NCBI GenBank assembly: GCA_944324555.1 | Contig: CALUWU010000151.1 | Coordinates: 1-58,112, forward strand | Source of the DNA: an uncultured Desulfovibrio sp. | GTDB lineage: Bacteria > Desulfobacterota > Desulfovibrionia > Desulfovibrionales > Desulfovibrionaceae | Length of the DNA: 58,112 nucleotides | Direction of reading: 5' to 3' | In this document: positions 1 to 58,112 of the stretch, piece by piece | How the letters are laid out: the number at the start of each line of letters is the position of its first letter | Numbering within the stretch: position 1 is the stretch's first letter | Made by a program: the position numbers and the translations under genes | Notes under the pieces: model-generated | The model's input: only the letters and a program-made list of their open reading frames with translations | Databases searched by the model: none | What the model was told of the DNA's origin: nothing

Positions 1-4
1 GTGG

Positions 5-55
5 TTGAGGGGGAAACCCCCTTTTGCTTGCGGCAAAAAGGGGGTTTCCCCCTCA
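5..55. repeat. Module B-type long inverted repeat (hairpin)
   Basis: A GA-rich arm starting TTGAGGGGGAAACCCCC is followed by a short loop containing GCTTGCGGC and then its near-perfect reverse complement, ending CCCCCTCAA. It belongs to the dispersed family also seen at about 727, 14321, 19545, 37169 and 56760. An A-rich tail, apparently a degraded module end, runs to the stop codon of the next gene at 98. It could act as a transcription terminator for the minus-strand gene, but no proper U-run follows on either side. Confidence 0.75.
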
Positions 56-97
56 AAAAAGAAAATAACGCAATAAAAACAAAATAAAAAACGCAAC

Positions 98-616
98 CTA
101 GAAGCGCAACCAGTGCTGCGCCGCGCGTTCGATGGTAAATATGGTATGGCGCAGTTCCGGCCCAAGGAGGGCGACGAACACCAGCATCATGGCGCCGAGA
201 AAGACGTATTCGCCGAGGCTGCCCGTGGAGCAGAGCTTGAGAGAGAGGGTCGGCTTGCGGGAAAAGGGCATGATGGGCACGCCGTGCGGATTGAGCATGT
301 CCAGAATCACATGGGAAAGCCCGCCGAATCCCAGGCCCATGATGACGGCATGGGCGAAACCCGGCAGCTTTGCCAGCGCCGGCACAAGCCCGGCCGCCCC
401 GCCCACGAGCAGCAGGGCCAGCCACCAGCCAAACCAGTGCGTTGTGCCGCGATGAATGCGGTTGAAAGTTTTCTGACGATTGGGCGTCATGGCGGCGACG
501 CGCATGTCCAGCTTGTCGGGCAGGACGCCGCCCACGCATGAGGCTATGACCCCTTCAAGGGGCAGCTGCATCACCAGGGCCGCCCCGACGGCGGCGGTCT
601 GATGGGTAATCCACTT
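98..616 (-). CDS. YdjM/DUF457-like inner-membrane metal-dependent hydrolase
   Basis: 172-aa polytopic membrane protein. The N-terminus has the HQTAAVGAAL stretch and the GGVLPDKLD motif typical of the YdjM (LexA-regulated, putative membrane-bound metal-dependent hydrolase, DUF457) family. Further His and Asp residues (NRIHRGTTH, HVILDMLNPHG) fit a metal site facing the membrane. Three to four hydrophobic segments are visible. The ATG at 616 is chosen because AAGGAA lies 6 nt upstream; the longer frame to 682 has no ribosome-binding site and runs into repeat sequence. The substrate is unknown in this family. It is followed downstream by a hairpin repeat and preceded by a repeat-filled gap (617-836), so it is probably transcribed alone. 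Confidence 0.75.
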   Translation of the reverse strand, partial: KWITHQTAAVGAALVMQLPLEGVIASCVGGVLPDKLDMRVAAMTPNRQKTFNRIHRGTTHWFGWWLALLLVGGAAGLVPALAKLPGFAHAVIMGLGFGGLSHVILDMLNPHGVPIMPFSRKPTLSLKLCSTGSLGEYVFLGAMMLVFVALLGPELRHTIFTIERAAQHWLRF

Positions 617-726
617 CATCGGCATTTCCTTTTTTTCAAGAAAGCGGGGGCTGCCGCCCCCGCAACAGGGATTTCCCCTCAAAACAAGACGTTGTTAGAG
701 CGTTTCACCTTCTTTACCCGTCAGCA

Positions 727-840
727 CAATATGCGCGGGTTTTGGGGAAGATGGGGGAGTTTGAGGGGGAACTACCCCTTTTTTCCGCAAGCAAAAGGGG
801 TAGCTCCCCCTCAAGAAAACGTAATGAGTACCGAGCCTAG
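727..840 (+). repeat. Module B copy, with a module A remnant just upstream
   Basis: Starts with the shared head ATGCGCGGGTTTTGGGGAAG (from 731). A roughly 21-bp-stem hairpin TTGAGGGGGAACTACCCCTTTT / AAAAGGGGTAG-CTCCCCCTCAA follows, then the shared tail CGTAATGAGT-CGAGCCTAG. Bases 694-720 resemble the first part of module A (TAGAGCGTTTCACCTT). The last bases CTA (837-839) are also the complement of the nrdJ stop codon. The whole 617-836 gap is repeat; no gene is seen in it. Confidence 0.8.
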
Positions 841-3116
841 CCGCAACGGGAATAACCGCATTGCGGACAAATCAGACACCCTTCCTGAAAGATGAGTTCC
901 CCGCCGCATTCATGGCAGCGGTGTTCCTCCAGATCGGGCGCAAGCATGCTTACGGGCTGGTCCTTGAGGTAGCGCCGCTCCAGAACCCAGGCGATGGCGT
1001 CGGGAATGGAGAGCAGCAGACCCTTGCCCCTGAAAACGGGATGCTCGCCGCCGATGCCCTTGATCTGGGTAACGATGTCGCGCACGCTCACGCCGGAACG
1101 CAGGGCCAGCGACACCAGCCGCCCGATAGCCTCGGCCTTTGCGGTGATGGAACGGCCGGACTTGCCGATGGTGGCGAAGACCTCGAAGGGCTTGCCGTCC
1201 ACCTCGTTGACGGTGAGGTACATGGCGCCGAGACCGGTTTGCACCTTCTGGGTAAAGCCTTGCAGGATATCCGGGCGCTTGCGGACGGTGGACACGACCT
1301 CTCCGGCGGGCGCGGCCTCGCCGGAAGCCGCGGCGCCGTCCATTCTTTTCTGACCTTCGCCCGTGGCCAGCACCTGCAGATTCTTGCAGCCGTCGCGGTA
1401 GACCGTCACGCCCTTGCAGCCTTCTTCGTAGGCCATACGGTAAATGGCGTAGATGTCCTCGCGGGTTGCGCTGCCGGGCAGATTGACCGTCTTGGAAACG
1501 GCGTTGTCCGTATGGCGCTGGAATGCGGCCTGCATGCGCAGATGCCACACGGGGTCAATGTCCATGGCCGTCACAAAGACCCTTCTCAGGGAAGCGGGCA
1601 GGAACTCCATGTGCTGAATGGAGCCGGTGCGCGCGACGCTTTCCAGCAGTTCCGGCCCGGTCTCGCCCAGGCGGCGCAGGGCCGCCTCGAAATGGGGATT
1701 GAGTTCCACGAGTCGTTCCCCGTCCAGAATGTTACGCGTGAAACACAGGGCAAAGAGCGGCTCCACCCCGGACGAGCAGCCCGCGATGATGGAGAGGGTC
1801 CCCGTAGGCGCAATGGTGGTCACCGTGGCGTTGCGGAACGGCCCCAGCCCCTGACGCGCATAGGTGGAAGTCGGGTAGGCCGGGAAGGGGCCGCGCTCCT
1901 CGGCCAGACGCGCGGAAGCCGCGTGCCCTTCCGCATTGATGAAACTCATGATCCGTTCCGCCAGCGCCGTGCCTTCCGGGGAATCGTAGGGAACGCCCAG
2001 CAGGAAGAGCAGATCGGCAAAGCCCATGACGCCAAGGCCGATCTTGCGGTTGCGCCGCACGGTTTCCGCAATGCGATCCAGCGGGAAACGCGAGGCGTCG
2101 ATAACGTTGTCGAGAAAGCGCACGGCCAGATGGACGACGCGCCGCAGCTCTTCCCAGTCAATGCCGCCTTCAAAGGGATCGTCGTCCTGTTCATGCCCGG
2201 GCGCATAAAAGCAGGAAAGATTGATGGAACCCAGATTGCAGGCCTCGAACGGCAGCAGGGGCTGCTCGCCGCACGGGTTGGTGGATTCGATTTCGCCCTG
2301 ATCGGGCGTCGGATTGTCCCTGTTGATGCGATCCAGAAACACGATGCCGGGATCGCCCGACGACCAGGCCCTGTCCACCAGCAGATTGAAGATCTCCCGG
2401 GCGCGCCGCCGCCCCGCAATCTCGCCGCTGTGGGGCGAGCGCAGTTCGTATTCCTCGTCTCTTTCCACGGCCTGCATGAAGGCTTCCGTCAGGCCGACGG
2501 ACAGATTGAAGTTGTTGAACTCGCCGTCCTTTTCCTTGGCGCGGATGAAATCCTCGATATCGGGATGATCCACGCGCAGGATGCCCATGTTCGCCCCGCG
2601 CCGCGTGCCGCCCTGCTTGATCTGCTCAGTTGCGGTATTGAAGATGCGCAGGAAGGAAACCGGCCCGGAAGCCACGCCGCCGGTGGAACCCACGCGGCTG
2701 TCCTTGGGACGCAGGCGGGAAAAGGAAAAGCCCGTGCCGCCGCCGGACTTGTGGATCATGGCCGCAAATTTCACGGCGTCAAAGATTTCCTCGATGGAAT
2801 CGCCCACGGGCAGCACGAAGCAGGCCGACAACTGCCCGAGTTCCGTTCCCGCGTTCATCAGGGTCGGCGAATTGGGCAGGAACTTCCACGAGGTCATGAG
2901 ATCGTAAAACTCGCGCGCCAGCTGTTCCGGCGCATACGGCGAGGCGGAGTAGGCGCGCTCGCTTTCCGCCACGGCGGCCGCCACGCGCCAGAACAGCTCG
3001 CGGGGCGTCTCGACGGTCTTTCCATCCAGACTTTTATGCAGATAGCGCTTTTGCAGCACGATATCGGTATGGGGCTTGAGCTGCGGCTCGGGCAGCTCCA
3101 CGGGCATGGTCAGCAT
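837..3116 (-). CDS. nrdJ: Adenosylcobalamin-dependent (class II) ribonucleoside-diphosphate reductase
   Basis: 759-aa vitamin B12-dependent ribonucleotide reductase, which makes deoxyribonucleotides for DNA synthesis and works with or without oxygen. Visible motifs: the active-site region QLSACFVLP with Cys99 early in the barrel, the GGGTGFSFSRLRP segment, the STNPCGEQPLLPFEACNLGS motif (Asn280, Cys282, Glu284; catalytic N-C-E triad), and a C-terminal CHECGG...CPQCGYSRCG tail carrying the redox cysteines that re-reduce the active site, arranged like a zinc ribbon. The ATG at 3116 has AAGAGG 5 nt upstream. It lies about 110 nt downstream of the Rsm22-like gene on the same strand and may be co-transcribed. 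Its TAG stop coincides with the end of a module B repeat. Being oxygen-indifferent, class II suits an anaerobe exposed to air. Confidence 0.97.
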   Translation of the reverse strand: MLTMPVELPEPQLKPHTDIVLQKRYLHKSLDGKTVETPRELFWRVAAAVAESERAYSASPYAPEQLAREFYDLMTSWKFLPNSPTLMNAGTELGQLSACFVLPVGDSIEEIFDAVKFAAMIHKSGGGTGFSFSRLRPKDSRVGSTGGVASGPVSFLRIFNTATEQIKQGGTRRGANMGILRVDHPDIEDFIRAKEKDGEFNNFNLSVGLTEAFMQAVERDEEYELRSPHSGEIAGRRRAREIFNLLVDRAWSSGDPGIVFLDRINRDNPTPDQGEIESTNPCGEQPLLPFEACNLGSINLSCFYAPGHEQDDDPFEGGIDWEELRRVVHLAVRFLDNVIDASRFPLDRIAETVRRNRKIGLGVMGFADLLFLLGVPYDSPEGTALAERIMSFINAEGHAASARLAEERGPFPAYPTSTYARQGLGPFRNATVTTIAPTGTLSIIAGCSSGVEPLFALCFTRNILDGERLVELNPHFEAALRRLGETGPELLESVARTGSIQHMEFLPASLRRVFVTAMDIDPVWHLRMQAAFQRHTDNAVSKTVNLPGSATREDIYAIYRMAYEEGCKGVTVYRDGCKNLQVLATGEGQKRMDGAAASGEAAPAGEVVSTVRKRPDILQGFTQKVQTGLGAMYLTVNEVDGKPFEVFATIGKSGRSITAKAEAIGRLVSLALRSGVSVRDIVTQIKGIGGEHPVFRGKGLLLSIPDAIAWVLERRYLKDQPVSMLAPDLEEHRCHECGGELIFQEGCLICPQCGYSRCG

Positions 3117-3226
3117 GAAGACCTCTTTTGATGGACGCTGAAGGGGAAAGGCATCCTCCCGGACGCCTTCCCCGATGAAGCGTGATTGGGCGCGCCGACA
3201 GAGACGCGCTTTTTACCATATAATCC

Positions 3227-4771
3227 TCAATGTCCCTTCTGAAAAGAGGACGTTCGCTTTCCGGCGGCATGAGAACCGGATGGCGCGGACCGCGTCCGGT
3301 CCGGCGCGGCGTGTCCGCGCCTGTCCTCTCCCGGGGCGCGGCGCGCGTCGCCGCGAGTCCCGTCGCGCCCGGGGCCGTCTTCACGGGGCCGCCGCGCGCC
3401 TTCGGGAACCTTCGGCCGGGCGGAGCGCGGCGCGGGCGCCCGCACGATGCGCGCGCCGCTTCTGCCGTCCACTGCGGCGTCGTCAGGCGCGCGACAGGTC
3501 AGGAAGGCTCCCGACGGCAGATCCTCGGCCTGTTCCAGCAGGAGCAGACCGCTCGCGCCGCAGGCGTAGCGCGCTTCGCCGCGCAGCCCCGGAACCCGGA
3601 AGGGAGCGGACAGCACGCGCGCGCCCGCATCGGGGCGTTCTCCGGCGCGATCCCCGGGGAGCAGCAGCAGCGGCGCAAGGCTGAGGCTGCTCTTTGCAAG
3701 CCCGGCCTGCTCGGAAAGCGCGCGCAGCCAGGCGGGCGCGCCCTCGCTGTCGAAGGTAAAGTGACACCAGCCCCGCCGCCTGTCGGCCAGCAGGGGACAG
3801 GTTTCGTCGTGCGGACAGGGCGACAGGGCCGAAAGCCCGCCCTCCAGCGCCAGCGCGCGCAACCGCATGACGGTCTTGCCGCCCAGCCGCGTGCCCGGCT
3901 CCACAAAAAGCGTCGCCGGGGCGGGAGCGTCGTCGCCTTCCGGCCCTTCCCAGAGCAGGGGAGCGAGCGCGTCCAGCACGCCCGCGAGCCGGCCGCCCGG
4001 CGCGCCGCCGTCTTCGCCATCCTCGCGCGCGTCTTCGTTCTCGACGGTCGCGGCGGCCTCATGTTCCGCGCCCTTGCCGTAAAGTTCGTTCAGCACGTTG
4101 GCGGCGCCGACCAGCCAGATCGATGCGGCGTTGTCGTCCCGCCTGTCGCGCAGCAGGCGCGCCGCATGACGCGGCAAGTGTTCCAGCGGGCCGCGCGCCG
4201 TCTCGACGCTCCACGCGACGGGCTGCCCGGAGAGATCGGCCCAGACGCGCAGCAGACGCCGCCCGAGATCCAGCGGCTGGGCGGCGGCGTCCAGCGCCAG
4301 CACGCCCAGCGGCAGTTCCCGCCATTCCGGACGGGCCAGCCAGAGCGCCAGCGGCAGGGTCAGCGGACCGGAACCGGCGTCAAGCAACCACGGGCGCAGT
4401 CCGCGCCGGAGCCAGAGTCGCGGGTCCGGCAGGGGCAGCGTTGCCAGCAGGCGCGCCAGCCGGACGATGTTCCACGGCAGAAAGTAATGCATGTAGGCGC
4501 TGGCAAGGCCGGGCGTTCCCCAGTAGGGGCGGCGCAGATCGGCGCGATCCACTGTCAGCAGGCGCGAAAGATCGGCCACGTCGCGCGGCAGCGCCTTTCG
4601 GTGCGCCGCCTTGAGCGGGCGCACGACGGCCAGCGCCTGCGACAGCTTGTCCAGCAGCCGCCGGGCGTCGTCGGACAGGGGGGCGAGCAGGGGCGTAAAG
4701 GAAGGGCGCGGCGAAGGATACGGCGGACGGGCAGCTCGGCGTCCGGCAGGGGGACGGGACACGGGACACAT
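3227..4771 (-). CDS. Rsm22-like SAM-dependent methyltransferase
   Basis: 514-aa protein of the small-ribosomal-subunit Rsm22 family (mitochondrial ribosome assembly/methyltransferase family; bacterial role not settled). A SAM-binding motif LLDAGSGPLTLPLALWLA lies near residues 127-144. A Cys cluster CPHDETCPLL...WCHF (about Cys319, Cys325, Cys336) is typical of Rsm22 and probably binds an Fe-S cluster or metal. An Arg/Pro/Gly-rich low-complexity tail of about 90 residues follows and is likely disordered. The ATG at 4771 follows AAAGGA; the longer frame to 4858 would overlap the upstream gene and lacks a site. It lies 46 nt after the ASKHA gene, so the two are probably one operon. Catalytic activity is inferred, not shown. 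Confidence 0.78.
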   Translation of the reverse strand: MCPVSRPPAGRRAARPPYPSPRPSFTPLLAPLSDDARRLLDKLSQALAVVRPLKAAHRKALPRDVADLSRLLTVDRADLRRPYWGTPGLASAYMHYFLPWNIVRLARLLATLPLPDPRLWLRRGLRPWLLDAGSGPLTLPLALWLARPEWRELPLGVLALDAAAQPLDLGRRLLRVWADLSGQPVAWSVETARGPLEHLPRHAARLLRDRRDDNAASIWLVGAANVLNELYGKGAEHEAAATVENEDAREDGEDGGAPGGRLAGVLDALAPLLWEGPEGDDAPAPATLFVEPGTRLGGKTVMRLRALALEGGLSALSPCPHDETCPLLADRRRGWCHFTFDSEGAPAWLRALSEQAGLAKSSLSLAPLLLLPGDRAGERPDAGARVLSAPFRVPGLRGEARYACGASGLLLLEQAEDLPSGAFLTCRAPDDAAVDGRSGARIVRAPAPRSARPKVPEGARRPREDGPGRDGTRGDARRAPGEDRRGHAAPDRTRSAPSGSHAAGKRTSSFQKGH

Positions 4772-4817
4772 GGCGGGAACATCCTTTGTCTGAGAGGAAG
4801 AGGGAAGGGCGACGGCA

Positions 4818-6449
4818 TCAGCGCCAGGCAAAACGCATGTGGCGCACATAGGCGGCATGGAAGGCGGGCTCGTCCGTAAGCGACAGCAGCCGGGCGCCGT
4901 CGCAAAGACGACGCAGGGCGTCGCGGGCCTGTTCGTCTACGGCAAGCAGCGCCGCGCCGTCAAGAGAACAGTTGCCCACGGCCCGCACGCGCGCGCCGAG
5001 CCCGGCGGGCAGAAAGCCCAGACGCTCAAGACAGTCGGGGCGCGCGTGCTCGCCCAGGGCGCCGCCGAGGCAAAGACAGGCCAGATCGGAAGCGGCCAGA
5101 CCGGCCTCCTTCAGCAACGCTTCCAGCGCCAGCGAAAAGGCCGCCTTGACCTTGAGCAGCTCCTCAACGTCCCCGGCCGAGAGCCAGAGTCCCGCGGGCA
5201 GCGTCAGACGCGCGCCGTCGGCGGTCAGGGAAAGACGGGAAAGCAGCGCCCGCGCGACAGGCATGGCCGCGGTCGCGCGGAAACGCCCGTCCTCGCCGAG
5301 CGCGCCGGCCTGCAACAGCGCGGCCAGCAGGGAAATATAGCCGGTGGCGCTGACGCCCGACGGCCGGGGGCCGGCGGCCGCCGTCATGCCGGGGCGGCCG
5401 GGCAGGGAAGGGGCGTCGGCAAAGACGCGCCCGTCGGCCGTGCGTCCGATCAGGCCCGAAGGAGAAAGGGAAAAATCCGTCAGGCTGTCCGGTCCGGCCA
5501 TATGGCCGCATTCCGGCCCGATGCCTTCCAGCGCCGGGCCCAGAGGAACGCTTGTCAGAAAGAGCCGATCCTCCGCGTCCAGCAGGGCCAGTTCTCCGTT
5601 GGTGCCCATGTCCGCCAGAATGAAGGGGCGCGGCGTCCGCTCCCGCAGCGCGGCGACGCCCGCGCTGATATCCCCGCCCACAAAGGGGGCGGGCAGGGGC
5701 GGCACATAGACGGGGGGCAGATCGGGAAGACGTTCCCACGTATCGCCCGGATACGCGCGCCGATAGGGCGCCGCGCACAGGCCGGACACGTCGCGATCCA
5801 GAAAAATGTCGGTCATGGCCGTGTTTCCGGCCAGACAGATATGGGAAATCTCCCGCACGTCCGCCTTGTCCAGCTCCCGGACAAGGGCCCGCAGGGCATC
5901 CCGCGCGCAGGCCGCCAGACGGGCCCGGCCGGCCGGCTCCCGCGCCACGGCCAGACGCGACATGACGTCCGCGCCCGCTCCGGCCTGCGGATTGAGAAAG
6001 CGCCCTTCGGCCGCCGTCGCGCCGTCGGGCGTAAGCGCCCGCCACCAGATCGAGGTCGTGCCCAGATCGACGGCCAGCGCGCCCCCGCACGAGGGGCGGA
6101 CTTCGGCGCGCGAAACCGCCGGCCGCGACGCCGCAACCGGACGCGGCGCCTCCAGAGCGAGCAGCGGCGCGTCGGGAACGGTATGCCGGCAGGCAAGACG
6201 CCAGCCCCCGGCAACGGCCTGTTCGCCAAGCAGGCGTGTCTCCTCGGGCAGGGGCGGCAGCAGCCCGGGGTCGTCGACGCGCACGCGGCAGCGGCCGCAG
6301 CGGCCAAGACCGGAACAGAGGGGAGCGGGCGGCAGCAGCCCGGAAAGCCAGACGGCCCGCGCCAGATTGTCGCCGGCGCGGACGACGCATTCTCCCGCGG
6401 ATTCGGACCGCGTCTGGGAAGCGTCAAGAAGACGAAGCCGCAAAAGCAA
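4818..6449 (-). CDS. ASKHA-domain protein with N-terminal 2Fe-2S ferredoxin (RACE-like corrinoid activator)
   Basis: 543-aa protein. The N-terminal plant-type ferredoxin has Cys45, Cys51, Cys54 and Cys87 (C-x5-C-x2-C...C). It is followed by an ASKHA ATPase domain: LAVDLGTTSIWWRAL (phosphate 1), HICLAGNTAMTDIFL, ILADMGTNGELAL (phosphate 2) and CLGGALGEHARP. This matches RACE proteins (DUF4445), which use ATP and an Fe-S cluster to reduce inactive Co(II) corrinoids to Co(I). A TTG start at 6449 is chosen because AAAGGAGG sits exactly 6 nt upstream; the upstream frame to 6560 has no such signal. It is first in a likely operon with the Rsm22-like gene and possibly nrdJ. No corrinoid methyltransferase is present here, so the substrate protein is unknown. 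Confidence 0.82.
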   Translation of the reverse strand: MLLRLRLLDASQTRSESAGECVVRAGDNLARAVWLSGLLPPAPLCSGLGRCGRCRVRVDDPGLLPPLPEETRLLGEQAVAGGWRLACRHTVPDAPLLALEAPRPVAASRPAVSRAEVRPSCGGALAVDLGTTSIWWRALTPDGATAAEGRFLNPQAGAGADVMSRLAVAREPAGRARLAACARDALRALVRELDKADVREISHICLAGNTAMTDIFLDRDVSGLCAAPYRRAYPGDTWERLPDLPPVYVPPLPAPFVGGDISAGVAALRERTPRPFILADMGTNGELALLDAEDRLFLTSVPLGPALEGIGPECGHMAGPDSLTDFSLSPSGLIGRTADGRVFADAPSLPGRPGMTAAAGPRPSGVSATGYISLLAALLQAGALGEDGRFRATAAMPVARALLSRLSLTADGARLTLPAGLWLSAGDVEELLKVKAAFSLALEALLKEAGLAASDLACLCLGGALGEHARPDCLERLGFLPAGLGARVRAVGNCSLDGAALLAVDEQARDALRRLCDGARLLSLTDEPAFHAAYVRHMRFAWR

Positions 6450-6530
6450 GATAAGCCTCCTTTCGGCAGGGGGGAGCGAAGCGGCGGCGGGGCGCGAAAT
6501 CGGCTTGCCAAACTGGCCCCGTTTTTGCAT

Positions 6531-6560
6531 TCTATACGTCAGTACAAGGAACGTCGGCAA
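6531..6560 (-). promoter_or_regulatory. Possible sigma70 promoter for the ASKHA operon
   Basis: TTGCCG (6560-6555) and TATAGA (6536-6531) on the minus strand, spaced 18 bp, about 80 nt upstream of the TTG start. The -35 match is modest. Confidence 0.35.
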
Positions 6561-6572
6561 GCTGACGCCCTT

Positions 6573-6714
6573 GAGCGTTTCCTCTTTGAAAAAGGCGAAA
6601 CGCGAGGCGGCGTCGCAGCGCCGCCCGGCCCAAAGCGAGCGGAGAAACCGCGCTTTTTCCGCGAAGCGACAGGCCGTATGGTTTGAAACGCAACGCGTTT
6701 CAAACTGAAAATGC
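6573..6714 (+). repeat. Module A repeat copy (full length)
   Basis: Begins GAGCGTTTCCTC and ends CAAACTGAAAATGC. It contains a row of hairpins: a GCGGCGTCGCAGCGCCGC arm, a GCGGAGAAACC/TTTTTCCGC arm, and the perfect GTTTGAAACGC-AAC-GCGTTTCAAAC hairpin near its end. It has the same order and orientation as the copy at 52095. It fills the gap between the divergent ASKHA and fliM genes; no gene is seen in 6450-6795. Confidence 0.85.
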
Positions 6715-6795
6715 CCTTGTGACGAAGCCTGCGGCTTCGCCGCTCAGCAATTTCCCTTCTTCACAAGAGAAGGTTCAGCGTAAAAGGGAAGTTTG

Positions 6796-7776
6796 ATGAA
6801 CAAAGTACTGGCGCAAGATGAAGTTGATGCCCTGTTGCGGGGCCTTACCGGCGGCGAAATCGACACGACAAAGGATGAAACCGAGGACGAAGGGGATATT
6901 GTCGCCTTTGACCTTGCCAATCAGGACCGCATCATCCGCGGTCGTATGCCGGTTCTTGAAATCGTCAACGACCGTTTCGCCCGCCTGTGTACCAACGCCC
7001 TGTCCAATGCCGTACGCAAGCGCGTGGAACTCAACCCCATTTCCATCGACATGACGAAATTCGGCGAGTTTATCCGCTCGCTGCCCGTGCCGACGTCCAT
7101 CAATATCTTCAAGATGGACCCCCTGCGCGGCAACGCCATCATGGTGGTGGACTCCCGCCTTGTCTTCGCCCTGGTCGAAAATATCTTCGGCGGCTCCGGC
7201 AGCCAGCCCAAGATTGAAGGCCGCGAATTCACGCGCATCGAGCAGGCCGTCGTGGACCATGTCGTCAAGCTGGCGCTGGAAAACATGGAAGAATCGTGGC
7301 GCCCCGTTCACGACGTGAAACTGGAACTGGTTCGCAGCGAAATCAACCCGCAGTTTGCCGCCATCGTGCCGCCCAGCGACGTGGTTGTCGTCATCACCTT
7401 TGAGGTGGAACTGGACACGGCCCTTGGCTCCATGATCGTCTGTCTGCCCTACGCGACCATCGAACCCATACGTTCCAAGCTGCACGCGAGCTTCCAGACG
7501 GAACGCCTGGAAGTCGACCATGCCTGGGTGGCCCGTCTCAAGGAACGTCTCATGGAAACGCCCGTCGAGCTGAAGGTGCATTTCGGCAGCACGACCATCA
7601 CGGGCAATCAGCTCCTTCGCATGCAGGTGGGCGACGTGCTTGTGCTCGACACCGACGTGGAAGACCTGCTGCCCTGCACCGTTGCCGGCGTCAAGAAGTA
7701 CGAAGGCATTGCGGGCACGGCCAAGGCCATGAAATGTTTCCAGATCGTCAAGGAAATGGAACCGCAGTACACATAA
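6796..7776 (+). CDS. fliM: Flagellar motor switch protein FliM
   Basis: 326-aa C-ring protein that binds CheY-phosphate and sets flagellar rotation direction. The N-terminal VLAQDEVDALLRGLTGG is the CheY-binding motif. The middle CheC-like domain contains DMTKFGEFIRSLPVPTSINIF and the conserved IFGGSG. The C-terminal SpoA-like domain carries GDVLVLDTDVEDLL. Length is normal. The ATG at 6796 is preferred over the adjacent TTG at 6793, with AAGGGAAG just upstream. No other flagellar gene lies beside it, so fliM is separated from fliN and the main flagellar clusters here. A long hairpin follows at 7888. Confidence 0.97.
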   Translation: MNKVLAQDEVDALLRGLTGGEIDTTKDETEDEGDIVAFDLANQDRIIRGRMPVLEIVNDRFARLCTNALSNAVRKRVELNPISIDMTKFGEFIRSLPVPTSINIFKMDPLRGNAIMVVDSRLVFALVENIFGGSGSQPKIEGREFTRIEQAVVDHVVKLALENMEESWRPVHDVKLELVRSEINPQFAAIVPPSDVVVVITFEVELDTALGSMIVCLPYATIEPIRSKLHASFQTERLEVDHAWVARLKERLMETPVELKVHFGSTTITGNQLLRMQVGDVLVLDTDVEDLLPCTVAGVKKYEGIAGTAKAMKCFQIVKEMEPQYT

Positions 7777-7887
7777 CGCCGCGTTCGTCCCGCCGGCGCC
7801 GCGCGCCGGGCTTACGGTACGCGAGCGATCGCAACAACGCAATGCGCGCGCAAGGGCCGCCTTGCGACGACGGCTCCGCGCCCGGAA

Positions 7888-7935
7888 AAGGGGGAAAGGG
7901 AATTTTTTCCACAGGAAAAAGGCCCTTTCCCCCTT
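7888..7935. repeat. Long perfect inverted repeat between fliM and the EamA gene
   Basis: AAGGGGGAAAGGG (7888-7900) pairs with CCCTTTCCCCCTT (7923-7935). The inner part TTTTTCC/GGAAAAA also pairs, so nearly the whole 48 bp folds. It may end fliM transcription, although no clean U-run follows. It is similar in style, not in sequence, to the module B hairpins. Confidence 0.6.
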
Positions 7936-7968
7936 CTGGTCGAACCATTCCCACAAGGAACAGGCCTC

Positions 7969-8799
7969 ATGTCGCTTTCCCTCATTCTTCCCGTACTGCT
8001 GGCGGCCCTGCTGCACGCTTCCTGGAACAGCATCGTCAAGGGGGGGCAGAACAAGCTCTATGAATCGGCCATGAACTGCCTCGGCGGAGGACTGGGGGCG
8101 CTCTTTCTTGTCCCCTTCGTCTCCTTTCCCGCGCCGGAGGCATGGCCGCTGCTGTGCCTGTCCTGCCTCTGCCACCTTACCTATTATATTTGTATTTCCG
8201 CCGCCTACAGGGAAATGGACCTTTCCGTGGGCTATACCATCATGCGCGGAACGGCGCCCCTGCTGACGGCTCTTTTCATGGCGATCTGGGGCGCGCCCCT
8301 GACCCTTCTCGGCTGGGTCGGGCTGCTGACCATCTGCGCGGGCATCGGCTGCCTCGCGCTGGGCCGCCGCCCCCCCGGCAGACGCGGCATGTTCCTCGCG
8401 CTGCGGACCTCGGTCGTCATCATGGGCTATACCCTGGCCGACGGTTTCGGCGCCCAGCATAGCGGCGACAGTATCGGTTATGCCTGCTGGATATTCGTTC
8501 TCAATATCTTTCCGCTGCACGCCCTGATTCTCTGGCGAAACGGCGCGGACTACCTGCGCTATCTGCGCCGTCGCGCGGTTCCCGGCATTTCCGGCGGCGT
8601 CTGCGGGCTGGCGTCCTACGGCATCGCCATCTGGGCCATGACGCAGGCGCCCATCGCACTGGTCGCCGCCCTGCGCGAAACGTCCGTCATCTTCGGCATG
8701 CTGCTGGGCGTCGCCTTTCTGGGCGAGAGCTTTTCCGCGCTGCGGGCGCTGGCCGTCGTACTCGTGGCCTGCGGCGGCATGCTGCTCCGGCTGGCCTGA
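7969..8799 (+). CDS. EamA/DMT-family membrane transporter
   Basis: 276-aa integral membrane protein with about ten hydrophobic segments in two halves, as in drug/metabolite transporters. The N-terminal LLAALLHASWNSIVKGG and the repeated GYTIMRGTAPLLTALF / ALVAALRETSVIFGMLLG segments are typical EamA signatures. The substrate cannot be read from sequence. ATG at 7969 follows AAGGAACAGGCCTC. It ends just before a bidirectional terminator shared with the convergent nitroreductase gene. Confidence 0.88.
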   Translation: MSLSLILPVLLAALLHASWNSIVKGGQNKLYESAMNCLGGGLGALFLVPFVSFPAPEAWPLLCLSCLCHLTYYICISAAYREMDLSVGYTIMRGTAPLLTALFMAIWGAPLTLLGWVGLLTICAGIGCLALGRRPPGRRGMFLALRTSVVIMGYTLADGFGAQHSGDSIGYACWIFVLNIFPLHALILWRNGADYLRYLRRRAVPGISGGVCGLASYGIAIWAMTQAPIALVAALRETSVIFGMLLGVAFLGESFSALRALAVVLVACGGMLLRLA

Positions 8800-8822
8800 C
8801 GCGACGGCGCGGTCATGGCGAC

Positions 8823-8862
8823 AAAAGGGCGACGATGCGAAGAGCATCGCCGCCCTTTTTTT
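8823..8862. terminator. Bidirectional Rho-independent terminator
   Basis: AAAAGGGCG-A-CGATGC loop GCATCG-C-CGCCCTTTTTTT: a GC stem with one mismatch, flanked by A-run and T-run. It lies between the convergent EamA and nitroreductase genes, so it can serve both. Confidence 0.85.
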
Positions 8863-8876
8863 CGTCGAAATTCCGG

Positions 8877-9437
8877 CTAGCCGCGCCAGAAGACGCGCGG
8901 GGGATTCCGCTCCGCTTCCGGCAGACGCCCCCGGGCAAAGCCGAGGCTCAGGACGCCGACCTGACGATACGTCTCCGGCACGCCGTAGCGGGCCTTGACG
9001 TCGCTCCTGTTCATGAAGGATTCGGCAAAGCCGATCCAGCAGGCGCCAAGCCCCTGCGCGTGCGCGGCCAGCATGATGTTGGAGGCGCACAGGCTGCCGT
9101 CGTAAACATGCCAGTGCGAAGTCGTATCGCCGTATATGGCAATGACCGTGTGCGCGTCGTAAAAGATATTGTAGGAATCGCGCCGCAGCCATTCCTCATA
9201 TTGCTTCAGCCAGGGTTCTTCCTCCAGACGGGGCGTCAGCCATGCCTTGATCTCGTCCGAAAGGGCGCGGATACGTTCCCGGCCTTCCAGCACGACAAAA
9301 CCCCAGGGCTGCATGCCGGAGCCTGTCGCGGCTTTCGTGCCGAGGCGCAGCAGTTCGTCGACAGTCTCCGCGGGCACGGGCCGATCCTCATAGGCGCGAC
9401 AGGAACGACGGCTGGCAATGCAATGCAGGGCGTCCAT
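8877..9437 (-). CDS. Nitroreductase-family FMN oxidoreductase
   Basis: 186-aa flavoprotein of the nitroreductase fold. The N-terminal ALHCIASRRSCRAYEDRPV with the SRRS/RxY motif binds the FMN phosphate. ATGSGMQPWGFVVLEG and the NIMLAAHAQGLGACWIGF segment are further hallmarks. Members reduce nitro groups, quinones or flavins with NAD(P)H; the natural substrate is not predictable. The start is supported by AAGGAG 7 nt upstream. It stands alone between a terminator and a gap before the M23 peptidase gene. Confidence 0.92.
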   Translation of the reverse strand: MDALHCIASRRSCRAYEDRPVPAETVDELLRLGTKAATGSGMQPWGFVVLEGRERIRALSDEIKAWLTPRLEEEPWLKQYEEWLRRDSYNIFYDAHTVIAIYGDTTSHWHVYDGSLCASNIMLAAHAQGLGACWIGFAESFMNRSDVKARYGVPETYRQVGVLSLGFARGRLPEAERNPPRVFWRG

Positions 9438-9542
9438 GACGGTTCTCCTTTCCGGCGCGGCCGGGCCGCGCGACGGGCAAGACGGTTTCGCGGGGAGATC
9501 GGCCGCCCGACCATCCCCGCAAAGACGGAATTCCGAACCTGA

Positions 9543-10439
9543 TCAATCCAGGATATAGCGCATGGGATTGACGGGCACGCCGTTCAGCCGCACCTCGTAG
9601 TGCAGATGGGGCCCGGTCGCCCGGCCGGTCATGCCCACGTAGCCGATGACCTGCCCGCGCCGCACCCATTGCCCGCGCTCCACGAGAAAGCGCTGCATGT
9701 GCGCGTACTTGGTGACGATTCCCGAACCGTGATTCACTTCCACGCTGTTGCCGTAGGCGCCGTCGCGCCCGGCCAGCTGCACCGTGCCTTCCGCCGTGGC
9801 GACAATGGGGGTGCCGCTGCGGGCGCTGATGTCTATGCCCTTGTGGAACTGCACCCGTCCCCCGCCAAAGGGCGAGCTGCGGCTGCCGAACGCGGAGGAA
9901 ATGAATCCCTGCGCGGGCCAGATGGTCGGCAGAGAGGCCAGAGTATCCTTGTGTTCCCGCAGGGCCCGCAGCAGGTCCTGCTGCAGGACCTCTTCCAGGC
10001 GGGCGCTTTCCTGCAACGAGGAAAGAAACTCCTGAATCTTGCGGACGGCCAGCTCCTGCCGGTGCATGGGCACATAGGCGCGCGCGAAGGAAGAGGAGGC
10101 CGGCCCCCCGGTTTCGGGCGCATCCTTCTCCATGTTCATCATGATTCGCAGCTTGGCGTCAAAATTGCGAACGCGCTCCAGATCGTCGGAGATCTCGTCG
10201 ATGCGCCCGCTGATGCCGCTGAGCTGCCGGCGCTGCTCCTCAAGCAGGCGGCTGCTTTCGGCCAGCTCCGAACGCAGATGCCGGTTTTGCAGCCATTCGC
10301 GCCAGAGCCAGACATTGCACGCCGCCACCGCCGCGACGACAAGCACGACGAAGACGCCGAACCAGCCCCGCATGCGAACGTTGCGGCTGCCGCTGGAGCC
10401 TTCCTTGAAAATGACTATGTGGTATTTGCCGAAAAGCAT
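9543..10439 (-). CDS. M23-family peptidoglycan metallopeptidase, membrane-anchored with coiled coil
   Basis: 298 aa. A short cytoplasmic N-terminus is followed by one transmembrane segment (about residues 26-46, GVFVVLVVAAVAACNVWLW), a coiled coil (about 50-95, rich in E/R/Q/L) and a C-terminal LytM/M23 domain. The zinc ligands are visible in FHKGIDIS and PHLHYEV, so the enzyme looks active. Members cut cross-links in murein or activate amidases during cell growth or division. The start has only a weak GCGAG upstream, and no better one was found. It lies near the MATE gene on the same strand with a gap of about 60 nt. Confidence 0.9.
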   Translation of the reverse strand: MLFGKYHIVIFKEGSSGSRNVRMRGWFGVFVVLVVAAVAACNVWLWREWLQNRHLRSELAESSRLLEEQRRQLSGISGRIDEISDDLERVRNFDAKLRIMMNMEKDAPETGGPASSSFARAYVPMHRQELAVRKIQEFLSSLQESARLEEVLQQDLLRALREHKDTLASLPTIWPAQGFISSAFGSRSSPFGGGRVQFHKGIDISARSGTPIVATAEGTVQLAGRDGAYGNSVEVNHGSGIVTKYAHMQRFLVERGQWVRRGQVIGYVGMTGRATGPHLHYEVRLNGVPVNPMRYILD

Positions 10440-10503
10440 ATCTCGCTACATATAAAAGAATGCGCCGCGAACCGCAACAGACGGGCCCGGGTTCCCGCCG
10501 CGT

Positions 10504-11895
10504 TCAGCGATGTTCCCAACGAATCAGACGCACGCCCCAGAGCTCCCGCCGCGACCAGTAAAACACCAGCAGACAGGTGACAAAGGCCAGCGCGTCGGAA
10601 ATGGGTATCGCCAGCCAGACGCCGTCCAGCCCCAGAAAGCGCGGCGCGACAAGCACGCAGGGAATCAGATAGACGCACTGCCGCGACAGCGCCAGAAAGG
10701 CCGACAGACCCGCGCGCCCGACGGACTGGAAAAAGTTGCTGATAATGACCTGCGCGCCCACGACCGGCATGGCCAGCGCGCACAGGCGCAGGCCGCGCAC
10801 GGCATGCTCGGCGAGGGGACCGCTCTCGGAAAAGAGCGACACAATGAGGCCGGGGAAGAGCTCCGCCGCCAGACAGCCCGCGCTCGTCACCAGGGTGCCG
10901 GCCGCAATGCCCAGCCGGAGCGCCTCGCGCACGCGCGAAGGCCGCCGCGCGCCAAAGTTGTAGCCAAGCACCGGCTGCATGCCCTGCGCCAGCCCCATGA
11001 CAACCATGACAAAGAGAAAAAGAACCCGGTTGATGACGCCGAACGCGCCGATGGCGGCGTCGCCGCCGTGTTCCCGCAGGGCAAGGTTGATGACGCCCAC
11101 CACGGCGCAGGCGCAGAGATTCATCAGACAGGGCGCAAGCCCGATGGCAAGAACGGCCCTGACCGCCTGAAGGCGCAGCCCCCAGAAGCCCCGCGAAAAG
11201 CACAGGGACGACGAGGCCGCGCAAAAATGCCGCAGCACCCAGAGCAGCCCGACGGCCTGCGCGCACAGCGTGGCCAGCGCCGCGCCGAAAATCCCCCAGC
11301 CCAGCGCCTTGATGAAGACGGGCGCAAAGAGGGCGTTGCAGACGACCGTCAGCACCAGCGCCGACATGGCCTTGTAGGGGTAGCCGCTGGCCCGCATGAT
11401 GTGGGTCAGATTGAACATGCTGTAACCGATGGGCAGCGACAACAAAAAGACTTGCATGAAATCGCGCGCCGGTTCGAGAGTCCGGTCGCTGGCGCCAAAC
11501 AGCAGCAGGGCGGGCTCAAGCGCGAGGGAGCCCGCAAGGCAGAAAAGCGCGCCGACGATCACGTTAAGGACCGCGACGTTGCCAAGGACGCGCCGCGCGC
11601 CGTCCATATCCTTCGCGCCCATGCGGATGGAGCAGACGGCGGCCCCGCCGACGCCCAGAAGCATGCCGAAGGCAAAGGCCACGTTCATCAGCGGAAAGGC
11701 CACGCCCAGCGCCGTCAGCGCGTCCGGCCCGACCCACCTGCCGATAAAGATGCTGTCGACAATATTGTAGAGGGAAACCGCAATCATTCCCGCAATGGCG
11801 GGCAGCGAATAGCTGAACAGAAGCCGGGGCACGGGGGCCGCGCCCAGGGCGGCGGCCCCCTGCAGCTTCGCGGAAGGCGTCGGCAAGTTCTTCAT
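10504..11895 (-). CDS. MATE-family efflux transporter
   Basis: 463-aa protein with about twelve transmembrane segments in two homologous halves. The first half has SLPAIAGMIAVSLYNIVDSIFIGRWVGPDALTA, the classic start of bacterial MATE/NorM-like sodium or proton antiporters. GMQPVLGYNFGARRP is the second signature. These export cationic drugs or metabolites. The ATG at 11895 has GAGGAA 6 nt upstream. The longer frame to 11994 runs into a module A repeat and is not used. The repeat and the FRG gene's promoter fill the gap upstream (11896-12312). Confidence 0.92.
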   Translation of the reverse strand: MKNLPTPSAKLQGAAALGAAPVPRLLFSYSLPAIAGMIAVSLYNIVDSIFIGRWVGPDALTALGVAFPLMNVAFAFGMLLGVGGAAVCSIRMGAKDMDGARRVLGNVAVLNVIVGALFCLAGSLALEPALLLFGASDRTLEPARDFMQVFLLSLPIGYSMFNLTHIMRASGYPYKAMSALVLTVVCNALFAPVFIKALGWGIFGAALATLCAQAVGLLWVLRHFCAASSSLCFSRGFWGLRLQAVRAVLAIGLAPCLMNLCACAVVGVINLALREHGGDAAIGAFGVINRVLFLFVMVVMGLAQGMQPVLGYNFGARRPSRVREALRLGIAAGTLVTSAGCLAAELFPGLIVSLFSESGPLAEHAVRGLRLCALAMPVVGAQVIISNFFQSVGRAGLSAFLALSRQCVYLIPCVLVAPRFLGLDGVWLAIPISDALAFVTCLLVFYWSRRELWGVRLIRWEHR

Positions 11896-11969
11896 GATTC
11901 TTTCCTCGGGTTTCGTCGGCATGACCCGCATGTTCTTTCCTTGCGGTCTCCCGAACGCAAGGCCGCTCC

Positions 11970-12112
11970 AGAGCGTTTTCAGCTTGAAACGCATTGCGCT
12001 TCAAACCATACGGCCTGTAGTTTTACTGAAAAAACGCGGTGTTCCGCTCGCTTCGGGCCGGGCGGCGCGCCGCCGCCTCGCGTTTCGCCGTTTTCAAAGG
12101 AAAAATGCTCTA
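11970..12112 (-). repeat. Module A repeat copy (inverted orientation)
   Basis: Starts AGAGCGTTTTCAGCTTGAAACGC and ends CAAAGGAAAAATGCTCT on the plus strand, which is the reverse-complement orientation of the copies at 6573 and 52095. The internal GTTTGAAACGC hairpin is partly degraded (CTTGAAACGCATTGCGCTTCAA). It lies between the MATE gene and the FRG gene. Confidence 0.8.
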
Positions 12113-12235
12113 CCCCCCGAAAGACGCAATGGCAAGCGCCGGCCGGGCGCCCCCGGCGGAGCTTTCATGCGTCCGGCCTTCGGGATGCAATGCACAATGG
12201 AATATTTTATAGAAGTTAGAAATATCGCTTTCCTT

Positions 12236-12264
12236 TTTACAAAATGTTATTTATGATATATAGA
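12236..12264 (+). promoter_or_regulatory. Sigma70-type promoter for the FRG-domain gene
   Basis: TTTACA (12236-12241), 17-bp spacer, TATAGA (12259-12264), inside a locally AT-rich stretch 12196-12310 that contrasts with the GC-rich surroundings. It lies about 50 nt before the ATG. Confidence 0.6.
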
Positions 12265-12312
12265 GAATGCCGATTTCTCCATCGAAAGCTCTATTTTGAC
12301 AAGAGGGCACAC

Positions 12313-13128
12313 ATGAGTTCCGAAGATTTTGCACACGGCATAAGAACGCTGACGCTGGACGGCTGGGAATCGTTTTCCGAACCCCTGAACGGACGCGGCT
12401 CCTACGTCTGGCGGGGTCAGCGCCGGGAAGACTGGCCCCTGCTTTCCGCCTTTGATCGCTGTTTTCCCGCGGAAGCTCCCTATAACGAACGGGAAGCCAA
12501 GGCCTACGAACATCTGGAACGCTTTCGCTACCTGATGCGCGGTCAGCTGGACGAGGCGCTGGAACTGGCCCTGAGCCGGAGGCGTCAGGACAACGACTGG
12601 TGGGCGCTCGGCCAGCAGCACGGCCTGCATACGCCGCTGCTCAGCTGGACGGCCTCGCCCTATGTGGCGCTCTATTTCGCGGTGCGGCGCTTTTGCAGCT
12701 TTGACGAAAGCCGGGCGTCCTTCATCTGCATCTGGGGCCTGCCGCCGCTGGATCACATCAACACCCGGCTTCGCTCCCACATCATGGAGCACGACCCCGA
12801 TCGCTATGCTCAGGAATGCGCCCGCAAATGCGTGGACGCCTTCTATCCCTATCAGGCCATTACCTTCCGCCTGACCAGCCAGAGCGCCTTTTTCACCAAG
12901 ACGCCGTACGGCGTGACGCTGGAAGACTGGCTTATGGCCAACGGCTGCGAGGACGACGAAAACCTTGTGCGGATCAAGATTCCCTTTACGCGCCGCACGG
13001 CCCAGGACTGCCTCCGCCACCTCACGCAGATGAACATCAATCCCCTTACCTTGTGGCCCGCCCGCGAGGGCGCCTGCCTGCTTGCCAACATTGCCGTGCA
13101 GGTCGACGGGTACCATACGTTCTGGTAG
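12313..13128 (+). CDS. FRG-domain protein, function unknown
   Basis: 271-aa soluble protein. FRG-domain hallmarks are clear: SYVWRGQRREDWPLLSAFDR near residues 30-49, then WWALGQQHGLHTPLLSWT-ASPYVALYFA near residues 97-124, matching the family's QHyGlPTrLLDwT...ALyFA core. The biochemical activity of FRG proteins is not established; they are scattered among bacteria and phage-related loci. The ATG at 12313 has AGAGGG upstream; the frame upstream to 12244 is in the promoter region. The gene stands alone, has an AT-rich leader unlike its neighbours, and is convergent with ffs. A defence or stress role is only a guess from its patchy distribution. Confidence 0.82.
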   Translation: MSSEDFAHGIRTLTLDGWESFSEPLNGRGSYVWRGQRREDWPLLSAFDRCFPAEAPYNEREAKAYEHLERFRYLMRGQLDEALELALSRRRQDNDWWALGQQHGLHTPLLSWTASPYVALYFAVRRFCSFDESRASFICIWGLPPLDHINTRLRSHIMEHDPDRYAQECARKCVDAFYPYQAITFRLTSQSAFFTKTPYGVTLEDWLMANGCEDDENLVRIKIPFTRRTAQDCLRHLTQMNINPLTLWPAREGACLLANIAVQVDGYHTFW

Positions 13129-13152
13129 CTCTCCCCGGGGCGCGCCCCGAAG

Positions 13153-13190
13153 AACAAAAGAAACCGCGAACATTGCTGTTCGCGGTTTCT
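13153..13190 (-). terminator. Rho-independent terminator of ffs
   Basis: Perfect stem GAAACCGCGAACA / TGTTCGCGGTTTC (13160-13189) with a four-base loop, followed on the minus strand by TTTTGTTC. It sits just downstream of the SRP RNA and is convergent with the FRG gene. Confidence 0.85.
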
Positions 13191-13192
13191 GT

Positions 13193-13277
13193 GGGCCGGG
13201 CACCCGGCAACATCTGTTACCGCTGCTTTCTTTCGAACCTGACGGGGTTGGCAGTGCAGCCGCCGCCCGGCTTGGCA
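13193..13277 (-). ncRNA. ffs: Bacterial small SRP RNA (4.5S RNA)
   Basis: On the minus strand the sequence has the conserved SRP core: a GTCAGG asymmetric-loop strand, an apical TTCGAAAG-type tetraloop and an AAGCAGC-GGTAACAGATG strand. A closing helix is formed by GCCGGGC (13271-13265) and GCCCGGC (13201-13195). Length is about 85 nt. The RNA binds Ffh and targets nascent membrane proteins to FtsY/SecYEG. A strong terminator follows at once. The ends are estimated from the closing helix. Confidence 0.88.
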
Positions 13278-13331
13278 ACACTCTAGCGAAGCGGGACGGC
13301 GCTTGTCAAGTACGACCGCCGGCGCGCGCCG

Positions 13332-14114
13332 TCAATTTTCAATGACGGTTCCCAGCGGCTCCCCGTCGCGCAGGCAGCGCAGCAGGGCCGAAGGCTGACG
13401 CCCGTCAAGAATCAGCGCGCGCCCGCAGCCCTTGTCCAGCGCGTGCAGGCAGGACTGCACCTTGGGAATCATGCCGCCGTTGACGACCTCGCTTTCAATC
13501 AGGCGGGCCACGTCCGCCCGGTCAAGACGCGGCAGCAGGCGCCGGTCGGCGTCCAGCACGCCCGGAACGTCGGAAATCAGCACGAAGCAGTCGGCGCGCA
13601 GCGCGCCCGCCACGGCGCCCGCGGCCGTATCGGCGTTGACGTTGAGCGCCTGCCCCTGCGCCCCGGAAGCCACCGGCGCGACCACGGGAACAAAGCCGCC
13701 TTCAAGCAGGCAGGCAAGCAGAGAAGCGTCCACCGCCTCAATATCGCCCACCAGACCAAGGGCGGCGTCCCGAATCCGCGCGCGCAGCAGGCCGCCGTCG
13801 CGCCCGCTGACGCCGGCGGCCCGGCATCCCGCCGCCGCCAGACGCGCGGTCACGTTCTTGTTGACCTGGCCGCACAGAACCATTTCCACGGCCTCCATGG
13901 TCGCCTCGTCCGTCACGCGCAGCCCCTTCTCGAAACGGCTCTCGATATGCAGACGCTGCAGGAGCGCGCCTATCTGCGGGCCGCCGCCGTGCACCACGAC
14001 CATTCGCCCGCCCTCGCCCTGCAGGCGCGTCACGTCCCGCGCGAAGGCCGCGCACAAATCTTCCTTGTCCATGGCGTGACCGCCGAACTTCACGACGACC
14101 GTTTCCTGCTTCAT
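13332..14114 (-). CDS. argB: Acetylglutamate kinase
   Basis: 260 aa. Phosphorylates N-acetylglutamate in the second step of arginine synthesis, in the cytoplasm. Amino-acid kinase fold motifs: VVVKFGGHAM (Gly-rich, ATP), VVVHGGGPQIGALL (acetylglutamate site), ALNVNADTAAGAVA and VLISDVPGVLD. VNGGMIPKVQSCLHAL is the C-terminal substrate loop. Length is a little shorter than the roughly 295-aa arginine-sensitive forms; the missing piece is the N-terminal helix tied to arginine feedback, so it may be arginine-insensitive (inference). RBS GAGGAGA precedes the ATG. No other arg gene is adjacent. Confidence 0.95.
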   Translation of the reverse strand: MKQETVVVKFGGHAMDKEDLCAAFARDVTRLQGEGGRMVVVHGGGPQIGALLQRLHIESRFEKGLRVTDEATMEAVEMVLCGQVNKNVTARLAAAGCRAAGVSGRDGGLLRARIRDAALGLVGDIEAVDASLLACLLEGGFVPVVAPVASGAQGQALNVNADTAAGAVAGALRADCFVLISDVPGVLDADRRLLPRLDRADVARLIESEVVNGGMIPKVQSCLHALDKGCGRALILDGRQPSALLRCLRDGEPLGTVIEN

Positions 14115-14156
14115 GAAAATTTCTCCTCAATCGTGTCTTTGATTTTCCGCACGACG

Positions 14157-14262
14157 GGCAGCGGCGCGCCGCCGCCTCGCGTTTCACCTTTTTCAAAGGT
14201 GAAACGCTCTAGTGTTAACAGACCCCAGGGTCAGGACTCATATCAAGAGCCGTTTTCTTGCG
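14157..14262 (-). repeat. Partial module A joined to a module B end fragment
   Basis: 14157-14211 matches the last third of an inverted module A (GCCGCCTCGCGTTTCACC...GGTGAAACGCTCTAG). After a short AGTGTTAACAGACCC spacer, CAGGGTCAGGACTCAT (about 14224-14239) matches the outer end of a module B read in reverse. Bases 14263-14320 between this and the next B copy are AT-rich with no gene. Confidence 0.65.
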
Positions 14263-14320
14263 GGATAACAGATAAAAATAAAATATTCATATATTACAAC
14301 AACGTCCATCTTTACCCTCG

Positions 14321-14409
14321 GCGCGTTATGCGCGGGTTTTGGGGAAGATGGGAAAGTTTGAGGGGTTTCTTCCCCCTCAAAACAAAACGTAATGAGTCCT
14401 GAGCCTAAT
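14321..14409 (+). repeat. Module B copy (shortened hairpin)
   Basis: Carries the shared head TTATGCGCGGGTTTTGGGGA, a collapsed inner hairpin (TTTGAGGGG / CCCCCTCAAA) and the full shared tail ACGTAATGAGTCCTGAGCCTA. Its last bases are the complement of the stop codon of the gene that ends at 14405. Confidence 0.75.
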
Positions 14410-14743
14410 GCCCGGAATAATCCAGAACATTGTTGAGCGGCGCGACGCGGGAGCGGAGTTCGCCGTCGTGGAAGGAATGCCGCGTCAGCCGCCAGCCTTC
14501 AAGATCAATGACGTCCATCTTGCCTTGCAGCGTTCCGGCCGCCGCCCGCAGCGCGGCGACGACCTCCTCCTCGGGAAAGTAGCTGCCTTCAAAGGAAATA
14601 CGCAGCATGTCGCCGACGCGATCCAGCAGGGGCTCGTCGTCGCTGTCGGGCAGGGCGTCCGCCAGGGCCGCGCGCAGGGCCGTCTCCAGAGAGGCGTCGG
14701 CGGGATACACATGGCCGTAAACTTTCACAAGGGGGTCGCGCAT
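14405..14743 (-). CDS. 112-aa conserved-looking protein of unknown function
   Basis: Acidic, soluble 112-aa protein (MRDPLVKVYGHVYPADASLE...), no signal peptide and no recognised domain. The ATG overlaps the stop of the upstream TPR-like gene as TGATG, so translation is coupled and the two proteins are probably needed together. The longer frame to 15016 lies inside the upstream gene and is rejected. The TAG stop coincides with the tail of a module B repeat. Reality of the gene rests on the coupling and on a balanced amino-acid composition. Confidence 0.6.
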   Translation of the reverse strand: MRDPLVKVYGHVYPADASLETALRAALADALPDSDDEPLLDRVGDMLRISFEGSYFPEEEVVAALRAAAGTLQGKMDVIDLEGWRLTRHSFHDGELRSRVAPLNNVLDYSGH

Positions 14744-16017
14744 CAAGGCCTCGGAGAAAAGACAAAGGGATCGGGAAGAACCCGCACGCGCACGGGCACG
14801 ACGCGCGAAGCGGCCCGGGCCGTCTCCGGCGTGACCGGAGGCCAGAGCGGCACGTCGCGGCGCGCTTCCACGCCTTCCGGCACGGGCAGGCGCGGCGGCG
14901 GCGCTTCGGGGAAGGTTTCGGGCGCGCCGTCGGGCGGCAGGCAGCGCCCGCGTCCGCGCAGGGCGGCCAGCCCTTCGCAGTCGCCCAGCGCGCAGGCCGC
15001 CGTCAGGTCCTCGCACATGCCGGCTTCATTGCCGCGCAGCATCCGCAGGGCGCCCCGCGCCCGCAGGATGTCCCGGCGGCGCCCGTCGTGCGCCAGAGAG
15101 CCGACCGGAGCCGGCGCGGCGCGCAGGGCGGCGTCAAGATCTTCCTCCGCCAGCGCGGGCTGCTGCAGACGCCAGTGGGCCAGAGCCCGCACATAGCGCG
15201 CCCGCGCAAGATCCGGCGCAAGCCGCAGGGCCGCCGAGGCCGCCTCCACGCACTGCTGGGGCAGACCGGCGCGCAGACGGGCTTCGGCCAGCATGAGGCG
15301 GGCAAGGGCGCTTTCCGGCGCGGCGGCGACCAGTTCTTCAAGCCGGGGCATGTCCTGCGCTCCGGCCAGCCAGCCGTCGGAGGCGTCCAGCAGCAGACGC
15401 CGCACGTCGCCAAGCAGCGCTTCCAGAGCGGACGCCGCAGCGCGCAGCGATTCCGTATCGGCGGCGGCGTCGACGCGCCGCGCCGCCTCTTCCGCCTCCT
15501 GCAAAAGCCGCCGCCAGGCAAGGGCCCGGTCGGTATCGGCCTGCAGGCGCGCCGCGCGCGCCCCGGCGTCGGGAAGCGCGCGCAGGGTAAGCGTCACGCC
15601 GTCGGGACGAAGGCGGCACATGGACGGCGCCCCGTCCAGCTCCAGCCCGCCGGCGGCTTCCGCGGGTTCGCACACGCGGTTTGGCTCCAGAAAGAAGTCG
15701 CTTGCCGCCGCAATCGGGGCAAGACCAAAATTTTCGGGGAAGGAACCGGGCAGGCGGGGCAGCGCCAGCTCCAGCGCGTGCAGCCAGCCCCGGGCGACGG
15801 CCCGCCGGAACAGCGCCTCCCGGCAGACGGCTCCCGACGCTTCCGGCAGGACGATCCGCAGGCTCACAGGCTCGAACGGCGCCGCCGCGACCGTCGAAAC
15901 GGTCAGACACAAGACAAGAAGCGCAAGAAAGGCGCGCCGGAAACGCCGGCGCCCGCCGCGTCCGGCGCGCGTCGTGAAGAGGCGCGGGGGGATGCGGCGG
16001 GCGTCGGAAGCGTTCAT
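14743..16017 (-). CDS. Secreted TPR-like protein of unknown function
   Basis: 424 aa. A basic N-terminus is followed by a hydrophobic segment (about residues 30-45) ending VAAAP, a likely signal peptide. Then come a region with scattered cysteines and alanine-rich helices, including two tandem TPR-like units near residues 240-310 (ARLMLAEARLRAGLPQQC..., LARARYVRALAHWRLQQPAL). The last 60 residues are Pro-rich. It sits 42 nt after the lipoprotein gene and overlaps the 112-aa gene, so the three look like an envelope operon. TPR-like proteins usually scaffold complexes; no enzyme motif is seen. Confidence 0.7.
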   Translation of the reverse strand: MNASDARRIPPRLFTTRAGRGGRRRFRRAFLALLVLCLTVSTVAAAPFEPVSLRIVLPEASGAVCREALFRRAVARGWLHALELALPRLPGSFPENFGLAPIAAASDFFLEPNRVCEPAEAAGGLELDGAPSMCRLRPDGVTLTLRALPDAGARAARLQADTDRALAWRRLLQEAEEAARRVDAAADTESLRAAASALEALLGDVRRLLLDASDGWLAGAQDMPRLEELVAAAPESALARLMLAEARLRAGLPQQCVEAASAALRLAPDLARARYVRALAHWRLQQPALAEEDLDAALRAAPAPVGSLAHDGRRRDILRARGALRMLRGNEAGMCEDLTAACALGDCEGLAALRGRGRCLPPDGAPETFPEAPPPRLPVPEGVEARRDVPLWPPVTPETARAASRVVPVRVRVLPDPFVFSPRP

Positions 16018-16059
16018 GCGGAAACGGCGGGAAGTTCAGCCAGACAATGCGTCCCGACC

Positions 16060-16641
16060 CTAGCGGGCCACGGACTGCTTGATCTTGGCGGCCATGGGCT
16101 GCACGAGATCGAGCATGGTCTGACGCATAAGATCATCGGCCACGGAGCCGCCGGGCAGGCCGTTGCGGCTCTGGCCGGAGGTGAGGGTTTCGCTCATGAC
16201 CTTGCCGCCGCGGCTGGCGAGGACATAGGTCGCGCGCATGCCGGTCGTCAGTTCCGTGGACGACACTTCCTTGATCCAGACCTCTTCCAGCTTGCCGGTA
16301 ATGATGTAGTCGGGATTGCCGCTGCGGGCCTGGCCGGGCGTCAGCGCGTAGGAGACCTGCAGGCCGGCGCGCGTCAGCTCGTCGGCAAGTCCGCGGCTGA
16401 CCCACTGGGCCACATCTTCGGTCGCCACGAAAGCGGAACCGTCACGGCGCGTGCCAAGATTGGCGTCCATGCGCTTGTCCTCGAAGGGAACAACGCTGAT
16501 GCGCGGCGCATTGGGCGCGGGCAGTACCGACACGCCGGGCTGAGGCAACGGCAGCAGGCGGACGGTATTGCTCGGGCCGCAGGCCGAAAGCAGCAGGGCC
16601 AACGACAGGACAAAAAGCGGCGCAATGCGGGTCAGTTTCAT
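16060..16641 (-). CDS. YajG-like outer-membrane lipoprotein
   Basis: 193 aa. The signal peptide ends in the lipobox LLLSACGPSN, so the mature protein starts at a lipidated Cys. The body (ISVVPFEDKRMD..., V-QWVSRGLADELTRAGLQV, DYIITGKLEEVWIKE) resembles the YajG/uncharacterised lipoprotein family. The residue after Cys is Gly, not Asp, which under the E. coli rule would favour the outer membrane. The ATG at 16641 is chosen because the lipoprotein signal starts there (MKLTRIAPL); an in-frame ATG 6 nt upstream is possible. Its own promoter is seen at 16689-16717. It is divergent from serS. Confidence 0.75.
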   Translation of the reverse strand: MKLTRIAPLFVLSLALLLSACGPSNTVRLLPLPQPGVSVLPAPNAPRISVVPFEDKRMDANLGTRRDGSAFVATEDVAQWVSRGLADELTRAGLQVSYALTPGQARSGNPDYIITGKLEEVWIKEVSSTELTTGMRATYVLASRGGKVMSETLTSGQSRNGLPGGSVADDLMRQTMLDLVQPMAAKIKQSVAR

Positions 16642-16688
16642 GATCATCTCACACGTTGGTTTAGAGTTTATCAAAAGTCCAGAGAATA

Positions 16689-16717
16689 TCTATATACGTT
16701 CCTTTGCCGTCTTGCAA
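16689..16717 (-). promoter_or_regulatory. Sigma70 promoter for the lipoprotein operon
   Basis: TTGCAA (16717-16712), 17-bp spacer, TATAGA (16694-16689) on the minus strand, about 45 nt upstream of the ATG. Confidence 0.6.
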
Positions 16718-16814
16718 GGCAAGGGGAGTGAATGATACCGTGCAGCGTCGTCGGGGCCGGCCGCGCGACGCGCGCGGCCGGCGACCGGACAGAAAATGCC
16801 GTAGGAGCGCATCC

Positions 16815-18089
16815 ATGATTGACCTGAAACTGGTGCAGAAAAATCCCGAACTGCTGGCAAAGGCCCTGGCCGACCGCCATTCTTCCCTGAGCGTGGACGA
16901 ATTTCTCAAGCTGGACGGTCGTCGCCGTGCCCTGCTGGCCGAAGTGGAAGCCCTGAAGCAGAAGCAGAACGCGGCCTCCCGCGAAGTCGCCCAGCTCAAG
17001 CGCGAAGGCAAGGACGCCTCGCACATGATGGCCGAACTGGGCGAGCTGTCGAATCGCATCAAGGCGCTGGACGCGGAAACCGCCGCCGCCAAAGCCGCCG
17101 TGGAAGAATGGCTCATGGGCGTGCCCAACATCCCCGACGAAAGCACGCCCGTGGGCAAGGACGAAACGGAAAATCCCGAGCGGCTGCGCTGGGGCGAGCC
17201 GCGCGCCTTCGATTTTGAACCCAGGCAGCACTGGGAAGTAGGCACGGCCCTGAACGGTCTTGACTTCGACCGGGCCGCCAAGCTGGCGGGCAGCCGCTTT
17301 GCCGTCTACATGGGCTGGGCCGCGCGTCTGGATCGCGCGCTGATCAACTTCTTCCTCGATCAGCATACGCTGCGCGAGGACTATATCGAAGTCTGCCCGC
17401 CCTTCATGGTCAACCGCGCGACCATGACCGGCACGGGCCAGCTTCCCAAGTTCGAGGAAGATCTCTTCAAGATGCCCGCATGGGACTACTACCTCATTCC
17501 CACCGCGGAAGTGCCGCTGACGAACCTGCACGCGGGGGAAGTGCTGGAAGAAAGCGATCTGCCCCGCGCCTACTGCGCGGCCACGCCCTGCTTCCGCTCC
17601 GAAGCCGGGGCCGCGGGCAAGGACACGCGCGGCCTTATCCGCCTGCATCAGTTCACCAAGGTTGAAATGGTTCGCTTCGCCCACCCCGACGACAGCATGA
17701 ATCAGCTGGAAATCATGGTGGGGCACGCCCGCCGTCTGCTGGAACTGCTGGAGCTGCCCTACAGGGTCATCTCTCTCTGCACGGGCGATCTGGGCTTCGG
17801 TTCCACCAAGACCTACGACGTGGAAGTCTGGCTTCCCGCCCAGAATACCTACCGCGAGATCTCGTCCTGCTCCAACTGCAAGGACTTCCAGGCGCGTCGC
17901 GCGGATATCCGCTTCCGGCCCAAGGGCGGCAAGACGGCCTACGTCCATACGCTCAACGGCTCCGGCCTGCCCACCGGACGCACCCTGGCCGCCATTCTCG
18001 AAAATTACCAGCAGAAGGACGGCAGCGTAATTATTCCCAAGGCGCTCGTTCCCTACATGGGCGGGCAGGAAGTCATCGAACCCAGATAG
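16815..18089 (+). CDS. serS: Seryl-tRNA synthetase
   Basis: 424-aa class II aminoacyl-tRNA synthetase that charges tRNA-Ser (and tRNA-Sec). The N-terminal long coiled-coil arm (residues about 30-100, [22 protein letters not shown]) binds the tRNA. The catalytic core has [13 protein letters not shown], motif 2 [19 protein letters not shown] and motif 3 [20 protein letters not shown]. Full length. ATG at 16815 has TAGGAG upstream; the longer frame from 16704 is intergenic. No T-box or attenuator is seen upstream. A strong inverted repeat without a U-run follows at 18134. Confidence 0.98.
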
Positions 18090-18133
18090 GTTCCGCTTCC
18101 GGCGACGCCTGCATCAAAAAAACTCCGCTTTCC

Positions 18134-18171
18134 CCATGCCGCGCGGCGACGCGCAACGCCGCGCGGCATGG
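18134..18171. repeat. Perfect 15-bp inverted repeat downstream of serS
   Basis: CCATGCCGCGCGGCG and CGCCGCGCGGCATGG separated by 8 nt. Very stable, no T-run, so it is either an mRNA 3' stabiliser or a Rho-dependent end. Confidence 0.6.
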
Positions 18172-18300
18172 TTCGCGCTCCATGCTTCCGGCGTCCCCGC
18201 AGCCGGCGCGGACGCGCTCTTTCCCGCACATCCCCATTCGGTCGCCGCGCGCCGCCTGTCGCGCGGCTCGTTCACCCGTACCGAAAAAGGATGTCTCGTC

Positions 18301-19482
18301 ATGCCCCGTCATGTCTTTGCCCCGGGAAATCGCTGGCTCATTGTCTACCTTGCCTTTCTCAGCGCCTTCGCGCCGTTGTCCACGGACATGTACCTTCCGG
18401 CCCTGCCCGGCATGGCCGCCTCCCTCCACACCACCGACGCCCTCTCCAGCCTGAGTATAAGCTGCTTTCTGCTGCTCTTCGCCCTGTCCATGCTCTTCTG
18501 GGGCCCTTACAGCGACAAGGCGGGGCGCCGGCCCGTCCTCATGGCGGGGTCCGCGCTCTACGTTGTCTCCAGCATCGCCATCGCGCTATCGCCCTCCATT
18601 GAAAGCCTGCTTTTCTGGCGCGCCGTTCAGGCCGTTGGCAGCGGCGGCGTCAGCGCCATGTCGCTGGCCATAGTCAAGGACGTGCTGCGCGGGCCGCTCA
18701 TGGCAAGGGTGGTTGCCTGGATTCAGACAATCACCATTCTTGCCCCCATGCTGGCCCCGGTCGTCGGCGGGTTGCTGCTGACCGTCACCTCATGGCGCGG
18801 CATCTTCGTCTGCCTTGCGGCCTGCGGCCTGCTTGCGGGCGCGGGCTGCCTGATGCTGCGGGAAACCATACAGACGCGCACCGAGGGCGGCCCGGCAAAG
18901 ATGCTCTCCCGCATCGTCTACGTCCTGCGCCAACCCGGCTTTTCCCGCCTGCTCCTGATCTTTTCCATCGTCTGCATGCCCTTCATGGCGTTTCTGGCGG
19001 TGTCCTCCTATGTCTATCAGGGCATGTTCGGCGTCTCGCCCCAGGCCTACAGCCTGTTCTTCGCCCTCAACGCCGCCATGAGCCTTTTCGGCCCCCTCTG
19101 CTACGAACGATGGTTCTCAGGCTGGCCCGGACGCCGTTTCTTCACCGTCTTCCTGGGCTGCATCGCGGCGGCCGGGGTCGCGCTGCTGCTCATGGGGCGC
19201 TGGCATCCCGCCGCCTTCGCCCTGCTGTGCGCGCCCGTCAGCTTCTGTTCCAGCGCCACCCGCCCCCCGTCCACCGTGCTCATGCTCAATCAGCTCTCCA
19301 CGGACACGGGCGCCATGACCGCCCTCATCAACAGCGGCGGGCTGCTGTTCGGCAGTCTCTCCATGTTTCTGTGCGGCCTGCCCTTCTGGGGCGACGGCGT
19401 GGCGGCCATGGGGGGCGTGACCTGCATCGCCGGTCTCGTCAGCCTTGCCGGCTGGCTCCGCTTCAGTTCCGGCGCGCACTGA
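18301..19482 (+). CDS. Bcr/CflA-family MFS drug exporter
   Basis: 393-aa major facilitator protein with about twelve transmembrane segments. PLSTDMYLPALPGMAASLHTT after the first segment is the Bcr/CflA signature. WGPYSDKAGRRPVLMAGSAL is the MFS motif A loop, and RAVQAVGSGGVSAMSLAIVKD is also typical. Likely exports bicyclomycin, sulfonamide or amphenicol-like compounds by proton exchange; the true substrate is unknown. ATG at 18301 follows AAGGATGTCTCGTC. The frame upstream to 18136 covers the inverted repeat and is rejected. A composite repeat follows. Confidence 0.9.
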   Translation: MPRHVFAPGNRWLIVYLAFLSAFAPLSTDMYLPALPGMAASLHTTDALSSLSISCFLLLFALSMLFWGPYSDKAGRRPVLMAGSALYVVSSIAIALSPSIESLLFWRAVQAVGSGGVSAMSLAIVKDVLRGPLMARVVAWIQTITILAPMLAPVVGGLLLTVTSWRGIFVCLAACGLLAGAGCLMLRETIQTRTEGGPAKMLSRIVYVLRQPGFSRLLLIFSIVCMPFMAFLAVSSYVYQGMFGVSPQAYSLFFALNAAMSLFGPLCYERWFSGWPGRRFFTVFLGCIAAAGVALLLMGRWHPAAFALLCAPVSFCSSATRPPSTVLMLNQLSTDTGAMTALINSGGLLFGSLSMFLCGLPFWGDGVAAMGGVTCIAGLVSLAGWLRFSSGAH

Positions 19483-19486
19483 TTTC

Positions 19487-19670
19487 CGCCGCCCGGCCCA
19501 AAGCGAGTCCGCGAAACGACAGGCCGTATAAACTGAAAATGCTCCAGGCTCAGGACTCATTACGGTTTTCTTGAGGGGGAAGAAACCCCTTTTGCTCGCG
19601 GCAAAAAGGGGTTTCTTCCCCCTCAAGCTCCCCCATCTTCCCCAAAACCCGCACATAATGTACTGACAAG
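19487..19670. repeat. Composite repeat: module A end joined to an inverted module B
   Basis: 19487-19544 matches the second half of module A with internal losses (CCCGGCCCAAAGCGAG, CGAAACGACAGGCCGTAT, AAACTGAAAATGCTC). It runs straight into a full reverse module B: CCAGGCTCAGGACTCATTACG, a long hairpin TTGAGGGGGAAGAAACCCC.../...GGGGTTTCTTCCCCCTCAA, and CCATCTTCCCCAAAACCCGC. This shows that A and B can form one unit. No gene is seen in 19483-19818. Confidence 0.8.
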
Positions 19671-19699
19671 TAAAGATAGACGTTTTTTCATAACTCATA

Positions 19700-19747
19700 C
19701 GAAGGTCCCCCGCGCGCGAAATCCTGTTCGCACGCGGGGGACCTTCG
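19700..19747. repeat. Perfect long inverted repeat
   Basis: CGAAGGTCCCCCGCG pairs with CGCGGGGGACCTTCG around an 18-nt loop. No T-run. It lies between the composite repeat and the terminator of the TPR gene. Confidence 0.55.
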
Positions 19748-19788
19748 CGCCGCAACGCGCCGCCGGAAGAACTCGCGGCGTCGCCGGC

Positions 19789-19813
19789 AAAAAAAGGGGG
19801 AGTCGCCTCCCCC
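19789..19813 (-). terminator. Rho-independent terminator of the ferredoxin-TPR operon
   Basis: On the minus strand GGGGGAG-GCGA-CTCCCCC followed by TTTTTTT, directly after the TPR gene stop. Confidence 0.9.
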
Positions 19814-19818
19814 GGATA

Positions 19819-20445
19819 TCAGGCCTCGTGGGCCGCCAGTTCCTCCAGCAGCCCCTGCGGCACTTCAAAACCCAGCTCCGCGGCCTTGTCCGCGGCTTCG
19901 CGGGCTTCGGCAATCCTGCCCTGATCAAGATGGCACAGGGCCAGATTGTTCCAGGCCGGGGCAAAACCGGGATGCTTCTCGATGATGGCCTTGCACTGCT
20001 TTTCGCAGGCGTCAAGTTCGCCCTTCATGAAATAGGCCGTGGCCAGCGCGTTCTGGGCCTGCACGAAATCGGGGTCCCATTTCAGCGCCTTGTTGAGAGC
20101 CGTGATCGCCTTGTCGGGGTTGCCGCGCTGCAAATGGACGAAGGCGATATTGCTCCACGGCACGGGGAACTTGGCGCGGCAGTTGGCGGCCTCTTCATTG
20201 TAACGCAGGCAGCCGTCCAGATCGCCGCGCTCCAGGCAGATGCCGCCGAGCTGCACATAGGCTTCGGCAAGGTGGGGCGAATTGCGGACGGCCTGAAGCA
20301 GCGCGCCTTCCGCCCCCACGAAATCGCGCTTGCTCAGCAGGGCCAGGCCAAGATTGTAGTAGTGCGTGGCGCACTGATCGTTGGCCTCGATCTCGCTCTT
20401 GAGGTCGGCGATGTATTCGTCAATATCGTCGTAACGTTCTTTCAT
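19819..20445 (-). CDS. Tetratricopeptide-repeat protein
   Basis: 208-aa soluble protein made of about four to five TPR units (THYYNLGLALLSKRDFVGAE, AEAYVQLGGICLERGDLDGC, VPWSNIAFVHLQRGNPDKAI, VQAQNALATAYFMKGELDAC, APAWNNLALCHLDQGRIAEA). No signal peptide. The ATG at 20445 overlaps the stop of the 133-aa gene as ATGA, so the two are translationally coupled. Last gene of the likely operon ferredoxin - YkgJ - 133-aa - TPR. It probably scaffolds protein contacts; the partner is unknown. Confidence 0.85.
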   Translation of the reverse strand: MKERYDDIDEYIADLKSEIEANDQCATHYYNLGLALLSKRDFVGAEGALLQAVRNSPHLAEAYVQLGGICLERGDLDGCLRYNEEAANCRAKFPVPWSNIAFVHLQRGNPDKAITALNKALKWDPDFVQAQNALATAYFMKGELDACEKQCKAIIEKHPGFAPAWNNLALCHLDQGRIAEAREAADKAAELGFEVPQGLLEELAAHEA

Positions 20446-20843
20446 AGGAGGTGTCCTTCCTTTTTCAGGAGGTCGCGATACCAGAGGCAGAAGTCGAGCG
20501 TGCCCAGGTATTTTTCGTCCCGGTTTACCACCCCCAGCGCGCACTCAAGCGCGCCTCGGGCGTAATCGTTGCTGTACTGGCCTTTCCTGGCCGCCTGCTG
20601 CAAGAATTCGCGCACCAGCTGCTGCGTGGTGCGCTTGGTCACGTCCATTCGCAGGTCGAGCGGATCATTGGGCTTCTGGAAGGGGTCCCAGTTGTCATAA
20701 CCGATGCGATCCACGAACTTGCGCCGACGGGGATTCATGCGCTCGTAGATCTGGCGTTTCTGTTCCGCCTGCTCGTCGGTGAGCCGCTGCGGCGTGCCGT
20801 CGCGAAAGACCGTCGCCGGAATGGAGCCGAACAGGTGCGGCAT
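20442..20843 (-). CDS. 133-aa protein of unknown function in the ferredoxin operon
   Basis: Soluble, charged protein (MPHLFGSIPATVFRDGTPQR...) with ERMNPRRRKFVDRIGYDNWDPF and LDLRMDVTKRTTQQLVREFL stretches that look conserved but match no domain I can name. No membrane segment. RBS AAGGAG lies 7 nt before the ATG. It ends in an ATGA overlap with the TPR gene and lies 83 nt after the YkgJ gene. Its place after a ferredoxin and a cysteine-cluster protein suggests a role in redox protein maturation or electron transfer, but that is inference only. Confidence 0.7.
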   Translation of the reverse strand: MPHLFGSIPATVFRDGTPQRLTDEQAEQKRQIYERMNPRRRKFVDRIGYDNWDPFQKPNDPLDLRMDVTKRTTQQLVREFLQQAARKGQYSNDYARGALECALGVVNRDEKYLGTLDFCLWYRDLLKKEGHLL

Positions 20844-20926
20844 GGAAAATCTCCTTGTAGAAATCCGAAAATCGCGCCCCGCACGCGCGACGCCGCCGAG
20901 ACGTCCGGGCGCGGAAGGGGAGGGCG

Positions 20927-21598
20927 TCAGGCCTTTTCGCGCGGGGCCGGGCCGATGCCCAGATAGGTTTCATCGTAGCTCGTCAGCAGGGCCATGGACA
21001 GGGGCACGTAAACTTCATGCAGCTCGGTGAAGCGGCTGCCGACGGCCTGCTGAATATCGCGGCTCAACGCGTCGAGGCGTTCGTATATCTTGTCCATGAA
21101 CACCGTGGGATACGCCGCGCCCTTTTCAAAGGACGCCAGACCGCAGACGTGCCCGCGCCCCCCGATGGCGGTGGGAACGCCGTACACGCGGCAGGTAATG
21201 GGGCGCGCCTCGTAGAGCGCGCAGCGATCATTGTCGTCCAGAAGGGGGCAGCGCGCCTTGAGCCGCGCGGCGTCTTCCATGATCTTTTCCGGAGCCTCTC
21301 CCGCCTTTTCGGCGCGGAAGAGATCGCGCTTGATGCGGGTCAGCCGCCGATCCGTCTCCGAGGAGCGCGCCAGAATGGCCGAGCGTTCGGGGCCGTAATC
21401 AAATTTTGCGGCAAAGGCCCTGTTGACGTACATGGCCTCGACCAGCGGCAGATCGAAGAGGGCGTTACAGCAGTCGCTGCAACCTTCCTTGCAGGCGACG
21501 CAGGACGGATAGTCGCTGCGAATCTTTTCAAAAAGCGCGTCGGCGCCGCCGCGAAGACGTTCGTATTCCTGAAAGATGGGAGTGAGATCGGGTATCAT
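20927..21598 (-). CDS. YkgJ-family cysteine-cluster protein
   Basis: 223 aa with the family pattern CVACKEGCSDCCNALFDL near residues 33-50, then RCPLLDDNDRCALYEARPITCRVYG near 116-140: eight or so cysteines that can bind Fe-S or zinc. YkgJ proteins are described only as putative zinc/iron-chelating or Fe-S proteins. It lies second in the ferredoxin operon, after a hairpin that may reduce read-through. The start codon has a close AAAAAGG. A second, different YkgJ protein is encoded at 41463. Confidence 0.82.
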   Translation of the reverse strand: MIPDLTPIFQEYERLRGGADALFEKIRSDYPSCVACKEGCSDCCNALFDLPLVEAMYVNRAFAAKFDYGPERSAILARSSETDRRLTRIKRDLFRAEKAGEAPEKIMEDAARLKARCPLLDDNDRCALYEARPITCRVYGVPTAIGGRGHVCGLASFEKGAAYPTVFMDKIYERLDALSRDIQQAVGSRFTELHEVYVPLSMALLTSYDETYLGIGPAPREKA

Positions 21599-21648
21599 GC
21601 CTTTTTCCGTGCGCCCGAGCCCGGGACGGGGGGCGCGCCGTTATGAAA

Positions 21649-21681
21649 GTGCCGCCAGGCGCTTCTCGCACCCGGCGGCAC
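21649..21681 (-). terminator. Leaky terminator-like hairpin after ferredoxin
   Basis: GTGCCGCC / GGCGGCAC stem (8 bp) with a 17-nt loop, followed on the minus strand by only TTTCAT. It would let the ferredoxin message be much more abundant than the downstream genes. Confidence 0.4.
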
Positions 21682-21727
21682 CGAAAACTCTCAGGAGTCC
21701 GCCCTGACGGCGCCCCTGAAGAGACGA

Positions 21728-21916
21728 CTACTGTTCTTCAACGGAAATGGCGTTGGTTTCGCACACTTCCACGCAGGATTCGCAGCCCAGGCACTCTTCG
21801 GCGTTCTCGGGCACGGACTTGCCGTCTTCGATCTTGTACACTTCCACGGGGCACACGTCCACGCACTCACCACAGCCCACGCACTTGTCGGTATCGACAT
21901 TCACATTATAGCCCAT
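21728..21916 (-). CDS. 2x[4Fe-4S] ferredoxin (ferredoxin I-like)
   Basis: 62-aa soluble electron carrier. Two CxxCxxCxxxC motifs: Cys12, 15, 18, 22 and Cys42, 45, 48, 52, each with the usual Pro/Glu neighbours, so both clusters should be [4Fe-4S]. Strong resemblance to Desulfovibrio ferredoxins in the opening MGYNVNVDTDKC. Very acidic, as expected. The ATG at 21916 has GGAGG upstream. It has its own near-consensus promoter (21987-22015) and heads a four-gene operon. Likely partners in such organisms are pyruvate:ferredoxin oxidoreductase and hydrogenases. Confidence 0.95.
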   Translation of the reverse strand: MGYNVNVDTDKCVGCGECVDVCPVEVYKIEDGKSVPENAEECLGCESCVEVCETNAISVEEQ

Positions 21917-21986
21917 TGTCTTCCTCCAGAAGTATGATGCCGGCAAAGGTCTGACGCCCTGCCGACGCGACGGTCGTCGCACTCCC

Positions 21987-22015
21987 TGCATAGCGTTCGG
22001 GCTTCACGCTGTCAA
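21987..22015 (-). promoter_or_regulatory. Sigma70 promoter of the ferredoxin operon
   Basis: Perfect TTGACA (22015-22010), 17-bp spacer, TATGCA (21992-21987) on the minus strand, about 70 nt upstream of the ATG. Confidence 0.65.
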
Positions 22016-22017
22016 GC

Positions 22018-22093
22018 CCCGGCAGGCGGCAGGATAGCCGCTTTGCGGCAACCCTTCGGAATGACTGGCGGCGCGCCCCGGCCGCCTGCCGGG
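22018..22093. repeat. 13-bp inverted repeat flanking the ferredoxin promoter
   Basis: CCCGGCAGGCGGC (22018-22030) and GCCGCCTGCCGGG (22081-22093) are perfect complements about 50 nt apart. The inner arm lies 2 bp from the -35 box of the ferredoxin promoter, and the outer arm lies just after the transglycosylase stop. Either a terminator-like fold for the upstream gene or a binding site. Confidence 0.5.
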
Positions 22094-22109
22094 AGAGAAG
22101 GCGGACGGC

Positions 22110-23267
22110 CTATGCCTGACTTACGGGCCGGCCCTCCACCATGTCGCCAAGGGCAAGAATGGTGTTGGCGTAGACGCTGGAATGGTTATAGGCCATGAGC
22201 AGCTTGTGCTGCCGGGCGCGGTCGATGCCCGCCCTCCAGCCGTGCTTGTACAGATAGTTTGCAAGGCTGGCCACGGCGTCGGGAATCTCGAAGAGATTGA
22301 CGCGCCCGTCGCCGTTGCCGTCCGCGCCGTAGACGTCGATATTGGAGGGCATGAACTGGCACAGCCCCACGGCGCCATAGACGGAACTCGGCAGCTGATC
22401 GGGCTGAATGCCCTCGCGCGCCATGTAGACGAGCAGGGCCTTGGTTTCCTTGTAGGCCCAGTCCGCCCGCTTGGGCATGGTCTGGGAGAACCAGTCGCGA
22501 TGCTTTTCGTGATCCTTCATCTTTGGCAGCCAGTCGTCGATGCTTTCCGGCGTCCGCGTCACGGCCATGCTCGCCAGCGTGTAGAAGGCGTTTTCCTTGA
22601 CGTCGGCCAGCACCTTGCCCAGCCGCGTTTCCACGAAGAGCAGGGCGACGGCGATATGCCTCGGGACCTGGTAGACCCGTTCAGCCGTGTCGAAGGCATC
22701 GGCGTTGGCCGCGAGAAAATCGCGGCAGGCCTGCGCGTTGGCTTCCGTCAGCACGCCCTTGTAATACCTGGCCGCCGGCGCCTTCGACGGCGGTTTCGGG
22801 AAAAAACGGCGCTGGTACAGGGCGTTGATCTTGCGGCCCATGGGCGACTGGGTGGGCGTTGCGGGCAGGGTCGCCAGAAGCGCGTCGATCCTCGGCCCGG
22901 AAACGCCGTCCCGCGCCAGCCGCTGCGCCAGCGGGCGCCACGGGTCGGAGGCGGTCGCCGTCGCGGGCGTCGCGGGGGCGGCCGCCGGACGCGCGGCGGA
23001 AGTCTGCCGGGGAGAAACGGGCTTCAGCGAGCTCGCGGGCGGCGCCGCGACCGGCGCGGGCTGCCGCAGCACGGCCGGATCGATATTGGCGCCGGGCAGG
23101 TCGCGCCCCTGCACCCCGTCATCCTGCGGCGTCGCGCGCGCCGGGGGTTCGGTCAGCACCGTTCCGGGCGCGGCCACGTCGTCCGTCGGCCCGGACGAGG
23201 AAGCGGAGCAGCCGCTCCCCAGAAATCCCAGCAGTACGGCCAGAAGGAAGATGGGAGAGCGTTTCAT
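22110..23267 (-). CDS. MltB-like lytic murein transglycosylase (lipoprotein)
   Basis: 385 aa. Signal peptide with lipobox FLGSGCSA, a Pro/Ala-rich linker of about 90 residues, then an SLT-2/MltB domain: VALLFVETRLGKVLAD holds the catalytic Glu, and AVGLCQFMPSNIDVYGADGNGDG and SLANYLYKHGW are family hallmarks. It cleaves glycan strands of murein to 1,6-anhydro ends at the outer membrane. The ATG overlaps the stop of the upstream S24-type regulator by ATGA, so the two are co-translated, an odd partnership. It ends before the inverted repeat at 22018-22093. Confidence 0.9.
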   Translation of the reverse strand: MKRSPIFLLAVLLGFLGSGCSASSSGPTDDVAAPGTVLTEPPARATPQDDGVQGRDLPGANIDPAVLRQPAPVAAPPASSLKPVSPRQTSAARPAAAPATPATATASDPWRPLAQRLARDGVSGPRIDALLATLPATPTQSPMGRKINALYQRRFFPKPPSKAPAARYYKGVLTEANAQACRDFLAANADAFDTAERVYQVPRHIAVALLFVETRLGKVLADVKENAFYTLASMAVTRTPESIDDWLPKMKDHEKHRDWFSQTMPKRADWAYKETKALLVYMAREGIQPDQLPSSVYGAVGLCQFMPSNIDVYGADGNGDGRVNLFEIPDAVASLANYLYKHGWRAGIDRARQHKLLMAYNHSSVYANTILALGDMVEGRPVSQA

Positions 23268-23959
23268 GCCAGCTCCTGAAAGACCCAGGCGACGCGTCCG
23301 AACATGCGTTTCGCCAGGATGTCGGGTTGCAGATGCGTTTCCGGGAATTCCGTCGCTTCGGAACGGAGCAGATAGCAGGTCTGCGCCTCGTCCAGAAAGA
23401 TGCGCCGGATTATCAGGCCTTCATGCGGCGCGAACAGGGCGTAGATCTTGCCGGAAACCACGCTGGTGTCTCCGGTGTCCACTCCCAGAAGGGCGCCGGC
23501 GGCCATGACGGGACGCATGTTGTCGCCGGCCATTTCCAGCACGACGGTCTTTTCGCGCAGGCAGGACATGGGCAGGCAGACGGAACGATGCGAGCTCAGA
23601 ACCGGACGGGCCTTGCGGTCGCTGTAGTCGCAGCGCATGTCCTGCACGGAAACGAGCTGCCCCTTGGTGCGCGGTTCGCCGAAGGCCGCGGCCTGTTCCG
23701 AGAGGCCGGCCGAGGCGTCGAACGCTCCGTACTGGCCGTTGGCGCGCAGGTAAAGCGGGCCAACGCCCTGCTTGAGCCAGTCGGGATTCAGTCCAAAGCG
23801 ATCAAAAAGTTTCATGTACCAGTCGCCGGGAACGGAATCCCGGCGTTTTGCGTCCGAAATGCTGGATTGTCGGATTTCCAGCACGTCGGCCAGCTCCATC
23901 TGGGTGCGACACCCCGTGGCCATTCGCATACGTTCATAAATATCATTGAAATCGGGCAT
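23264..23959 (-). CDS. CI-like repressor with S24 domain lacking the catalytic serine
   Basis: 231 aa. The N-terminal phage-CI-type helix-turn-helix (residues about 6-62: TQMELADVLEIRQSSISDAKRR, WYMKLFDRFGLNPDWLKQG) is followed by a LexA/S24-like C-terminal domain. In S24 proteins the cleavage Ser lies in GDSM; here the stretch is AGDNMRPVMAAG, so Asn147 replaces Ser. The Lys of the dyad looks replaced by Arg (LIIRRIF, Arg185). The domain therefore probably only dimerises or senses and does not self-cleave. RBS GGGGGGA precedes the ATG. No phage genes are nearby, so this is a resident chromosomal regulator. Confidence 0.85.
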   Translation of the reverse strand: MPDFNDIYERMRMATGCRTQMELADVLEIRQSSISDAKRRDSVPGDWYMKLFDRFGLNPDWLKQGVGPLYLRANGQYGAFDASAGLSEQAAAFGEPRTKGQLVSVQDMRCDYSDRKARPVLSSHRSVCLPMSCLREKTVVLEMAGDNMRPVMAAGALLGVDTGDTSVVSGKIYALFAPHEGLIIRRIFLDEAQTCYLLRSEATEFPETHLQPDILAKRMFGRVAWVFQELA

Positions 23960-24064
23960 GGGTCCCCCCGTCAGCCTGTAACTGTTGGCGCGTCGAACGC
24001 GCGTTCATTGCGCGGCACGCCGATCCGCAAGCGTTTCGATCGACATATCGCGTAAACGGAATTT

Positions 24065-24922
24065 TCAATGCTGCTGTCGCAACATGGGTTGTTCGCTGGA
24101 AATGACGATGCGGCTCCGCTCCCGGAAAGAGGTTTGCAGAGCTTCCAGCCAGCGCTGATAGGAATAGAATTCCGGCGCCTTGCCGAAGGCCTGGGCATAG
24201 ATGCCCGCCGCGTCGGCGTCGCCCCGGCCGCGGATGACGGCGGCGTCGCGCCGGGCTTCCGCAAGGATGACGGCCTTCTGGCGATCCGCTTCCGAGCGGA
24301 TGCGCGTGCTTTCTTCCTCGCCTTCGGAACGGTACTTCTTGGCTTCGCGCTCGCGGTCGGAACGCATGCGTTCCACAATGGCGCTGCGGTTCTGCTCGGG
24401 GAAATCCATGCGCTTGATGCGGACGTCCAGCACCTCGATGCCGAAAGGCCGCATCAGAGCGGTCACCTTTTCGCACACGTCCTTCATGATGGCCGCGCGA
24501 TGGGAAGAAACCACCTCGGTCAGCGTATAGGTGCCGACCATGGCGTGCAGCTGGGAAAAGACCACGTCGTCAATGCGCGCCAGGGCCTGATCGATGCTCC
24601 GCATGGAGGTATAGAAGCGCAGGGGCTCCACAATGCGCCAGCGGGCGTAGCTGTCCAGCTTGATGGCCTTCTGATCGACCGTGAAGAACTGGCGTTCGCT
24701 GGCGCGCAAATCCGCGTATTCCAGCACGCGGGCGTCAAAATACACGACGTTCTGAATGAAGGGCAGCTTGGCGTGCAGGCCCGGCTTGCGGACCTCGGGC
24801 AGGGGTTCGCCCAGTTGCAGCACAAGCGCGCTTTCCGTCTGGCGCACGATGAAAAGGCATTGCGTGGCCGCCACGACAAGCAGAAAAACGACGACGACAT
24901 AGGTCAGGGGATTCTTGGCCAT
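24065..24922 (-). CDS. hflC: HflC, membrane regulator of FtsH protease
   Basis: 285 aa. One N-terminal transmembrane segment (NPLTYVVVVFLLVVAATQCLF), then a periplasmic SPFH/band-7 domain (ESALVLQLGEP, VYFDARVLEYADLRASERQF, GIEVLDVRIKRMDFPEQNR) and a helical end rich in Arg/Glu. It forms the large HflKC ring that encloses FtsH. The ATG overlaps the hflK stop (TGATG), as usual for this pair. Confidence 0.95.
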   Translation of the reverse strand: MAKNPLTYVVVVFLLVVAATQCLFIVRQTESALVLQLGEPLPEVRKPGLHAKLPFIQNVVYFDARVLEYADLRASERQFFTVDQKAIKLDSYARWRIVEPLRFYTSMRSIDQALARIDDVVFSQLHAMVGTYTLTEVVSSHRAAIMKDVCEKVTALMRPFGIEVLDVRIKRMDFPEQNRSAIVERMRSDREREAKKYRSEGEEESTRIRSEADRQKAVILAEARRDAAVIRGRGDADAAGIYAQAFGKAPEFYSYQRWLEALQTSFRERSRIVISSEQPMLRQQH

Positions 24923-26049
24923 CAGCGCTTCTCCATCTTCTGGGGATTCTGCCTGAGTTCGGGCAGCGCCATATAGGGCAGCATCTTGCCCGCGGCGCCC
25001 GCGTCCAGCAGCACCTTGTCGGCGGCGTCGCGAAGGATGTTTTCCATGGCTTCGTAATAGAGACGCTGCTCCGTCACCTTCGGGGCCTGCCGGTACTGTT
25101 CCAGCAGGGCCTCGAAACGGGCGGCGTCGCCCTGCGCCCGGTTGACGCGCGTGGCCTTGTAGGCGTTGGCCTCGTTCAGAATGGCGGCGGCTTCGCCCCT
25201 GGCCTTGGGCAGCAGCTCGTTGCGGTAGGCCTCGGCCTGATTGATGAAACGGTTCTTGTTTTCGCGGGCGTTGGTCACGTCGTTGAAGGCCGCGGAAACT
25301 TCCGGCGGCGGCACGACGCCCTGGAACTGCACCGCAATGACGTTGATGCCCGCGCCGTAACTGTCGAGAAGGCTTTGCAGCAGCACGGCGGCGTCGTTCT
25401 GAATCTGCAGCTTGCCGTCGGTGATGACCGACTCAATCTTGTTGTTGCCGATAACCTCGCGCATGGCGGCTTCGGCCGCGCTGCGGACCATTTCCGTGGG
25501 ATTCAGGACGTTGAACAGATAAAGCACAGGGTCCTTGATCCTGTACTGCACGCTGAACTGGACGTTGACGATGTTTTCATCGCCGGTCAGCATGTCGATA
25601 CCGTTGGCGACAGGGCCGCTGTCGCGCCGCGCCAGTCTGCCGCCACCGCCGCTGATTTCGCTCCGCAGCACGCGGGAAACCTGCGGCTTGAAGACGGTTT
25701 CAATGGGCATGGGCAAGGCGTAATGCGGGCCGGGGCCCACCGTCCGGTCGTACTTTCCGAAGCGCATCACCACGCCGACCTCGTCGGGATTGACGATATA
25801 TATCCCCGACAGGAGCCACAGGCCGACCACCGCCGCCGCGCCCCAGCCGATAAGCTTGCCGCCGCCCGCTCCCAGCGAAGGCAGGCGGAAACCGTCGCCG
25901 CCGTCGTCCTTCTTGCGGAAGTCGTGCCGCCGGGCGCGGGGCTCTTCCCGGGGCGCGTCGTCGTCATCGCCGAAAAGGGGGCGCTGCGGGCGCGGCCGCC
26001 CTTGCTGTTTCTTCTTTTTTTCCTGTAATTTGTCCCAGTCCCAGTTCAT
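24922..26049 (-). CDS. hflK: HflK, membrane regulator of FtsH protease
   Basis: 375 aa. The cytoplasmic N-terminus is Lys/Arg/Gln-rich (LQEKKKKQQGRP...), followed by a transmembrane segment near residues 70-90 (GWGAAAVVGLWLLSGIYIV) and an SPFH domain (VVMRFGKYDRTVGPGPHYALPMP, VQFSVQYRIKDPVLYLFNV). It partners HflC. The ATG at 26049 has AAGGAACC 4 nt upstream; an in-frame TTG directly before it is less likely. A good promoter lies 360 nt upstream, giving an unusually long leader. Confidence 0.95.
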   Translation of the reverse strand: MNWDWDKLQEKKKKQQGRPRPQRPLFGDDDDAPREEPRARRHDFRKKDDGGDGFRLPSLGAGGGKLIGWGAAAVVGLWLLSGIYIVNPDEVGVVMRFGKYDRTVGPGPHYALPMPIETVFKPQVSRVLRSEISGGGGRLARRDSGPVANGIDMLTGDENIVNVQFSVQYRIKDPVLYLFNVLNPTEMVRSAAEAAMREVIGNNKIESVITDGKLQIQNDAAVLLQSLLDSYGAGINVIAVQFQGVVPPPEVSAAFNDVTNARENKNRFINQAEAYRNELLPKARGEAAAILNEANAYKATRVNRAQGDAARFEALLEQYRQAPKVTEQRLYYEAMENILRDAADKVLLDAGAAGKMLPYMALPELRQNPQKMEKR

Positions 26050-26408
26050 CAAAGGTTCCTTATTGCGGGCTGTGCTTCTTCTCTTGTGCGGAACAGACCG
26101 CGACGCGAAACGCGCCGTTTCGCCCGGCGCGCGACGCCTTGCCGCCCGGGAAAGGCTCCATGCGCCGGCCGGCGCGAGGAGGAAGCCTGCGCGGGCAACG
26201 CGACGCTATTTCATGTCCGCCTGTTCCGGCCTTTCATCCATTGTCCGATCCGCCGCTGCAATACAGACGCGCCGCGACGCCGCCCGCCGAACGCCCGCAG
26301 TTGCAGACGAACGACGGCAACGCGCCGCGACGTCGCATTCCCGGGGCGCCGCGCTCCCGGCAACGGTTGCATTTTCGCGGCGCTCCCGTTCTCAACGTAC
26401 TTCTTTTT
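26050..26408 (-). other. Long untranslated leader of hflK; no gene seen
   Basis: About 360 nt between the promoter at 26409 and the hflK ATG. It is GC-rich, and possible frames here have skewed composition and no ribosome-binding site. No known riboswitch pattern was recognised. The rest of the gap up to 26570 holds a GC hairpin (ACCGGAAGCGCC / GGCGCTTCCGGT near 26470-26500). Confidence 0.35.
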
Positions 26409-26437
26409 ATAGTAGGACACGAGCGCTCCCCGGTCAA
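26409..26437 (-). promoter_or_regulatory. Sigma70 promoter for hflKC
   Basis: TTGACC (26437-26432), exact 17-bp spacer, TACTAT (26414-26409) on the minus strand. One of the best promoter matches in the window. No heat-shock sigma32 pattern was recognised. Confidence 0.7.
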
Positions 26438-26570
26438 GAAATCCCGTCCCGCCCCCCGAAACAGGAACGACCGGAAGCGCCTGGGCGCTTCCGGTCGCAA
26501 ACTTCCGGAACGGACATTTCATTCGGGCCCCTGTCCGCGAAGAGCCCGCCGGCGCGCGGAAACGGACGCG

Positions 26571-27488
26571 TTACGTCCGCCGCTGGCGCCGCTCCAGCCC
26601 CAGTTCCACAAGACGTTCCAGCAGCGCGCCGAAATCCATGCCGATCGCGGCCGCTTCCTGCGGCACGAGGCTGGTCGGCGTCATGCCGGGCAGGGTGTTC
26701 ACTTCCAGAATCGTCAGCCTGTCATCGGGCGAAAGGATGAAGTCCGTGCGGCTGTAGCCCGCAAGGCCCAGCGCCCTGTGGGCGGCCAGCGCAAGCCGTT
26801 CCGCCTCGTCCAGAACGGCCCGGGGCAGCGGGGCGGGGCAGATTTCCCGCGCGCCCCCCGCGGCGTACTTGCTGGTATAGTCGAAGAAATCCCCGGCGGC
26901 GGGCTCGATGAGAATGGGCGGCAGCGCCCGGTCGCCCAGCACGCCGCAGGTGACCTCGCGGCCTTCCAGACGCGGTTCCAGCAGGGCGCAGTCGCCCGCG
27001 GCGAAAATTTCGTCCAGCAGGGCGTCCAGCTCCCGGCGGCTGGAGGCCCGTCCGAGGCGCAGGGAGGAGCCGCCGGTATTGCTCTTCACAAAGAGGGGCC
27101 AGGGCAGGCGCGGCTCCCAGTCGCCGGGGGGCGGCGCGGGCAGGAACTCCCAGTCGGCGGTGGGCAGTCCGGCCAGGCGGAAAAGCTGCTTGGCCGCGGC
27201 CTTGTTGAGCGCAAGGAAGGACCCCGCCGGGCCGGACCCCTGATAGGGGCAGCCCGCCTGATCCAGCATGGCCTGAACCAGTCCGTCCTCGCCGGGCGAA
27301 CCGTGAAGGTTGATGAGAGAAAAGTCGTGAGCGCGCGCCGTTTCCAGCAGAACGTCGAAACTGTCGCGCAGGTCGAGGAACGTCACGTCGTGACCGCGCT
27401 CGCGCAAGGCGCGTTCCATACCGCGCGCCCCGGCAAGCGAAACCTCACGCTCCGTGGACCAGCCGCCCGCTATCAAAAGAATCTTCAT
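26571..27488 (-). CDS. ddl: D-alanine--D-alanine ligase
   Basis: 305-aa ATP-grasp enzyme that makes the D-Ala-D-Ala end of the murein precursor. Motifs: ILLIAGGWSTEREVSLAGA (substrate loop), LINLHGSPGEDGLVQAMLD, PYQGSGPAGSFLALNKAAAK, PLFVKSNTGGSSLRLGR (ATP loop), GYSRTDFILS and LEVNTLPGMTPTSLVPQEA (Mg2+ ligands Glu/Asn). The ATG at 27488 lies inside the 3' end of the upstream HD gene (44-nt overlap), so translation is likely coupled; the longer frame to 27659 is not used. Confidence 0.95.
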   Translation of the reverse strand: MKILLIAGGWSTEREVSLAGARGMERALRERGHDVTFLDLRDSFDVLLETARAHDFSLINLHGSPGEDGLVQAMLDQAGCPYQGSGPAGSFLALNKAAAKQLFRLAGLPTADWEFLPAPPPGDWEPRLPWPLFVKSNTGGSSLRLGRASSRRELDALLDEIFAAGDCALLEPRLEGREVTCGVLGDRALPPILIEPAAGDFFDYTSKYAAGGAREICPAPLPRAVLDEAERLALAAHRALGLAGYSRTDFILSPDDRLTILEVNTLPGMTPTSLVPQEAAAIGMDFGALLERLVELGLERRQRRT

Positions 27489-28143
27489 GCAGAGAGCACC
27501 CCAGATGCGCTTCCAGCGCGCTTTCAATAAGATTGGCCTGCCGGTAGGAATCGGCAATGCCGGAACGGGCCTTTTCCGTCCTGCCGTACCTGTCCAGCAG
27601 ATCGTGGAAGCGTTCCGCAAGGGAAACGCAACGATCATGCATGGCCCGCTTGTCGGCATAGATCACGAAAAAGGGGAGACTGCACAGGCGCTCCGGCTCG
27701 CGCACGGGCACGGCCCACGGCCAGTGCACATGCAGCAGCACGCCCTGTGCGATCAGGGGATTGCGCGTTTCCGCCATGACCCAGCCCGCGCCCAGCACGG
27801 CGTGGCTGCCGCCATGCCGGATGCAGTAGGTCTTGGCCAGATCATGCAGCAGGGCCGAGGCCCGCGCCATGTCCGGGTTCACGGGCATGCCCGCCGCCGC
27901 GGCGCGGCGCGCCAGCTCTCCGGCGATATGCGCCACAAGCAGGGAATGCGCCCGCACGTTGTCGAGCATCTCGTACTTGTCCCAGAGGGCGAAGCAGGCT
28001 TCGTCGTCGGGGACGAGCGCGTCCCCGGCCTGTCCGCCAAGGGCGGCGTGCCCGGCGAGAGAGGCTTCGGGAAGGGCGTCCAGAGGATGCCGGCCGCAGA
28101 CGAATTCCGTCGAAACGGGATGAGGGGGCAGAATAGCGCGCAT
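27445..28143 (-). CDS. HD-domain (predicted phosphohydrolase) protein
   Basis: 232 aa. HD-superfamily metal residues: VRAHSLLVAHIAGELARRAAA, then ASALLHDLAKTYCIRHGGSHAVLGA, with a later HVHWPWAVPV and a YADKRAMHDRCVSLAERF segment, as in YqeK/tRNA-nucleotidyltransferase-type HD hydrolases. Substrate unknown. The ATG at 28143 is chosen by length and promoter position; ribosome-binding match is weak. It overlaps ddl by 44 nt. Confidence 0.8.
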   Translation of the reverse strand: MRAILPPHPVSTEFVCGRHPLDALPEASLAGHAALGGQAGDALVPDDEACFALWDKYEMLDNVRAHSLLVAHIAGELARRAAAAGMPVNPDMARASALLHDLAKTYCIRHGGSHAVLGAGWVMAETRNPLIAQGVLLHVHWPWAVPVREPERLCSLPFFVIYADKRAMHDRCVSLAERFHDLLDRYGRTEKARSGIADSYRQANLIESALEAHLGCSLHEDSFDSGRLVHGA

Positions 28144-28149
28144 GGGCAC

Positions 28150-28178
28150 ACTATGCCACCGAGGACAACGCAAGGCAA
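28150..28178 (-). promoter_or_regulatory. Possible promoter for the HD-ddl pair
   Basis: TTGCCT (28178-28173), 17-bp spacer, CATAGT (28155-28150) on the minus strand, very close to the ATG, so the leader would be nearly absent. Confidence 0.4.
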
Positions 28179-28357
28179 GGCGGGGAATTGCAATTCGGCC
28201 CCGCATGGGCCATGATCGGAAAGGGAGCGCCCGGCCGGAAACCCTCCGTCCCGGCGCCGGAACGCCGTCCGTTCCTCCCGCGCCGCCGGCGCCGCAAGGG
28301 AGCCTGTCGCGGTATCGTCACATTCCCCTCCTATGATGCGCGCAAAAGAGGGATCGC

Positions 28358-30502
28358 ATGCCGACCAAGACAACAACGCTTCTTTACCCCGAACAGCCCT
28401 GTTCGTTGGAAGAAATGCGGGATCTTTCCTGCCCCAATCTCTATCTCAACAGGGAAATCAGCTGGCTGGACTTCAACCTCAAGGTGCTGGAAGAGGCGCT
28501 CCGCCCGGGGCAGCCCCTGCTGGAACAGCTGAAATTCCTCGCCATCTTCCACAACAATCTGGACGAATTCTTCATGGTGCGCGTGGCGAACATCCTGCGC
28601 CAGTACCGCGGCGGCGCGAGCAACGTCTCGCCGGATCGCATGACGCCCGCCCGGCAGCTGGCGGAAATTCGCCGCCGCGCGCTGCTGCATACCGCCCGCG
28701 CGCAGGCGCACTGGAACAAGAACCTCCGCGCCCAGCTCGCCGAGCGCAGCGTGCGGGTCGTGGATTACGACGAGCTTTCGGAAAAGCAGCGCCGGTTCCT
28801 CGACGGCTACTTCAAGAACGAGATCTATCCGATCCTGACGCCGCAGGCCATAGATCCGGGGCATCCCTTTCCCATGATCTCCACGACCTGCCTCAACTTC
28901 ATCATCCAGCTGAGCTGCCGGGACGGCGTGGATCGCTTCGCGCGCCTCAAGATCCCCAACAACCTGCCGCGCTTCATCTTCATCCCCCGCAACAAGGAAG
29001 CCAAGACCTACGCCTCCCTCGGCTTCGACCCCAACGTGCGCGGCGACGACATTCTCCCGCTGGAAGATCTCGTGGCCCAGTACCTGCCCATGCTCTTTCC
29101 CGGGCACAGGGTGGCAAACGCGGCCCTCTTCCGCATCACGCGCAATACGGATCTGGCAATCGAGGAGGACGAGGCCGACGACCTGCTGGAAGCCGTCAAG
29201 GACTTCGTGGATCAACGCCGTTTCGGCGACGTGATCCGTCTGGAGATAGCCCACAGGGCGCCCAAGGGCCTGATCGCCTTTCTGGCCTCCCGGCTGGGGT
29301 TGCAGCCCTTCCAGATATACCGCGTCAAGGGGCCCATGGCCTTCGCCGAATTCATGACGCTCTACAACGTGGACAAGCCGCAGCTCAAGGCGCCCCCCTT
29401 CCACGCGCGCATCCATCCGGCCCTGAACGGCGGCGATCCCTTCGCCGCAATCCGCTCGCAGGACATTCTCCTGTTCCATCCCTACGACAATTTCATATCC
29501 GTGCTGGACTTCATCCGGCGCGCGGCCGAAGATCCGGACGTCGTGGCCATCAAGCAGACCCTTTACAGGGTCGGCAACGATTCGCCCATCGTCAGGGCGC
29601 TGATAGAGGCCCGCCGCCGCGGCAAGCAGGTGGTGGCCGTGGTGGAACTCAAGGCCCGCTTCGACGAGGAACGCAACATCACCTGGGCCGAGGAGCTGGA
29701 AAAGGAAGGCGTCAACGTGGTCTACGGCCTTGTGGGCATGAAGATCCACGCCAAGCTCTGCCTTGTCGTGCGCCGCGAGCGCGATCTCGTCCGCCGCTAC
29801 GCGCATATCGGCACCGGCAACTACAACCCCTCCACGGCGAAGATTTATACCGATCTCGGCCTGCTGACGGCCAATCCCGACATCTGCGCCGACGTGACCA
29901 ATCTTTTCAACGTGATGACCGGCTACGCCTGCCGCGACGCCTACCGCTCGATCCTGGTGTCGCCGCTGGTCATGCGAAACCCGCTCGTCGAGCTGATCCG
30001 CCGCGAGGAGGAGCGCCAGCGCCGCTACGGCGACGGCGCCATCATCTTCAAATGCAATCAGCTGGTGGACCCGGCCGTCATCCATGCCCTCTACCGGGCC
30101 TCCATGGCCGGCGTCCGCATCCGGCTCCAGGTGCGCGGCGTCTGCTGTCTGCGCCCGGGCCTGCCGGGCATCAGCGACAACATTGAGGTGACCAGCATCG
30201 TGGGGCGCTTTCTCGAACACTCCCGCATCTACTGGTTCAATGCCGGAGGAGAGGAAATCTTTTACATCGGCAGCGCCGATCTCATGCCGCGCAACCTCGA
30301 TCGCCGCATAGAAGTGCTCGCGCCCGTCGTGGACGCGCAGCTGCGCTCCCAGCTTCGCCAGATGCTGGAGCTGCACCTGCGGGACAATACCCAGACCTGG
30401 CGGCTCCGCAACGACGCGACCTACGAGCGCCTCGCTCCGCCGAAGGGCGAAACGGGCGTCGACGCCCAGGCAACCATGATGCGGGGATTCCCCCTCGCCT
30501 GA
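28358..30502 (+). CDS. ppk: Polyphosphate kinase 1
   Basis: 714 aa, full length. Reversibly makes long-chain polyphosphate from ATP. N-terminal domain NREISWLDFNLKVLEEAL. PLD-like catalytic halves contain MKIHAKLCLVVRRERDLVRRYAHIGTGNYN, where the His of KIHAKL is the one that is phosphorylated, and a later FLEHSRIYWFNAGGEEIFYIGSADLMPRNLDRR. The frame opens with ATG at 28358 preceded by GAGGGA. It is first of a three-gene run with an HD protein (51-nt gap) and the exopolyphosphatase. No clear Pho box was recognised upstream. Confidence 0.97.
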   Translation: MPTKTTTLLYPEQPCSLEEMRDLSCPNLYLNREISWLDFNLKVLEEALRPGQPLLEQLKFLAIFHNNLDEFFMVRVANILRQYRGGASNVSPDRMTPARQLAEIRRRALLHTARAQAHWNKNLRAQLAERSVRVVDYDELSEKQRRFLDGYFKNEIYPILTPQAIDPGHPFPMISTTCLNFIIQLSCRDGVDRFARLKIPNNLPRFIFIPRNKEAKTYASLGFDPNVRGDDILPLEDLVAQYLPMLFPGHRVANAALFRITRNTDLAIEEDEADDLLEAVKDFVDQRRFGDVIRLEIAHRAPKGLIAFLASRLGLQPFQIYRVKGPMAFAEFMTLYNVDKPQLKAPPFHARIHPALNGGDPFAAIRSQDILLFHPYDNFISVLDFIRRAAEDPDVVAIKQTLYRVGNDSPIVRALIEARRRGKQVVAVVELKARFDEERNITWAEELEKEGVNVVYGLVGMKIHAKLCLVVRRERDLVRRYAHIGTGNYNPSTAKIYTDLGLLTANPDICADVTNLFNVMTGYACRDAYRSILVSPLVMRNPLVELIRREEERQRRYGDGAIIFKCNQLVDPAVIHALYRASMAGVRIRLQVRGVCCLRPGLPGISDNIEVTSIVGRFLEHSRIYWFNAGGEEIFYIGSADLMPRNLDRRIEVLAPVVDAQLRSQLRQMLELHLRDNTQTWRLRNDATYERLAPPKGETGVDAQATMMRGFPLA

Positions 30503-30553
30503 AGCCCCGGCGCTCCCCCGCGAACGCCCTGAACGCAAACCAAGGAACAGCAC

Positions 30554-31285
30554 ATGGCTACCGTCAACCGACGCAGGAAAAAAGCAGCTCCGACCCCCTC
30601 GACGCCCGAAACCCCGGCGGCCGCCCCCCTCGACGAGGACGCCGCGCCCGCGCAAACCGCAAGCGCGGCGGAAACCGCAACGCCGGCGCCCGCCGCGACA
30701 ACGGACGCGACGCCGGACGCGCCCCCTTCCGGCGCGCCCGAACAGGACGCGGCCCTGGAACACGGCCGCCACGTGGCCTTTCTGGCGGATCGGCTCTTCG
30801 ACAGTCTGGCCGCGCTGCACGGGCTGGGCAACGGCTGGCGGCGGCGGCTGCGTCTGGCGGCCCTGCTGCACGACATCGGCTTTGCCGAAGGCCGCAAGCG
30901 GCACCACAAGACCAGCATGCGGATGATCGACGAGGACAAGAGCCTGAACATCGCCGACAAGGACCGTCCGCTCGTGGCCCTGCTGGCCCGCTATCACCGC
31001 AAGGCCTGGCCCTCGCTGAAGCATGAGCGCTTCGCCGATCTTTCGGGCAGGAAACGCGACGCCATCCGCAAGGCAGCGGCGCTGTTGCGCGTTGCCGACG
31101 GACTGGACTACCGTCATCTGGGCAACGTTCAGGACATCGAGGCCGAAATAACGGAAACGCGCATCCGCCTGCATCTGCGAACCTGCGGCGAATGCGGGCC
31201 GGAACGCGAACGGGCCCTGAAGAAGGGCGATCTTCTTGAAGCGACGTTTGATCGCGCCCTGGAGTGCGTATGCCGGGAAGCGTAA
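30554..31285 (+). CDS. HD-domain protein between ppk and ppx
   Basis: 243 aa. A disordered Pro/Ala/Thr-rich N-terminus of about 65 residues is followed by an HD domain: EHGRHVAFLADRLFDSLAALH, RLAALLHDIGFAEGRKRHHKTSMRMI, LVALLARYHRKAWP, AAALLRVADGLDYRH. This closely resembles the C-terminal HD domain that many Ppx/GppA proteins carry, here as a separate protein. The C-terminus has a CGECG motif. The next gene starts inside its last codons, so expression is coupled. It may modulate or assist polyphosphate or (p)ppGpp hydrolysis (inference). Confidence 0.83.
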   Translation: MATVNRRRKKAAPTPSTPETPAAAPLDEDAAPAQTASAAETATPAPAATTDATPDAPPSGAPEQDAALEHGRHVAFLADRLFDSLAALHGLGNGWRRRLRLAALLHDIGFAEGRKRHHKTSMRMIDEDKSLNIADKDRPLVALLARYHRKAWPSLKHERFADLSGRKRDAIRKAAALLRVADGLDYRHLGNVQDIEAEITETRIRLHLRTCGECGPERERALKKGDLLEATFDRALECVCREA

Positions 31286-32889
31286 TCGGCGGCGGGGTCG
31301 CGCCGCTTGAGGAAAAGACCATCGGCATCATGGATCTGGGCAGCAACTCCCTGCGGCTCATGCTGGCCCATGTGCGGCCGGACGGCTCCAGCGCCATCCT
31401 GAATCAGGTCAAGCAGATGGTCCGCCTTGGCGAAGGCGCGTTCCAGCACGGGCGCCTGCGCGAAGAAAGCATGGCGCGCACCATTGCCGTCCTGCGGGGC
31501 ATGGCGTCCATGTGCGACGTCTACGGCGCTTCCGAGATCGTCGCCGTGGCGACCGCCGCCGTCCGCGACGCCGCCAACGGCGAGGAATTTCTCGCCCGCG
31601 TCAGGGAAAAGACGGGCGTCGTCTTCACGGCCGTTTCCGGCCAGGAAGAAGCCCGCCTTATCTATCTTGGCGTCTCCAGCGGTCTGGAACACACGAGCTC
31701 CCTGCGTCTGTTCATCGACATCGGCGGCGGCAGCACCGAGCTGATTGTGGGCAGTTCCGACGAATGCCGCAATCTGGACTCCATGAAGCTGGGCTGCGTG
31801 CGCCTGTCCAACCTGTTTTTCGAAAACGCGGACAAGCCCGTTCCGGACAGACGCTATGCGGCCCTCCAGAATTACATCCGCAACAACGCCCTGCATTCCT
31901 TTCAGCGCATTGCCGATTTCACGCTGACCGAAGCCGTGGGCAGCTCCGGCACAGCCCAGAATCTTGCGGAAATAGCGGCGGCGCTCGACGAGGCCGACGC
32001 CCTGCGCCAGGGCCGCAAGCCGACGGAACGCCGCGATCTTCTCAGTTACGCCGGCCTGCGCCGCGTCGTGGACGAACTCTGTTCCCGCACGCTCAAGGAG
32101 CGCAAGAGCCTGCCCGGCATCAATGCCAACCGCGCCGACGTCATCATCGCCGGCGCGGCCATCCTCCAGACCATCATGGAGGATCAGGGCTTCGATACCG
32201 TCCGCATCAGCAACCGCAATCTGCAAAACGGCCTGCTGGTCGACTACATTACCCGCCGCCGGCCCAACAAGGACGGCGGTTTCCATCCCGTCCGCAAGGA
32301 AAGCGTGCTGCACCTGGCCCGGAAATGCGGTTACGAAGAACAGCATTCCCGGCATGTGGCCCTTCTGGCGCTGGATCTCTTTGACAGCGCCCGCGCCCTC
32401 GGCCTGCACGATCTGTCGCCCAACCTGCGGGAGATACTGCATTATGCCGGTCTGCTGCACGATATCGGCATCTTCATTGCCTTTTCCCGCCACAATGTCC
32501 ACAGCTACTATCTTATCCGCAATACGGAATTGCTGGGCTTCACGGCGCGCGAGGTGGAGCTCTTGGCCGCGCTGGCCTACTTTCACCGCAAGCGCCCCTC
32601 CAGAAAGACGCCCGTCTATACCGAACTGGACGACGACATGCGGGCGGAAGTCCGCCCCCTGTCCCTCTTCCTGCTCCTTGCGGAACGCATGGACAAGAGC
32701 CACCGGCAAATCATCCGCACCGCCCGCTTCCTCCGCACGGGGGACAAGCTGACGCTGCGCGTCAGCGCCGCCGACGACTGCCCCATAGAAATGGAACAGC
32801 TCCGGCACAGTCTGAAAAATATCCGCAAGGTCTTCGGCGCCCGGGAAATCGACGTGGAGTGCCAGCGCGAACAGGGACGCGCCGGCTGA
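31270..32889 (+). CDS. Exopolyphosphatase / guanosine pentaphosphatase
   Basis: 539-aa Ppx/GppA phosphatase of the ASKHA fold. IGIMDLGSNSLRLMLAHV (phosphate 1), FTAVSGQEEARLIYLGV with catalytic Glu, LFIDIGGGSTELIVG (phosphate 2) and KLGCVRLSNLFF. It also has its own C-terminal HD-like domain (EQHSRHVALLALDLF, YAGLLHDIGIFIAF, LAALAYFHRKR). ATG at 31270 has TGGAG upstream and overlaps the HD gene by 16 nt. Hydrolyses terminal phosphates from polyphosphate and/or pppGpp; ppx versus gppA cannot be decided by eye. With ppk it forms a build/break polyphosphate set. Confidence 0.93.
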   Translation: MPGSVIGGGVAPLEEKTIGIMDLGSNSLRLMLAHVRPDGSSAILNQVKQMVRLGEGAFQHGRLREESMARTIAVLRGMASMCDVYGASEIVAVATAAVRDAANGEEFLARVREKTGVVFTAVSGQEEARLIYLGVSSGLEHTSSLRLFIDIGGGSTELIVGSSDECRNLDSMKLGCVRLSNLFFENADKPVPDRRYAALQNYIRNNALHSFQRIADFTLTEAVGSSGTAQNLAEIAAALDEADALRQGRKPTERRDLLSYAGLRRVVDELCSRTLKERKSLPGINANRADVIIAGAAILQTIMEDQGFDTVRISNRNLQNGLLVDYITRRRPNKDGGFHPVRKESVLHLARKCGYEEQHSRHVALLALDLFDSARALGLHDLSPNLREILHYAGLLHDIGIFIAFSRHNVHSYYLIRNTELLGFTAREVELLAALAYFHRKRPSRKTPVYTELDDDMRAEVRPLSLFLLLAERMDKSHRQIIRTARFLRTGDKLTLRVSAADDCPIEMEQLRHSLKNIRKVFGAREIDVECQREQGRAG

Positions 32890-32988
32890 TCCGCCGCCCC
32901 GCCTACGCGCGCGACGGCGGCGCGGAAACAGGGAGCGTTCCCCGGCCCGGACGGTCGATTCCCGCCGCGCTCGACATCAGGAGACATC

Positions 32989-35076
32989 ATGGCATCATCC
33001 ATCGTCTATTCCCTCTGCGGCATGTGCGGCGCCCGCTGCCCCGTGGAAATCCACTGCGAAGACGGCAAGCCCCGCTGGATTTGCGGCAACCGCCATCTTG
33101 GCCCCGGCGCCGCCCTCTGTCCTCGCGGCGCCGCCGGGCTCGGCCTCTACGCCGACGACGAACGTCCCGGAACGCCGCTCATCCGCGCGGGGGAGCGGGG
33201 CGAAGGGCGCTGGCGCGCCGCCGGCTGGGACGAGGCGCTGGACTACGCAGCGGCCCGCCTGCGCGCGGTCATGGAAAAATACGGCGCGCGCAGCTTGCTC
33301 TTCTCGGAGCGGCCCGGCCCCTGTTCGGACATGAGCAAGGCCTTTCTGCGCGGGCTTGGCTCTCCCAACTACAGCACGCACGACGCCACCTGCGCCCATA
33401 ACGTCAATCAGGCCGCCTACACCCTGACCGGCTACGGGCGCGGCGCCTGGAACTACGATTACAGGAATTGCCGCCATATCGTCGTTCAGGGCCGCAACCT
33501 GCTGGAGGCGCTCAAGGTCGGCGAAGTCAATCAGGTTCTGGACGCCCTGTCCGCGGGCTGCCGCCTGACATGTCTGGACGTGCGCCCCACCGTTACCGGC
33601 GCGCGCGCAAGCCAGACCATCCGCCTGCGTCCCGGCACGGATCTGGCCTTTAACCTCGGCGTGCTGCACACCCTCATTGCCGAAAAGCTCTATGACGCCG
33701 CCTACGCGGAACGCCACATCAAGGATCTTGACGCGCTGATAGCCTTCACGCGTCCCTATGACGCCGCATGGGCCGCCAGAGAATGCGACGTCGATGCGGA
33801 AACCATTGTCGGTCTGGCACGGCAGCTCGCGGAAGCGGCGCCGTCCGTGATCTGGCACGGCGGCTGGATGAGCGCCCGCTATGCCCAGTCCTTCATGACC
33901 TGCCGCACGGCCTACCTGATCGACGCTCTTCTCGGCGCGTTCGGCAGCAGGGGCGGCCTGCTGCTGAACGCGGGAGCCGAAGACGCCGGACGCCGGGGAC
34001 TGCGTTCCCTTGCCGCGCTCTATCCCGCGCCCTCGGAACGGCGCGCCGACGGCGTCGGCTGGAAGGAGCCGCCGTTCGCGCCCGATTCCAGCCTGCTGCA
34101 CAAGTCCTTTCAGGCCGCGGCGACAGGCTCGCCCTATCCCCTCAAGGCCTATATCGCGCTGCGGCACGATCCCCTGAGCGCCCTGCCCGATCCTCAAAGC
34201 CAGAAAGCCCTCCTCTCGCATTTCGACTTTCTGCTCTCGCTGACCTTTTCCTGGTCGGACACGGCCTGGTTCAGCGACGTCATCCTGCCCATGTCGACCT
34301 TTGTGGAACGCGGATCTCCGCTCCAGCTCAAAAAGGGCGCGCGACCGACCATTCTCATGCGAAGCCCCGCCGCCGCGCCGCGACTCGATACCCGCCCGGA
34401 CTGGTGGATTCTCGGCCAGCTCGCCGGACGCCTGGGACTGCCCGAACTGGTTTTCGACACGCAGGAAGATCTCTGGCGCTTTCAGCTCGAAGGCACGGGC
34501 CTTTCGACGGAAGATTTTCAGTACGGCGCGGCGCGTCTGAGCGAAACGCCCATCCTGCCCGGACCGCGTTTCAAGACGCCCTCCGGCAGAATCGAAGTAA
34601 TCTTTGAGCCGTGGGAAAAGGCCGGCTTCCCCTCGCTCGTCCCCTACGCGGCGCCGGAGCGACCCGGCCCGGACGCCTTTCGCCTTGTCGTCGGGCGGCA
34701 TGCCTGCCACACGCACTCGCATACCCAGAACAATCCGCTGCTGCACCCGAGGCTTCCCGTCAACGAGGCCTGGATCGCCCCGGAACGCGGGCGCGCGCTG
34801 GGCCTTCGCGACGGCGACGCGGCCGTCATGCAGGCCGCCTCCGGTTACAACGGACGCATCCGGGTCCGCCTCGTGGGGGGCGTGCATCCCGAGGCGCTGT
34901 TCATGCTGCACGGCTTCGGTCATACGCTGCCGGTCGAAAGCCGGGCCCGGGGAGAAGGACTGGCGGATCACCTTTTCATGAGCGGCGGCCTCGACAAGGA
35001 GGACGAACTCGCCCATGCGCTGGCCCTGCAAACGCACTTTGTGCGCCTCGTTCCCTGCCCGGACGAAGAGGCATGA
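32989..35076 (+). CDS. Molybdopterin oxidoreductase, thiosulfate/polysulfide reductase-like catalytic subunit
   Basis: 695-aa member of the DMSO-reductase superfamily. [4Fe-4S] motif Cys10, Cys13, Cys17, Cys44; putative Mo/W ligand Cys135 in STHDATCAHNVN, the PhsA/PsrA-type cysteine; later QLKKGARPTILMRSPAA, TPSGRIEVIFEPWEKAG and the C-terminal MGD-binding part RHACHTHSHTQNNPLL. There is no Tat signal: the protein starts MASSIVYSLCGMC, so it should be cytoplasmic. ATG has AGGAGA just upstream. It pairs with the Fe-S protein 93 nt downstream; no NrfD/PsrC membrane subunit is present. True substrate (thiosulfate, polysulfide, other) is undecided. Confidence 0.88.
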   Translation: MASSIVYSLCGMCGARCPVEIHCEDGKPRWICGNRHLGPGAALCPRGAAGLGLYADDERPGTPLIRAGERGEGRWRAAGWDEALDYAAARLRAVMEKYGARSLLFSERPGPCSDMSKAFLRGLGSPNYSTHDATCAHNVNQAAYTLTGYGRGAWNYDYRNCRHIVVQGRNLLEALKVGEVNQVLDALSAGCRLTCLDVRPTVTGARASQTIRLRPGTDLAFNLGVLHTLIAEKLYDAAYAERHIKDLDALIAFTRPYDAAWAARECDVDAETIVGLARQLAEAAPSVIWHGGWMSARYAQSFMTCRTAYLIDALLGAFGSRGGLLLNAGAEDAGRRGLRSLAALYPAPSERRADGVGWKEPPFAPDSSLLHKSFQAAATGSPYPLKAYIALRHDPLSALPDPQSQKALLSHFDFLLSLTFSWSDTAWFSDVILPMSTFVERGSPLQLKKGARPTILMRSPAAAPRLDTRPDWWILGQLAGRLGLPELVFDTQEDLWRFQLEGTGLSTEDFQYGAARLSETPILPGPRFKTPSGRIEVIFEPWEKAGFPSLVPYAAPERPGPDAFRLVVGRHACHTHSHTQNNPLLHPRLPVNEAWIAPERGRALGLRDGDAAVMQAASGYNGRIRVRLVGGVHPEALFMLHGFGHTLPVESRARGEGLADHLFMSGGLDKEDELAHALALQTHFVRLVPCPDEEA

Positions 35077-35169
35077 GCAAAAGCGCCATTTTTCCCGGCC
35101 CCCCGGAACGCGCCGGAATTTTCGCGGGCAGCGCCCGAATCTGACAAACGCAGCCGAAGGAAGACTGCC

Positions 35170-35661
35170 ATGACGCCTCTGAGCATTGTGTTCGACGAAA
35201 ACCGCTGCATCGGCTGCAAGGCCTGCGAAGTTCATTGCAGCCAGTGGAACGGTCTGCCCATGTCCCTGTGCCGCCTTCTGGGAGGATCGCCGCGGCAGGA
35301 GCCGGATGGCATGCGGCTTGCGGCAAACCTCCTGCGCTGCGCTCACTGTCTCAAGCCCCAGTGCCTGAAGGCCTGCGGCCGGGGCGCCATGCAGCGCGAC
35401 GAGGATGGCGTCGTACATATCGGCGCAGCCCGCTGCGACGGTTGCGGCGACTGCCTCCGGGCCTGCCCCTATCAAGCCCTGCGCCGACATCCGGTCACGG
35501 GCAAGATGCACAAGTGCGATCTCTGCGCCGGGCGCCGCCGCGCCGGCGAAGAACCCGCCTGCGTGGCGGGCTGTCTGACCCGCGCCCTGCGCCTGAGTAA
35601 TACCGAGGACGACTATCGCCGCACGATCAAAAGCATTGCCCTCTGCCGCAGACAGCTTTAG
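35170..35661 (+). CDS. 4x[4Fe-4S] ferredoxin-type electron-transfer subunit (PhsB/PsrB-like)
   Basis: 163-aa protein with four cysteine groups: Cys13/16/19/23 (RCIGCKACEVHC), LLRCAHCLKPQCLKACG, ARCDGCGDCLRACPY and HKCDLC...CVAGC, the DmsB/PsrB/PhsB arrangement. It would pass electrons to the molybdopterin subunit encoded just upstream. RBS AAGGAAG precedes the ATG. Stop TAG (35659-35661) lies exactly at the start of a partial module A repeat. No signal peptide. Confidence 0.92.
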   Translation: MTPLSIVFDENRCIGCKACEVHCSQWNGLPMSLCRLLGGSPRQEPDGMRLAANLLRCAHCLKPQCLKACGRGAMQRDEDGVVHIGAARCDGCGDCLRACPYQALRRHPVTGKMHKCDLCAGRRRAGEEPACVAGCLTRALRLSNTEDDYRRTIKSIALCRRQL

Positions 35662-35712
35662 ATCACTTTCAGTTTGAAACGCGCTGCGTTTCAAACCATA
35701 ACGCCTGATACA
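35660..35712 (-). repeat. Partial module A repeat (end hairpin only)
   Basis: AGATCACTTTCAGTTTGAAACGC-GCT-GCGTTTCAAACCATAACGCCTGATA matches the inverted end of module A, including the perfect GTTTGAAACGC/GCGTTTCAAAC hairpin, which here directly follows the Fe-S gene stop and may serve as its terminator. Confidence 0.7.
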
Positions 35713-35744
35713 TACGCGCGGAAAGGCCCCGCATCGCGCGAACG

Positions 35745-35785
35745 AAAAAGGCGTCCGATTCCGCATTTTCTTGGAATCGGACGCC
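35745..35785 (-). terminator. Strong Rho-independent terminator (ribF side)
   Basis: Perfect 13-bp stem GGCGTCCGATTCC / GGAATCGGACGCC with a 10-nt loop, followed on the minus strand by TTTTTCG. On the plus strand the tail CTCTTTTC is weaker, so it is mainly a minus-strand terminator. Confidence 0.88.
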
Positions 35786-35955
35786 CTCTTTTCGTTTGTA
35801 AGCGCCGAGTAGGGGGACAGGATAAATCCGTATTCTGGGGGGAAGCCCCTCAGCGCCGCTGTCGATGCTCGTAGCTTCCTTCGTCGCAACGGGCACGGCC
35901 TGCGGCCACCCTCCGAGAGGCCCCAGCCTGATGAAAGAGCTTGTAACGTTGCGTT
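35745..35955 (-). ncRNA. Putative structured small RNA downstream of ribF
   Basis: Between the ribF stop and the strong terminator lie about 165 nt with no open frame of merit but many local hairpins on the minus strand: CCTC-TCG-GAGG, GGGTGGCC...GGCCGTGCCC, CAGC-GGC-GCTG, CTGAGGGGCTTCCCCCCAG, GGATTTATCC. Bases 35858-35928 share a block with the loop of the module B repeat at 56837-56927 (20 identical bases GGCCGCAGGCCGTGCCCGTT plus GGCTGGGGCC and GCATCGACAGC in the same order). It is either an independent small RNA or a structured ribF 3' end derived from the repeat. 6S RNA, RNase P and tmRNA were considered, but their hallmarks were not found. Confidence 0.4.
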
Positions 35956-35963
35956 GACAGGCC

Positions 35964-36902
35964 CTAGGCCGGAGAGTTCGCCAGAATTTCGCTTGCCTGC
36001 ACCGCATCCCGCTCTATCTGATCCGCCAGTTCCCTGGGGCCGGGGAAACGCCTTTCCCTGCGAATCTGCAACACGAAATGAACGCGCAGCCGCTTGCCGT
36101 ACAGATCCGTATCTTCCGGCGTCTCAAGCAGATGGCTTTCCACGCCAATCTCCCTTTCACCAAAGGTCGGATTGGAGCCGATATTGGTAACGGCGGGGAA
36201 GAGCTTGCCGTCAACCTCGACTCTGGAAGCATAGACGCCCGGCGCGGGCAGCAGCGTTTCCGGCATGGCGATATTGGCCGTGGGGAAACCAAGGCCGGAG
36301 CCGCGACCGTCGCCGTGCACGACCTCGCCCTCGCAGAAATGGCAGCGCCCGAGCATGCGCGCCGCCGAATCCACGCCGCCCTGCTCCACAAAATGGCGGA
36401 TGCGGCTGGAGCTGACCACGCTGCCGCCTTCCGTGACCGGCGCGAGCTGTTCCACCGTATAACCGTAGGCGCGCCCAAGCCCCTGAAGAACGCAGGGCTG
36501 GCCCGCGCGGCCCTTGCCCAGCGAAAAATCGTGCCCGACGATCAGGCGACGCATGGAAATGGGGGCCAGATACTGCTTGATGAAGTCCTCGGGAGAAAGG
36601 GCCGCCACAAGGCGATTGAAGGGGATTTCCCAGATAAAATCAGGCTGCAAGGCCCGAAGGGCGTCCAGGCGGGTCGCGCGCGTCATCAGCGGCACATGCT
36701 CCTTGCCCAGCACCAGGCGCGGATGAGGCCAGAACGAAACCACCACGCAGGGCATTCCCACCTTGCGGGCAAACTCCAGCGCATGACTGATGAGGGCCTG
36801 ATGCCCCTTGTGCACGCCGTCAAAATTGCCGATGGTGACGCAGCAGCCGCGTGCGGGGTCGATATTCGGCATCTGTTCCGTCGAGGAATCCGTCTGTTTC
36901 AT
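35964..36902 (-). CDS. ribF: Bifunctional riboflavin kinase / FAD synthetase
   Basis: 312 aa. Converts riboflavin to FMN and then FAD. N-terminal nucleotidyltransferase half: VTIGNFDGVHKGHQALI (HxGH-type motif), VVVSFWPHPRLVLG, MRRLIVGHDFSLGKGRAG, VVSSSRIRHF. C-terminal kinase half: GRCHFCEGEVVHGDGRGSGLGFPTANI, PAVTNIGSNPTF and ESHLLE. ATG at 36902 starts the natural family N-terminus; the ribosome-binding match (GGTAGAG) is distant. A putative structured RNA and strong terminator follow. Confidence 0.96.
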   Translation of the reverse strand: MKQTDSSTEQMPNIDPARGCCVTIGNFDGVHKGHQALISHALEFARKVGMPCVVVSFWPHPRLVLGKEHVPLMTRATRLDALRALQPDFIWEIPFNRLVAALSPEDFIKQYLAPISMRRLIVGHDFSLGKGRAGQPCVLQGLGRAYGYTVEQLAPVTEGGSVVSSSRIRHFVEQGGVDSAARMLGRCHFCEGEVVHGDGRGSGLGFPTANIAMPETLLPAPGVYASRVEVDGKLFPAVTNIGSNPTFGEREIGVESHLLETPEDTDLYGKRLRVHFVLQIRRERRFPGPRELADQIERDAVQASEILANSPA

Positions 36903-37021
36903 AATTATGACTCTACCTGCTGAAAAATGCCCGTTGTTTCCCATGAAACGCACTGGCGAACACGGCGGGTCAGACCCGCGCCATTCCACGTTCGAGCCGA
37001 CGCCCGACCGGAAAAATTCGT

Positions 37022-37073
37022 TTAGGGCGCTTTGCCTTTTTCAAGGGCAAAACGCGAGGCGGCGGGCCGCCCC
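37022..37073 (+). repeat. Partial module A repeat
   Basis: TTTAGGGCGCTTTGCCTTTTTCAAGGGCAAAACGC-GAGGCGG matches the beginning of module A. It is followed by an AT-rich palindrome (TTTTTCTATTT / AAATAGAAAAA, about 37077-37106). No gene is seen in 36903-37270. Confidence 0.6.
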
Positions 37074-37168
37074 TGATTTTTCTATTTTTCAAATAAATAG
37101 AAAAATACAAGCTACATAACCTTTGAAAGGCGCTTGCCGCATGGCCTGCGTCCCCTTTGAAAAAGCGC

Positions 37169-37262
37169 GTTGGGGGAAGGATGGGGGGTCCGGGGGGAAG
37201 GAAACACCCCTTGCGCGCTAGCCAAGGGGGTTTCCTTCCCCCCGGAAGAACGATTTCGTGTT
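37169..37262. repeat. Variant module B inverted repeat
   Basis: Head TTGGGGGAAGGATGGGGGG resembles the module B head. It is followed by a hairpin CCGGGGGGAAGGAAACACCCCTTG / CCAAGGGGGTTTCCTTCCCCCCGG with a CGCGCTAG loop. It lies directly after the stop of the 161-aa gene at 37271 (minus strand). Confidence 0.65.
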
Positions 37263-37270
37263 AACTCGCC

Positions 37271-37756
37271 TCAGATAAGACGATCAAAAATCAGGCGATA
37301 GATGGAGCGAATGTGCAGCGCCAGCTTGAGACTGACGCCCATGCGCTTTTCCTCATCGTAGCCGGATTCAACGACCAGCGGTTCGGCCAGACAACGGAAG
37401 TCCTGGGAGGAGGTTTCGCGCAACTCCGCCCAGTATTCTCCGGCCCGACGCACGACATCCTGCGCGGCCCTGTCCCGGGATCGCTTCATGTACTCGCGAC
37501 AAAAGGCGGAGAACATGTCGTCGGCCCGATCCGGAAAGGAAGACCCCAGCGCCAGACGCCACAGGGCCATATAGAGCGCGCGAAATTCCGCGGCCATCCT
37601 GCGACGGCGCGAGAACTGAAAGCGCCCGAGCCCCAGAATGGCCATCTCCTCAAAAAAATCCATATCGTTCAGGAGCGCGCGGAAATTCTCCCGAGCCTGG
37701 CGCTCGTACGTCTCCTCGTCGTTCGGTACGACAGCCGCGCCGCAAACCTCTTGCAT
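37271..37756 (-). CDS. 161-aa protein of unknown function
   Basis: Soluble, mostly helical, charged protein (MQEVCGAAVVPNDEETYERQARENF...), with FRALLNDMDFFEEMAILGLGRFQFSRRRRMAAEFRALYMALW in the first half. No recognised domain, signal peptide or membrane segment. Start supported by GGAG about 9 nt upstream. It lies about 130 nt after the helicase gene on the same strand. Balanced codon use argues that it is real. Confidence 0.65.
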   Translation of the reverse strand: MQEVCGAAVVPNDEETYERQARENFRALLNDMDFFEEMAILGLGRFQFSRRRRMAAEFRALYMALWRLALGSSFPDRADDMFSAFCREYMKRSRDRAAQDVVRRAGEYWAELRETSSQDFRCLAEPLVVESGYDEEKRMGVSLKLALHIRSIYRLIFDRLI

Positions 37757-37884
37757 CCCTCTCTGCTCCTTGTCGTCGCGCTCTGCCGCCCCGAAGACGG
37801 CGCATCCTCCCTGACAGGATGCCGCGGCCGCGCCGCGAAAGTGCGTCCGACCCTCGCTCTCCTTCCGCCCCGCGAGGCGGAGAG

Positions 37885-39567
37885 CTATTCCTCCGTTACG
37901 GGCGCGTTTTGCGCGCCGCTTTCGCCCGCGGGCCGCCGCGACCGGCGCCGACGGCGCCTGCTTCCCGAGGAGCGCTCCTTTTCATCGGTTTCGGCGGCCT
38001 GCCCGGCGTCCGCCCCGACGTCGGGTTCCTTTTCCGCCGCGGTCTCCCGGCGGCCGCTCCGCCGCCGTCCGCGACCGCTCCGGCCGCGCTCGCCGCGCGC
38101 CCGGGAGCCGCCGCTCTCGTTCCCGGCGTCCGGGAAACGGCTCTCGTTCAGGCTCTGCTGATGGCAGGCGTCCAGCAGCATGGCCAGAAGCATGGCGTCG
38201 TCATCGTCCGCCGCCGCTTCTCCCGCCGCTTCCCGTTCTCCCTGCGGCAGCCCGGCCAGCGTGCGCGCGAGGGGAATATAACGGGCGATGCGCACCCTTT
38301 CCAGACCGTTCATCGCGCGGAACCGGGACTCCAGAATCGTCACCAGACGCTGCCCGACGGCGGAGGCCACGTCCGCTTCGGACGGCGCCGGAAGCTCGCG
38401 CAGGGCAATGCGATAATGCGCGGCGATGCGCTCAAGCTCCATGACCTGCATGACGTCGACCAGCGAAACGACCGTGCCGGCGGCCCCGGCGCGACCGGTG
38501 CGGCCCGCCCGGTGAATGTAGCTTTCATGATCTTCCGGCGGTTCGTACAGGAAGACGTGCGACAGCTCGGGAATGTCGATGCCGCGCGCGGCGACGTCCG
38601 TGGCGACCAGATATTGCAGGCGGCCCTGCCGGATCTTGTCCAGCACAGCCTCGCGCCTGCTCTGACTCAAATCGGCCGAAAGCTCGTCGGCATTATAGCC
38701 GAAGCCCTTCAGCACGTCCGCGACGTAATGCACGTTCGCCTTGGTATTGCAGAAAATGACGGCCGAGGCGGGGTGTTCCGTCTCCAGCAGGCGCACCAGC
38801 ACGCGATCCTTCTCCATGGGCTTGGCGCGGCAGAAAAGATGCTGCACCTCGGCCACGTGCACTTCCTTCTGCGAAAGGGAAAGCATGTCGGGGTTGGCCA
38901 TGAATTCGCCCGCCAGCTTGAGAACGTGCGGCGGGTAGGTCGCGGAAAAGAGGCAGGTATGAATCCGGCGCCGCGGCAGATAGCGCTGCACTTCCTTCAT
39001 GTCGGGATAGAAGCCGATGGACAGCATGCGATCCGCCTCGTCGAAGATCAGCACGCGCAGGGCCTCGAAATCCAGAGTACGGCGCAGAAGGTGATCCAGC
39101 ACGCGCCCCGGCGTCCCCACCACCACCTGCGCGCCCTCGCGCAGGGCGTCCATCTGTTTCCTGTAGCCGACGCCGCCGTAGACGGCCACGGTACGCAGGC
39201 CCGTGTCCGCGAAGAGCGTCGCCGCCTCGTGCTCCACCTGCACGGCCAGCTCGCGCGTCGGCGCGAGCACCAGCGCCTGCGGCGCGCGGACCTCGGGATC
39301 AAGATGCGGCAGCAGCGGCAGCAGGTAGCAGCCCGTCTTGCCGCTGCCCGTGCGCGACTGCACCATGATATCCCGCCCGGCCAGCAGATAGGGCAGGGCA
39401 AGGGACTGCACCGGCATCAGACGCGTCCAGCCGGCGCGCGCGCACGCCGCGCGCAGCGCTTCCGGCACGTCGTTCAGCTCCACGCGCGGGAGGGCGTTTT
39501 CGGGCTCGCTGATGGAAAGATGGGAAAGATCAGTGGAGGCAATGGGATCGTTGTGTTCCTGAGACAT
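37885..39567 (-). CDS. DEAD-box ATP-dependent RNA helicase
   Basis: 560 aa. All helicase motifs are present in order: Q-motif region GWTRLMPVQSLALPYLLAGRDI, SRTGSGKT (Walker A), APTRELA, GTPGRVLDHL, FDEADRML (DEAD), SAT, VATDVAARGIDIPELSHV and YIHRAGRTGRAGAAG. A basic, Arg-rich disordered tail of about 90 residues (RGRRRSGRRE..., SRRRRRRSRRP) probably binds RNA, as in DeaD/RhlE proteins. Start ATG at 39567 has GGAG upstream; the frame extending to 39816 is leader. The promoter at 39833-39861 implies a leader of about 260 nt, a feature of cold-shock helicase genes. Confidence 0.94.
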   Translation of the reverse strand: MSQEHNDPIASTDLSHLSISEPENALPRVELNDVPEALRAACARAGWTRLMPVQSLALPYLLAGRDIMVQSRTGSGKTGCYLLPLLPHLDPEVRAPQALVLAPTRELAVQVEHEAATLFADTGLRTVAVYGGVGYRKQMDALREGAQVVVGTPGRVLDHLLRRTLDFEALRVLIFDEADRMLSIGFYPDMKEVQRYLPRRRIHTCLFSATYPPHVLKLAGEFMANPDMLSLSQKEVHVAEVQHLFCRAKPMEKDRVLVRLLETEHPASAVIFCNTKANVHYVADVLKGFGYNADELSADLSQSRREAVLDKIRQGRLQYLVATDVAARGIDIPELSHVFLYEPPEDHESYIHRAGRTGRAGAAGTVVSLVDVMQVMELERIAAHYRIALRELPAPSEADVASAVGQRLVTILESRFRAMNGLERVRIARYIPLARTLAGLPQGEREAAGEAAADDDDAMLLAMLLDACHQQSLNESRFPDAGNESGGSRARGERGRSGRGRRRSGRRETAAEKEPDVGADAGQAAETDEKERSSGSRRRRRRSRRPAGESGAQNAPVTEE

Positions 39568-39832
39568 GAAAAATCCGCTCCGCCGGCAGGGCATGCCAGC
39601 GGGATCGCAAAAAGGTGAACCTCGTCCGTCCCGTTCCCGCGCGGGACTCCCGCCGGCGAATCGTCTCCGGCGCGAACGGCGACGACGGCTCCGGCGCGGC
39701 GGCCCTGGGGAAAGAAGCGGGAATGCGGACGACAAAAACAAGAATGCGGACGCCCGGCGCGACAAGAGGGCCGGGCGAAAAGCGCCCCGCCGGAGCGGCG
39801 CGCGCCGCAATTTCATACTTTATTCTAGACAA

Positions 39833-39861
39833 GTTTTAGCTGTTTCTCCCTCCCGTGTAAA
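39833..39861 (-). promoter_or_regulatory. Sigma70 promoter for the DEAD-box helicase gene
   Basis: TTTACA (39861-39856), 17-bp spacer, TAAAAC (39838-39833) on the minus strand. The leader 39568-39827 contains no convincing gene. The 420-nt gap 39568-39987 also serves hisI on the other strand; no clear hisI promoter was recognised. Confidence 0.55.
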
Positions 39862-39987
39862 GTCTTGTCCGCCGCCGGGAGGCCCGTCTTCCGCGCCTTG
39901 CGTTGACCGGACTTTGGCGCTAGGCTGCCTGAGCGTCCGCGTCGCATATGCCGGACGCCGACAGACTCTTTCATGCCGGAGGAACCC

Positions 39988-40392
39988 GTGGATCAGCTTC
40001 CCTTGCCCCCGTCGAGCTTTGCGCCCGACTTTTCCAAAGGTCTTGTGCCCGCCGTCGCGCAGGACGCCGTTACCGGAGAGGTGCTCATGCTCGCCTATAT
40101 GGACGAAAGCGCCTGGAACGCCACGCTGCGCACGGGCGAAGCCCATTACTGGAGCCGGAGCCGGCGGGAACTCTGGCATAAGGGCGGCACATCCGGCAAT
40201 GTGCAGAAGGTGCGGGCCGTGCGCCTCGACTGCGACGCCGACGCCGTGGTGCTGCTGATAGAGCAGAAGGGCGGCGCCGCCTGCCACACGGGACGCCGCT
40301 CCTGCTTTTTCCGCGAGTGGAAGGACGGCGAGGAACGCGTCTGTTCTCCCCAGATCTTCGATCCGGCGAACGTCTACGGCTCCGGCCGCTAG
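39988..40392 (+). CDS. hisI: Phosphoribosyl-AMP cyclohydrolase
   Basis: 134 aa. Third step of histidine synthesis: opens the ring of phosphoribosyl-AMP; needs Zn2+ and Mg2+. Hallmarks: [74 protein letters not shown] (the Cys and HTGxxSC zinc ligands). A GTG start at 39988 is chosen because GGAGGAACCC stands right before it; the ATG at 39973 lies upstream of that ribosome-binding site and has none of its own. The monofunctional form has no HisE domain attached. hisG follows 159 nt downstream. Confidence 0.93.
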
Positions 40393-40551
40393 CCTCCGAA
40401 ACCGCGCGCCGTCGCGCGATTGCGACGCGTTCGTCGCGCCAGCGTCGCCGGGGCGCGCCATGATTGCCGGGAATCCCGGCCCGGCGGCCGCGCGCCGCCC
40501 TTTCCAGTCCACGTCCTGTTCCGCGACGGCGGAACATTAAGGAAAAGCATC

Positions 40552-41445
40552 ATGAACACAGACAGTCAGACCATTCTCAAGCTGGGCGTTCCCAAGGGTT
40601 CGCTGGAAGACGCCACCATCAATCTCTTTGAACGCGCGGGCTGGAAAATCCGCAAGCACACGCGCAACTACTTTCCCGACATCAACGATCCCGCCATCGC
40701 GGCTTCCCTGTGCCGCGTGCAGGAAATCGGCGGTTACATCGAAGAGGGCATTCTCGATCTCGGCATTGTCGGTCTGGACTGGCTCATGGAATGCGGCCTT
40801 GAGGACAAGGTCGTCCGCGTCGCGGATCTTGTCTACTCCAAGACGTCCAACCGTCCCTGCCGCTGGGTGCTGGCCGTGGCCGGGGACGCGCCCTACCAGA
40901 GCCCCCGCGATCTGGAGGGCAAGCGCATCGCGACCGAGCTCAAGGGTCTGACCAGCCGCTATTTCGAGCGTCTGGGCGTCAACGTCAATATCTTCTATTC
41001 CTGGGGCGCCACCGAGGCCAAGGTCGTGGAAGGGCTGGCCGACGGTATCGTCGAGGTGACCGAAACGGGCACGACCATCCGCGCCCACGGGCTGCGCATC
41101 ATTGACGAGGTCATGTGTTCCTATCCCGTGCTCATCGCCAACAAGGACGCCATGAACAACCCCGTCAAGCGCGCCAAGATAGAGCAGATTACCCTGCTGC
41201 TGGAAGGCGCGCTGCGCGCCGAAAGCCTTGTGGCCATCAAGATGAACGCGCCCGCCGACAATCTTGAAACCATTCTTTCCATGCTGCCCTCGCTCAACTC
41301 GCCCACGGTCTCTCCCCTTCAGGACGCCCGCTGGCTGTCCGTGGAAACGGTCGTCAACATCGACGTCGTGCGCGATCTGATTCCGCGCCTTCGCAAGGCG
41401 GGCGCGGAAGGCATCATTGAATACGCCCTGAACAAGGTCATCTAA
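40552..41445 (+). CDS. hisG: ATP phosphoribosyltransferase (long form)
   Basis: 297 aa. First and committed step of histidine synthesis. LKLGVPKGSLEDATINLFERAGW at the start, IEEGILDLGIVGLDWLMECG and ADGIVEVTETGTTIRAHGLRII (PRPP loop) are hallmarks. The length and the C-terminal domain from about residue 215 (LLLEGALRAESLVAIKMNAPADNLETIL...) indicate the HisZ-independent long form with its own histidine feedback domain. RBS AAGGAAA precedes the ATG. Confidence 0.96.
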   Translation: MNTDSQTILKLGVPKGSLEDATINLFERAGWKIRKHTRNYFPDINDPAIAASLCRVQEIGGYIEEGILDLGIVGLDWLMECGLEDKVVRVADLVYSKTSNRPCRWVLAVAGDAPYQSPRDLEGKRIATELKGLTSRYFERLGVNVNIFYSWGATEAKVVEGLADGIVEVTETGTTIRAHGLRIIDEVMCSYPVLIANKDAMNNPVKRAKIEQITLLLEGALRAESLVAIKMNAPADNLETILSMLPSLNSPTVSPLQDARWLSVETVVNIDVVRDLIPRLRKAGAEGIIEYALNKVI

Positions 41446-41462
41446 CCCAAGGATTCCCTCCC

Positions 41463-42248
41463 ATGAGCGAAACCCCCGAAGCGCCGATGGACGACGCCAG
41501 CCGCGAGTTTCTCGAAAACCTGCCGGAACTGGAGCCCGGAAAGACCTTCCATTTTGCCTGCAATCCCGACGTGCCGTGCTTCAACCGCTGCTGCGCGGAG
41601 CTTACCCTCCCGCTCACGCCTTACGACGCGCTGCGCCTGCGTCGCCATTTCGGCATGGACAGCGAAACCTTCCTCAACACCCACACCCGCATGCGGAGCT
41701 TTCCCGACACGGGCTTTCCCCTGCCTCTGCTGCGCATGCTGGAAGGACCGGGCGAACCCTGCCCCTTTGTCACGCCGGCGGGCTGTTCGGTCTATGAGGA
41801 CAGGCCCGGCGCCTGTCGCTGCTACCCGCTGGGACGCGGCGCCAAGATGGCGCGCGACGGGGTGGAAGAACGTTTCTTTGTCGTGCGCGAACCCCACTGC
41901 CACGGTTTCGATCAGGGAAGGGACTGGACGGCTCAGGAATGGCTGGCGGATCAGGGTCTTGACGTGTTCAATGCCGCCAATGACCGCTACATGCGCCTCA
42001 TAACCATGGTGCGCGCGTCCGGCAAGCCGCTGGAAGCCCGCATGGCCACCATGGCGGTGCTCTGCCTCTATCAGCTGGACAAGTTCCGCGAACTCATCGA
42101 GCAGATGCATATTTTCTCGCGCGTGGAAATCTCGGAAGAACGCCGCGCGGCCGTCATGAACCGCGACGAGGATACCCTCGACTTCGCGCTTGACTGGCTG
42201 GAACTTGTCATCTTTGGCAAGAGCGACGGCTTGAAGAAGCGCGACTGA
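41463..42248 (+). CDS. YkgJ-family cysteine-cluster protein
   Basis: 261 aa. ACNPDVPCFNRCCAELTLPLTPYDALRL and PCPFVTPAGCSVYEDRPGACRCYPLGR give the eight-cysteine YkgJ pattern (putative Zn/Fe chelation or Fe-S). A PHCHGFDQG segment adds more ligands. The C-terminal 90 residues are helical. It starts 17 nt after hisG, so it is co-transcribed, but no link to histidine synthesis is known. It ends at a strong bidirectional terminator. Confidence 0.85.
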   Translation: MSETPEAPMDDASREFLENLPELEPGKTFHFACNPDVPCFNRCCAELTLPLTPYDALRLRRHFGMDSETFLNTHTRMRSFPDTGFPLPLLRMLEGPGEPCPFVTPAGCSVYEDRPGACRCYPLGRGAKMARDGVEERFFVVREPHCHGFDQGRDWTAQEWLADQGLDVFNAANDRYMRLITMVRASGKPLEARMATMAVLCLYQLDKFRELIEQMHIFSRVEISEERRAAVMNRDEDTLDFALDWLELVIFGKSDGLKKRD

Positions 42249-42283
42249 TCGCGGCGGACGTCCGCCGCGCGACGCGTTAAAGG

Positions 42284-42317
42284 AAAAAGGCGCCCGTTCC
42301 TGAACGGGCGCCTTTTT
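42284..42317. terminator. Bidirectional Rho-independent terminator
   Basis: AAAAAGGCGCCCGTTC / GAACGGGCGCCTTTTT, a perfect palindromic stem with A- and T-runs, between the convergent YkgJ and membrane-protein genes. Confidence 0.92.
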
Positions 42318-42369
42318 CCTTGGCTTCATGCAAGGCCGGGGCCGGCCGGCTGGGTACGGTATATTTGTT

Positions 42370-44451
42370 CTATCTTCCCAGCGGCATGAGGCCCCGCGGG
42401 GTTTCCGCCCGGATAGCCAGGGGAGGAACGCTTCCGGCGGCCGCCAGGGGCGAGATCTGCTGCAACGGAAAGGCATAGAAAAGTTCCTTCCCTTCCCCGG
42501 GATCAGGCACGCGCCACTGTTCCGGGCGCACGTTCAGGCGCACCCCGGACACATCGGCCAGCAGATCGGGCAGCGCCTCCCGCTTCCGGGCGAGATCCGC
42601 CTCCAGCATGCGCCACCAGCGTTGCAGGGGGAAGGGCGGCAGGCGGCGGATATCCACCGGACTCTGATTCCAGATCGTCCAGTTTTCCGGCAGGGGAGCG
42701 GCGCAGCGCAGCACGAGCCAGATTTCGGAAAAGGTCGCGTTGTCGCCGCCAATCGCGGCCAGGCGCGCGTCGCGGACCCCAAGTTCCTCCAGTTCCGGCG
42801 TCAGCGCAAGTTCCCGGGCCGATGATTGCAGGGCCGCCGCCACGGCCGCGGCGCCGTTCCCCGGGGCGCTTTGCACGCCGCCAAGTCCGTACAGCCAGGC
42901 AACCCAGAGATTCGGCCAGCTCTCCGGCGTCAGCGGCAGATCCTCGCCCGCGTAAATGGGGAAAACCCCGTAGTCCAGACGCCGCACGACAAGCGCCGGC
43001 AGGGCGGAATCCACGGCGCGCCGCCGGCTGCCGGGGCGGGCAGCCTCGCCAAGCAGGCCGAAGCGGAAAGCGGGATCATCCCAGGTGGCCGCGCGCCCGG
43101 TCTGCTCCAGCAGGGCGTAACGCAGGGATAGGCGCGTATCCAGATCCGCAAAGGCGCCGTTGGCGGCGTTCAGACTTGTCAGACGCCAGTTGGCGCCGCC
43201 GCACAGCAGCAGGACGGCCGGCAGCAAGACCAGCCACAGACGCATATCCCGCGCATGGGCGGCGTGCCGCAGGCGGCGGGCAAGACGTCCGAGCAGCGGA
43301 TAAAGCGTCGCGCCCAGGGCCAGCGCGCCATAAGGCGCGAGCGCGGCGGCGAACTTGGGAGACGAGGCAAACGAGGCGTCGGTACCGGCATGCAGCAGGG
43401 CGATGCAGAACGAGAACAGCACATAGAGCGGCGGCGCGATCAGACAAAGCCAGGGATAGGGAGAGGGCAGGCTTTCCCTTTCCTCCCGCGCCGGACGCGG
43501 CAGAAGCAGGCTTGCGGCAAGCACGGTCACGGCCCAGGGAAGCGACAGGCACCAGAAGGCATTGTGCAGCCAGTCCGCAGGCAGGGTCGCAAGATGCTGA
43601 AGGACGACGGTCGCGTCCACATCGCGCGCGGCCCGGCGGACAAAATTCCCCGGAGCGAGAAAGGAGAGAAGCAGGGCAAGGAAGATCCACGCCCCGACCC
43701 GCGTCAGATCCCGCGCCAGCGGATGACGGCAGCGCCACGCCAGCAGGGCGGTCGCAAGCGCGACAAGAAACACGGCGAGCGCCGAATATTCATAGACGCC
43801 GACGGCCAGCACGCCCGCCAGCGTCGCCGCCCGCCTGGGAGAGGCCGCCCAGACGGTAGGGGCGGCGCAGCGCCGCCAGAGGGCGCGCCACCCGCGCTGG
43901 GTTCGCATGGCGCCATGCCGGACGCCGGAGCGGGGCACGGCCTCCGTCGGCTGGGCGCGCCAGAGACGACAGAGCAGCGCCATGAACAGCAGGGACATGC
44001 CGCCCTGCAAGCCCACGGAAAGCGCGTCCGTCTGCATATAGAAGAGGGGCAGCCCCTGATGCGCCGTCAGCAGACAGAACAAGAAAAAAAGACCGCAAAG
44101 GGCGGACCAGCGACGCGTGCCGCCCAGGGCGCGCGCCAGTATCCAGCCCGCGAGGGCATAGGTCGCCATGACGGCCAGACAAACCAGCGCCGCGAGGGGA
44201 GGGCAGACGCCGCCCTTGCCCAGAAGCGTCACCAGAAAATGATGGGTATAGCGGCCGCTCCAGAAGATCCACTCCTTGCCGACCTCATACAGAGCGCTTG
44301 GCACGTCAAGAAAGAACATGGCGCGCGTGGCATAATCGAAATCATCGCAGCGCGGATGCAGAAATCCCAGCGCCCAGAAAAAGGGAAGAAGAGCGCAGAT
44401 CAAAAGGAGAAACCAGAATGGAGAAACTTTATGAGGCGGCAGAGGTTGCAT
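42370..44451 (-). CDS. Large polytopic membrane protein (DUF6056-like)
   Basis: 693 aa. About eleven to thirteen hydrophobic segments in the first 430 residues, then a soluble C-terminal domain of about 240 residues. The first loop has HPRCDDFDYATRAM and EWIFWSGRYTHHFLVTLLG, an acidic DDF motif after the first membrane segment as in DUF6056 and GT-C-type glycosyltransferases. This suggests transfer of sugars from a lipid carrier at the outer face (inference). ATG at 44451 is preferred; the frame extends to 44490. It has a bidirectional terminator downstream and a terminator upstream, so it is a single-gene unit. Confidence 0.65.
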   Translation of the reverse strand: MQPLPPHKVSPFWFLLLICALLPFFWALGFLHPRCDDFDYATRAMFFLDVPSALYEVGKEWIFWSGRYTHHFLVTLLGKGGVCPPLAALVCLAVMATYALAGWILARALGGTRRWSALCGLFFLFCLLTAHQGLPLFYMQTDALSVGLQGGMSLLFMALLCRLWRAQPTEAVPRSGVRHGAMRTQRGWRALWRRCAAPTVWAASPRRAATLAGVLAVGVYEYSALAVFLVALATALLAWRCRHPLARDLTRVGAWIFLALLLSFLAPGNFVRRAARDVDATVVLQHLATLPADWLHNAFWCLSLPWAVTVLAASLLLPRPAREERESLPSPYPWLCLIAPPLYVLFSFCIALLHAGTDASFASSPKFAAALAPYGALALGATLYPLLGRLARRLRHAAHARDMRLWLVLLPAVLLLCGGANWRLTSLNAANGAFADLDTRLSLRYALLEQTGRAATWDDPAFRFGLLGEAARPGSRRRAVDSALPALVVRRLDYGVFPIYAGEDLPLTPESWPNLWVAWLYGLGGVQSAPGNGAAAVAAALQSSARELALTPELEELGVRDARLAAIGGDNATFSEIWLVLRCAAPLPENWTIWNQSPVDIRRLPPFPLQRWWRMLEADLARKREALPDLLADVSGVRLNVRPEQWRVPDPGEGKELFYAFPLQQISPLAAAGSVPPLAIRAETPRGLMPLGR

Positions 44452-44499
44452 GAATTTTCCAAAGGGGCTGCCGGAGGATACTGCCCGCATCCTCCTTAT

Positions 44500-44515
44500 T
44501 GTTTCACACGAAACA
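44500..44515. other. parS-like 16-bp palindrome
   Basis: TGTTTCACACGAAACA differs from the ParB-binding consensus TGTTTCACGTGAAACA only at the two central bases. It lies between the membrane-protein gene start and the terminator of the large oxidoreductase gene. A second near-match is at 56583. Confidence 0.25.
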
Positions 44516-44547
44516 AAAGGGGGCCGCGCCCTGCGCGACCCCCTTTT
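44515..44547 (-). terminator. Terminator of the FAD/Fe-S oxidoreductase gene
   Basis: AAAAGGGGG / CCCCCTTTT stem around a GC loop; on the minus strand it is followed by TGTTTCG and lies 8 nt after the gene stop. On the plus strand TTTTGTTTTT follows, so it could work both ways. Confidence 0.75.
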
Positions 44548-44555
44548 GTTTTTCT

Positions 44556-47500
44556 CTAGGCTTCAACGACACGAACATCGCCGCGAGCGTCGTTCGCTCT
44601 ACGCCGGAACGACTGCCGCCGATCCTCTCCGTCAAACTGACCGGCAATCCACTCGGCCACATGCAGAACAGGACGCCGCGCGTCGTTCATATTGATAAGG
44701 CAGCGCCCGATACCGAGCTTGCAGGAGGGGCAACCGACCAGCACCGGCCCGGAATATTCGCCGCTGTCCGGCGCGACCCGGGCGAAGATTTCCGAAAGGG
44801 ACTGCTGCTTGCGCTGCCGCAGCATGTTATAAATGCTGGGCGAGGTCATAGCCCCCATGCCCGATTCGCCGCAGCAGCCGGAAGAAAGCACCACCCTGGC
44901 GCCGCTGAAGTCGGAAAGGCTCGCGGCGATCTGCGGCCGGGCCTTGATGGGATGCACGTCGGCCCATTCGCAGTGGCATGCGCTGTGATAGACCACGGGC
45001 GCGTCCGCCGCCAGGGGCGCCGTGCGCGTGGCCTTCATTTCGGCGGTATTCAGCAGGGGGAGCACAAGCTGCGTCACATCCTTCTGGGTCAGCTCGGGGA
45101 ACTGTTCCTGCAATTTCATGCGGGACAGACCGTCGCGGCAGGAACCGCAGGCGGAAACAAGATGCCGCACGTCAAAGCCCTGCCGGACCAGCGCCCGGAT
45201 CATGGCCGCAAGATACTGGCGGTTCTGGGCCATGTTGTCTTCAAACTGCGTGTCCAGACCGGCCGCCAGCAGCGGATAGCCGCAGCACAGATGGCGCGGC
45301 GGCACCGCGACGGCAAAGCCCGCCTTGAGCAGCAGCATGATGCTTGAAATGGCGATGCGATCAAAGAACAGCGCGCCGCCGCAGCCGGGGAAGTAGAGCA
45401 CGCAGGGCATTCCCTGGGCGGGCTGCGCCGGGGCGAAGACGTTGCCGCGATGCAGCTTCAGGGCTTCGTACAGGTTGGTGTAGCCCGTCTTGGGGCCGGG
45501 ACCGGTAAACAGCGGACTCTGAAGACGCTTCTTCCAGAATCCGGGCACGAAGCCCAGGAAGCGGTTCTGCATCTTCTGCCCGAGGGACGCCATTTTCGCG
45601 GCCTTGGGAACGCGCCGCTCCACATCGCGCACCAGCCACTCCAGCGCCCGTTCCTTGATGGGATGCCCGCCGGCGCCTTCGTGCTCCAGCAGGGCCCGCA
45701 GCTGCAACGCCACCTCGCCCGAAGGAATCTTGACCGGACAGTTGGCCATGCAGCGCCCGCAGCCCGTGCAGTGTTCCACCAGATCCCGCAGCCGCAGCAA
45801 AAGCGCCTCGTCGATGCGGCCCTTGTTGACCTGCGAATAATAGACGGCCTCGATGAGCATGCCCAGCGCCATGTTCTTGTTGCGCGGGTGATACTGCATG
45901 GAGCGCTCGGGATAGCACATGGCGCAGACCTGACGGCACTTGCCGCAGCGGGTGCAGATCTGCACCGTGGACAGCAGGCTGATGAGCTTGTCCTTGTCGG
46001 GCAGACCCGACTGGCTGAGATCCTGAATCAGGCGATTGAAGGAAAAGGTAAAGGGACGAACCGGCAGCTCGCGATACACCAGCTTGGCCGGGTTCATGAC
46101 GTCGCGCGGATCGACCCGTTCCTTGAAGGCGCGCAGGGCGTCCATCTTGTCCTTGCTGAAAAAGGATATCTTGGTAATGCCGATGCCGTGCTCGCCGGAG
46201 ACTTCTCCGCCCATGGCCTGGCATTCGGCCATGACGCGCGCGGCCGTTTCCTCGGCCTCTTCCAGCATGTGGGCGTCGTTGGAGTTGACGGGAATATTGA
46301 CGTGACAGTTGCCGTCGCCGGCGTGCATGTGGCTGGCCACGACGATGCGGCTGCTTTCCATGTAGTCGCGGATCACGGCGATGCGCCTGCCGAGGAATGG
46401 ATATTTCTCGCTCAGGCCGGCAAAGAAGCGGTTGGCCCGATCCCAGAGTTCGGTGTCGGAAAGCTCTTCCGGCCCGCCCTCTCCGGCGGCCAGCTTGGAC
46501 GTAAAGGAAAATTCCTTGTTGAATTCCTTGTCTTCCATGGGGAAGCCCTGAAGCCGCCCCACTTCCTGCAGGGCGTGGCGATAGGCCTGAGCCGTGCATT
46601 CCAGATTGAGCTTCTCAAGGAAGAGGGCGAAATCCGGGATGCGATCCATGGGAATGACCACGTCCTCGTTCATCTTGAAGCCCGACGTGCGTCTGGCAAT
46701 GGCTGACAGGCGGTGCCGATCCTCCCAGAAGCGTTCGCCTTCCCGGTCGTCGGCGGCAACGATGATGTCCACGTTGTCCTGACGCTCGACCACGTCCACG
46801 ATATGGCCCACGCACTGATCCAGCAGATACGGATCGTCGCCGTCCACCTGCAGGATGATGACGGAAATGGGCGACCCTTCGTACTTGTCGGATTTGCGCT
46901 TGTACTCAATGGCCTGCACGTACTTGGCGTTGAATTCCTCCAGCGCCGACAGATGCGCGTAGTCCCCTTCCTCGCGGATGCGGTTCCGCAGGGCCACCAG
47001 CTCCCGCACCACCACGGCGGCCGGATGCATGGAACGTCCGAAGAACTCCAGCACCATGACCCGCTTGTGGCGCGGCTTGGGGTGGATGATGAAACAGGCC
47101 TCGGTCACGATGCCGTCCACGCCTTCCTTCTGCATGCCGGGCAGGCCGCCGAGCGCCTTGTTGGTCACGTCCTTGCCCAGACCGGGCAGGCGGATTTCAT
47201 CGCCGCGCAGATGCACCACGTTGCGGACGCCGCCGCTGATGTCCTTGACCACGAAAACGGCCGTTTCGTCGGGCAGGATCTTGTGCCGGGGGTGCTCCTC
47301 GCGCTCGATGGTGATGATTTCCCCGGTCGGCGTGACCATGCGCCACCAGAGCAGATTGTCCAGCGTGGTGCCGTATTCAAAGGCCATGGGACCGCCGGCG
47401 TTTTCACTGATGTTGCCGCCGATGCTGGAGGCCTGCTTGGACGCCGGGTCAACGGAGAACAGGGCGCCGGCGGCCGAGACCGCGTTGGTGACGTCCTGCG

Positions 47501-48137
47501 TGATGGCGCCGGCCTGACAGGTCACCGTCATGGCGTCCAGATCAATGGGCCCGATACGCGTCAGGCGCGTCAGGCTGACGACCACGGCGCGCTTGCGCGC
47601 GGGCACGGCCCCCCCCGTCATGCCCGAACCGCCGCCGCGCGGAATCAGGGCGAACTTCATTTCGTTGGCGAGCTTGACGATACGGGACACCTGTTCCGCG
47701 GAATCCGGCTCAACCACCAGCAGGGGCAGCTCCATCCGCAGGTCCGTCGCGTCCGTGGCCATGGCGATCAGGGCGACGGGCGAATCCATGACGCATTCCG
47801 GGCTCATGAATTCGCGCAGCCGGCCAATGAGCTTCTGGCGGAAGGAGCTTTCGGCCTGATAGGCCGACCAGAACATGGTGATGCCTTCGCCTATGGCGTT
47901 GGCGTAATAGTGGGCCAGAGACAAAGACTCCCGCTCAAAGCGGGAATGGACGCTGGCGCGCACGGTTTCCGCGTCTACAAAGGGATTGTAGGCCACCAGA
48001 AAAAGTTCTTCCGCAATGGCTATGGCCAGAAGGCGCACGGATTCCGGCCATTCCGCGAAGTCGTCAATATTGATACGCAGGATGCGGTTGACCACATAGT
48101 CTGGAGCGATGGATATGTGCGGACCCTTGTGGGGCAT
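44556..48137 (-). CDS. FAD-binding and Fe-S oxidoreductase fusion (D-lactate/glycolate dehydrogenase type)
   Basis: 1193 aa. N-terminal half: FAD-linked oxidase of the GlcD/Dld type, with FAD-binding PRGGGSGMTGGAVPARKRAVVVSL, GGNISENAGGPMAFEYG, VASHMHAGDGNCHVNIPVN and GGEVSGEHGIG. Middle: two [4Fe-4S] motifs, CTRCGKCRQVCAMCYP and CTGCGRCMANCPVKIP. C-terminal half: two CCG-type domains (YFPGCGGALFF..., HLCCGYPLLAAG, HSACHCEWAD, LSSGCCGESGMG) as in GlpC/GlcF and HdrD. So one chain joins a 2-hydroxyacid dehydrogenase and its electron-acceptor subunit. ATG at 48137 follows GAGG with 8-nt spacing. Likely oxidises lactate or a related acid at the cytoplasmic membrane face; substrate not provable here. 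Confidence 0.9.
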   Translation of the reverse strand: MPHKGPHISIAPDYVVNRILRINIDDFAEWPESVRLLAIAIAEELFLVAYNPFVDAETVRASVHSRFERESLSLAHYYANAIGEGITMFWSAYQAESSFRQKLIGRLREFMSPECVMDSPVALIAMATDATDLRMELPLLVVEPDSAEQVSRIVKLANEMKFALIPRGGGSGMTGGAVPARKRAVVVSLTRLTRIGPIDLDAMTVTCQAGAITQDVTNAVSAAGALFSVDPASKQASSIGGNISENAGGPMAFEYGTTLDNLLWWRMVTPTGEIITIEREEHPRHKILPDETAVFVVKDISGGVRNVVHLRGDEIRLPGLGKDVTNKALGGLPGMQKEGVDGIVTEACFIIHPKPRHKRVMVLEFFGRSMHPAAVVVRELVALRNRIREEGDYAHLSALEEFNAKYVQAIEYKRKSDKYEGSPISVIILQVDGDDPYLLDQCVGHIVDVVERQDNVDIIVAADDREGERFWEDRHRLSAIARRTSGFKMNEDVVIPMDRIPDFALFLEKLNLECTAQAYRHALQEVGRLQGFPMEDKEFNKEFSFTSKLAAGEGGPEELSDTELWDRANRFFAGLSEKYPFLGRRIAVIRDYMESSRIVVASHMHAGDGNCHVNIPVNSNDAHMLEEAEETAARVMAECQAMGGEVSGEHGIGITKISFFSKDKMDALRAFKERVDPRDVMNPAKLVYRELPVRPFTFSFNRLIQDLSQSGLPDKDKLISLLSTVQICTRCGKCRQVCAMCYPERSMQYHPRNKNMALGMLIEAVYYSQVNKGRIDEALLLRLRDLVEHCTGCGRCMANCPVKIPSGEVALQLRALLEHEGAGGHPIKERALEWLVRDVERRVPKAAKMASLGQKMQNRFLGFVPGFWKKRLQSPLFTGPGPKTGYTNLYEALKLHRGNVFAPAQPAQGMPCVLYFPGCGGALFFDRIAISSIMLLLKAGFAVAVPPRHLCCGYPLLAAGLDTQFEDNMAQNRQYLAAMIRALVRQGFDVRHLVSACGSCRDGLSRMKLQEQFPELTQKDVTQLVLPLLNTAEMKATRTAPLAADAPVVYHSACHCEWADVHPIKARPQIAASLSDFSGARVVLSSGCCGESGMGAMTSPSIYNMLRQRKQQSLSEIFARVAPDSGEYSGPVLVGCPSCKLGIGRCLINMNDARRPVLHVAEWIAGQFDGEDRRQSFRRRANDARGDVRVVEA

Positions 48138-48360
48138 GACGGTCACCTCGTTACGGGATCAATTTCCTTGAAATTCGCGTGTTGCGTTCGGCCCGAGGGC
48201 CGGAAAAGAGCGTCCCCGTCCGCCGCCGCCGGCGCGGCGCCGCCCGCTTAGGACGCCGTCAGGCGTCGGCCGCGCCTTTCGGAATATATGGAATAAACTG
48301 TAATCTTATCGCCAAACGCCGCATAACGCAAGCTTTCAGGGGCGACGCGCAATCGCCGTT

Positions 48361-48388
48361 TTGACTTTTGCCGGGGCATGGCTATCCT
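48361..48388 (+). promoter_or_regulatory. Sigma70 promoter for the membrane protein at 48434
   Basis: TTGACT (48361-48366), 16-bp spacer, TATCCT (48383-48388), 45 nt before the ATG. The rest of the divergent gap 48138-48433 holds a GC-rich palindromic stretch and nothing else recognised. Confidence 0.55.
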
Positions 48389-48433
48389 GTCTCCGCGCCT
48401 CTCCCGGGGCGCGAAAAAACTTCGGAGGCGGAC

Positions 48434-49297
48434 ATGCCGCAACTTATCGACCGTCTGCAACCCCTGACGGACGCCTTTGACTGGCTCCACCAGTTCTGGG
48501 AAAGCCCCTCGTCGCAAAAGCGTCTGGCCTTCCTCACGCTGGTCATCTACCTGCTCGGAATGATCGGCATTGAAATGAACCGGCAGGGCTGGCTGCCCCA
48601 GCCCTGGGCGACCCTGGCGCCCACCAATCATTTCGACGCCATTCACCTGGCCTTTACGCTTATCCTGATCATGGAGGTCATCAGTCTCATCTTTTCCATA
48701 TCAAGTTCCTTTTCCCGCGCCGTAGGCAAGCAGTTCGAAATCCTGGCGCTCATCCTTCTGCGCAACGCCTTCAAGGAACTGTCGCATCTGCCGGAGCCCA
48801 TCAGCATCGGCGCCGCCATTGATCCAATCCTGCATATCGTCACCTCGGCCTCGGGCGCGCTGGTCATCTTCGTCGCCCTGGGCGTCTACAACCGCATCGG
48901 CGGCAGCCTGCGCTTCCTGCAGGCGCCGGAACTCCGCATGCGCTTCGTCATGAGCAAGAAGCTCCTGGCGCTGCTCCTGTTCATCATCTTCGTGGGCATC
49001 GGCATCCGCGACGCCTATCTCCACTTCCTGCTGGGCCAGACGCCCCGTTTCTTTGAAACCATCTACACGGTGCTCATCTTTGCCGACATCGCGCTCGTGC
49101 TCATCTCCCAGCGCTACATGCCGAGCTTTCACGCCGTGTTCCGCAACTCGGGGTTCGTCATCGGCACCCTGATCATGCGCCTGTCGCTGTCCGCCGCGGC
49201 GCCGTGGGATACCATCACCAGCATCTTCGCCGCCGTCTATGTGCTGGCCCTGACCTGGACGACCTCCTACTTTGCCCCCGACAAGCCCTCTTCATAA
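48434..49297 (+). CDS. Polytopic membrane protein of unknown function
   Basis: 287 aa with about six to seven transmembrane segments (LAFLTLVIYLLGMIGIEM, AFTLILIMEVISLIFSISSS, ALVIFVALGVYNRI, LLALLLFIIFVGIGIRDAYLHF, TVLIFADIALVLISQRYM...). No family motif recognised. ATG at 48434 has GGAGG upstream. A good promoter upstream and a strong terminator after it show it is transcribed alone. Divergent from the large oxidoreductase gene. Confidence 0.75.
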   Translation: MPQLIDRLQPLTDAFDWLHQFWESPSSQKRLAFLTLVIYLLGMIGIEMNRQGWLPQPWATLAPTNHFDAIHLAFTLILIMEVISLIFSISSSFSRAVGKQFEILALILLRNAFKELSHLPEPISIGAAIDPILHIVTSASGALVIFVALGVYNRIGGSLRFLQAPELRMRFVMSKKLLALLLFIIFVGIGIRDAYLHFLLGQTPRFFETIYTVLIFADIALVLISQRYMPSFHAVFRNSGFVIGTLIMRLSLSAAAPWDTITSIFAAVYVLALTWTTSYFAPDKPSS

Positions 49298-49325
49298 ACA
49301 TTCGCCCGACGCATCCGCGCAAACG

Positions 49326-49364
49326 AAACGCCGCCCGACGCAAGACGCGCCGGGCGGCGTTTTT
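49326..49364 (+). terminator. Rho-independent terminator
   Basis: AAACGCCGCCCG / CGGGCGGCGTTT stem with a loop of about 14 nt, then TTTTCC, after the membrane-protein gene. Confidence 0.88.
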
Positions 49365-49419
49365 CCTTTTCGCCGCCGAAAGCCCCGCGCGGCTGCCTCC
49401 GTCCGGCCGGGCCTGGGCC

Positions 49420-49441
49420 TTTTCAGTCTGAAACGCTCTAT
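49420..49441. repeat. Module A remnant with internal deletion
   Basis: CTTTTCAGTCTGAAACGC joins one end of an inverted module A directly to the other end GAAACGCTCTA, so only about 22 bp remain. It looks like recombination between the two GAAACGC copies inside the element. Confidence 0.45.
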
Positions 49442-49464
49442 CCCGCCGGCAAGGCGCAAACGGC

Positions 49465-49499
49465 AAGAAGCCCCGGAAGCGTCGCTTCCGGGGCTTCTT
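49465..49499 (-). terminator. Perfect 16-bp hairpin, terminator of the 124-aa gene
   Basis: AAGAAGCCCCGGAAGC-GTC-GCTTCCGGGGCTTCTT. It lies just after the stop of the minus-strand gene at 49527. The TTCTT at the stem end plus GCCGTTTG gives a weak U-tract. Confidence 0.65.
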
Positions 49500-49526
49500 C
49501 GAAATTTCATCGGGCCGCGCGCGGGC

Positions 49527-49907
49527 TCAGGCGTTGGCCGCCTTGAGCATCTCTTCCACCTGTTCCAGACTGGGCGTCGCGCCGTCGGCAAGACCGCAAA
49601 GGCTGCGTACCGCCAGCATCAGCATGTCGAACTGAATCCGCATTTCGGCGTTGCCGTTGTGAATGACGCACATGTCGTCCTGCACGTTCAGCTGATAGGC
49701 ATGGCGCGTGCGCTCTTCCTTGCCGCCGGAGCGCACAATGTAATACACCTGTCCGTTATCCTCGGTCGTATAGAGCTTCTGGCGCGTCAGAACGCCGCTC
49801 TCCTCGTCAAACCATGAACATTCCGAAAAAAGACGCCCACGAAAGCGCAAGTCGCTCCCGCTGTCTTGAGCCAGACAGATGTCTTCCATGGTGGTATCGG
49901 CGCTCAT
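49527..49907 (-). CDS. Small protein of unknown function
   Basis: 126-aa acidic soluble protein from ATG at 49907 (MSADTTMEDICLAQD...). It has a beta-rich middle (SDLRFRGRLFSECSWFDEESGVLTRQKLYTTEDNG) and no named domain. The start is set by GAGGA with 6-nt spacing; the frame to 49931 is longer by 8 residues. It has its own strong-looking promoter about 210 nt upstream and a terminator hairpin downstream. Confidence 0.7.
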   Translation of the reverse strand: MSADTTMEDICLAQDSGSDLRFRGRLFSECSWFDEESGVLTRQKLYTTEDNGQVYYIVRSGGKEERTRHAYQLNVQDDMCVIHNGNAEMRIQFDMLMLAVRSLCGLADGATPSLEQVEEMLKAANA

Positions 49908-50124
49908 CCTCTCTCCTCGTGCCTGTAACAACGCAAGCCCCGTAGGCGCGCAGGCCCCTGCTTCGTCGGAAAAAATCCTGCCGCAAGCGATGCAGGATAT
50001 CTTCCCCCATGCGCCCGCACGGCAACCAGCTTGTGATCAATGTGCAATCAAAAAAACGGCCCCAGGACGGGACCGGACGGACGCCGCGCGAACGCACGGC
50101 AATGCCGGACTCGTGTCTGGCAAA

Positions 50125-50153
50125 AAGCTAGCCTAGCCCCAACGGCTTGTCAA
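50125..50153 (-). promoter_or_regulatory. Sigma70 promoter for the gene at 49527-49907
   Basis: Perfect TTGACA (50153-50148), 17-bp spacer, TAGCTT (50130-50125) on the minus strand. The leader would be about 210 nt. Confidence 0.55.
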
Positions 50154-50691
50154 CACGACCTCCGCCCGACGCTCTGTCACCAGGGAAACCACTGTGCCTA
50201 ACGCTAACAATATTCTAGAATAACAGTATTTTTTATCTACAGAGACACGAGAACACTTCTAGCCGGCCCCCCTGAGAACGGCAATTTCAAAAAGAATGCA
50301 AAACCGCCCGCTTAGCATTTCGGCGTGCGGAACAGACCGCCCCTTGCGGAAGCGCGGCGCGTGGCGAACGGACAACTATGCAAATTTTCTAGATTTTTTA
50401 TAAAAAATTACAAAAGAAACAATATACGCACATCCCCGCTTCCGGAAAAAGACGCTCAAATATGTTCCTATCCTAAACAAGACATTTATTTCATTATTTT
50501 TTTTCTGAACAAAAAAATTTCATAAAAAAACAAAAAAATTTTTTCCACCGGCGGCCGGCGGCGGGAACGCCGCCGGCCGCAAAATGCCTTCCTCATGGTT
50601 CCCAACCGCGTTGAAACTTCTGCAACTCCTGTTTCTAACTCTGTTAACCGACTATTTTCACTCTAAAAATTAGGAACGCCGAGAACGGCGC
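50154..50691. other. AT-rich gene-free stretch with a perfect GC hairpin
   Basis: Strikingly AT-rich (many runs of A and T, for example around 50390-50545) in a GC-rich window. No frame has a credible start or composition. Inside it sits GCGGCCGGCGGCG-GGAA-CGCCGCCGGCCGC (50551-50580), a perfect 13-bp-stem hairpin. Several possible promoter-like TATAAA/TTGTAA strings occur on both strands. It may hold a small RNA or be a non-coding insertion; nothing firm is seen. Confidence 0.45.
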
Positions 50692-50724
50692 AAAAAAAAG
50701 GAGCGGAGAAAACCTCTCCGCTCC
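50692..50724 (-). terminator. Strong Rho-independent terminator of the dfx-rub-roo operon
   Basis: GGAGCGGAGA / TCTCCGCTCC stem on the minus strand, immediately followed by TTTTTTTT, about 40 nt after the roo stop. Confidence 0.93.
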
Positions 50725-50760
50725 CCAGAACCGCCCGACGGCGGGAAAGAAAGGGCGCGC

Positions 50761-51966
50761 TTATCCGCCGATCTTCTTCAGCAGCGCCTCGCCCACGGCG
50801 CGGCCCAGATCATGGGCGGCCTTCAGGCCGTCGTGACCGGGACGCCAGCAGCAGCGCACGGGCGCGGCGGGCAGTTCCCAACCCATTTCCTCAAAGGCGC
50901 ACTGAATGCACTTGGCGCTTTCGCCGGACCAGCCATAGGAGCCGAAGGCGCCCGCCACGCGATTTTTCGGCCGCAGCCCCTTGATGTAGGTCAGCTGCGC
51001 CGCCATCAGCGGCAGAATGCCGTTGTTGTGCGTCGGCGAACCGGCGAGCACCGCGCCGCAACGGCCGATTTCGGTCATGACGGCGCTGTGATGGTTCTGC
51101 TTCACGGACATGATTCTCGTGGGAATACCCACTTCTTCCAGGCCGCTGCACGCGGCGTAGGCCATCTTCTCGGTGGAATGCCACATGGTATCGTAAAAGA
51201 TCACGGCCCGCTTCTGCGGCTTCTGTTCGGCCATATCGCGGTACAGGTCCACGATGCGCTTGACGGATTCCTTGCCGCGATGGATGAGACCGTGATCCGG
51301 GGCGATCATGTCGATATCCAGCGATTCCACGATGGGCAACGCCGCCAGCACCTGGGGCGAGTAGGGCAGGACGATGTTGTTGTAGTATTCGCGCACGCGG
51401 AATTCAAAATCGGCGGCGTCGTGTTCGTCCACGTAGCGATAGCTGCTCGCGATGTTCTGCCCGAAGGCGTCCTGGCTGATCAGCAGCTTGTCTTCGGGGA
51501 TATAGGAAACCATGCTGTCGGGCCAGTGCAGCATGCGGGTTTCCTGAAAGACGATGGTCCGCTTGCCGATGGAGAGGGTGTCGCCGCTCTTGACGGCCTG
51601 CACGGGCCAGTCCTTGCACTGGGGGAAATAGCCCTGCATGGATTTGAGGCCAAGCGTGGAGCAGAAGATCTTTTCCGGCTTGCAGCGCTCGACGATCTCG
51701 GCCAGCGAACCGGCATGATCCAGTTCCAGGTGGTTGATCACCAGATAATCGACGCGCTCGGGATCAATGATCTTGGCCAGACGGCAGAGCATGGCGCCGG
51801 CGCAGCCGGGGGACACCGTATCAAAAAGAACGTTCTTTTCGTCCTTGATCAGATAGGCGTTGTAGGTGGTGCCTTCGGGAGAGGTGGAGTAGCCGTGAAA
51901 GTCGCGATGGTCGTAGTCGACGCAGCCGACCCAGTAAATATCCTTTTTCAGTTCAACGGATTGCAT
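50761..51966 (-). CDS. roo: Rubredoxin:oxygen oxidoreductase (flavodiiron protein)
   Basis: 401 aa. Reduces O2 to water (and can reduce NO) in the cytoplasm with electrons from rubredoxin. The beta-lactamase-like domain has the full diiron ligand set: His79, Glu81, Asp83, His84 (NHLELDHAG), His147, Asp166 and His225. The flavodoxin domain starts AVIFYDTMWHSTEKMA (FMN phosphate loop), with SPTHNNGILP and GSYGWSGESAKC. The ATG at 51966 has GGAG with 6-nt spacing; earlier in-frame ATGs lack sites. Third gene after dfx and rub, separated from rub by a 271-nt gap containing a module A repeat. Confidence 0.97.
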   Translation of the reverse strand: MQSVELKKDIYWVGCVDYDHRDFHGYSTSPEGTTYNAYLIKDEKNVLFDTVSPGCAGAMLCRLAKIIDPERVDYLVINHLELDHAGSLAEIVERCKPEKIFCSTLGLKSMQGYFPQCKDWPVQAVKSGDTLSIGKRTIVFQETRMLHWPDSMVSYIPEDKLLISQDAFGQNIASSYRYVDEHDAADFEFRVREYYNNIVLPYSPQVLAALPIVESLDIDMIAPDHGLIHRGKESVKRIVDLYRDMAEQKPQKRAVIFYDTMWHSTEKMAYAACSGLEEVGIPTRIMSVKQNHHSAVMTEIGRCGAVLAGSPTHNNGILPLMAAQLTYIKGLRPKNRVAGAFGSYGWSGESAKCIQCAFEEMGWELPAAPVRCCWRPGHDGLKAAHDLGRAVGEALLKKIGG

Positions 51967-52094
51967 TGGGGTCTCCATGAAAAAAAGGTATGCCCCGCCG
52001 ATGCGGGGGCATCGGCAGGGCTCCGTATCTGCGGGCTGTCGGAAAAACAGCGACACCGCTGAGGACTTCAGCCAGAGAACGCGGTCCGCCCCTG

Positions 52095-52239
52095 GAGCGT
52101 CTTGCCTTTGAAAAAGGCGAAACGCAAGGCGGCGCCGCAGCGCCGCCCGGCCAAAAGTGAGCGGAAAAAACGCGTTTTTTCCGCGAAACGACAGGCCCTA
52201 TGGTTTGAAACGCAACGCGTTTCAAACTGAAAAAGCTCT
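52095..52239 (+). repeat. Module A repeat copy inside the rub-roo operon (best-preserved copy)
   Basis: Begins GAGCGTCTTGCCTTTG and ends AAACTGAAAAAGCTCT. Hairpins: GCCTTT-GAAA-AAGGC, GGCGGCGC-CGCA-GCGCCGCC, the perfect GCGGAAAAAACGCGTTTTTTCCGC palindrome, and GTTTGAAACGC-AAC-GCGTTTCAAAC. Its last bases overlap the rubredoxin stop codon. Rho-independent termination is not evident, so it may act as an mRNA processing or attenuation point between rub and roo. Confidence 0.88.
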
Positions 52240-52375
52240 AGGAAGCGGAGAACTGATCCTTGCCTACGCCGCAGACGGGGCAGGTCCAGTCGTCAGGAAG
52301 CTGATCGAAGGGAACATTGTCATGCTCGGCGGGATCATATTCGTAACCGCACACGCCGCATACGTACTTTTCCAT
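52238..52375 (-). CDS. rub: Rubredoxin (short 45-residue type)
   Basis: 45 aa, starting [20 protein letters not shown] and ending KDQFSAS. The single iron is held by Cys6, Cys9, Cys32 and Cys35 in two CxxCG loops. It lacks the seven-residue loop of ordinary 52-residue rubredoxins, as does the D. desulfuricans protein, which it strongly resembles. It delivers electrons to Roo. RBS AAGGAG lies 6 nt upstream of the ATG. It lies 100 nt downstream of dfx. The TAG stop falls within the end of a module A repeat. Confidence 0.96.
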
Positions 52376-52475
52376 GTGACTCTCCTTGGAGATGAAATGT
52401 CAGTCAGTGAAGCGCCGACAGGCCGCCGGCGTTTCGCAAGGGATTTTCGCCTCCTGCCGCGCGGCAGGGGCGCGC

Positions 52476-52856
52476 CTAGTTCTCAGCCTTCCACACGCCG
52501 TGCAGGTTGCAGTATTCGCGCGCCGTCACCTTGGCGGCGTCCGTCTTGAACACGGCTTCGGGCTTGTCGCCGGGCTTCAGGAACGCGGTCAGGCTCTGCC
52601 CGTCGGCAATGAGCTCGATCCACGGAATATAATGTTCCTCGGTCATGGGGTGCGCAACGCTGCCCACCGTCACCTTGTAGCCGCCGGGGACCTTTTCGAT
52701 GACGGGCACATGCTTTTCCAGGGCGCCGTCGGTGGCGCCTTCCTTCATGTGCTTCATGGGTTCGCCGCAACAGGTCATGTGATCGCAGCCGCCATGCAGC
52801 ACTTCAACCACGTTGCCGCACTTCATGCATTTGAAGATATCGAGCTGTTCGGCCAT
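52476..52856 (-). CDS. dfx: Desulfoferrodoxin (superoxide reductase)
   Basis: 126 aa. Reduces superoxide to hydrogen peroxide in the cytoplasm. N-terminal desulforedoxin-like centre I: Cys10, Cys13, Cys29, Cys30. Centre II, the catalytic iron: Glu48 (lid) with His49, His69, His75, Cys116, His119 in [24 protein letters not shown] and CNLHGVW. All ligands are present. ATG at 52856 has AAGGAG with 7-nt spacing; the frame to 53006 is leader. First gene of the dfx(rbo)-rub-roo operon, the classical Desulfovibrio arrangement. Confidence 0.97.
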
Positions 52857-53024
52857 GGGTATTCTCCTTCCAATATCGGCGAACTCGCCGGTATTCCGCA
52901 TGCAGCGGTTTATCAGTCGACAGATGAACAGACGGCGGGAAACGCGCCTGCTCCTCGATTCATCAGCGCGGCCGGACGGGAGCGCCGCCCGAACGCGGGC
53001 CGTCAAAAATTTTCGGCTTCCCCA

Positions 53025-53052
53025 TAATTAGGAACATAGTGCAATAAGTCAA
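53025..53052 (-). promoter_or_regulatory. Promoter of the dfx-rub-roo operon
   Basis: TTGACT (53052-53047), 16-bp spacer, TAATTA (53030-53025) on the minus strand, in an AT-rich island. TTCCTAATTA and nearby TTATTGCACTATG have weak dyad character that might be a peroxide/iron regulator site; not demonstrable here. Confidence 0.5.
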
Positions 53053-53072
53053 GAGGACTTTTTCCGTTCCGG

Positions 53073-54254
53073 TCATTTCTCCACCACCTGCCTGCGGCGG
53101 ATGCCGAGCACATTGGGCAGGGAGGGCGCGGGCGGATCGCCCAGCAGAATGGCGGCGGCGCTGCGACCGTAGCGCTCGAAGAGCAGGCCCCCCGACCGCA
53201 GGAGCAGGCCCGCCTGAGCGCCCCCCTCGACATACATGACCGTGCGGACGTCCAGCGGCAGATTCAGCAGACGCTGCGCCAGAACGTACGGTTCCACGGG
53301 CTGGCGGCAGTGCAGAAAGAGAATATGGCCGTCGCCGGTCTGCGCCACGGCGGCCACGGCGACGGGTCTGTTGTCCGCCGCCCAGACAATGCGACGGTCC
53401 TCGCTAATGATGCGAAAATTCTGGGCGACCAGCCGGTAATGGCCTTCCAGCGCCTCGATATCGACGCGCGTGCCGTCTTCCACCGCCGCCGTCGGAACTC
53501 CCGCCGCCCGGGCAAGACCGTCGGGCCCGGCCAGAAAATAGGCGCCGAGCCGCTCTCCATGCCGGGCGTTGTTCACATGCGGCCCCTCGCGCAGATACCC
53601 GGTGCTGGTCCGACCGTCCGGCAGATACATGCTGGCGTTGATGGCCGCCACGAGCCCCATGCGATCGGCCCAGCGGCCCAGCGGCAGGGGGACGCCGCCG
53701 TCGGAAGCGGCGCACAGCACGAATTCAAACCGGGCCGGATCAATCCGCACGACGCGCAGGGTCGCCCGCGGCGGTCTCTCTTCGCCGGTCGGCCGCTCGT
53801 ACCGGGCGGCAATGAAGGAAAATTCGCCGTACTCCAGTCCCGGCTCCAGCTGTTTCCAGCCCCGTTCGTCGGGAATGGCCGCCGTTCCGCCCGAAGAGGC
53901 AAAGGCAACGTCCGGCGCCTGCGGCAGTTGCGGCGCGACCGGAAGCGGGGCCTGCGGCTGCGCGACATGCGGCGTCTGTACCGTGGGAATGGCGATGGTC
54001 GGTTCCTTGACCTTGACGGAGCCGCCATAAATTTTTGTCACGCGGCGCGAACTCCGCACGTCTCCCAGGGCGTTGTCTATCCCCAGGGAAGAAGCGCTTT
54101 CGCCCGCGTCGGCAGGCGCCTCCCGCCCGGGAGGGCCGGAAGGCGGGGGGGAGGGTTCCGTCCCGGGGGGGACGTCGCCCGCGACGGCGGCGCAGGCCAT
54201 GCCCGCGACAAGACTCAAACTCGCAAAGACTCTACGCAGCAAGGGTTCTCCCAT
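53073..54254 (-). CDS. Secreted phosphodiester glycosidase (NAGPA/DUF2233-like)
   Basis: 393 aa. Signal peptide (LLRRVFASLSLVAGMACAAVAGD), a Pro/Ala/Gln-rich linker to about residue 130, then a NAGPA domain: LVAAINASMYLPDGRTSTGYL (conserved Asn, Gly), GPHVNNARHGERLGAYFLAG, EDRRIVWAADNRPVAVAAVA and MYVEGGAQAGLLLRSGG. Family members hydrolyse sugar-phosphodiester bonds; in bacteria they act on the envelope or exopolysaccharide. An in-frame TTG at 54242 (GGGAG 5 nt upstream) is a serious alternative start, as GGAGG stands only 2 nt before the ATG. A single-gene unit upstream of dfx. Confidence 0.8.
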   Translation of the reverse strand: MGEPLLRRVFASLSLVAGMACAAVAGDVPPGTEPSPPPSGPPGREAPADAGESASSLGIDNALGDVRSSRRVTKIYGGSVKVKEPTIAIPTVQTPHVAQPQAPLPVAPQLPQAPDVAFASSGGTAAIPDERGWKQLEPGLEYGEFSFIAARYERPTGEERPPRATLRVVRIDPARFEFVLCAASDGGVPLPLGRWADRMGLVAAINASMYLPDGRTSTGYLREGPHVNNARHGERLGAYFLAGPDGLARAAGVPTAAVEDGTRVDIEALEGHYRLVAQNFRIISEDRRIVWAADNRPVAVAAVAQTGDGHILFLHCRQPVEPYVLAQRLLNLPLDVRTVMYVEGGAQAGLLLRSGGLLFERYGRSAAAILLGDPPAPSLPNVLGIRRRQVVEK

Positions 54255-54434
54255 ATCCTCCGATACGCGTTCCGATCGGTTTGCTCCCGCGCCGGGGGAG
54301 GGGCTTCCCCCGAAAGGGGAAATTCCCTCCTCCGGCCGCGTTCCTCGTTCCGCGACATGCGCCGGAGAACGCGGGCGGAAAGGCGTCCTCCCGCCCCGGC
54401 GAAAATGCGGCGGACAGGCCGAAAGGCGACGAAG

Positions 54435-55625
54435 CTAGCGCGCTTCCGCGGCCAGCTTTTCCAGAACCGCGCCCACGCGCTCCAGCGCGTCCCGCAGGAC
54501 GTCGTCCGCAACGGCATAGGAAAGGCGGATGCAGCGGTCGTCGCCGAAGGCGGCCCCGGGCACAAGCGCCACGTGCGCCTCATCCAGCAGACGGGTGCAG
54601 AGTTCCGTGGAATTTCCGACGGAACCGCCGAAACAGCGATGCACGTCGACAAACAGATAAAAGGCGCCGTCCGGGCGGGGGCATACGGCTCCCGGCCAGC
54701 CGGCGATGACTTCCATGGCCATGTCGCGGCGGCGGCGGAAGGCCTCCCGCATTTCGTCCACGCAGTCCGTCGGGCCGTTCAGGGCCGCCAGCGCGGCTTT
54801 CTGGGCGATAGAGCAGATATTGGACGTGCTGTGCCCCTGCATGGAAGAGATCTTCTTGATCAGATCGGGATGCGCGGCAAGGAAGCCCACGCGCCAGCCC
54901 GTCATGGCGAAGCTCTTGGACAGGCCGTTCAGCACGGCGACCTGCTCGGGATAGCGCGCGAACCAGGAAATGGCGCTGCTCATGACCGCCGGGGCAAAGA
55001 CGAGCTGATCGTAAATTTCATCGGACAGTACAAAGACGCCGCGTTTCATGGCCCAGTCCATGATGGCGTCAAACTCTTCCCGGGTGTAGACGGCGCCGGT
55101 GGGGTTGCTGGGCGAGTTGAGAATAAGCAGGCGCGTCGCCGGTCCCGCGTGGGCTTCCAGCATGGCGGGGGTCACCTTGAACCCCTGTTCAGCTCCGGCG
55201 GGCACGCTTACGGGCTTGCCGCCGGCAAGCATGACCATGTCGGGATAGCTCAACCAGTACGGCGCGGGAATCAGGACTTCGTCGCCCGGATTGACGGTAG
55301 TCTGAATGAAATTATACAGGCAATGCTTGCCTCCCGCGCCGATGACAATGGATTCCGCCGGAACGGGCACGCCGTAGGCGCGCTCGAAGTAGGCGCCCGC
55401 CGCAGCGCGCAGTTCGGGAATTCCCGGCACGGCCGTATAACGGCAGAAGTTCGCGTCAATGGCCGCCTTGGCGGCTTCGCAAATATGCGCGGGGGTGGGA
55501 AAGTCCGGCTCGCCCACGGCAAGACTGGTAACGGCAACTCCCTGCGACTTCAACTCCAGGGCCCGACTGTTGACGCTCAGCGTCAACGACGGCTTGATGC
55601 TTCGCAGGCGTTCGGAAATCTGCAT
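54435..55625 (-). CDS. Aspartate/aromatic-type pyridoxal-phosphate aminotransferase (class I)
   Basis: 396 aa. Fold-type I aminotransferase. LAVGEPDFPTPAHICEAAKAAI, VIGAGGKHCLYNFIQTTVNPGDEVLIPAPYW, ILNSPSNPTGAVYTREEF (Asn), VLSDEIYDQLVF (Asp), and NGLSKSFAMTGWRVGFLAA with the PLP Lys and Arg, plus C-terminal CIRLSYAVADD with the substrate Arg. Most like the AspB/PatA Ib subgroup that transaminates aspartate and aromatic acids. ATG at 55625 has AAGGAG upstream. Divergent from sfsA, with a promoter just upstream. Confidence 0.95.
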   Translation of the reverse strand: MQISERLRSIKPSLTLSVNSRALELKSQGVAVTSLAVGEPDFPTPAHICEAAKAAIDANFCRYTAVPGIPELRAAAGAYFERAYGVPVPAESIVIGAGGKHCLYNFIQTTVNPGDEVLIPAPYWLSYPDMVMLAGGKPVSVPAGAEQGFKVTPAMLEAHAGPATRLLILNSPSNPTGAVYTREEFDAIMDWAMKRGVFVLSDEIYDQLVFAPAVMSSAISWFARYPEQVAVLNGLSKSFAMTGWRVGFLAAHPDLIKKISSMQGHSTSNICSIAQKAALAALNGPTDCVDEMREAFRRRRDMAMEVIAGWPGAVCPRPDGAFYLFVDVHRCFGGSVGNSTELCTRLLDEAHVALVPGAAFGDDRCIRLSYAVADDVLRDALERVGAVLEKLAAEAR

Positions 55626-55686
55626 GACAAGGGCTCCTTGCTGACTGACGGCGCGCCGCGGCGCGCCTTGCATTGAATCTGCAAAA

Positions 55687-55715
55687 CATGTAGCAGGTTG
55701 CCCGTAGACTGTAAA
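55687..55715 (-). promoter_or_regulatory. Sigma70 promoter for the aminotransferase gene
   Basis: TTTACA (55715-55710), 17-bp spacer, TACATG (55692-55687) on the minus strand, about 60 nt before the ATG. Confidence 0.55.
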
Positions 55716-55737
55716 TGAGCCTCAACCCCGTTCCGCC

Positions 55738-56523
55738 ATGACGCGCACGCCCCCGCTTCTCCCCCTTCCCCCGTCCTGCATCGTCGGCCTATTCCGGCAG
55801 CGCCGCAAGCGCTTTACCGTTCTGATGGAAAAGGACGGGCAAACGATCAGCGTCCACAGCAACAATTCCGGCAGCATGCTGGGGCTGACGCGCCCCGGCG
55901 CGCCCCTGCTGGCCTCGCCCGCGAACAACCCCGCCCGCAAGCTGCCCTATACGCAGGAAGCCGTCTGGCTGGAAACGCGCGCCGTGCCGCCGGAACTACC
56001 GCCGGCCCCGGACGCGCCCCTCCCCGGGCTGCGCGGCTTCTGGGTCGGCGTCAATACGGCGGTCCCCAACCGTATGCTGGAAGCGGCCTTTCATGCGGGC
56101 CGTCTGGACTTTGCGCGCGGCTATACGGAATGCCGCCGGGAGGTCCGCCGGGGAGCGAGCCGCCTGGACGCCTGCCTGACCGGGCCGGATCTGCCGCCGC
56201 TCTGGGTGGAGTGCAAGAACGTCACGATGGTGGAAGACGACAGGGCGCTCTTTCCCGACGCCGCCAGCGAGCGGGGGCAGAAGCATCTGCGCGAACTCAT
56301 GGACATCGTCGCGGCCGGGGAGCGAGCCGCCATGTTTTATCTTGTACAGCGCCCGGACGGACGCTGCTTTGCCCCCGCAGACGTCATTGACCCCGCCTAT
56401 GCGGACCTGTTTTATGAGGCCGTGCGCGCGGGCGTTGAAATGTATCCCTATCGAGCCGTCGTCAGCACGAAAGGTATTGATCTGGGCGAGCCCTTGCCGC
56501 TTGCCACCTCGCAAGACCGCTAG
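55738..56523 (+). CDS. sfsA: SfsA, DNA/RNA nuclease-like protein
   Basis: 261 aa. N-terminal OB-like part with [17 protein letters not shown] and [23 protein letters not shown], then a restriction-endonuclease-like core [40 protein letters not shown] (the ExK-type motif and FPDA-S-RG-KHL signature). Earlier called a sugar-fermentation stimulation protein; later annotated as a nuclease. The start has no clear ribosome-binding site and is set by frame and family length. No other gene is close downstream; the next 467 nt are repeat. Confidence 0.92.
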
Positions 56524-56582
56524 CCGTTTTGCACGCACAACGCTGCCGCGCGCGCCAATCATGCGCCGCCGGAAGATAAAAA

Positions 56583-56598
56583 CGTTTCACGCGAAACA
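56583..56598. other. parS-like 16-bp palindrome (second site)
   Basis: CGTTTCACGCGAAACA differs from TGTTTCACGTGAAACA at two positions. It is flanked by A-rich sequence and lies just before a module A repeat. Confidence 0.25.
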
Positions 56599-56611
56599 AA
56601 AAAACACAATC

Positions 56612-56760
56612 CTAGAACGATTTCTGTTTGAAACGCTACGCGTTTCAAACCACAAGGCCTGTCGTTTCGCGGGGAAAAACCCGGTTCTCCGCTCACTTTG
56701 GACCGGGCGGCGCAGTCTCGCCGCCTCGCGTTTTACCCTTTTCAAGGGTGAAACGCTCTA
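56612..56760 (-). repeat. Module A repeat copy (inverted), joined to a module B copy
   Basis: Begins TAGAACGATTTCTGTTTGAAACGC and ends CAAGGGTGAAACGCTCTA; the inner palindromes are partly degraded. It runs directly into the module B copy from 56760. Confidence 0.82.
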
Positions 56761-56979
56761 TGCGCGGGTTTTGGGGAAGATGGGGGAGTTTGAGGGGGAA
56801 ACTACGGGAACGCCTTCCCTCGCTTCGCTTCGGAAAGGCTGGGGCCCTTTTTGCCGCGAGCAGCGACCCGACGGCGGCCGCAGGCCGTGCCCGTTAGGCG
56901 CCTTGGCGCCTTACGGGCATCGACAGCAGAGCAAAGGGGTTTCTTCCCCCTCAAAAAATGTAATGGGTCCTGATCCTGG
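56760..56979 (+). repeat. Module B copy with an extra loop segment
   Basis: Head TGCGCGGGTTTTGGGGAAGA and tail AATGTAATGGGTCCTGATCC are intact, but the loop between the GA-rich arms is enlarged by about 130 nt containing several hairpins (for example GTGCCCGTTAGGCGCC...GGCGCCTTACGGGCAT). Part of this loop (56837-56927) matches the structured region next to ribF at 35858-35928. It abuts a short module A start (GGAGCGTTTTGCC, 56977-56989) at the end of the MFS gene. No protein gene in 56524-56990. Confidence 0.8.
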
Positions 56980-56990
56980 AGCGTTTTGCC

Positions 56991-58112
56991 TCATTTTTCC
57001 AGAACGCTCCATCCCCTTGACGCCTGATGCAGGTCGGGGAAGCGGCGGAGGGAAGCGAGGTAGAGGACCAGCCCGACGCAGGGGGCGAGAGCCAGCGCGA
57101 GAAAGGCTGTTTCGTAGCTGAAGTTGTGGGCGATGAAGCCAGCGTAGGCGTGACTCATGGACGCGCCTATGCCGTGCGTGACCATGACGAAACCGAGACC
57201 AAGATTGATATGGCCTGTGCCGCGCAGCAGGCGGGCCACAAGGCCGGGCATGGCGACCCCGAGCGTGCCGTTGCCGATACCGTCGAGAATCTGCACGGGG
57301 ATGACGACCCATTCGCTTTGGTAGAGGCCGGCGATCAGGCCGCGCACGGGCAGGACGCAGAGCGCCAGCAGAAAGAGGACGCCGTATCCCTTGCGCACGG
57401 CCGCGCGGGAGGCCAGCAGCGCGGCGACGATCATGGTGCCCTGCGCCACGATGACGGTGGCGGCCGTATAGAGGGCGGGATTGCTGCCAAAGCGGGCGAC
57501 GGCGGACTGCCCGAGCAGGGGGAGCATGGCCGCGTTGCCGAAGTGGAACAGGGCCACGGTCAGGGCCACGGCCCAGAGAGAGCGGGGAGGAAAGCCCTTG
57601 CGCGACGCCAGCGGGGGATGCGAATCGTCGGTATCCAGACCGCGCGCCACGTTATGATCTATCTGCTTGCCATTGACGCCCAGAACGGCCGCCAGACTGA
57701 GGGCCGCCATGCAGGCCATGACCCAGAAGACGCCGACGATGCCGTACAGATAGCCGACAAGGCCGCCCAGAGCGGCGGAAGTTGCGTTGCCGGCGTGATT
57801 CCACGCCTCGTTGACGCCGAGGCGGGCGGGAAGACCGTTTTGTCCCACAAGCCCCAGGGTAACGCCCGCAATCAGGGGGCCGACGGCGGCGCCGGCAATG
57901 GCCTGAACGCAGCGGGACACGCCGACGGCAAGAGGGGCGGCGGAGAGGAAGAAGGCGCCGCAGGCCAGGGTGATCAGGACGGCGGCGCAGGCGAGGAGCG
58001 CGCGCTTGGCGCGCGTGTGGTCGGTCAGGGCGCCGAGGGGCGCGGCGCACAGCAGGGCCACGGCGTCGCCAAGGCTCATGATGATGCCGATTTCGTCGGC
58101 GGGCCAGCCGTG
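56991..58112 (-). CDS. MFS transporter, N-terminus cut by the window end
   Basis: The reading frame is open to the window edge (HGWPADEIGIIMSLGDAVALL...), so the true start lies beyond 58112; about 373 codons are visible. Ten or more hydrophobic segments. PLGALTDHTRAKRALLACAA is the MFS motif A loop (G-x-x-x-D-x-x-x-R) and LILDGIGNGTLGVAMPGLVARLLRGTGH lies in the second half. Substrate not predictable. The ATG at 58079 is inside the first transmembrane region and is probably not the start. Stop TGA is at 56991. Confidence 0.85.
   Translation of the reverse strand, partial: HGWPADEIGIIMSLGDAVALLCAAPLGALTDHTRAKRALLACAAVLITLACGAFFLSAAPLAVGVSRCVQAIAGAAVGPLIAGVTLGLVGQNGLPARLGVNEAWNHAGNATSAALGGLVGYLYGIVGVFWVMACMAALSLAAVLGVNGKQIDHNVARGLDTDDSHPPLASRKGFPPRSLWAVALTVALFHFGNAAMLPLLGQSAVARFGSNPALYTAATVIVAQGTMIVAALLASRAAVRKGYGVLFLLALCVLPVRGLIAGLYQSEWVVIPVQILDGIGNGTLGVAMPGLVARLLRGTGHINLGLGFVMVTHGIGASMSHAYAGFIAHNFSYETAFLALALAPCVGLVLYLASLRRFPDLHQASRGWSVLEK

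Follow-up and report, generated by a model that had tools for sequence, protein, structure and literature searches.

Repeat elements of the window and their host genome

The window, i.e. the whole stretch of 58,112 nucleotides that was analysed, is contig 151 of a draft genome of 2.89 Mb in 192 contigs, which is 88% complete. It contains copies and fragments of three repeat families, here termed A, B and D (Table 1), some of which border directly on genes. The minus-strand gene of a ribonucleotide reductase (837-3116, 759 amino acids) has as its stop codon the terminal TAG of the left-truncated B copy. Likewise, the stop codon of the open reading frame at 14405-15016 (minus strand) is the terminal TAG of the B copy with the shortened hairpin, and that of the frame at 35964-36989 (minus strand) is the TAG of the D-type end with four mismatches. 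When the window was searched with Rfam, the SRP RNA alone scored above the gathering score; six core and MITE loci gave 29 weak matches, all to microRNA models and all below the cut-offs.

Table 1. Repeat features of the window, in order of position
Feature	Position	Strand	Basis
Core hairpin, truncated at the window edge	1-60	-	R1 match 2-59 (-), 39 bits
A, scrap of an end, right end TAGAGCGTTTCACCTT	696-711	-	Sequence
B, left-truncated; core 733-816	712-839	+	Core match and sequence
A, full length, 2-bp duplication AA; empty site in the G012 orthologue (L134)	6571-6718	-	
A, full length	11969-12112	+	
A, right part	14157-14211	+	
Isolated D-type end with 3 mismatches, lying between A and B	14209-14227	-	
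B, both inverted ends, shortened hairpin	14226-14407	+	
A fragment, left end; end dinucleotide common to the adjoining B	19487-19546	-	
B, right end present; core 19570-19654; left end unrecognised	19545-~19690	-	
A fragment, left end	35659-35707	+	
D-type end, 4 mismatches	35948-35966	-	
A fragment, right end	37023-37075	-	
D element, eroded ends; core 37163-37246, 91.8 bits	37083-37280	+	
D core: anchor and predicted third strand	37165-37188		
D core: turn	37189-37191		
D core: purine arm	37192-37204		
D core: inner hairpin			
D core: pyrimidine arm	37231-37243		
A remnant, 28 bp, two ends only (internal deletion)	49413-49440	+	
A, full length	52093-52240	-	
A, full length, joined to B via a shared TA	56613-56760	+	
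B, long class, ~107 nt more within the hairpin	56759-56978	+	
Mini-hairpin with A-like ends TGGAGCGTTTTGCC..AGAACGCTCCA	56977-57012	.	Sequence

The first-pass annotation of this DNA had described two modules, A and B. The repeats are real, and its full-length and partial A copies were all recovered, but three MITE-like families are present and not two. The B sites were also found again, except that the copy at 37169 shares the hairpin core alone with B and belongs to D. Furthermore, a full B begins with TAGGGTCAGGACTCATTA, about 110 bp before the 'head' that had been taken as its start. In the array at 56612-56989, which had been read as A-B-A, A and B are indeed joined, but the last 'A' is a 36-bp mini-hairpin and not module A.

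Three metagenome-assembled Desulfovibrio genomes, one of which is Candidatus Desulfovibrio intestinigallinarum, contain an exact 25-base match to the B head, in 12 stretches altogether (very near relatives were possibly left out). Judged from the names of these genomes, the host is presumably a gut Desulfovibrio. Among 79 genomes of the genus, A is present in 24 and B in 14. A description of these Desulfovibrio repeats was not found in searches of the open-licence literature.

Structure and mobility of A, B and D

Element A is about 148 bp long, has GAGC ends (start TAGAGC(A/G)TTT, end GCTCTA) and a hairpin near each end. At least 41 long matches occur in the own genome (40 of 300 candidates scored); this search misses three of the four full-length copies of the window, so that 41 is a lower bound. 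In one locus (L023), A is nested in a 316-bp B at a TA, which is now doubled, and at the place orthologous to that of the window copy at 6571-6718, G012 lacks the element, the flanking AA being doubled in the window. Tandem copies of A that share two bases were detected in G009:C21 and G070:C85. The TA is preceded by a pyrimidine at 77% of the symmetrised sites of 30 A elements and at 93% of the sites of 13 B elements, figures for which TA was required by the pattern and which stand without a background value. For B and D, only TA-type flanks were seen, and these were themselves demanded by the search pattern.

Element B has 18-bp inverted ends, begins with TAGGGTCAGGACTCATTATC, ends with CGTAATGAGTCCTGAGCCTA and is mostly about 217 or 322 bp long. 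Twenty two-ended copies of 112-327 bp were collected, two of them from other assemblies; nine measure 208-228 bp and seven 290-327 bp, and the remainder are the L023 copy that holds an A (316 bp) and three short ones of 112, 182 and 190 bp. Across the own genome, the B end gave 131 matches with up to 3 mismatches in comparison to 4 for a reversed-pattern control, which upholds the claim of a repeat family. Element D, of about 230 bp, has the ends TAGGGCCTGTTAACAC and its complement, and the lengths of its five complete copies are 227-231 and 299 bp. Consistent boundaries with terminal inverted repeats were thus found for A, B and D (for D on five complete copies), and all three are too short for a transposase gene.

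In three of 30 fetched loci, in the genomes G070, G066 and G012, an 832-bp element carries the ends of B, perfect in two genomes and with one mismatch in one, and its first reading frame is PF13340. This domain gave a match in 10 of 13 genomes of the genus, in 9 of them over the cut-off, and IS5-family genes lie between nearly the same ends on alphaproteobacterial plasmids. From these ends, B is most probably a cut-down derivative of the 832-bp IS5-family (DUF4096) element. The own genome yielded one fragment of PF13340 (22.5 bits, below the cut-off of 34.3) and, at 88% completeness, no match to the IS4/IS5 DDE domain PF01609 or to the IS630 transposase PF13358; an autonomous partner of B was not found in this draft. 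The earlier statement that a transposase is lacking therefore holds in the draft with respect to PF01609, PF13358 and PF13340, the last with one weak fragment.

Autonomous partners of A were not found among the IS5-type loci examined, and no insertion sequence with the ends of D was noticed among the 30 fetched IS5 loci. One IS5-type gene of G012, adjacent to an A end (L177/L237), was considered as partner of A and rejected, because its copies in G062 end in TAGAAGTCATTTCATAAT; A is a mere neighbour of this gene. A transposase of the same kind as that of B presumably moves A and D. The status as MITEs is firm for A and B and likely for D. The suggestion that the repeats are non-autonomous and moved in trans agrees well with the constant ends, the 2-bp duplications (TA in the nested A; AA against the empty site in G012) and the nested and tandem copies sharing TA, and for B with the autonomous IS5-family element bearing its ends in three relatives. 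All three elements would insert at TA, mostly YTAR, with duplication of the TA.

Insertion at stop codons

Every consensus end of A, B and D begins with TAG, i.e. TA followed by G. A total of 212 distinct ends from the own genome and relatives (a few from the insertion sequence itself) was surveyed, 190 of which had a flank of at least 330 bp, and a coding-like frame reads toward 98 ends. In 52 of these 98, the element's own TAG is the stop codon; the frame stops 1-60 nt before the end in 17 cases and 61-150 nt before it in 21, and it runs into the element in 8. A quarter of all other TA sites served as control under the same rule, and 2522 sites had a frame (898 exact, 278 at 1-60 nt and 371 at 61-150 nt before, 975 running on). 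Exact stops thus account for 53% at the ends vs 36% in the control, and frames running on for 8% vs 39% (Fisher p 1.2e-9).

In 800 kb of G062 and G018, 425 YTAR sites lie inside genes, 598 between genes and 150 on stop codons, and 52 are situated up to 60 nt after a stop. There was no sign of a stop-codon preference beyond the availability of YTAR (odds ratio 1.06, p = 1); since the ratio of 52:17 at the ends equals 150:52, a YTAR target together with loss from gene interiors suffices. Stop codons are harmless landing sites at which copies build up, because insertion into the TA of TAA or TAG rebuilds TAG. For example, a 117-codon frame (L102) has an A copy in its stop codon; its counterpart in G018, which has 119 codons and ends in similar residues, carries no element there. 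In two species, a similar frame (72 codons in the available part) carries an insertion at one and the same stop codon, A in G012 (L106) and D in a different assembly (L094).

Of the right ends of B, 24 of 37 lie at stop codons, in comparison to 3 of 15 left ends; for complete copies only, the right and left ends at stops number 8 and 3 for B and 13 and 5 for A. The polarity of B at stop codons is unproven and partly an effect of how the B copies were found. A TA target and an end starting with TAG let transposons fill gene ends harmlessly, and a structured element can be carried along.

The core shared by B and D

B and D have in common a core, which consists of a hairpin of about 24 bp preceded by a strand, the head, that mirrors its purine arm, and which occurs alone, too. 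With a covariance model built from 28 copies, at least 150 matches were obtained in the own genome, 111 in G018 and 130 in G062, the latter two being complete genomes and both strands of the palindrome possibly being counted. The own genome holds 135 separate core places above 81 bits among the matches listed. In samples of 13-14% of G018 and G062, 46 matches were reduced to 29 places after 17 second-strand matches had been dropped, corresponding to about 90 and 120 places per genome. Within the family, a match at E <= 1e-8 was present in 49 of 149 genomes (30 candidates scored each). Several cores of G018 recur in G061 or G062 between matching flanks, as judged by eye, and have therefore not moved.

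On the hairpin side, 15 of the 29 places have a gene stop at a distance of up to 45 nt, and on the head side 2; random windows have a gene end within 60 nt in 3.4% of cases; genes were called by a simple composition rule, so that misses and false genes are expected. At 5 of 30 loci, convergent genes each have a core of their own. The purine-rich strand of the core is the template strand of the gene preceding it. Read in the sense of this gene, the hairpin is followed by a C-rich tail and no U-tract directly after the hairpin was seen by eye, which argues against an intrinsic terminator.

The hairpin covaries with a score of 0.417 vs 0.229, which none of 500 shuffles reached (kinship of the copies being ignored), and double changes occur in 10 of 18 hairpin pairs, a value that 21 of 500 shuffles attained. 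Additional pair types did not exceed the shuffles (493 of 500 reach them), and altogether two of the five measures do not exceed them. Stem and tail length are correlated with 0.15. An alternative hairpin, formed by the head and the pyrimidine arm, was rejected as not significant (102 of 2000 shuffles). The earlier suggestion of a functional element is partly supported, by the hairpin core of B and D, which is also found by itself, frequently just behind stop codons, and which shows covariation.

A predicted third strand

Read along the purine-rich strand, the core would consist of an anchor, a third strand, a short turn, the purine arm, an inner hairpin and the pyrimidine arm. In 77 distinct copies, the mirror match between head and purine arm was 791, in comparison to 709 with the arms swapped among copies (reached in 0 of 1000 trials) and 664 after shuffling of the letters. 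The direct-repeat control also lies above its shuffles, but by less (703 vs 667, 0 of 1000). These tests treat the copies as independent and ignore their kinship. When the code of the purine motif was applied to 50 distinct pairs, with G at G and A or T at A, 0.87 of the positions agreed in comparison to 0.74 in the shuffles (maximum 0.78; 0 of 5000 reached the value), although the heads had been trimmed by their own best fit, which slightly favours the true pairs. With the last arm base left out, the head has G at 507 of 548 arm G and A or T at 200 of 216 arm A positions in 64 distinct copies. In these copies of the genus, T stands 59 times opposite arm A and 4 times opposite G. The core scored 0.93 for the code vs 0.71 for letter-shuffled heads and 0.55 for 44 other purine-arm hairpins; 95% of the 64 cores reached 0.8 in comparison to 2 of the 44 others, one of which is a missed element. 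The core hence combines a mirror repeat and an inverted repeat obeying the triplex code. The lengths of the runs in head and arm are weakly correlated (Spearman 0.43 and 0.37).

In the upper half of the hairpin, where the purines are on the other arm, 61 of the 62 A are faced by T of the head and 7 of the 8 G by C (29 distinct combinations), the head run having been defined as T or C in this count. According to the triplex rules, this change of the code is the one expected when the third strand passes from antiparallel to parallel relative to the purines. Beside the purine arm the triples would be G.G-C, A.A-T and T.A-T; beyond the switch of the purines to the opposite strand, they would be T.A-T and C.G-C.

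At its 5' end, the head shows complementarity to the hairpin loop (374 vs a mean of 312 and a maximum of 337; 0 of 2000 shuffles). The complementary pairs are of the types AGCGCG/CGCGCT, AACGCG/CGCGTT, AGCGCA/TGCGCT, GCGG/CCGC and once AGAGCT/AGCTCT, and in 6 of 77 copies the match extends over 3 nt at most. This complementarity sits where a docked third strand would end.

By shuffling, with kinship of the copies ignored, the covariation appears strong and of the type that a triplex would leave. The third strand may accordingly occupy the hairpin groove and form an intrastrand triple helix there, and the covariation suggests that its anchor would pair with the loop.

Related elements in other genera

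Forty loci from 11 genomes of seven other genera were collected, in 37 of which an arm was assigned automatically, by a rule that misplaces several. With these automatic arms, 24 distinct pairs scored 0.80 vs 0.73 (0 of 5000 shuffles, kinship again being ignored), the direct control 0.66, and T stood at G 22 times. Arms obtained from folding were readable in 17 of the 40 loci; in their 15 distinct pairs, G stands at G in 125 of 135 and A or T at A in 39 of 42 positions, and T is found 8 times at A and 3 times at G, so that T at A is less marked than in the genus. Each of the arms AGAGGAGAGGGGAAA, AAGGGGAAGGGGAGA and GGGGGAAGAGGAAA, for example, is accompanied by a mirror of its own; the letters differ and the mirror is kept.

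On the hairpin side, the 3' end of a gene lies within 45 nt in 9 of the 40 loci, and the 5' end of a gene likewise in 9 (the latter counted by hand from the same table). One gene-end role does therefore not fit all genera, and the common theme of the elements seems to be the gene boundary, and not a terminator proper.

Explanation and alternatives

The observations can probably be explained by two layers, namely A, B and D as MITEs moved in trans and an older triplex-type core captured by B and D, which in relatives occurs alone and stays in place. We read the core as a putative selected intrastrand triplex element akin to the PIT and TM motifs of E. coli. More far-reaching, and put forward as a tentative proposal, is the reading of the core as a natural intrastrand triplex family that might be under selection in several genera of the Desulfovibrio family, with a third strand that switches strands and docks to the loop, with a fold of the template strand that blocks or absorbs transcription at gene boundaries, and with transposons that paste it and a TAG onto gene ends. 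In DNA, the core may act as a roadblock or as a supercoil sink that limits read-through between neighbours; in RNA, the hairpin may mark or protect the 3' end of the mRNA.

Plain MITEs, with a core that is a terminator-like hairpin with a G-rich flank, a mirror due to low-complexity purine tracts and shared descent, and no triplex, would be a simpler explanation, which we regard as unlikely. A and B clearly are MITEs, the copies are related and no tree enters the tests, and the direct-repeat control also exceeds its shuffles; yet letter-shuffled heads and other purine-arm hairpins fall well short of the code score of the cores, simple duplication or inversion does not yield a mirror repeat, different sequences keep the mirror in other genera, and T prefers A to G in the genus. 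Quite improbable is a G-quadruplex on the G-rich strand, kept single-stranded by the hairpin: four G-tracts with short loops can be read directly in B, but the position-by-position mirror, T at A, C at G in the upper half and the loop pairing are not predicted by it.

A functional fold at the level of RNA is doubtful but deserves attention. The loop would pair with the end of the C-rich tail (pseudoknot), the tail would lie in the groove as a pyrimidine triplex, and the structure would stop exonucleases or help Rho at the 3' end. The fixed polarity and the short distance after stop codons in Desulfovibrio, the covariation of hairpin and loop, and the convergent genes with a core each are consistent with this, but T at arm A (59 of 216) would correspond in the RNA tail to an A facing an A-U pair, which the pyrimidine code does not include, consecutive C+.G-C triples require acid pH, some elements of other genera precede start codons, and the hairpin is not directly followed by a U-tract. 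A purine motif on DNA is favoured over a pyrimidine triplex in the mRNA, because T is placed at A and no acid is needed. The REP/BIME elements of enterobacteria are conserved hairpins near the 3' ends of genes and occur in many copies. Such elements moved by RAYT tyrosine transposases share the high copy number, hairpins, intergenic location and nearness to gene ends with the repeats, which the first-pass annotation had called MITE/BIME-like, but are an extremely improbable explanation here: Y1_Tnp (PF01797) had no match in 4 of the 12 genomes searched (G017, G071, G067 and G073), all four of which carry the repeats, a fragment in the own genome, 35 matches in G062 and 10 in G018, and these counts show no link between RAYT and the repeats. 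In addition, B has DDE-type ends and an IS5 partner, and the repeats differ from REP/BIME by another sequence and by the predicted third strand.

The role of DNA triple helices in cells is a long-standing question, which this core makes testable. As different copies and genera keep the triplex code via paired changes, mutants and counter-mutants can be used for this purpose.

Comparison with known systems

In Holder et al. 2015 (PMC4666352), the PIT, BoxC and TMECO repeats are described as intergenic, present in many copies, patchy among close relatives and capable of forming a purine-motif (class II) triplex with a 3-nt turn from a single strand. The core agrees with them in these features, the triplex being predicted; 'Desulfovibrio' is absent from the main text (PMC4666352). 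The block order differs, being third strand, purine arm, inner hairpin and pyrimidine arm in the core and pyrimidine, purine and purine in TMECO, and the inner hairpin is longer than the loops of 1-6 nt given there for the search. By eye, the TMECO pattern as stated there, CCCTCNCCC N3-6 GGGNGAGGG N3 GGGNGAGGG, does not describe the core, as block order and letters differ. The putative loop docking, the strand switch and the position-specific covariation distinguish the core from PIT/TMECO as presented there. Furthermore, the core is carried by MITEs and in Desulfovibrio oriented toward the 3' ends of genes, whereas TMECO is reported to show no bias of strand or distance and no link to mobile elements. 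TMECO, the most thoroughly studied of the bacterial motifs, is reported to form a stable triplex in vitro without terminator activity, and its copies are nearly identical (PMC4666352), so that their conservation could be mere spread.

With insertion sequences of the IS5 family and their MITEs, the elements share the PF13340 transposase, short inverted ends and targets containing TA; for IS5 of E. coli, the sites CTAA and CTAG are named in PMC11677980. They differ in that the MITEs bring with them a structured element which is likewise found on its own, and in that A and D are without a known partner. The RUP element of pneumococcus, with 107 bp and 108 copies, likewise has targets with TA and is moved in trans; it is tied to IS630-Spn1 and, according to the available part of its description, has neither a hairpin cargo at gene ends nor a regeneration of stop codons (PMC2229807).

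Transposases and element ends beyond the window

The outermost 18–27 bases of the B end gave short matches (E 1–4) on 127 plasmid records, the majority of which belong to Klebsiella and Escherichia. An IS5-family transposase was the feature lying under the match in 6 of the 30 plasmid matches listed, and all six of these are alphaproteobacterial.

The profile search for Y1 (IS200-like) transposases yielded 35 matches in G062 and 10 in G018, both complete genomes of relatives, whereas the remaining genomes searched showed 0–2 matches each.

Element structure and genomic surroundings

In the long class of B, approximately 107 nt bearing hairpins of their own lie within the B hairpin (e.g. 56800–56930), and the position of this inner segment is identical across several long-class copies. 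In addition, the window contains two mini-elements, 56977–57012 and 49413–49440, each consisting of hardly more than two A-like ends; scraps resembling them flank several A copies. A repeats seem to break the assembly of the window's own draft genome, in which edges of four contigs (C89, C168, C192 and C18) lie inside A copies or a few bases from them.

Gene and RNA features of the window
Feature	Position	Strand	Evidence
Ribonucleotide reductase large chain, 759 aa	837–3116	-	three Pfam domains
Bacterial small SRP RNA	13189–13274	-	Rfam RF00169 match

The ribonucleotide reductase gene takes its stop codon from the terminus of a B element.

Triplex-type hairpins in other genera

In other genera, some triplex-type hairpins (loci L312, L315, L323, L324, L329, L332 and L340) are located 20–30 nt upstream of a called gene start, a position which differs from that in Desulfovibrio. 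An extra mirror-plus-hairpin element, undetected by the model, turned up among the control hairpins (L270:19089, + strand).
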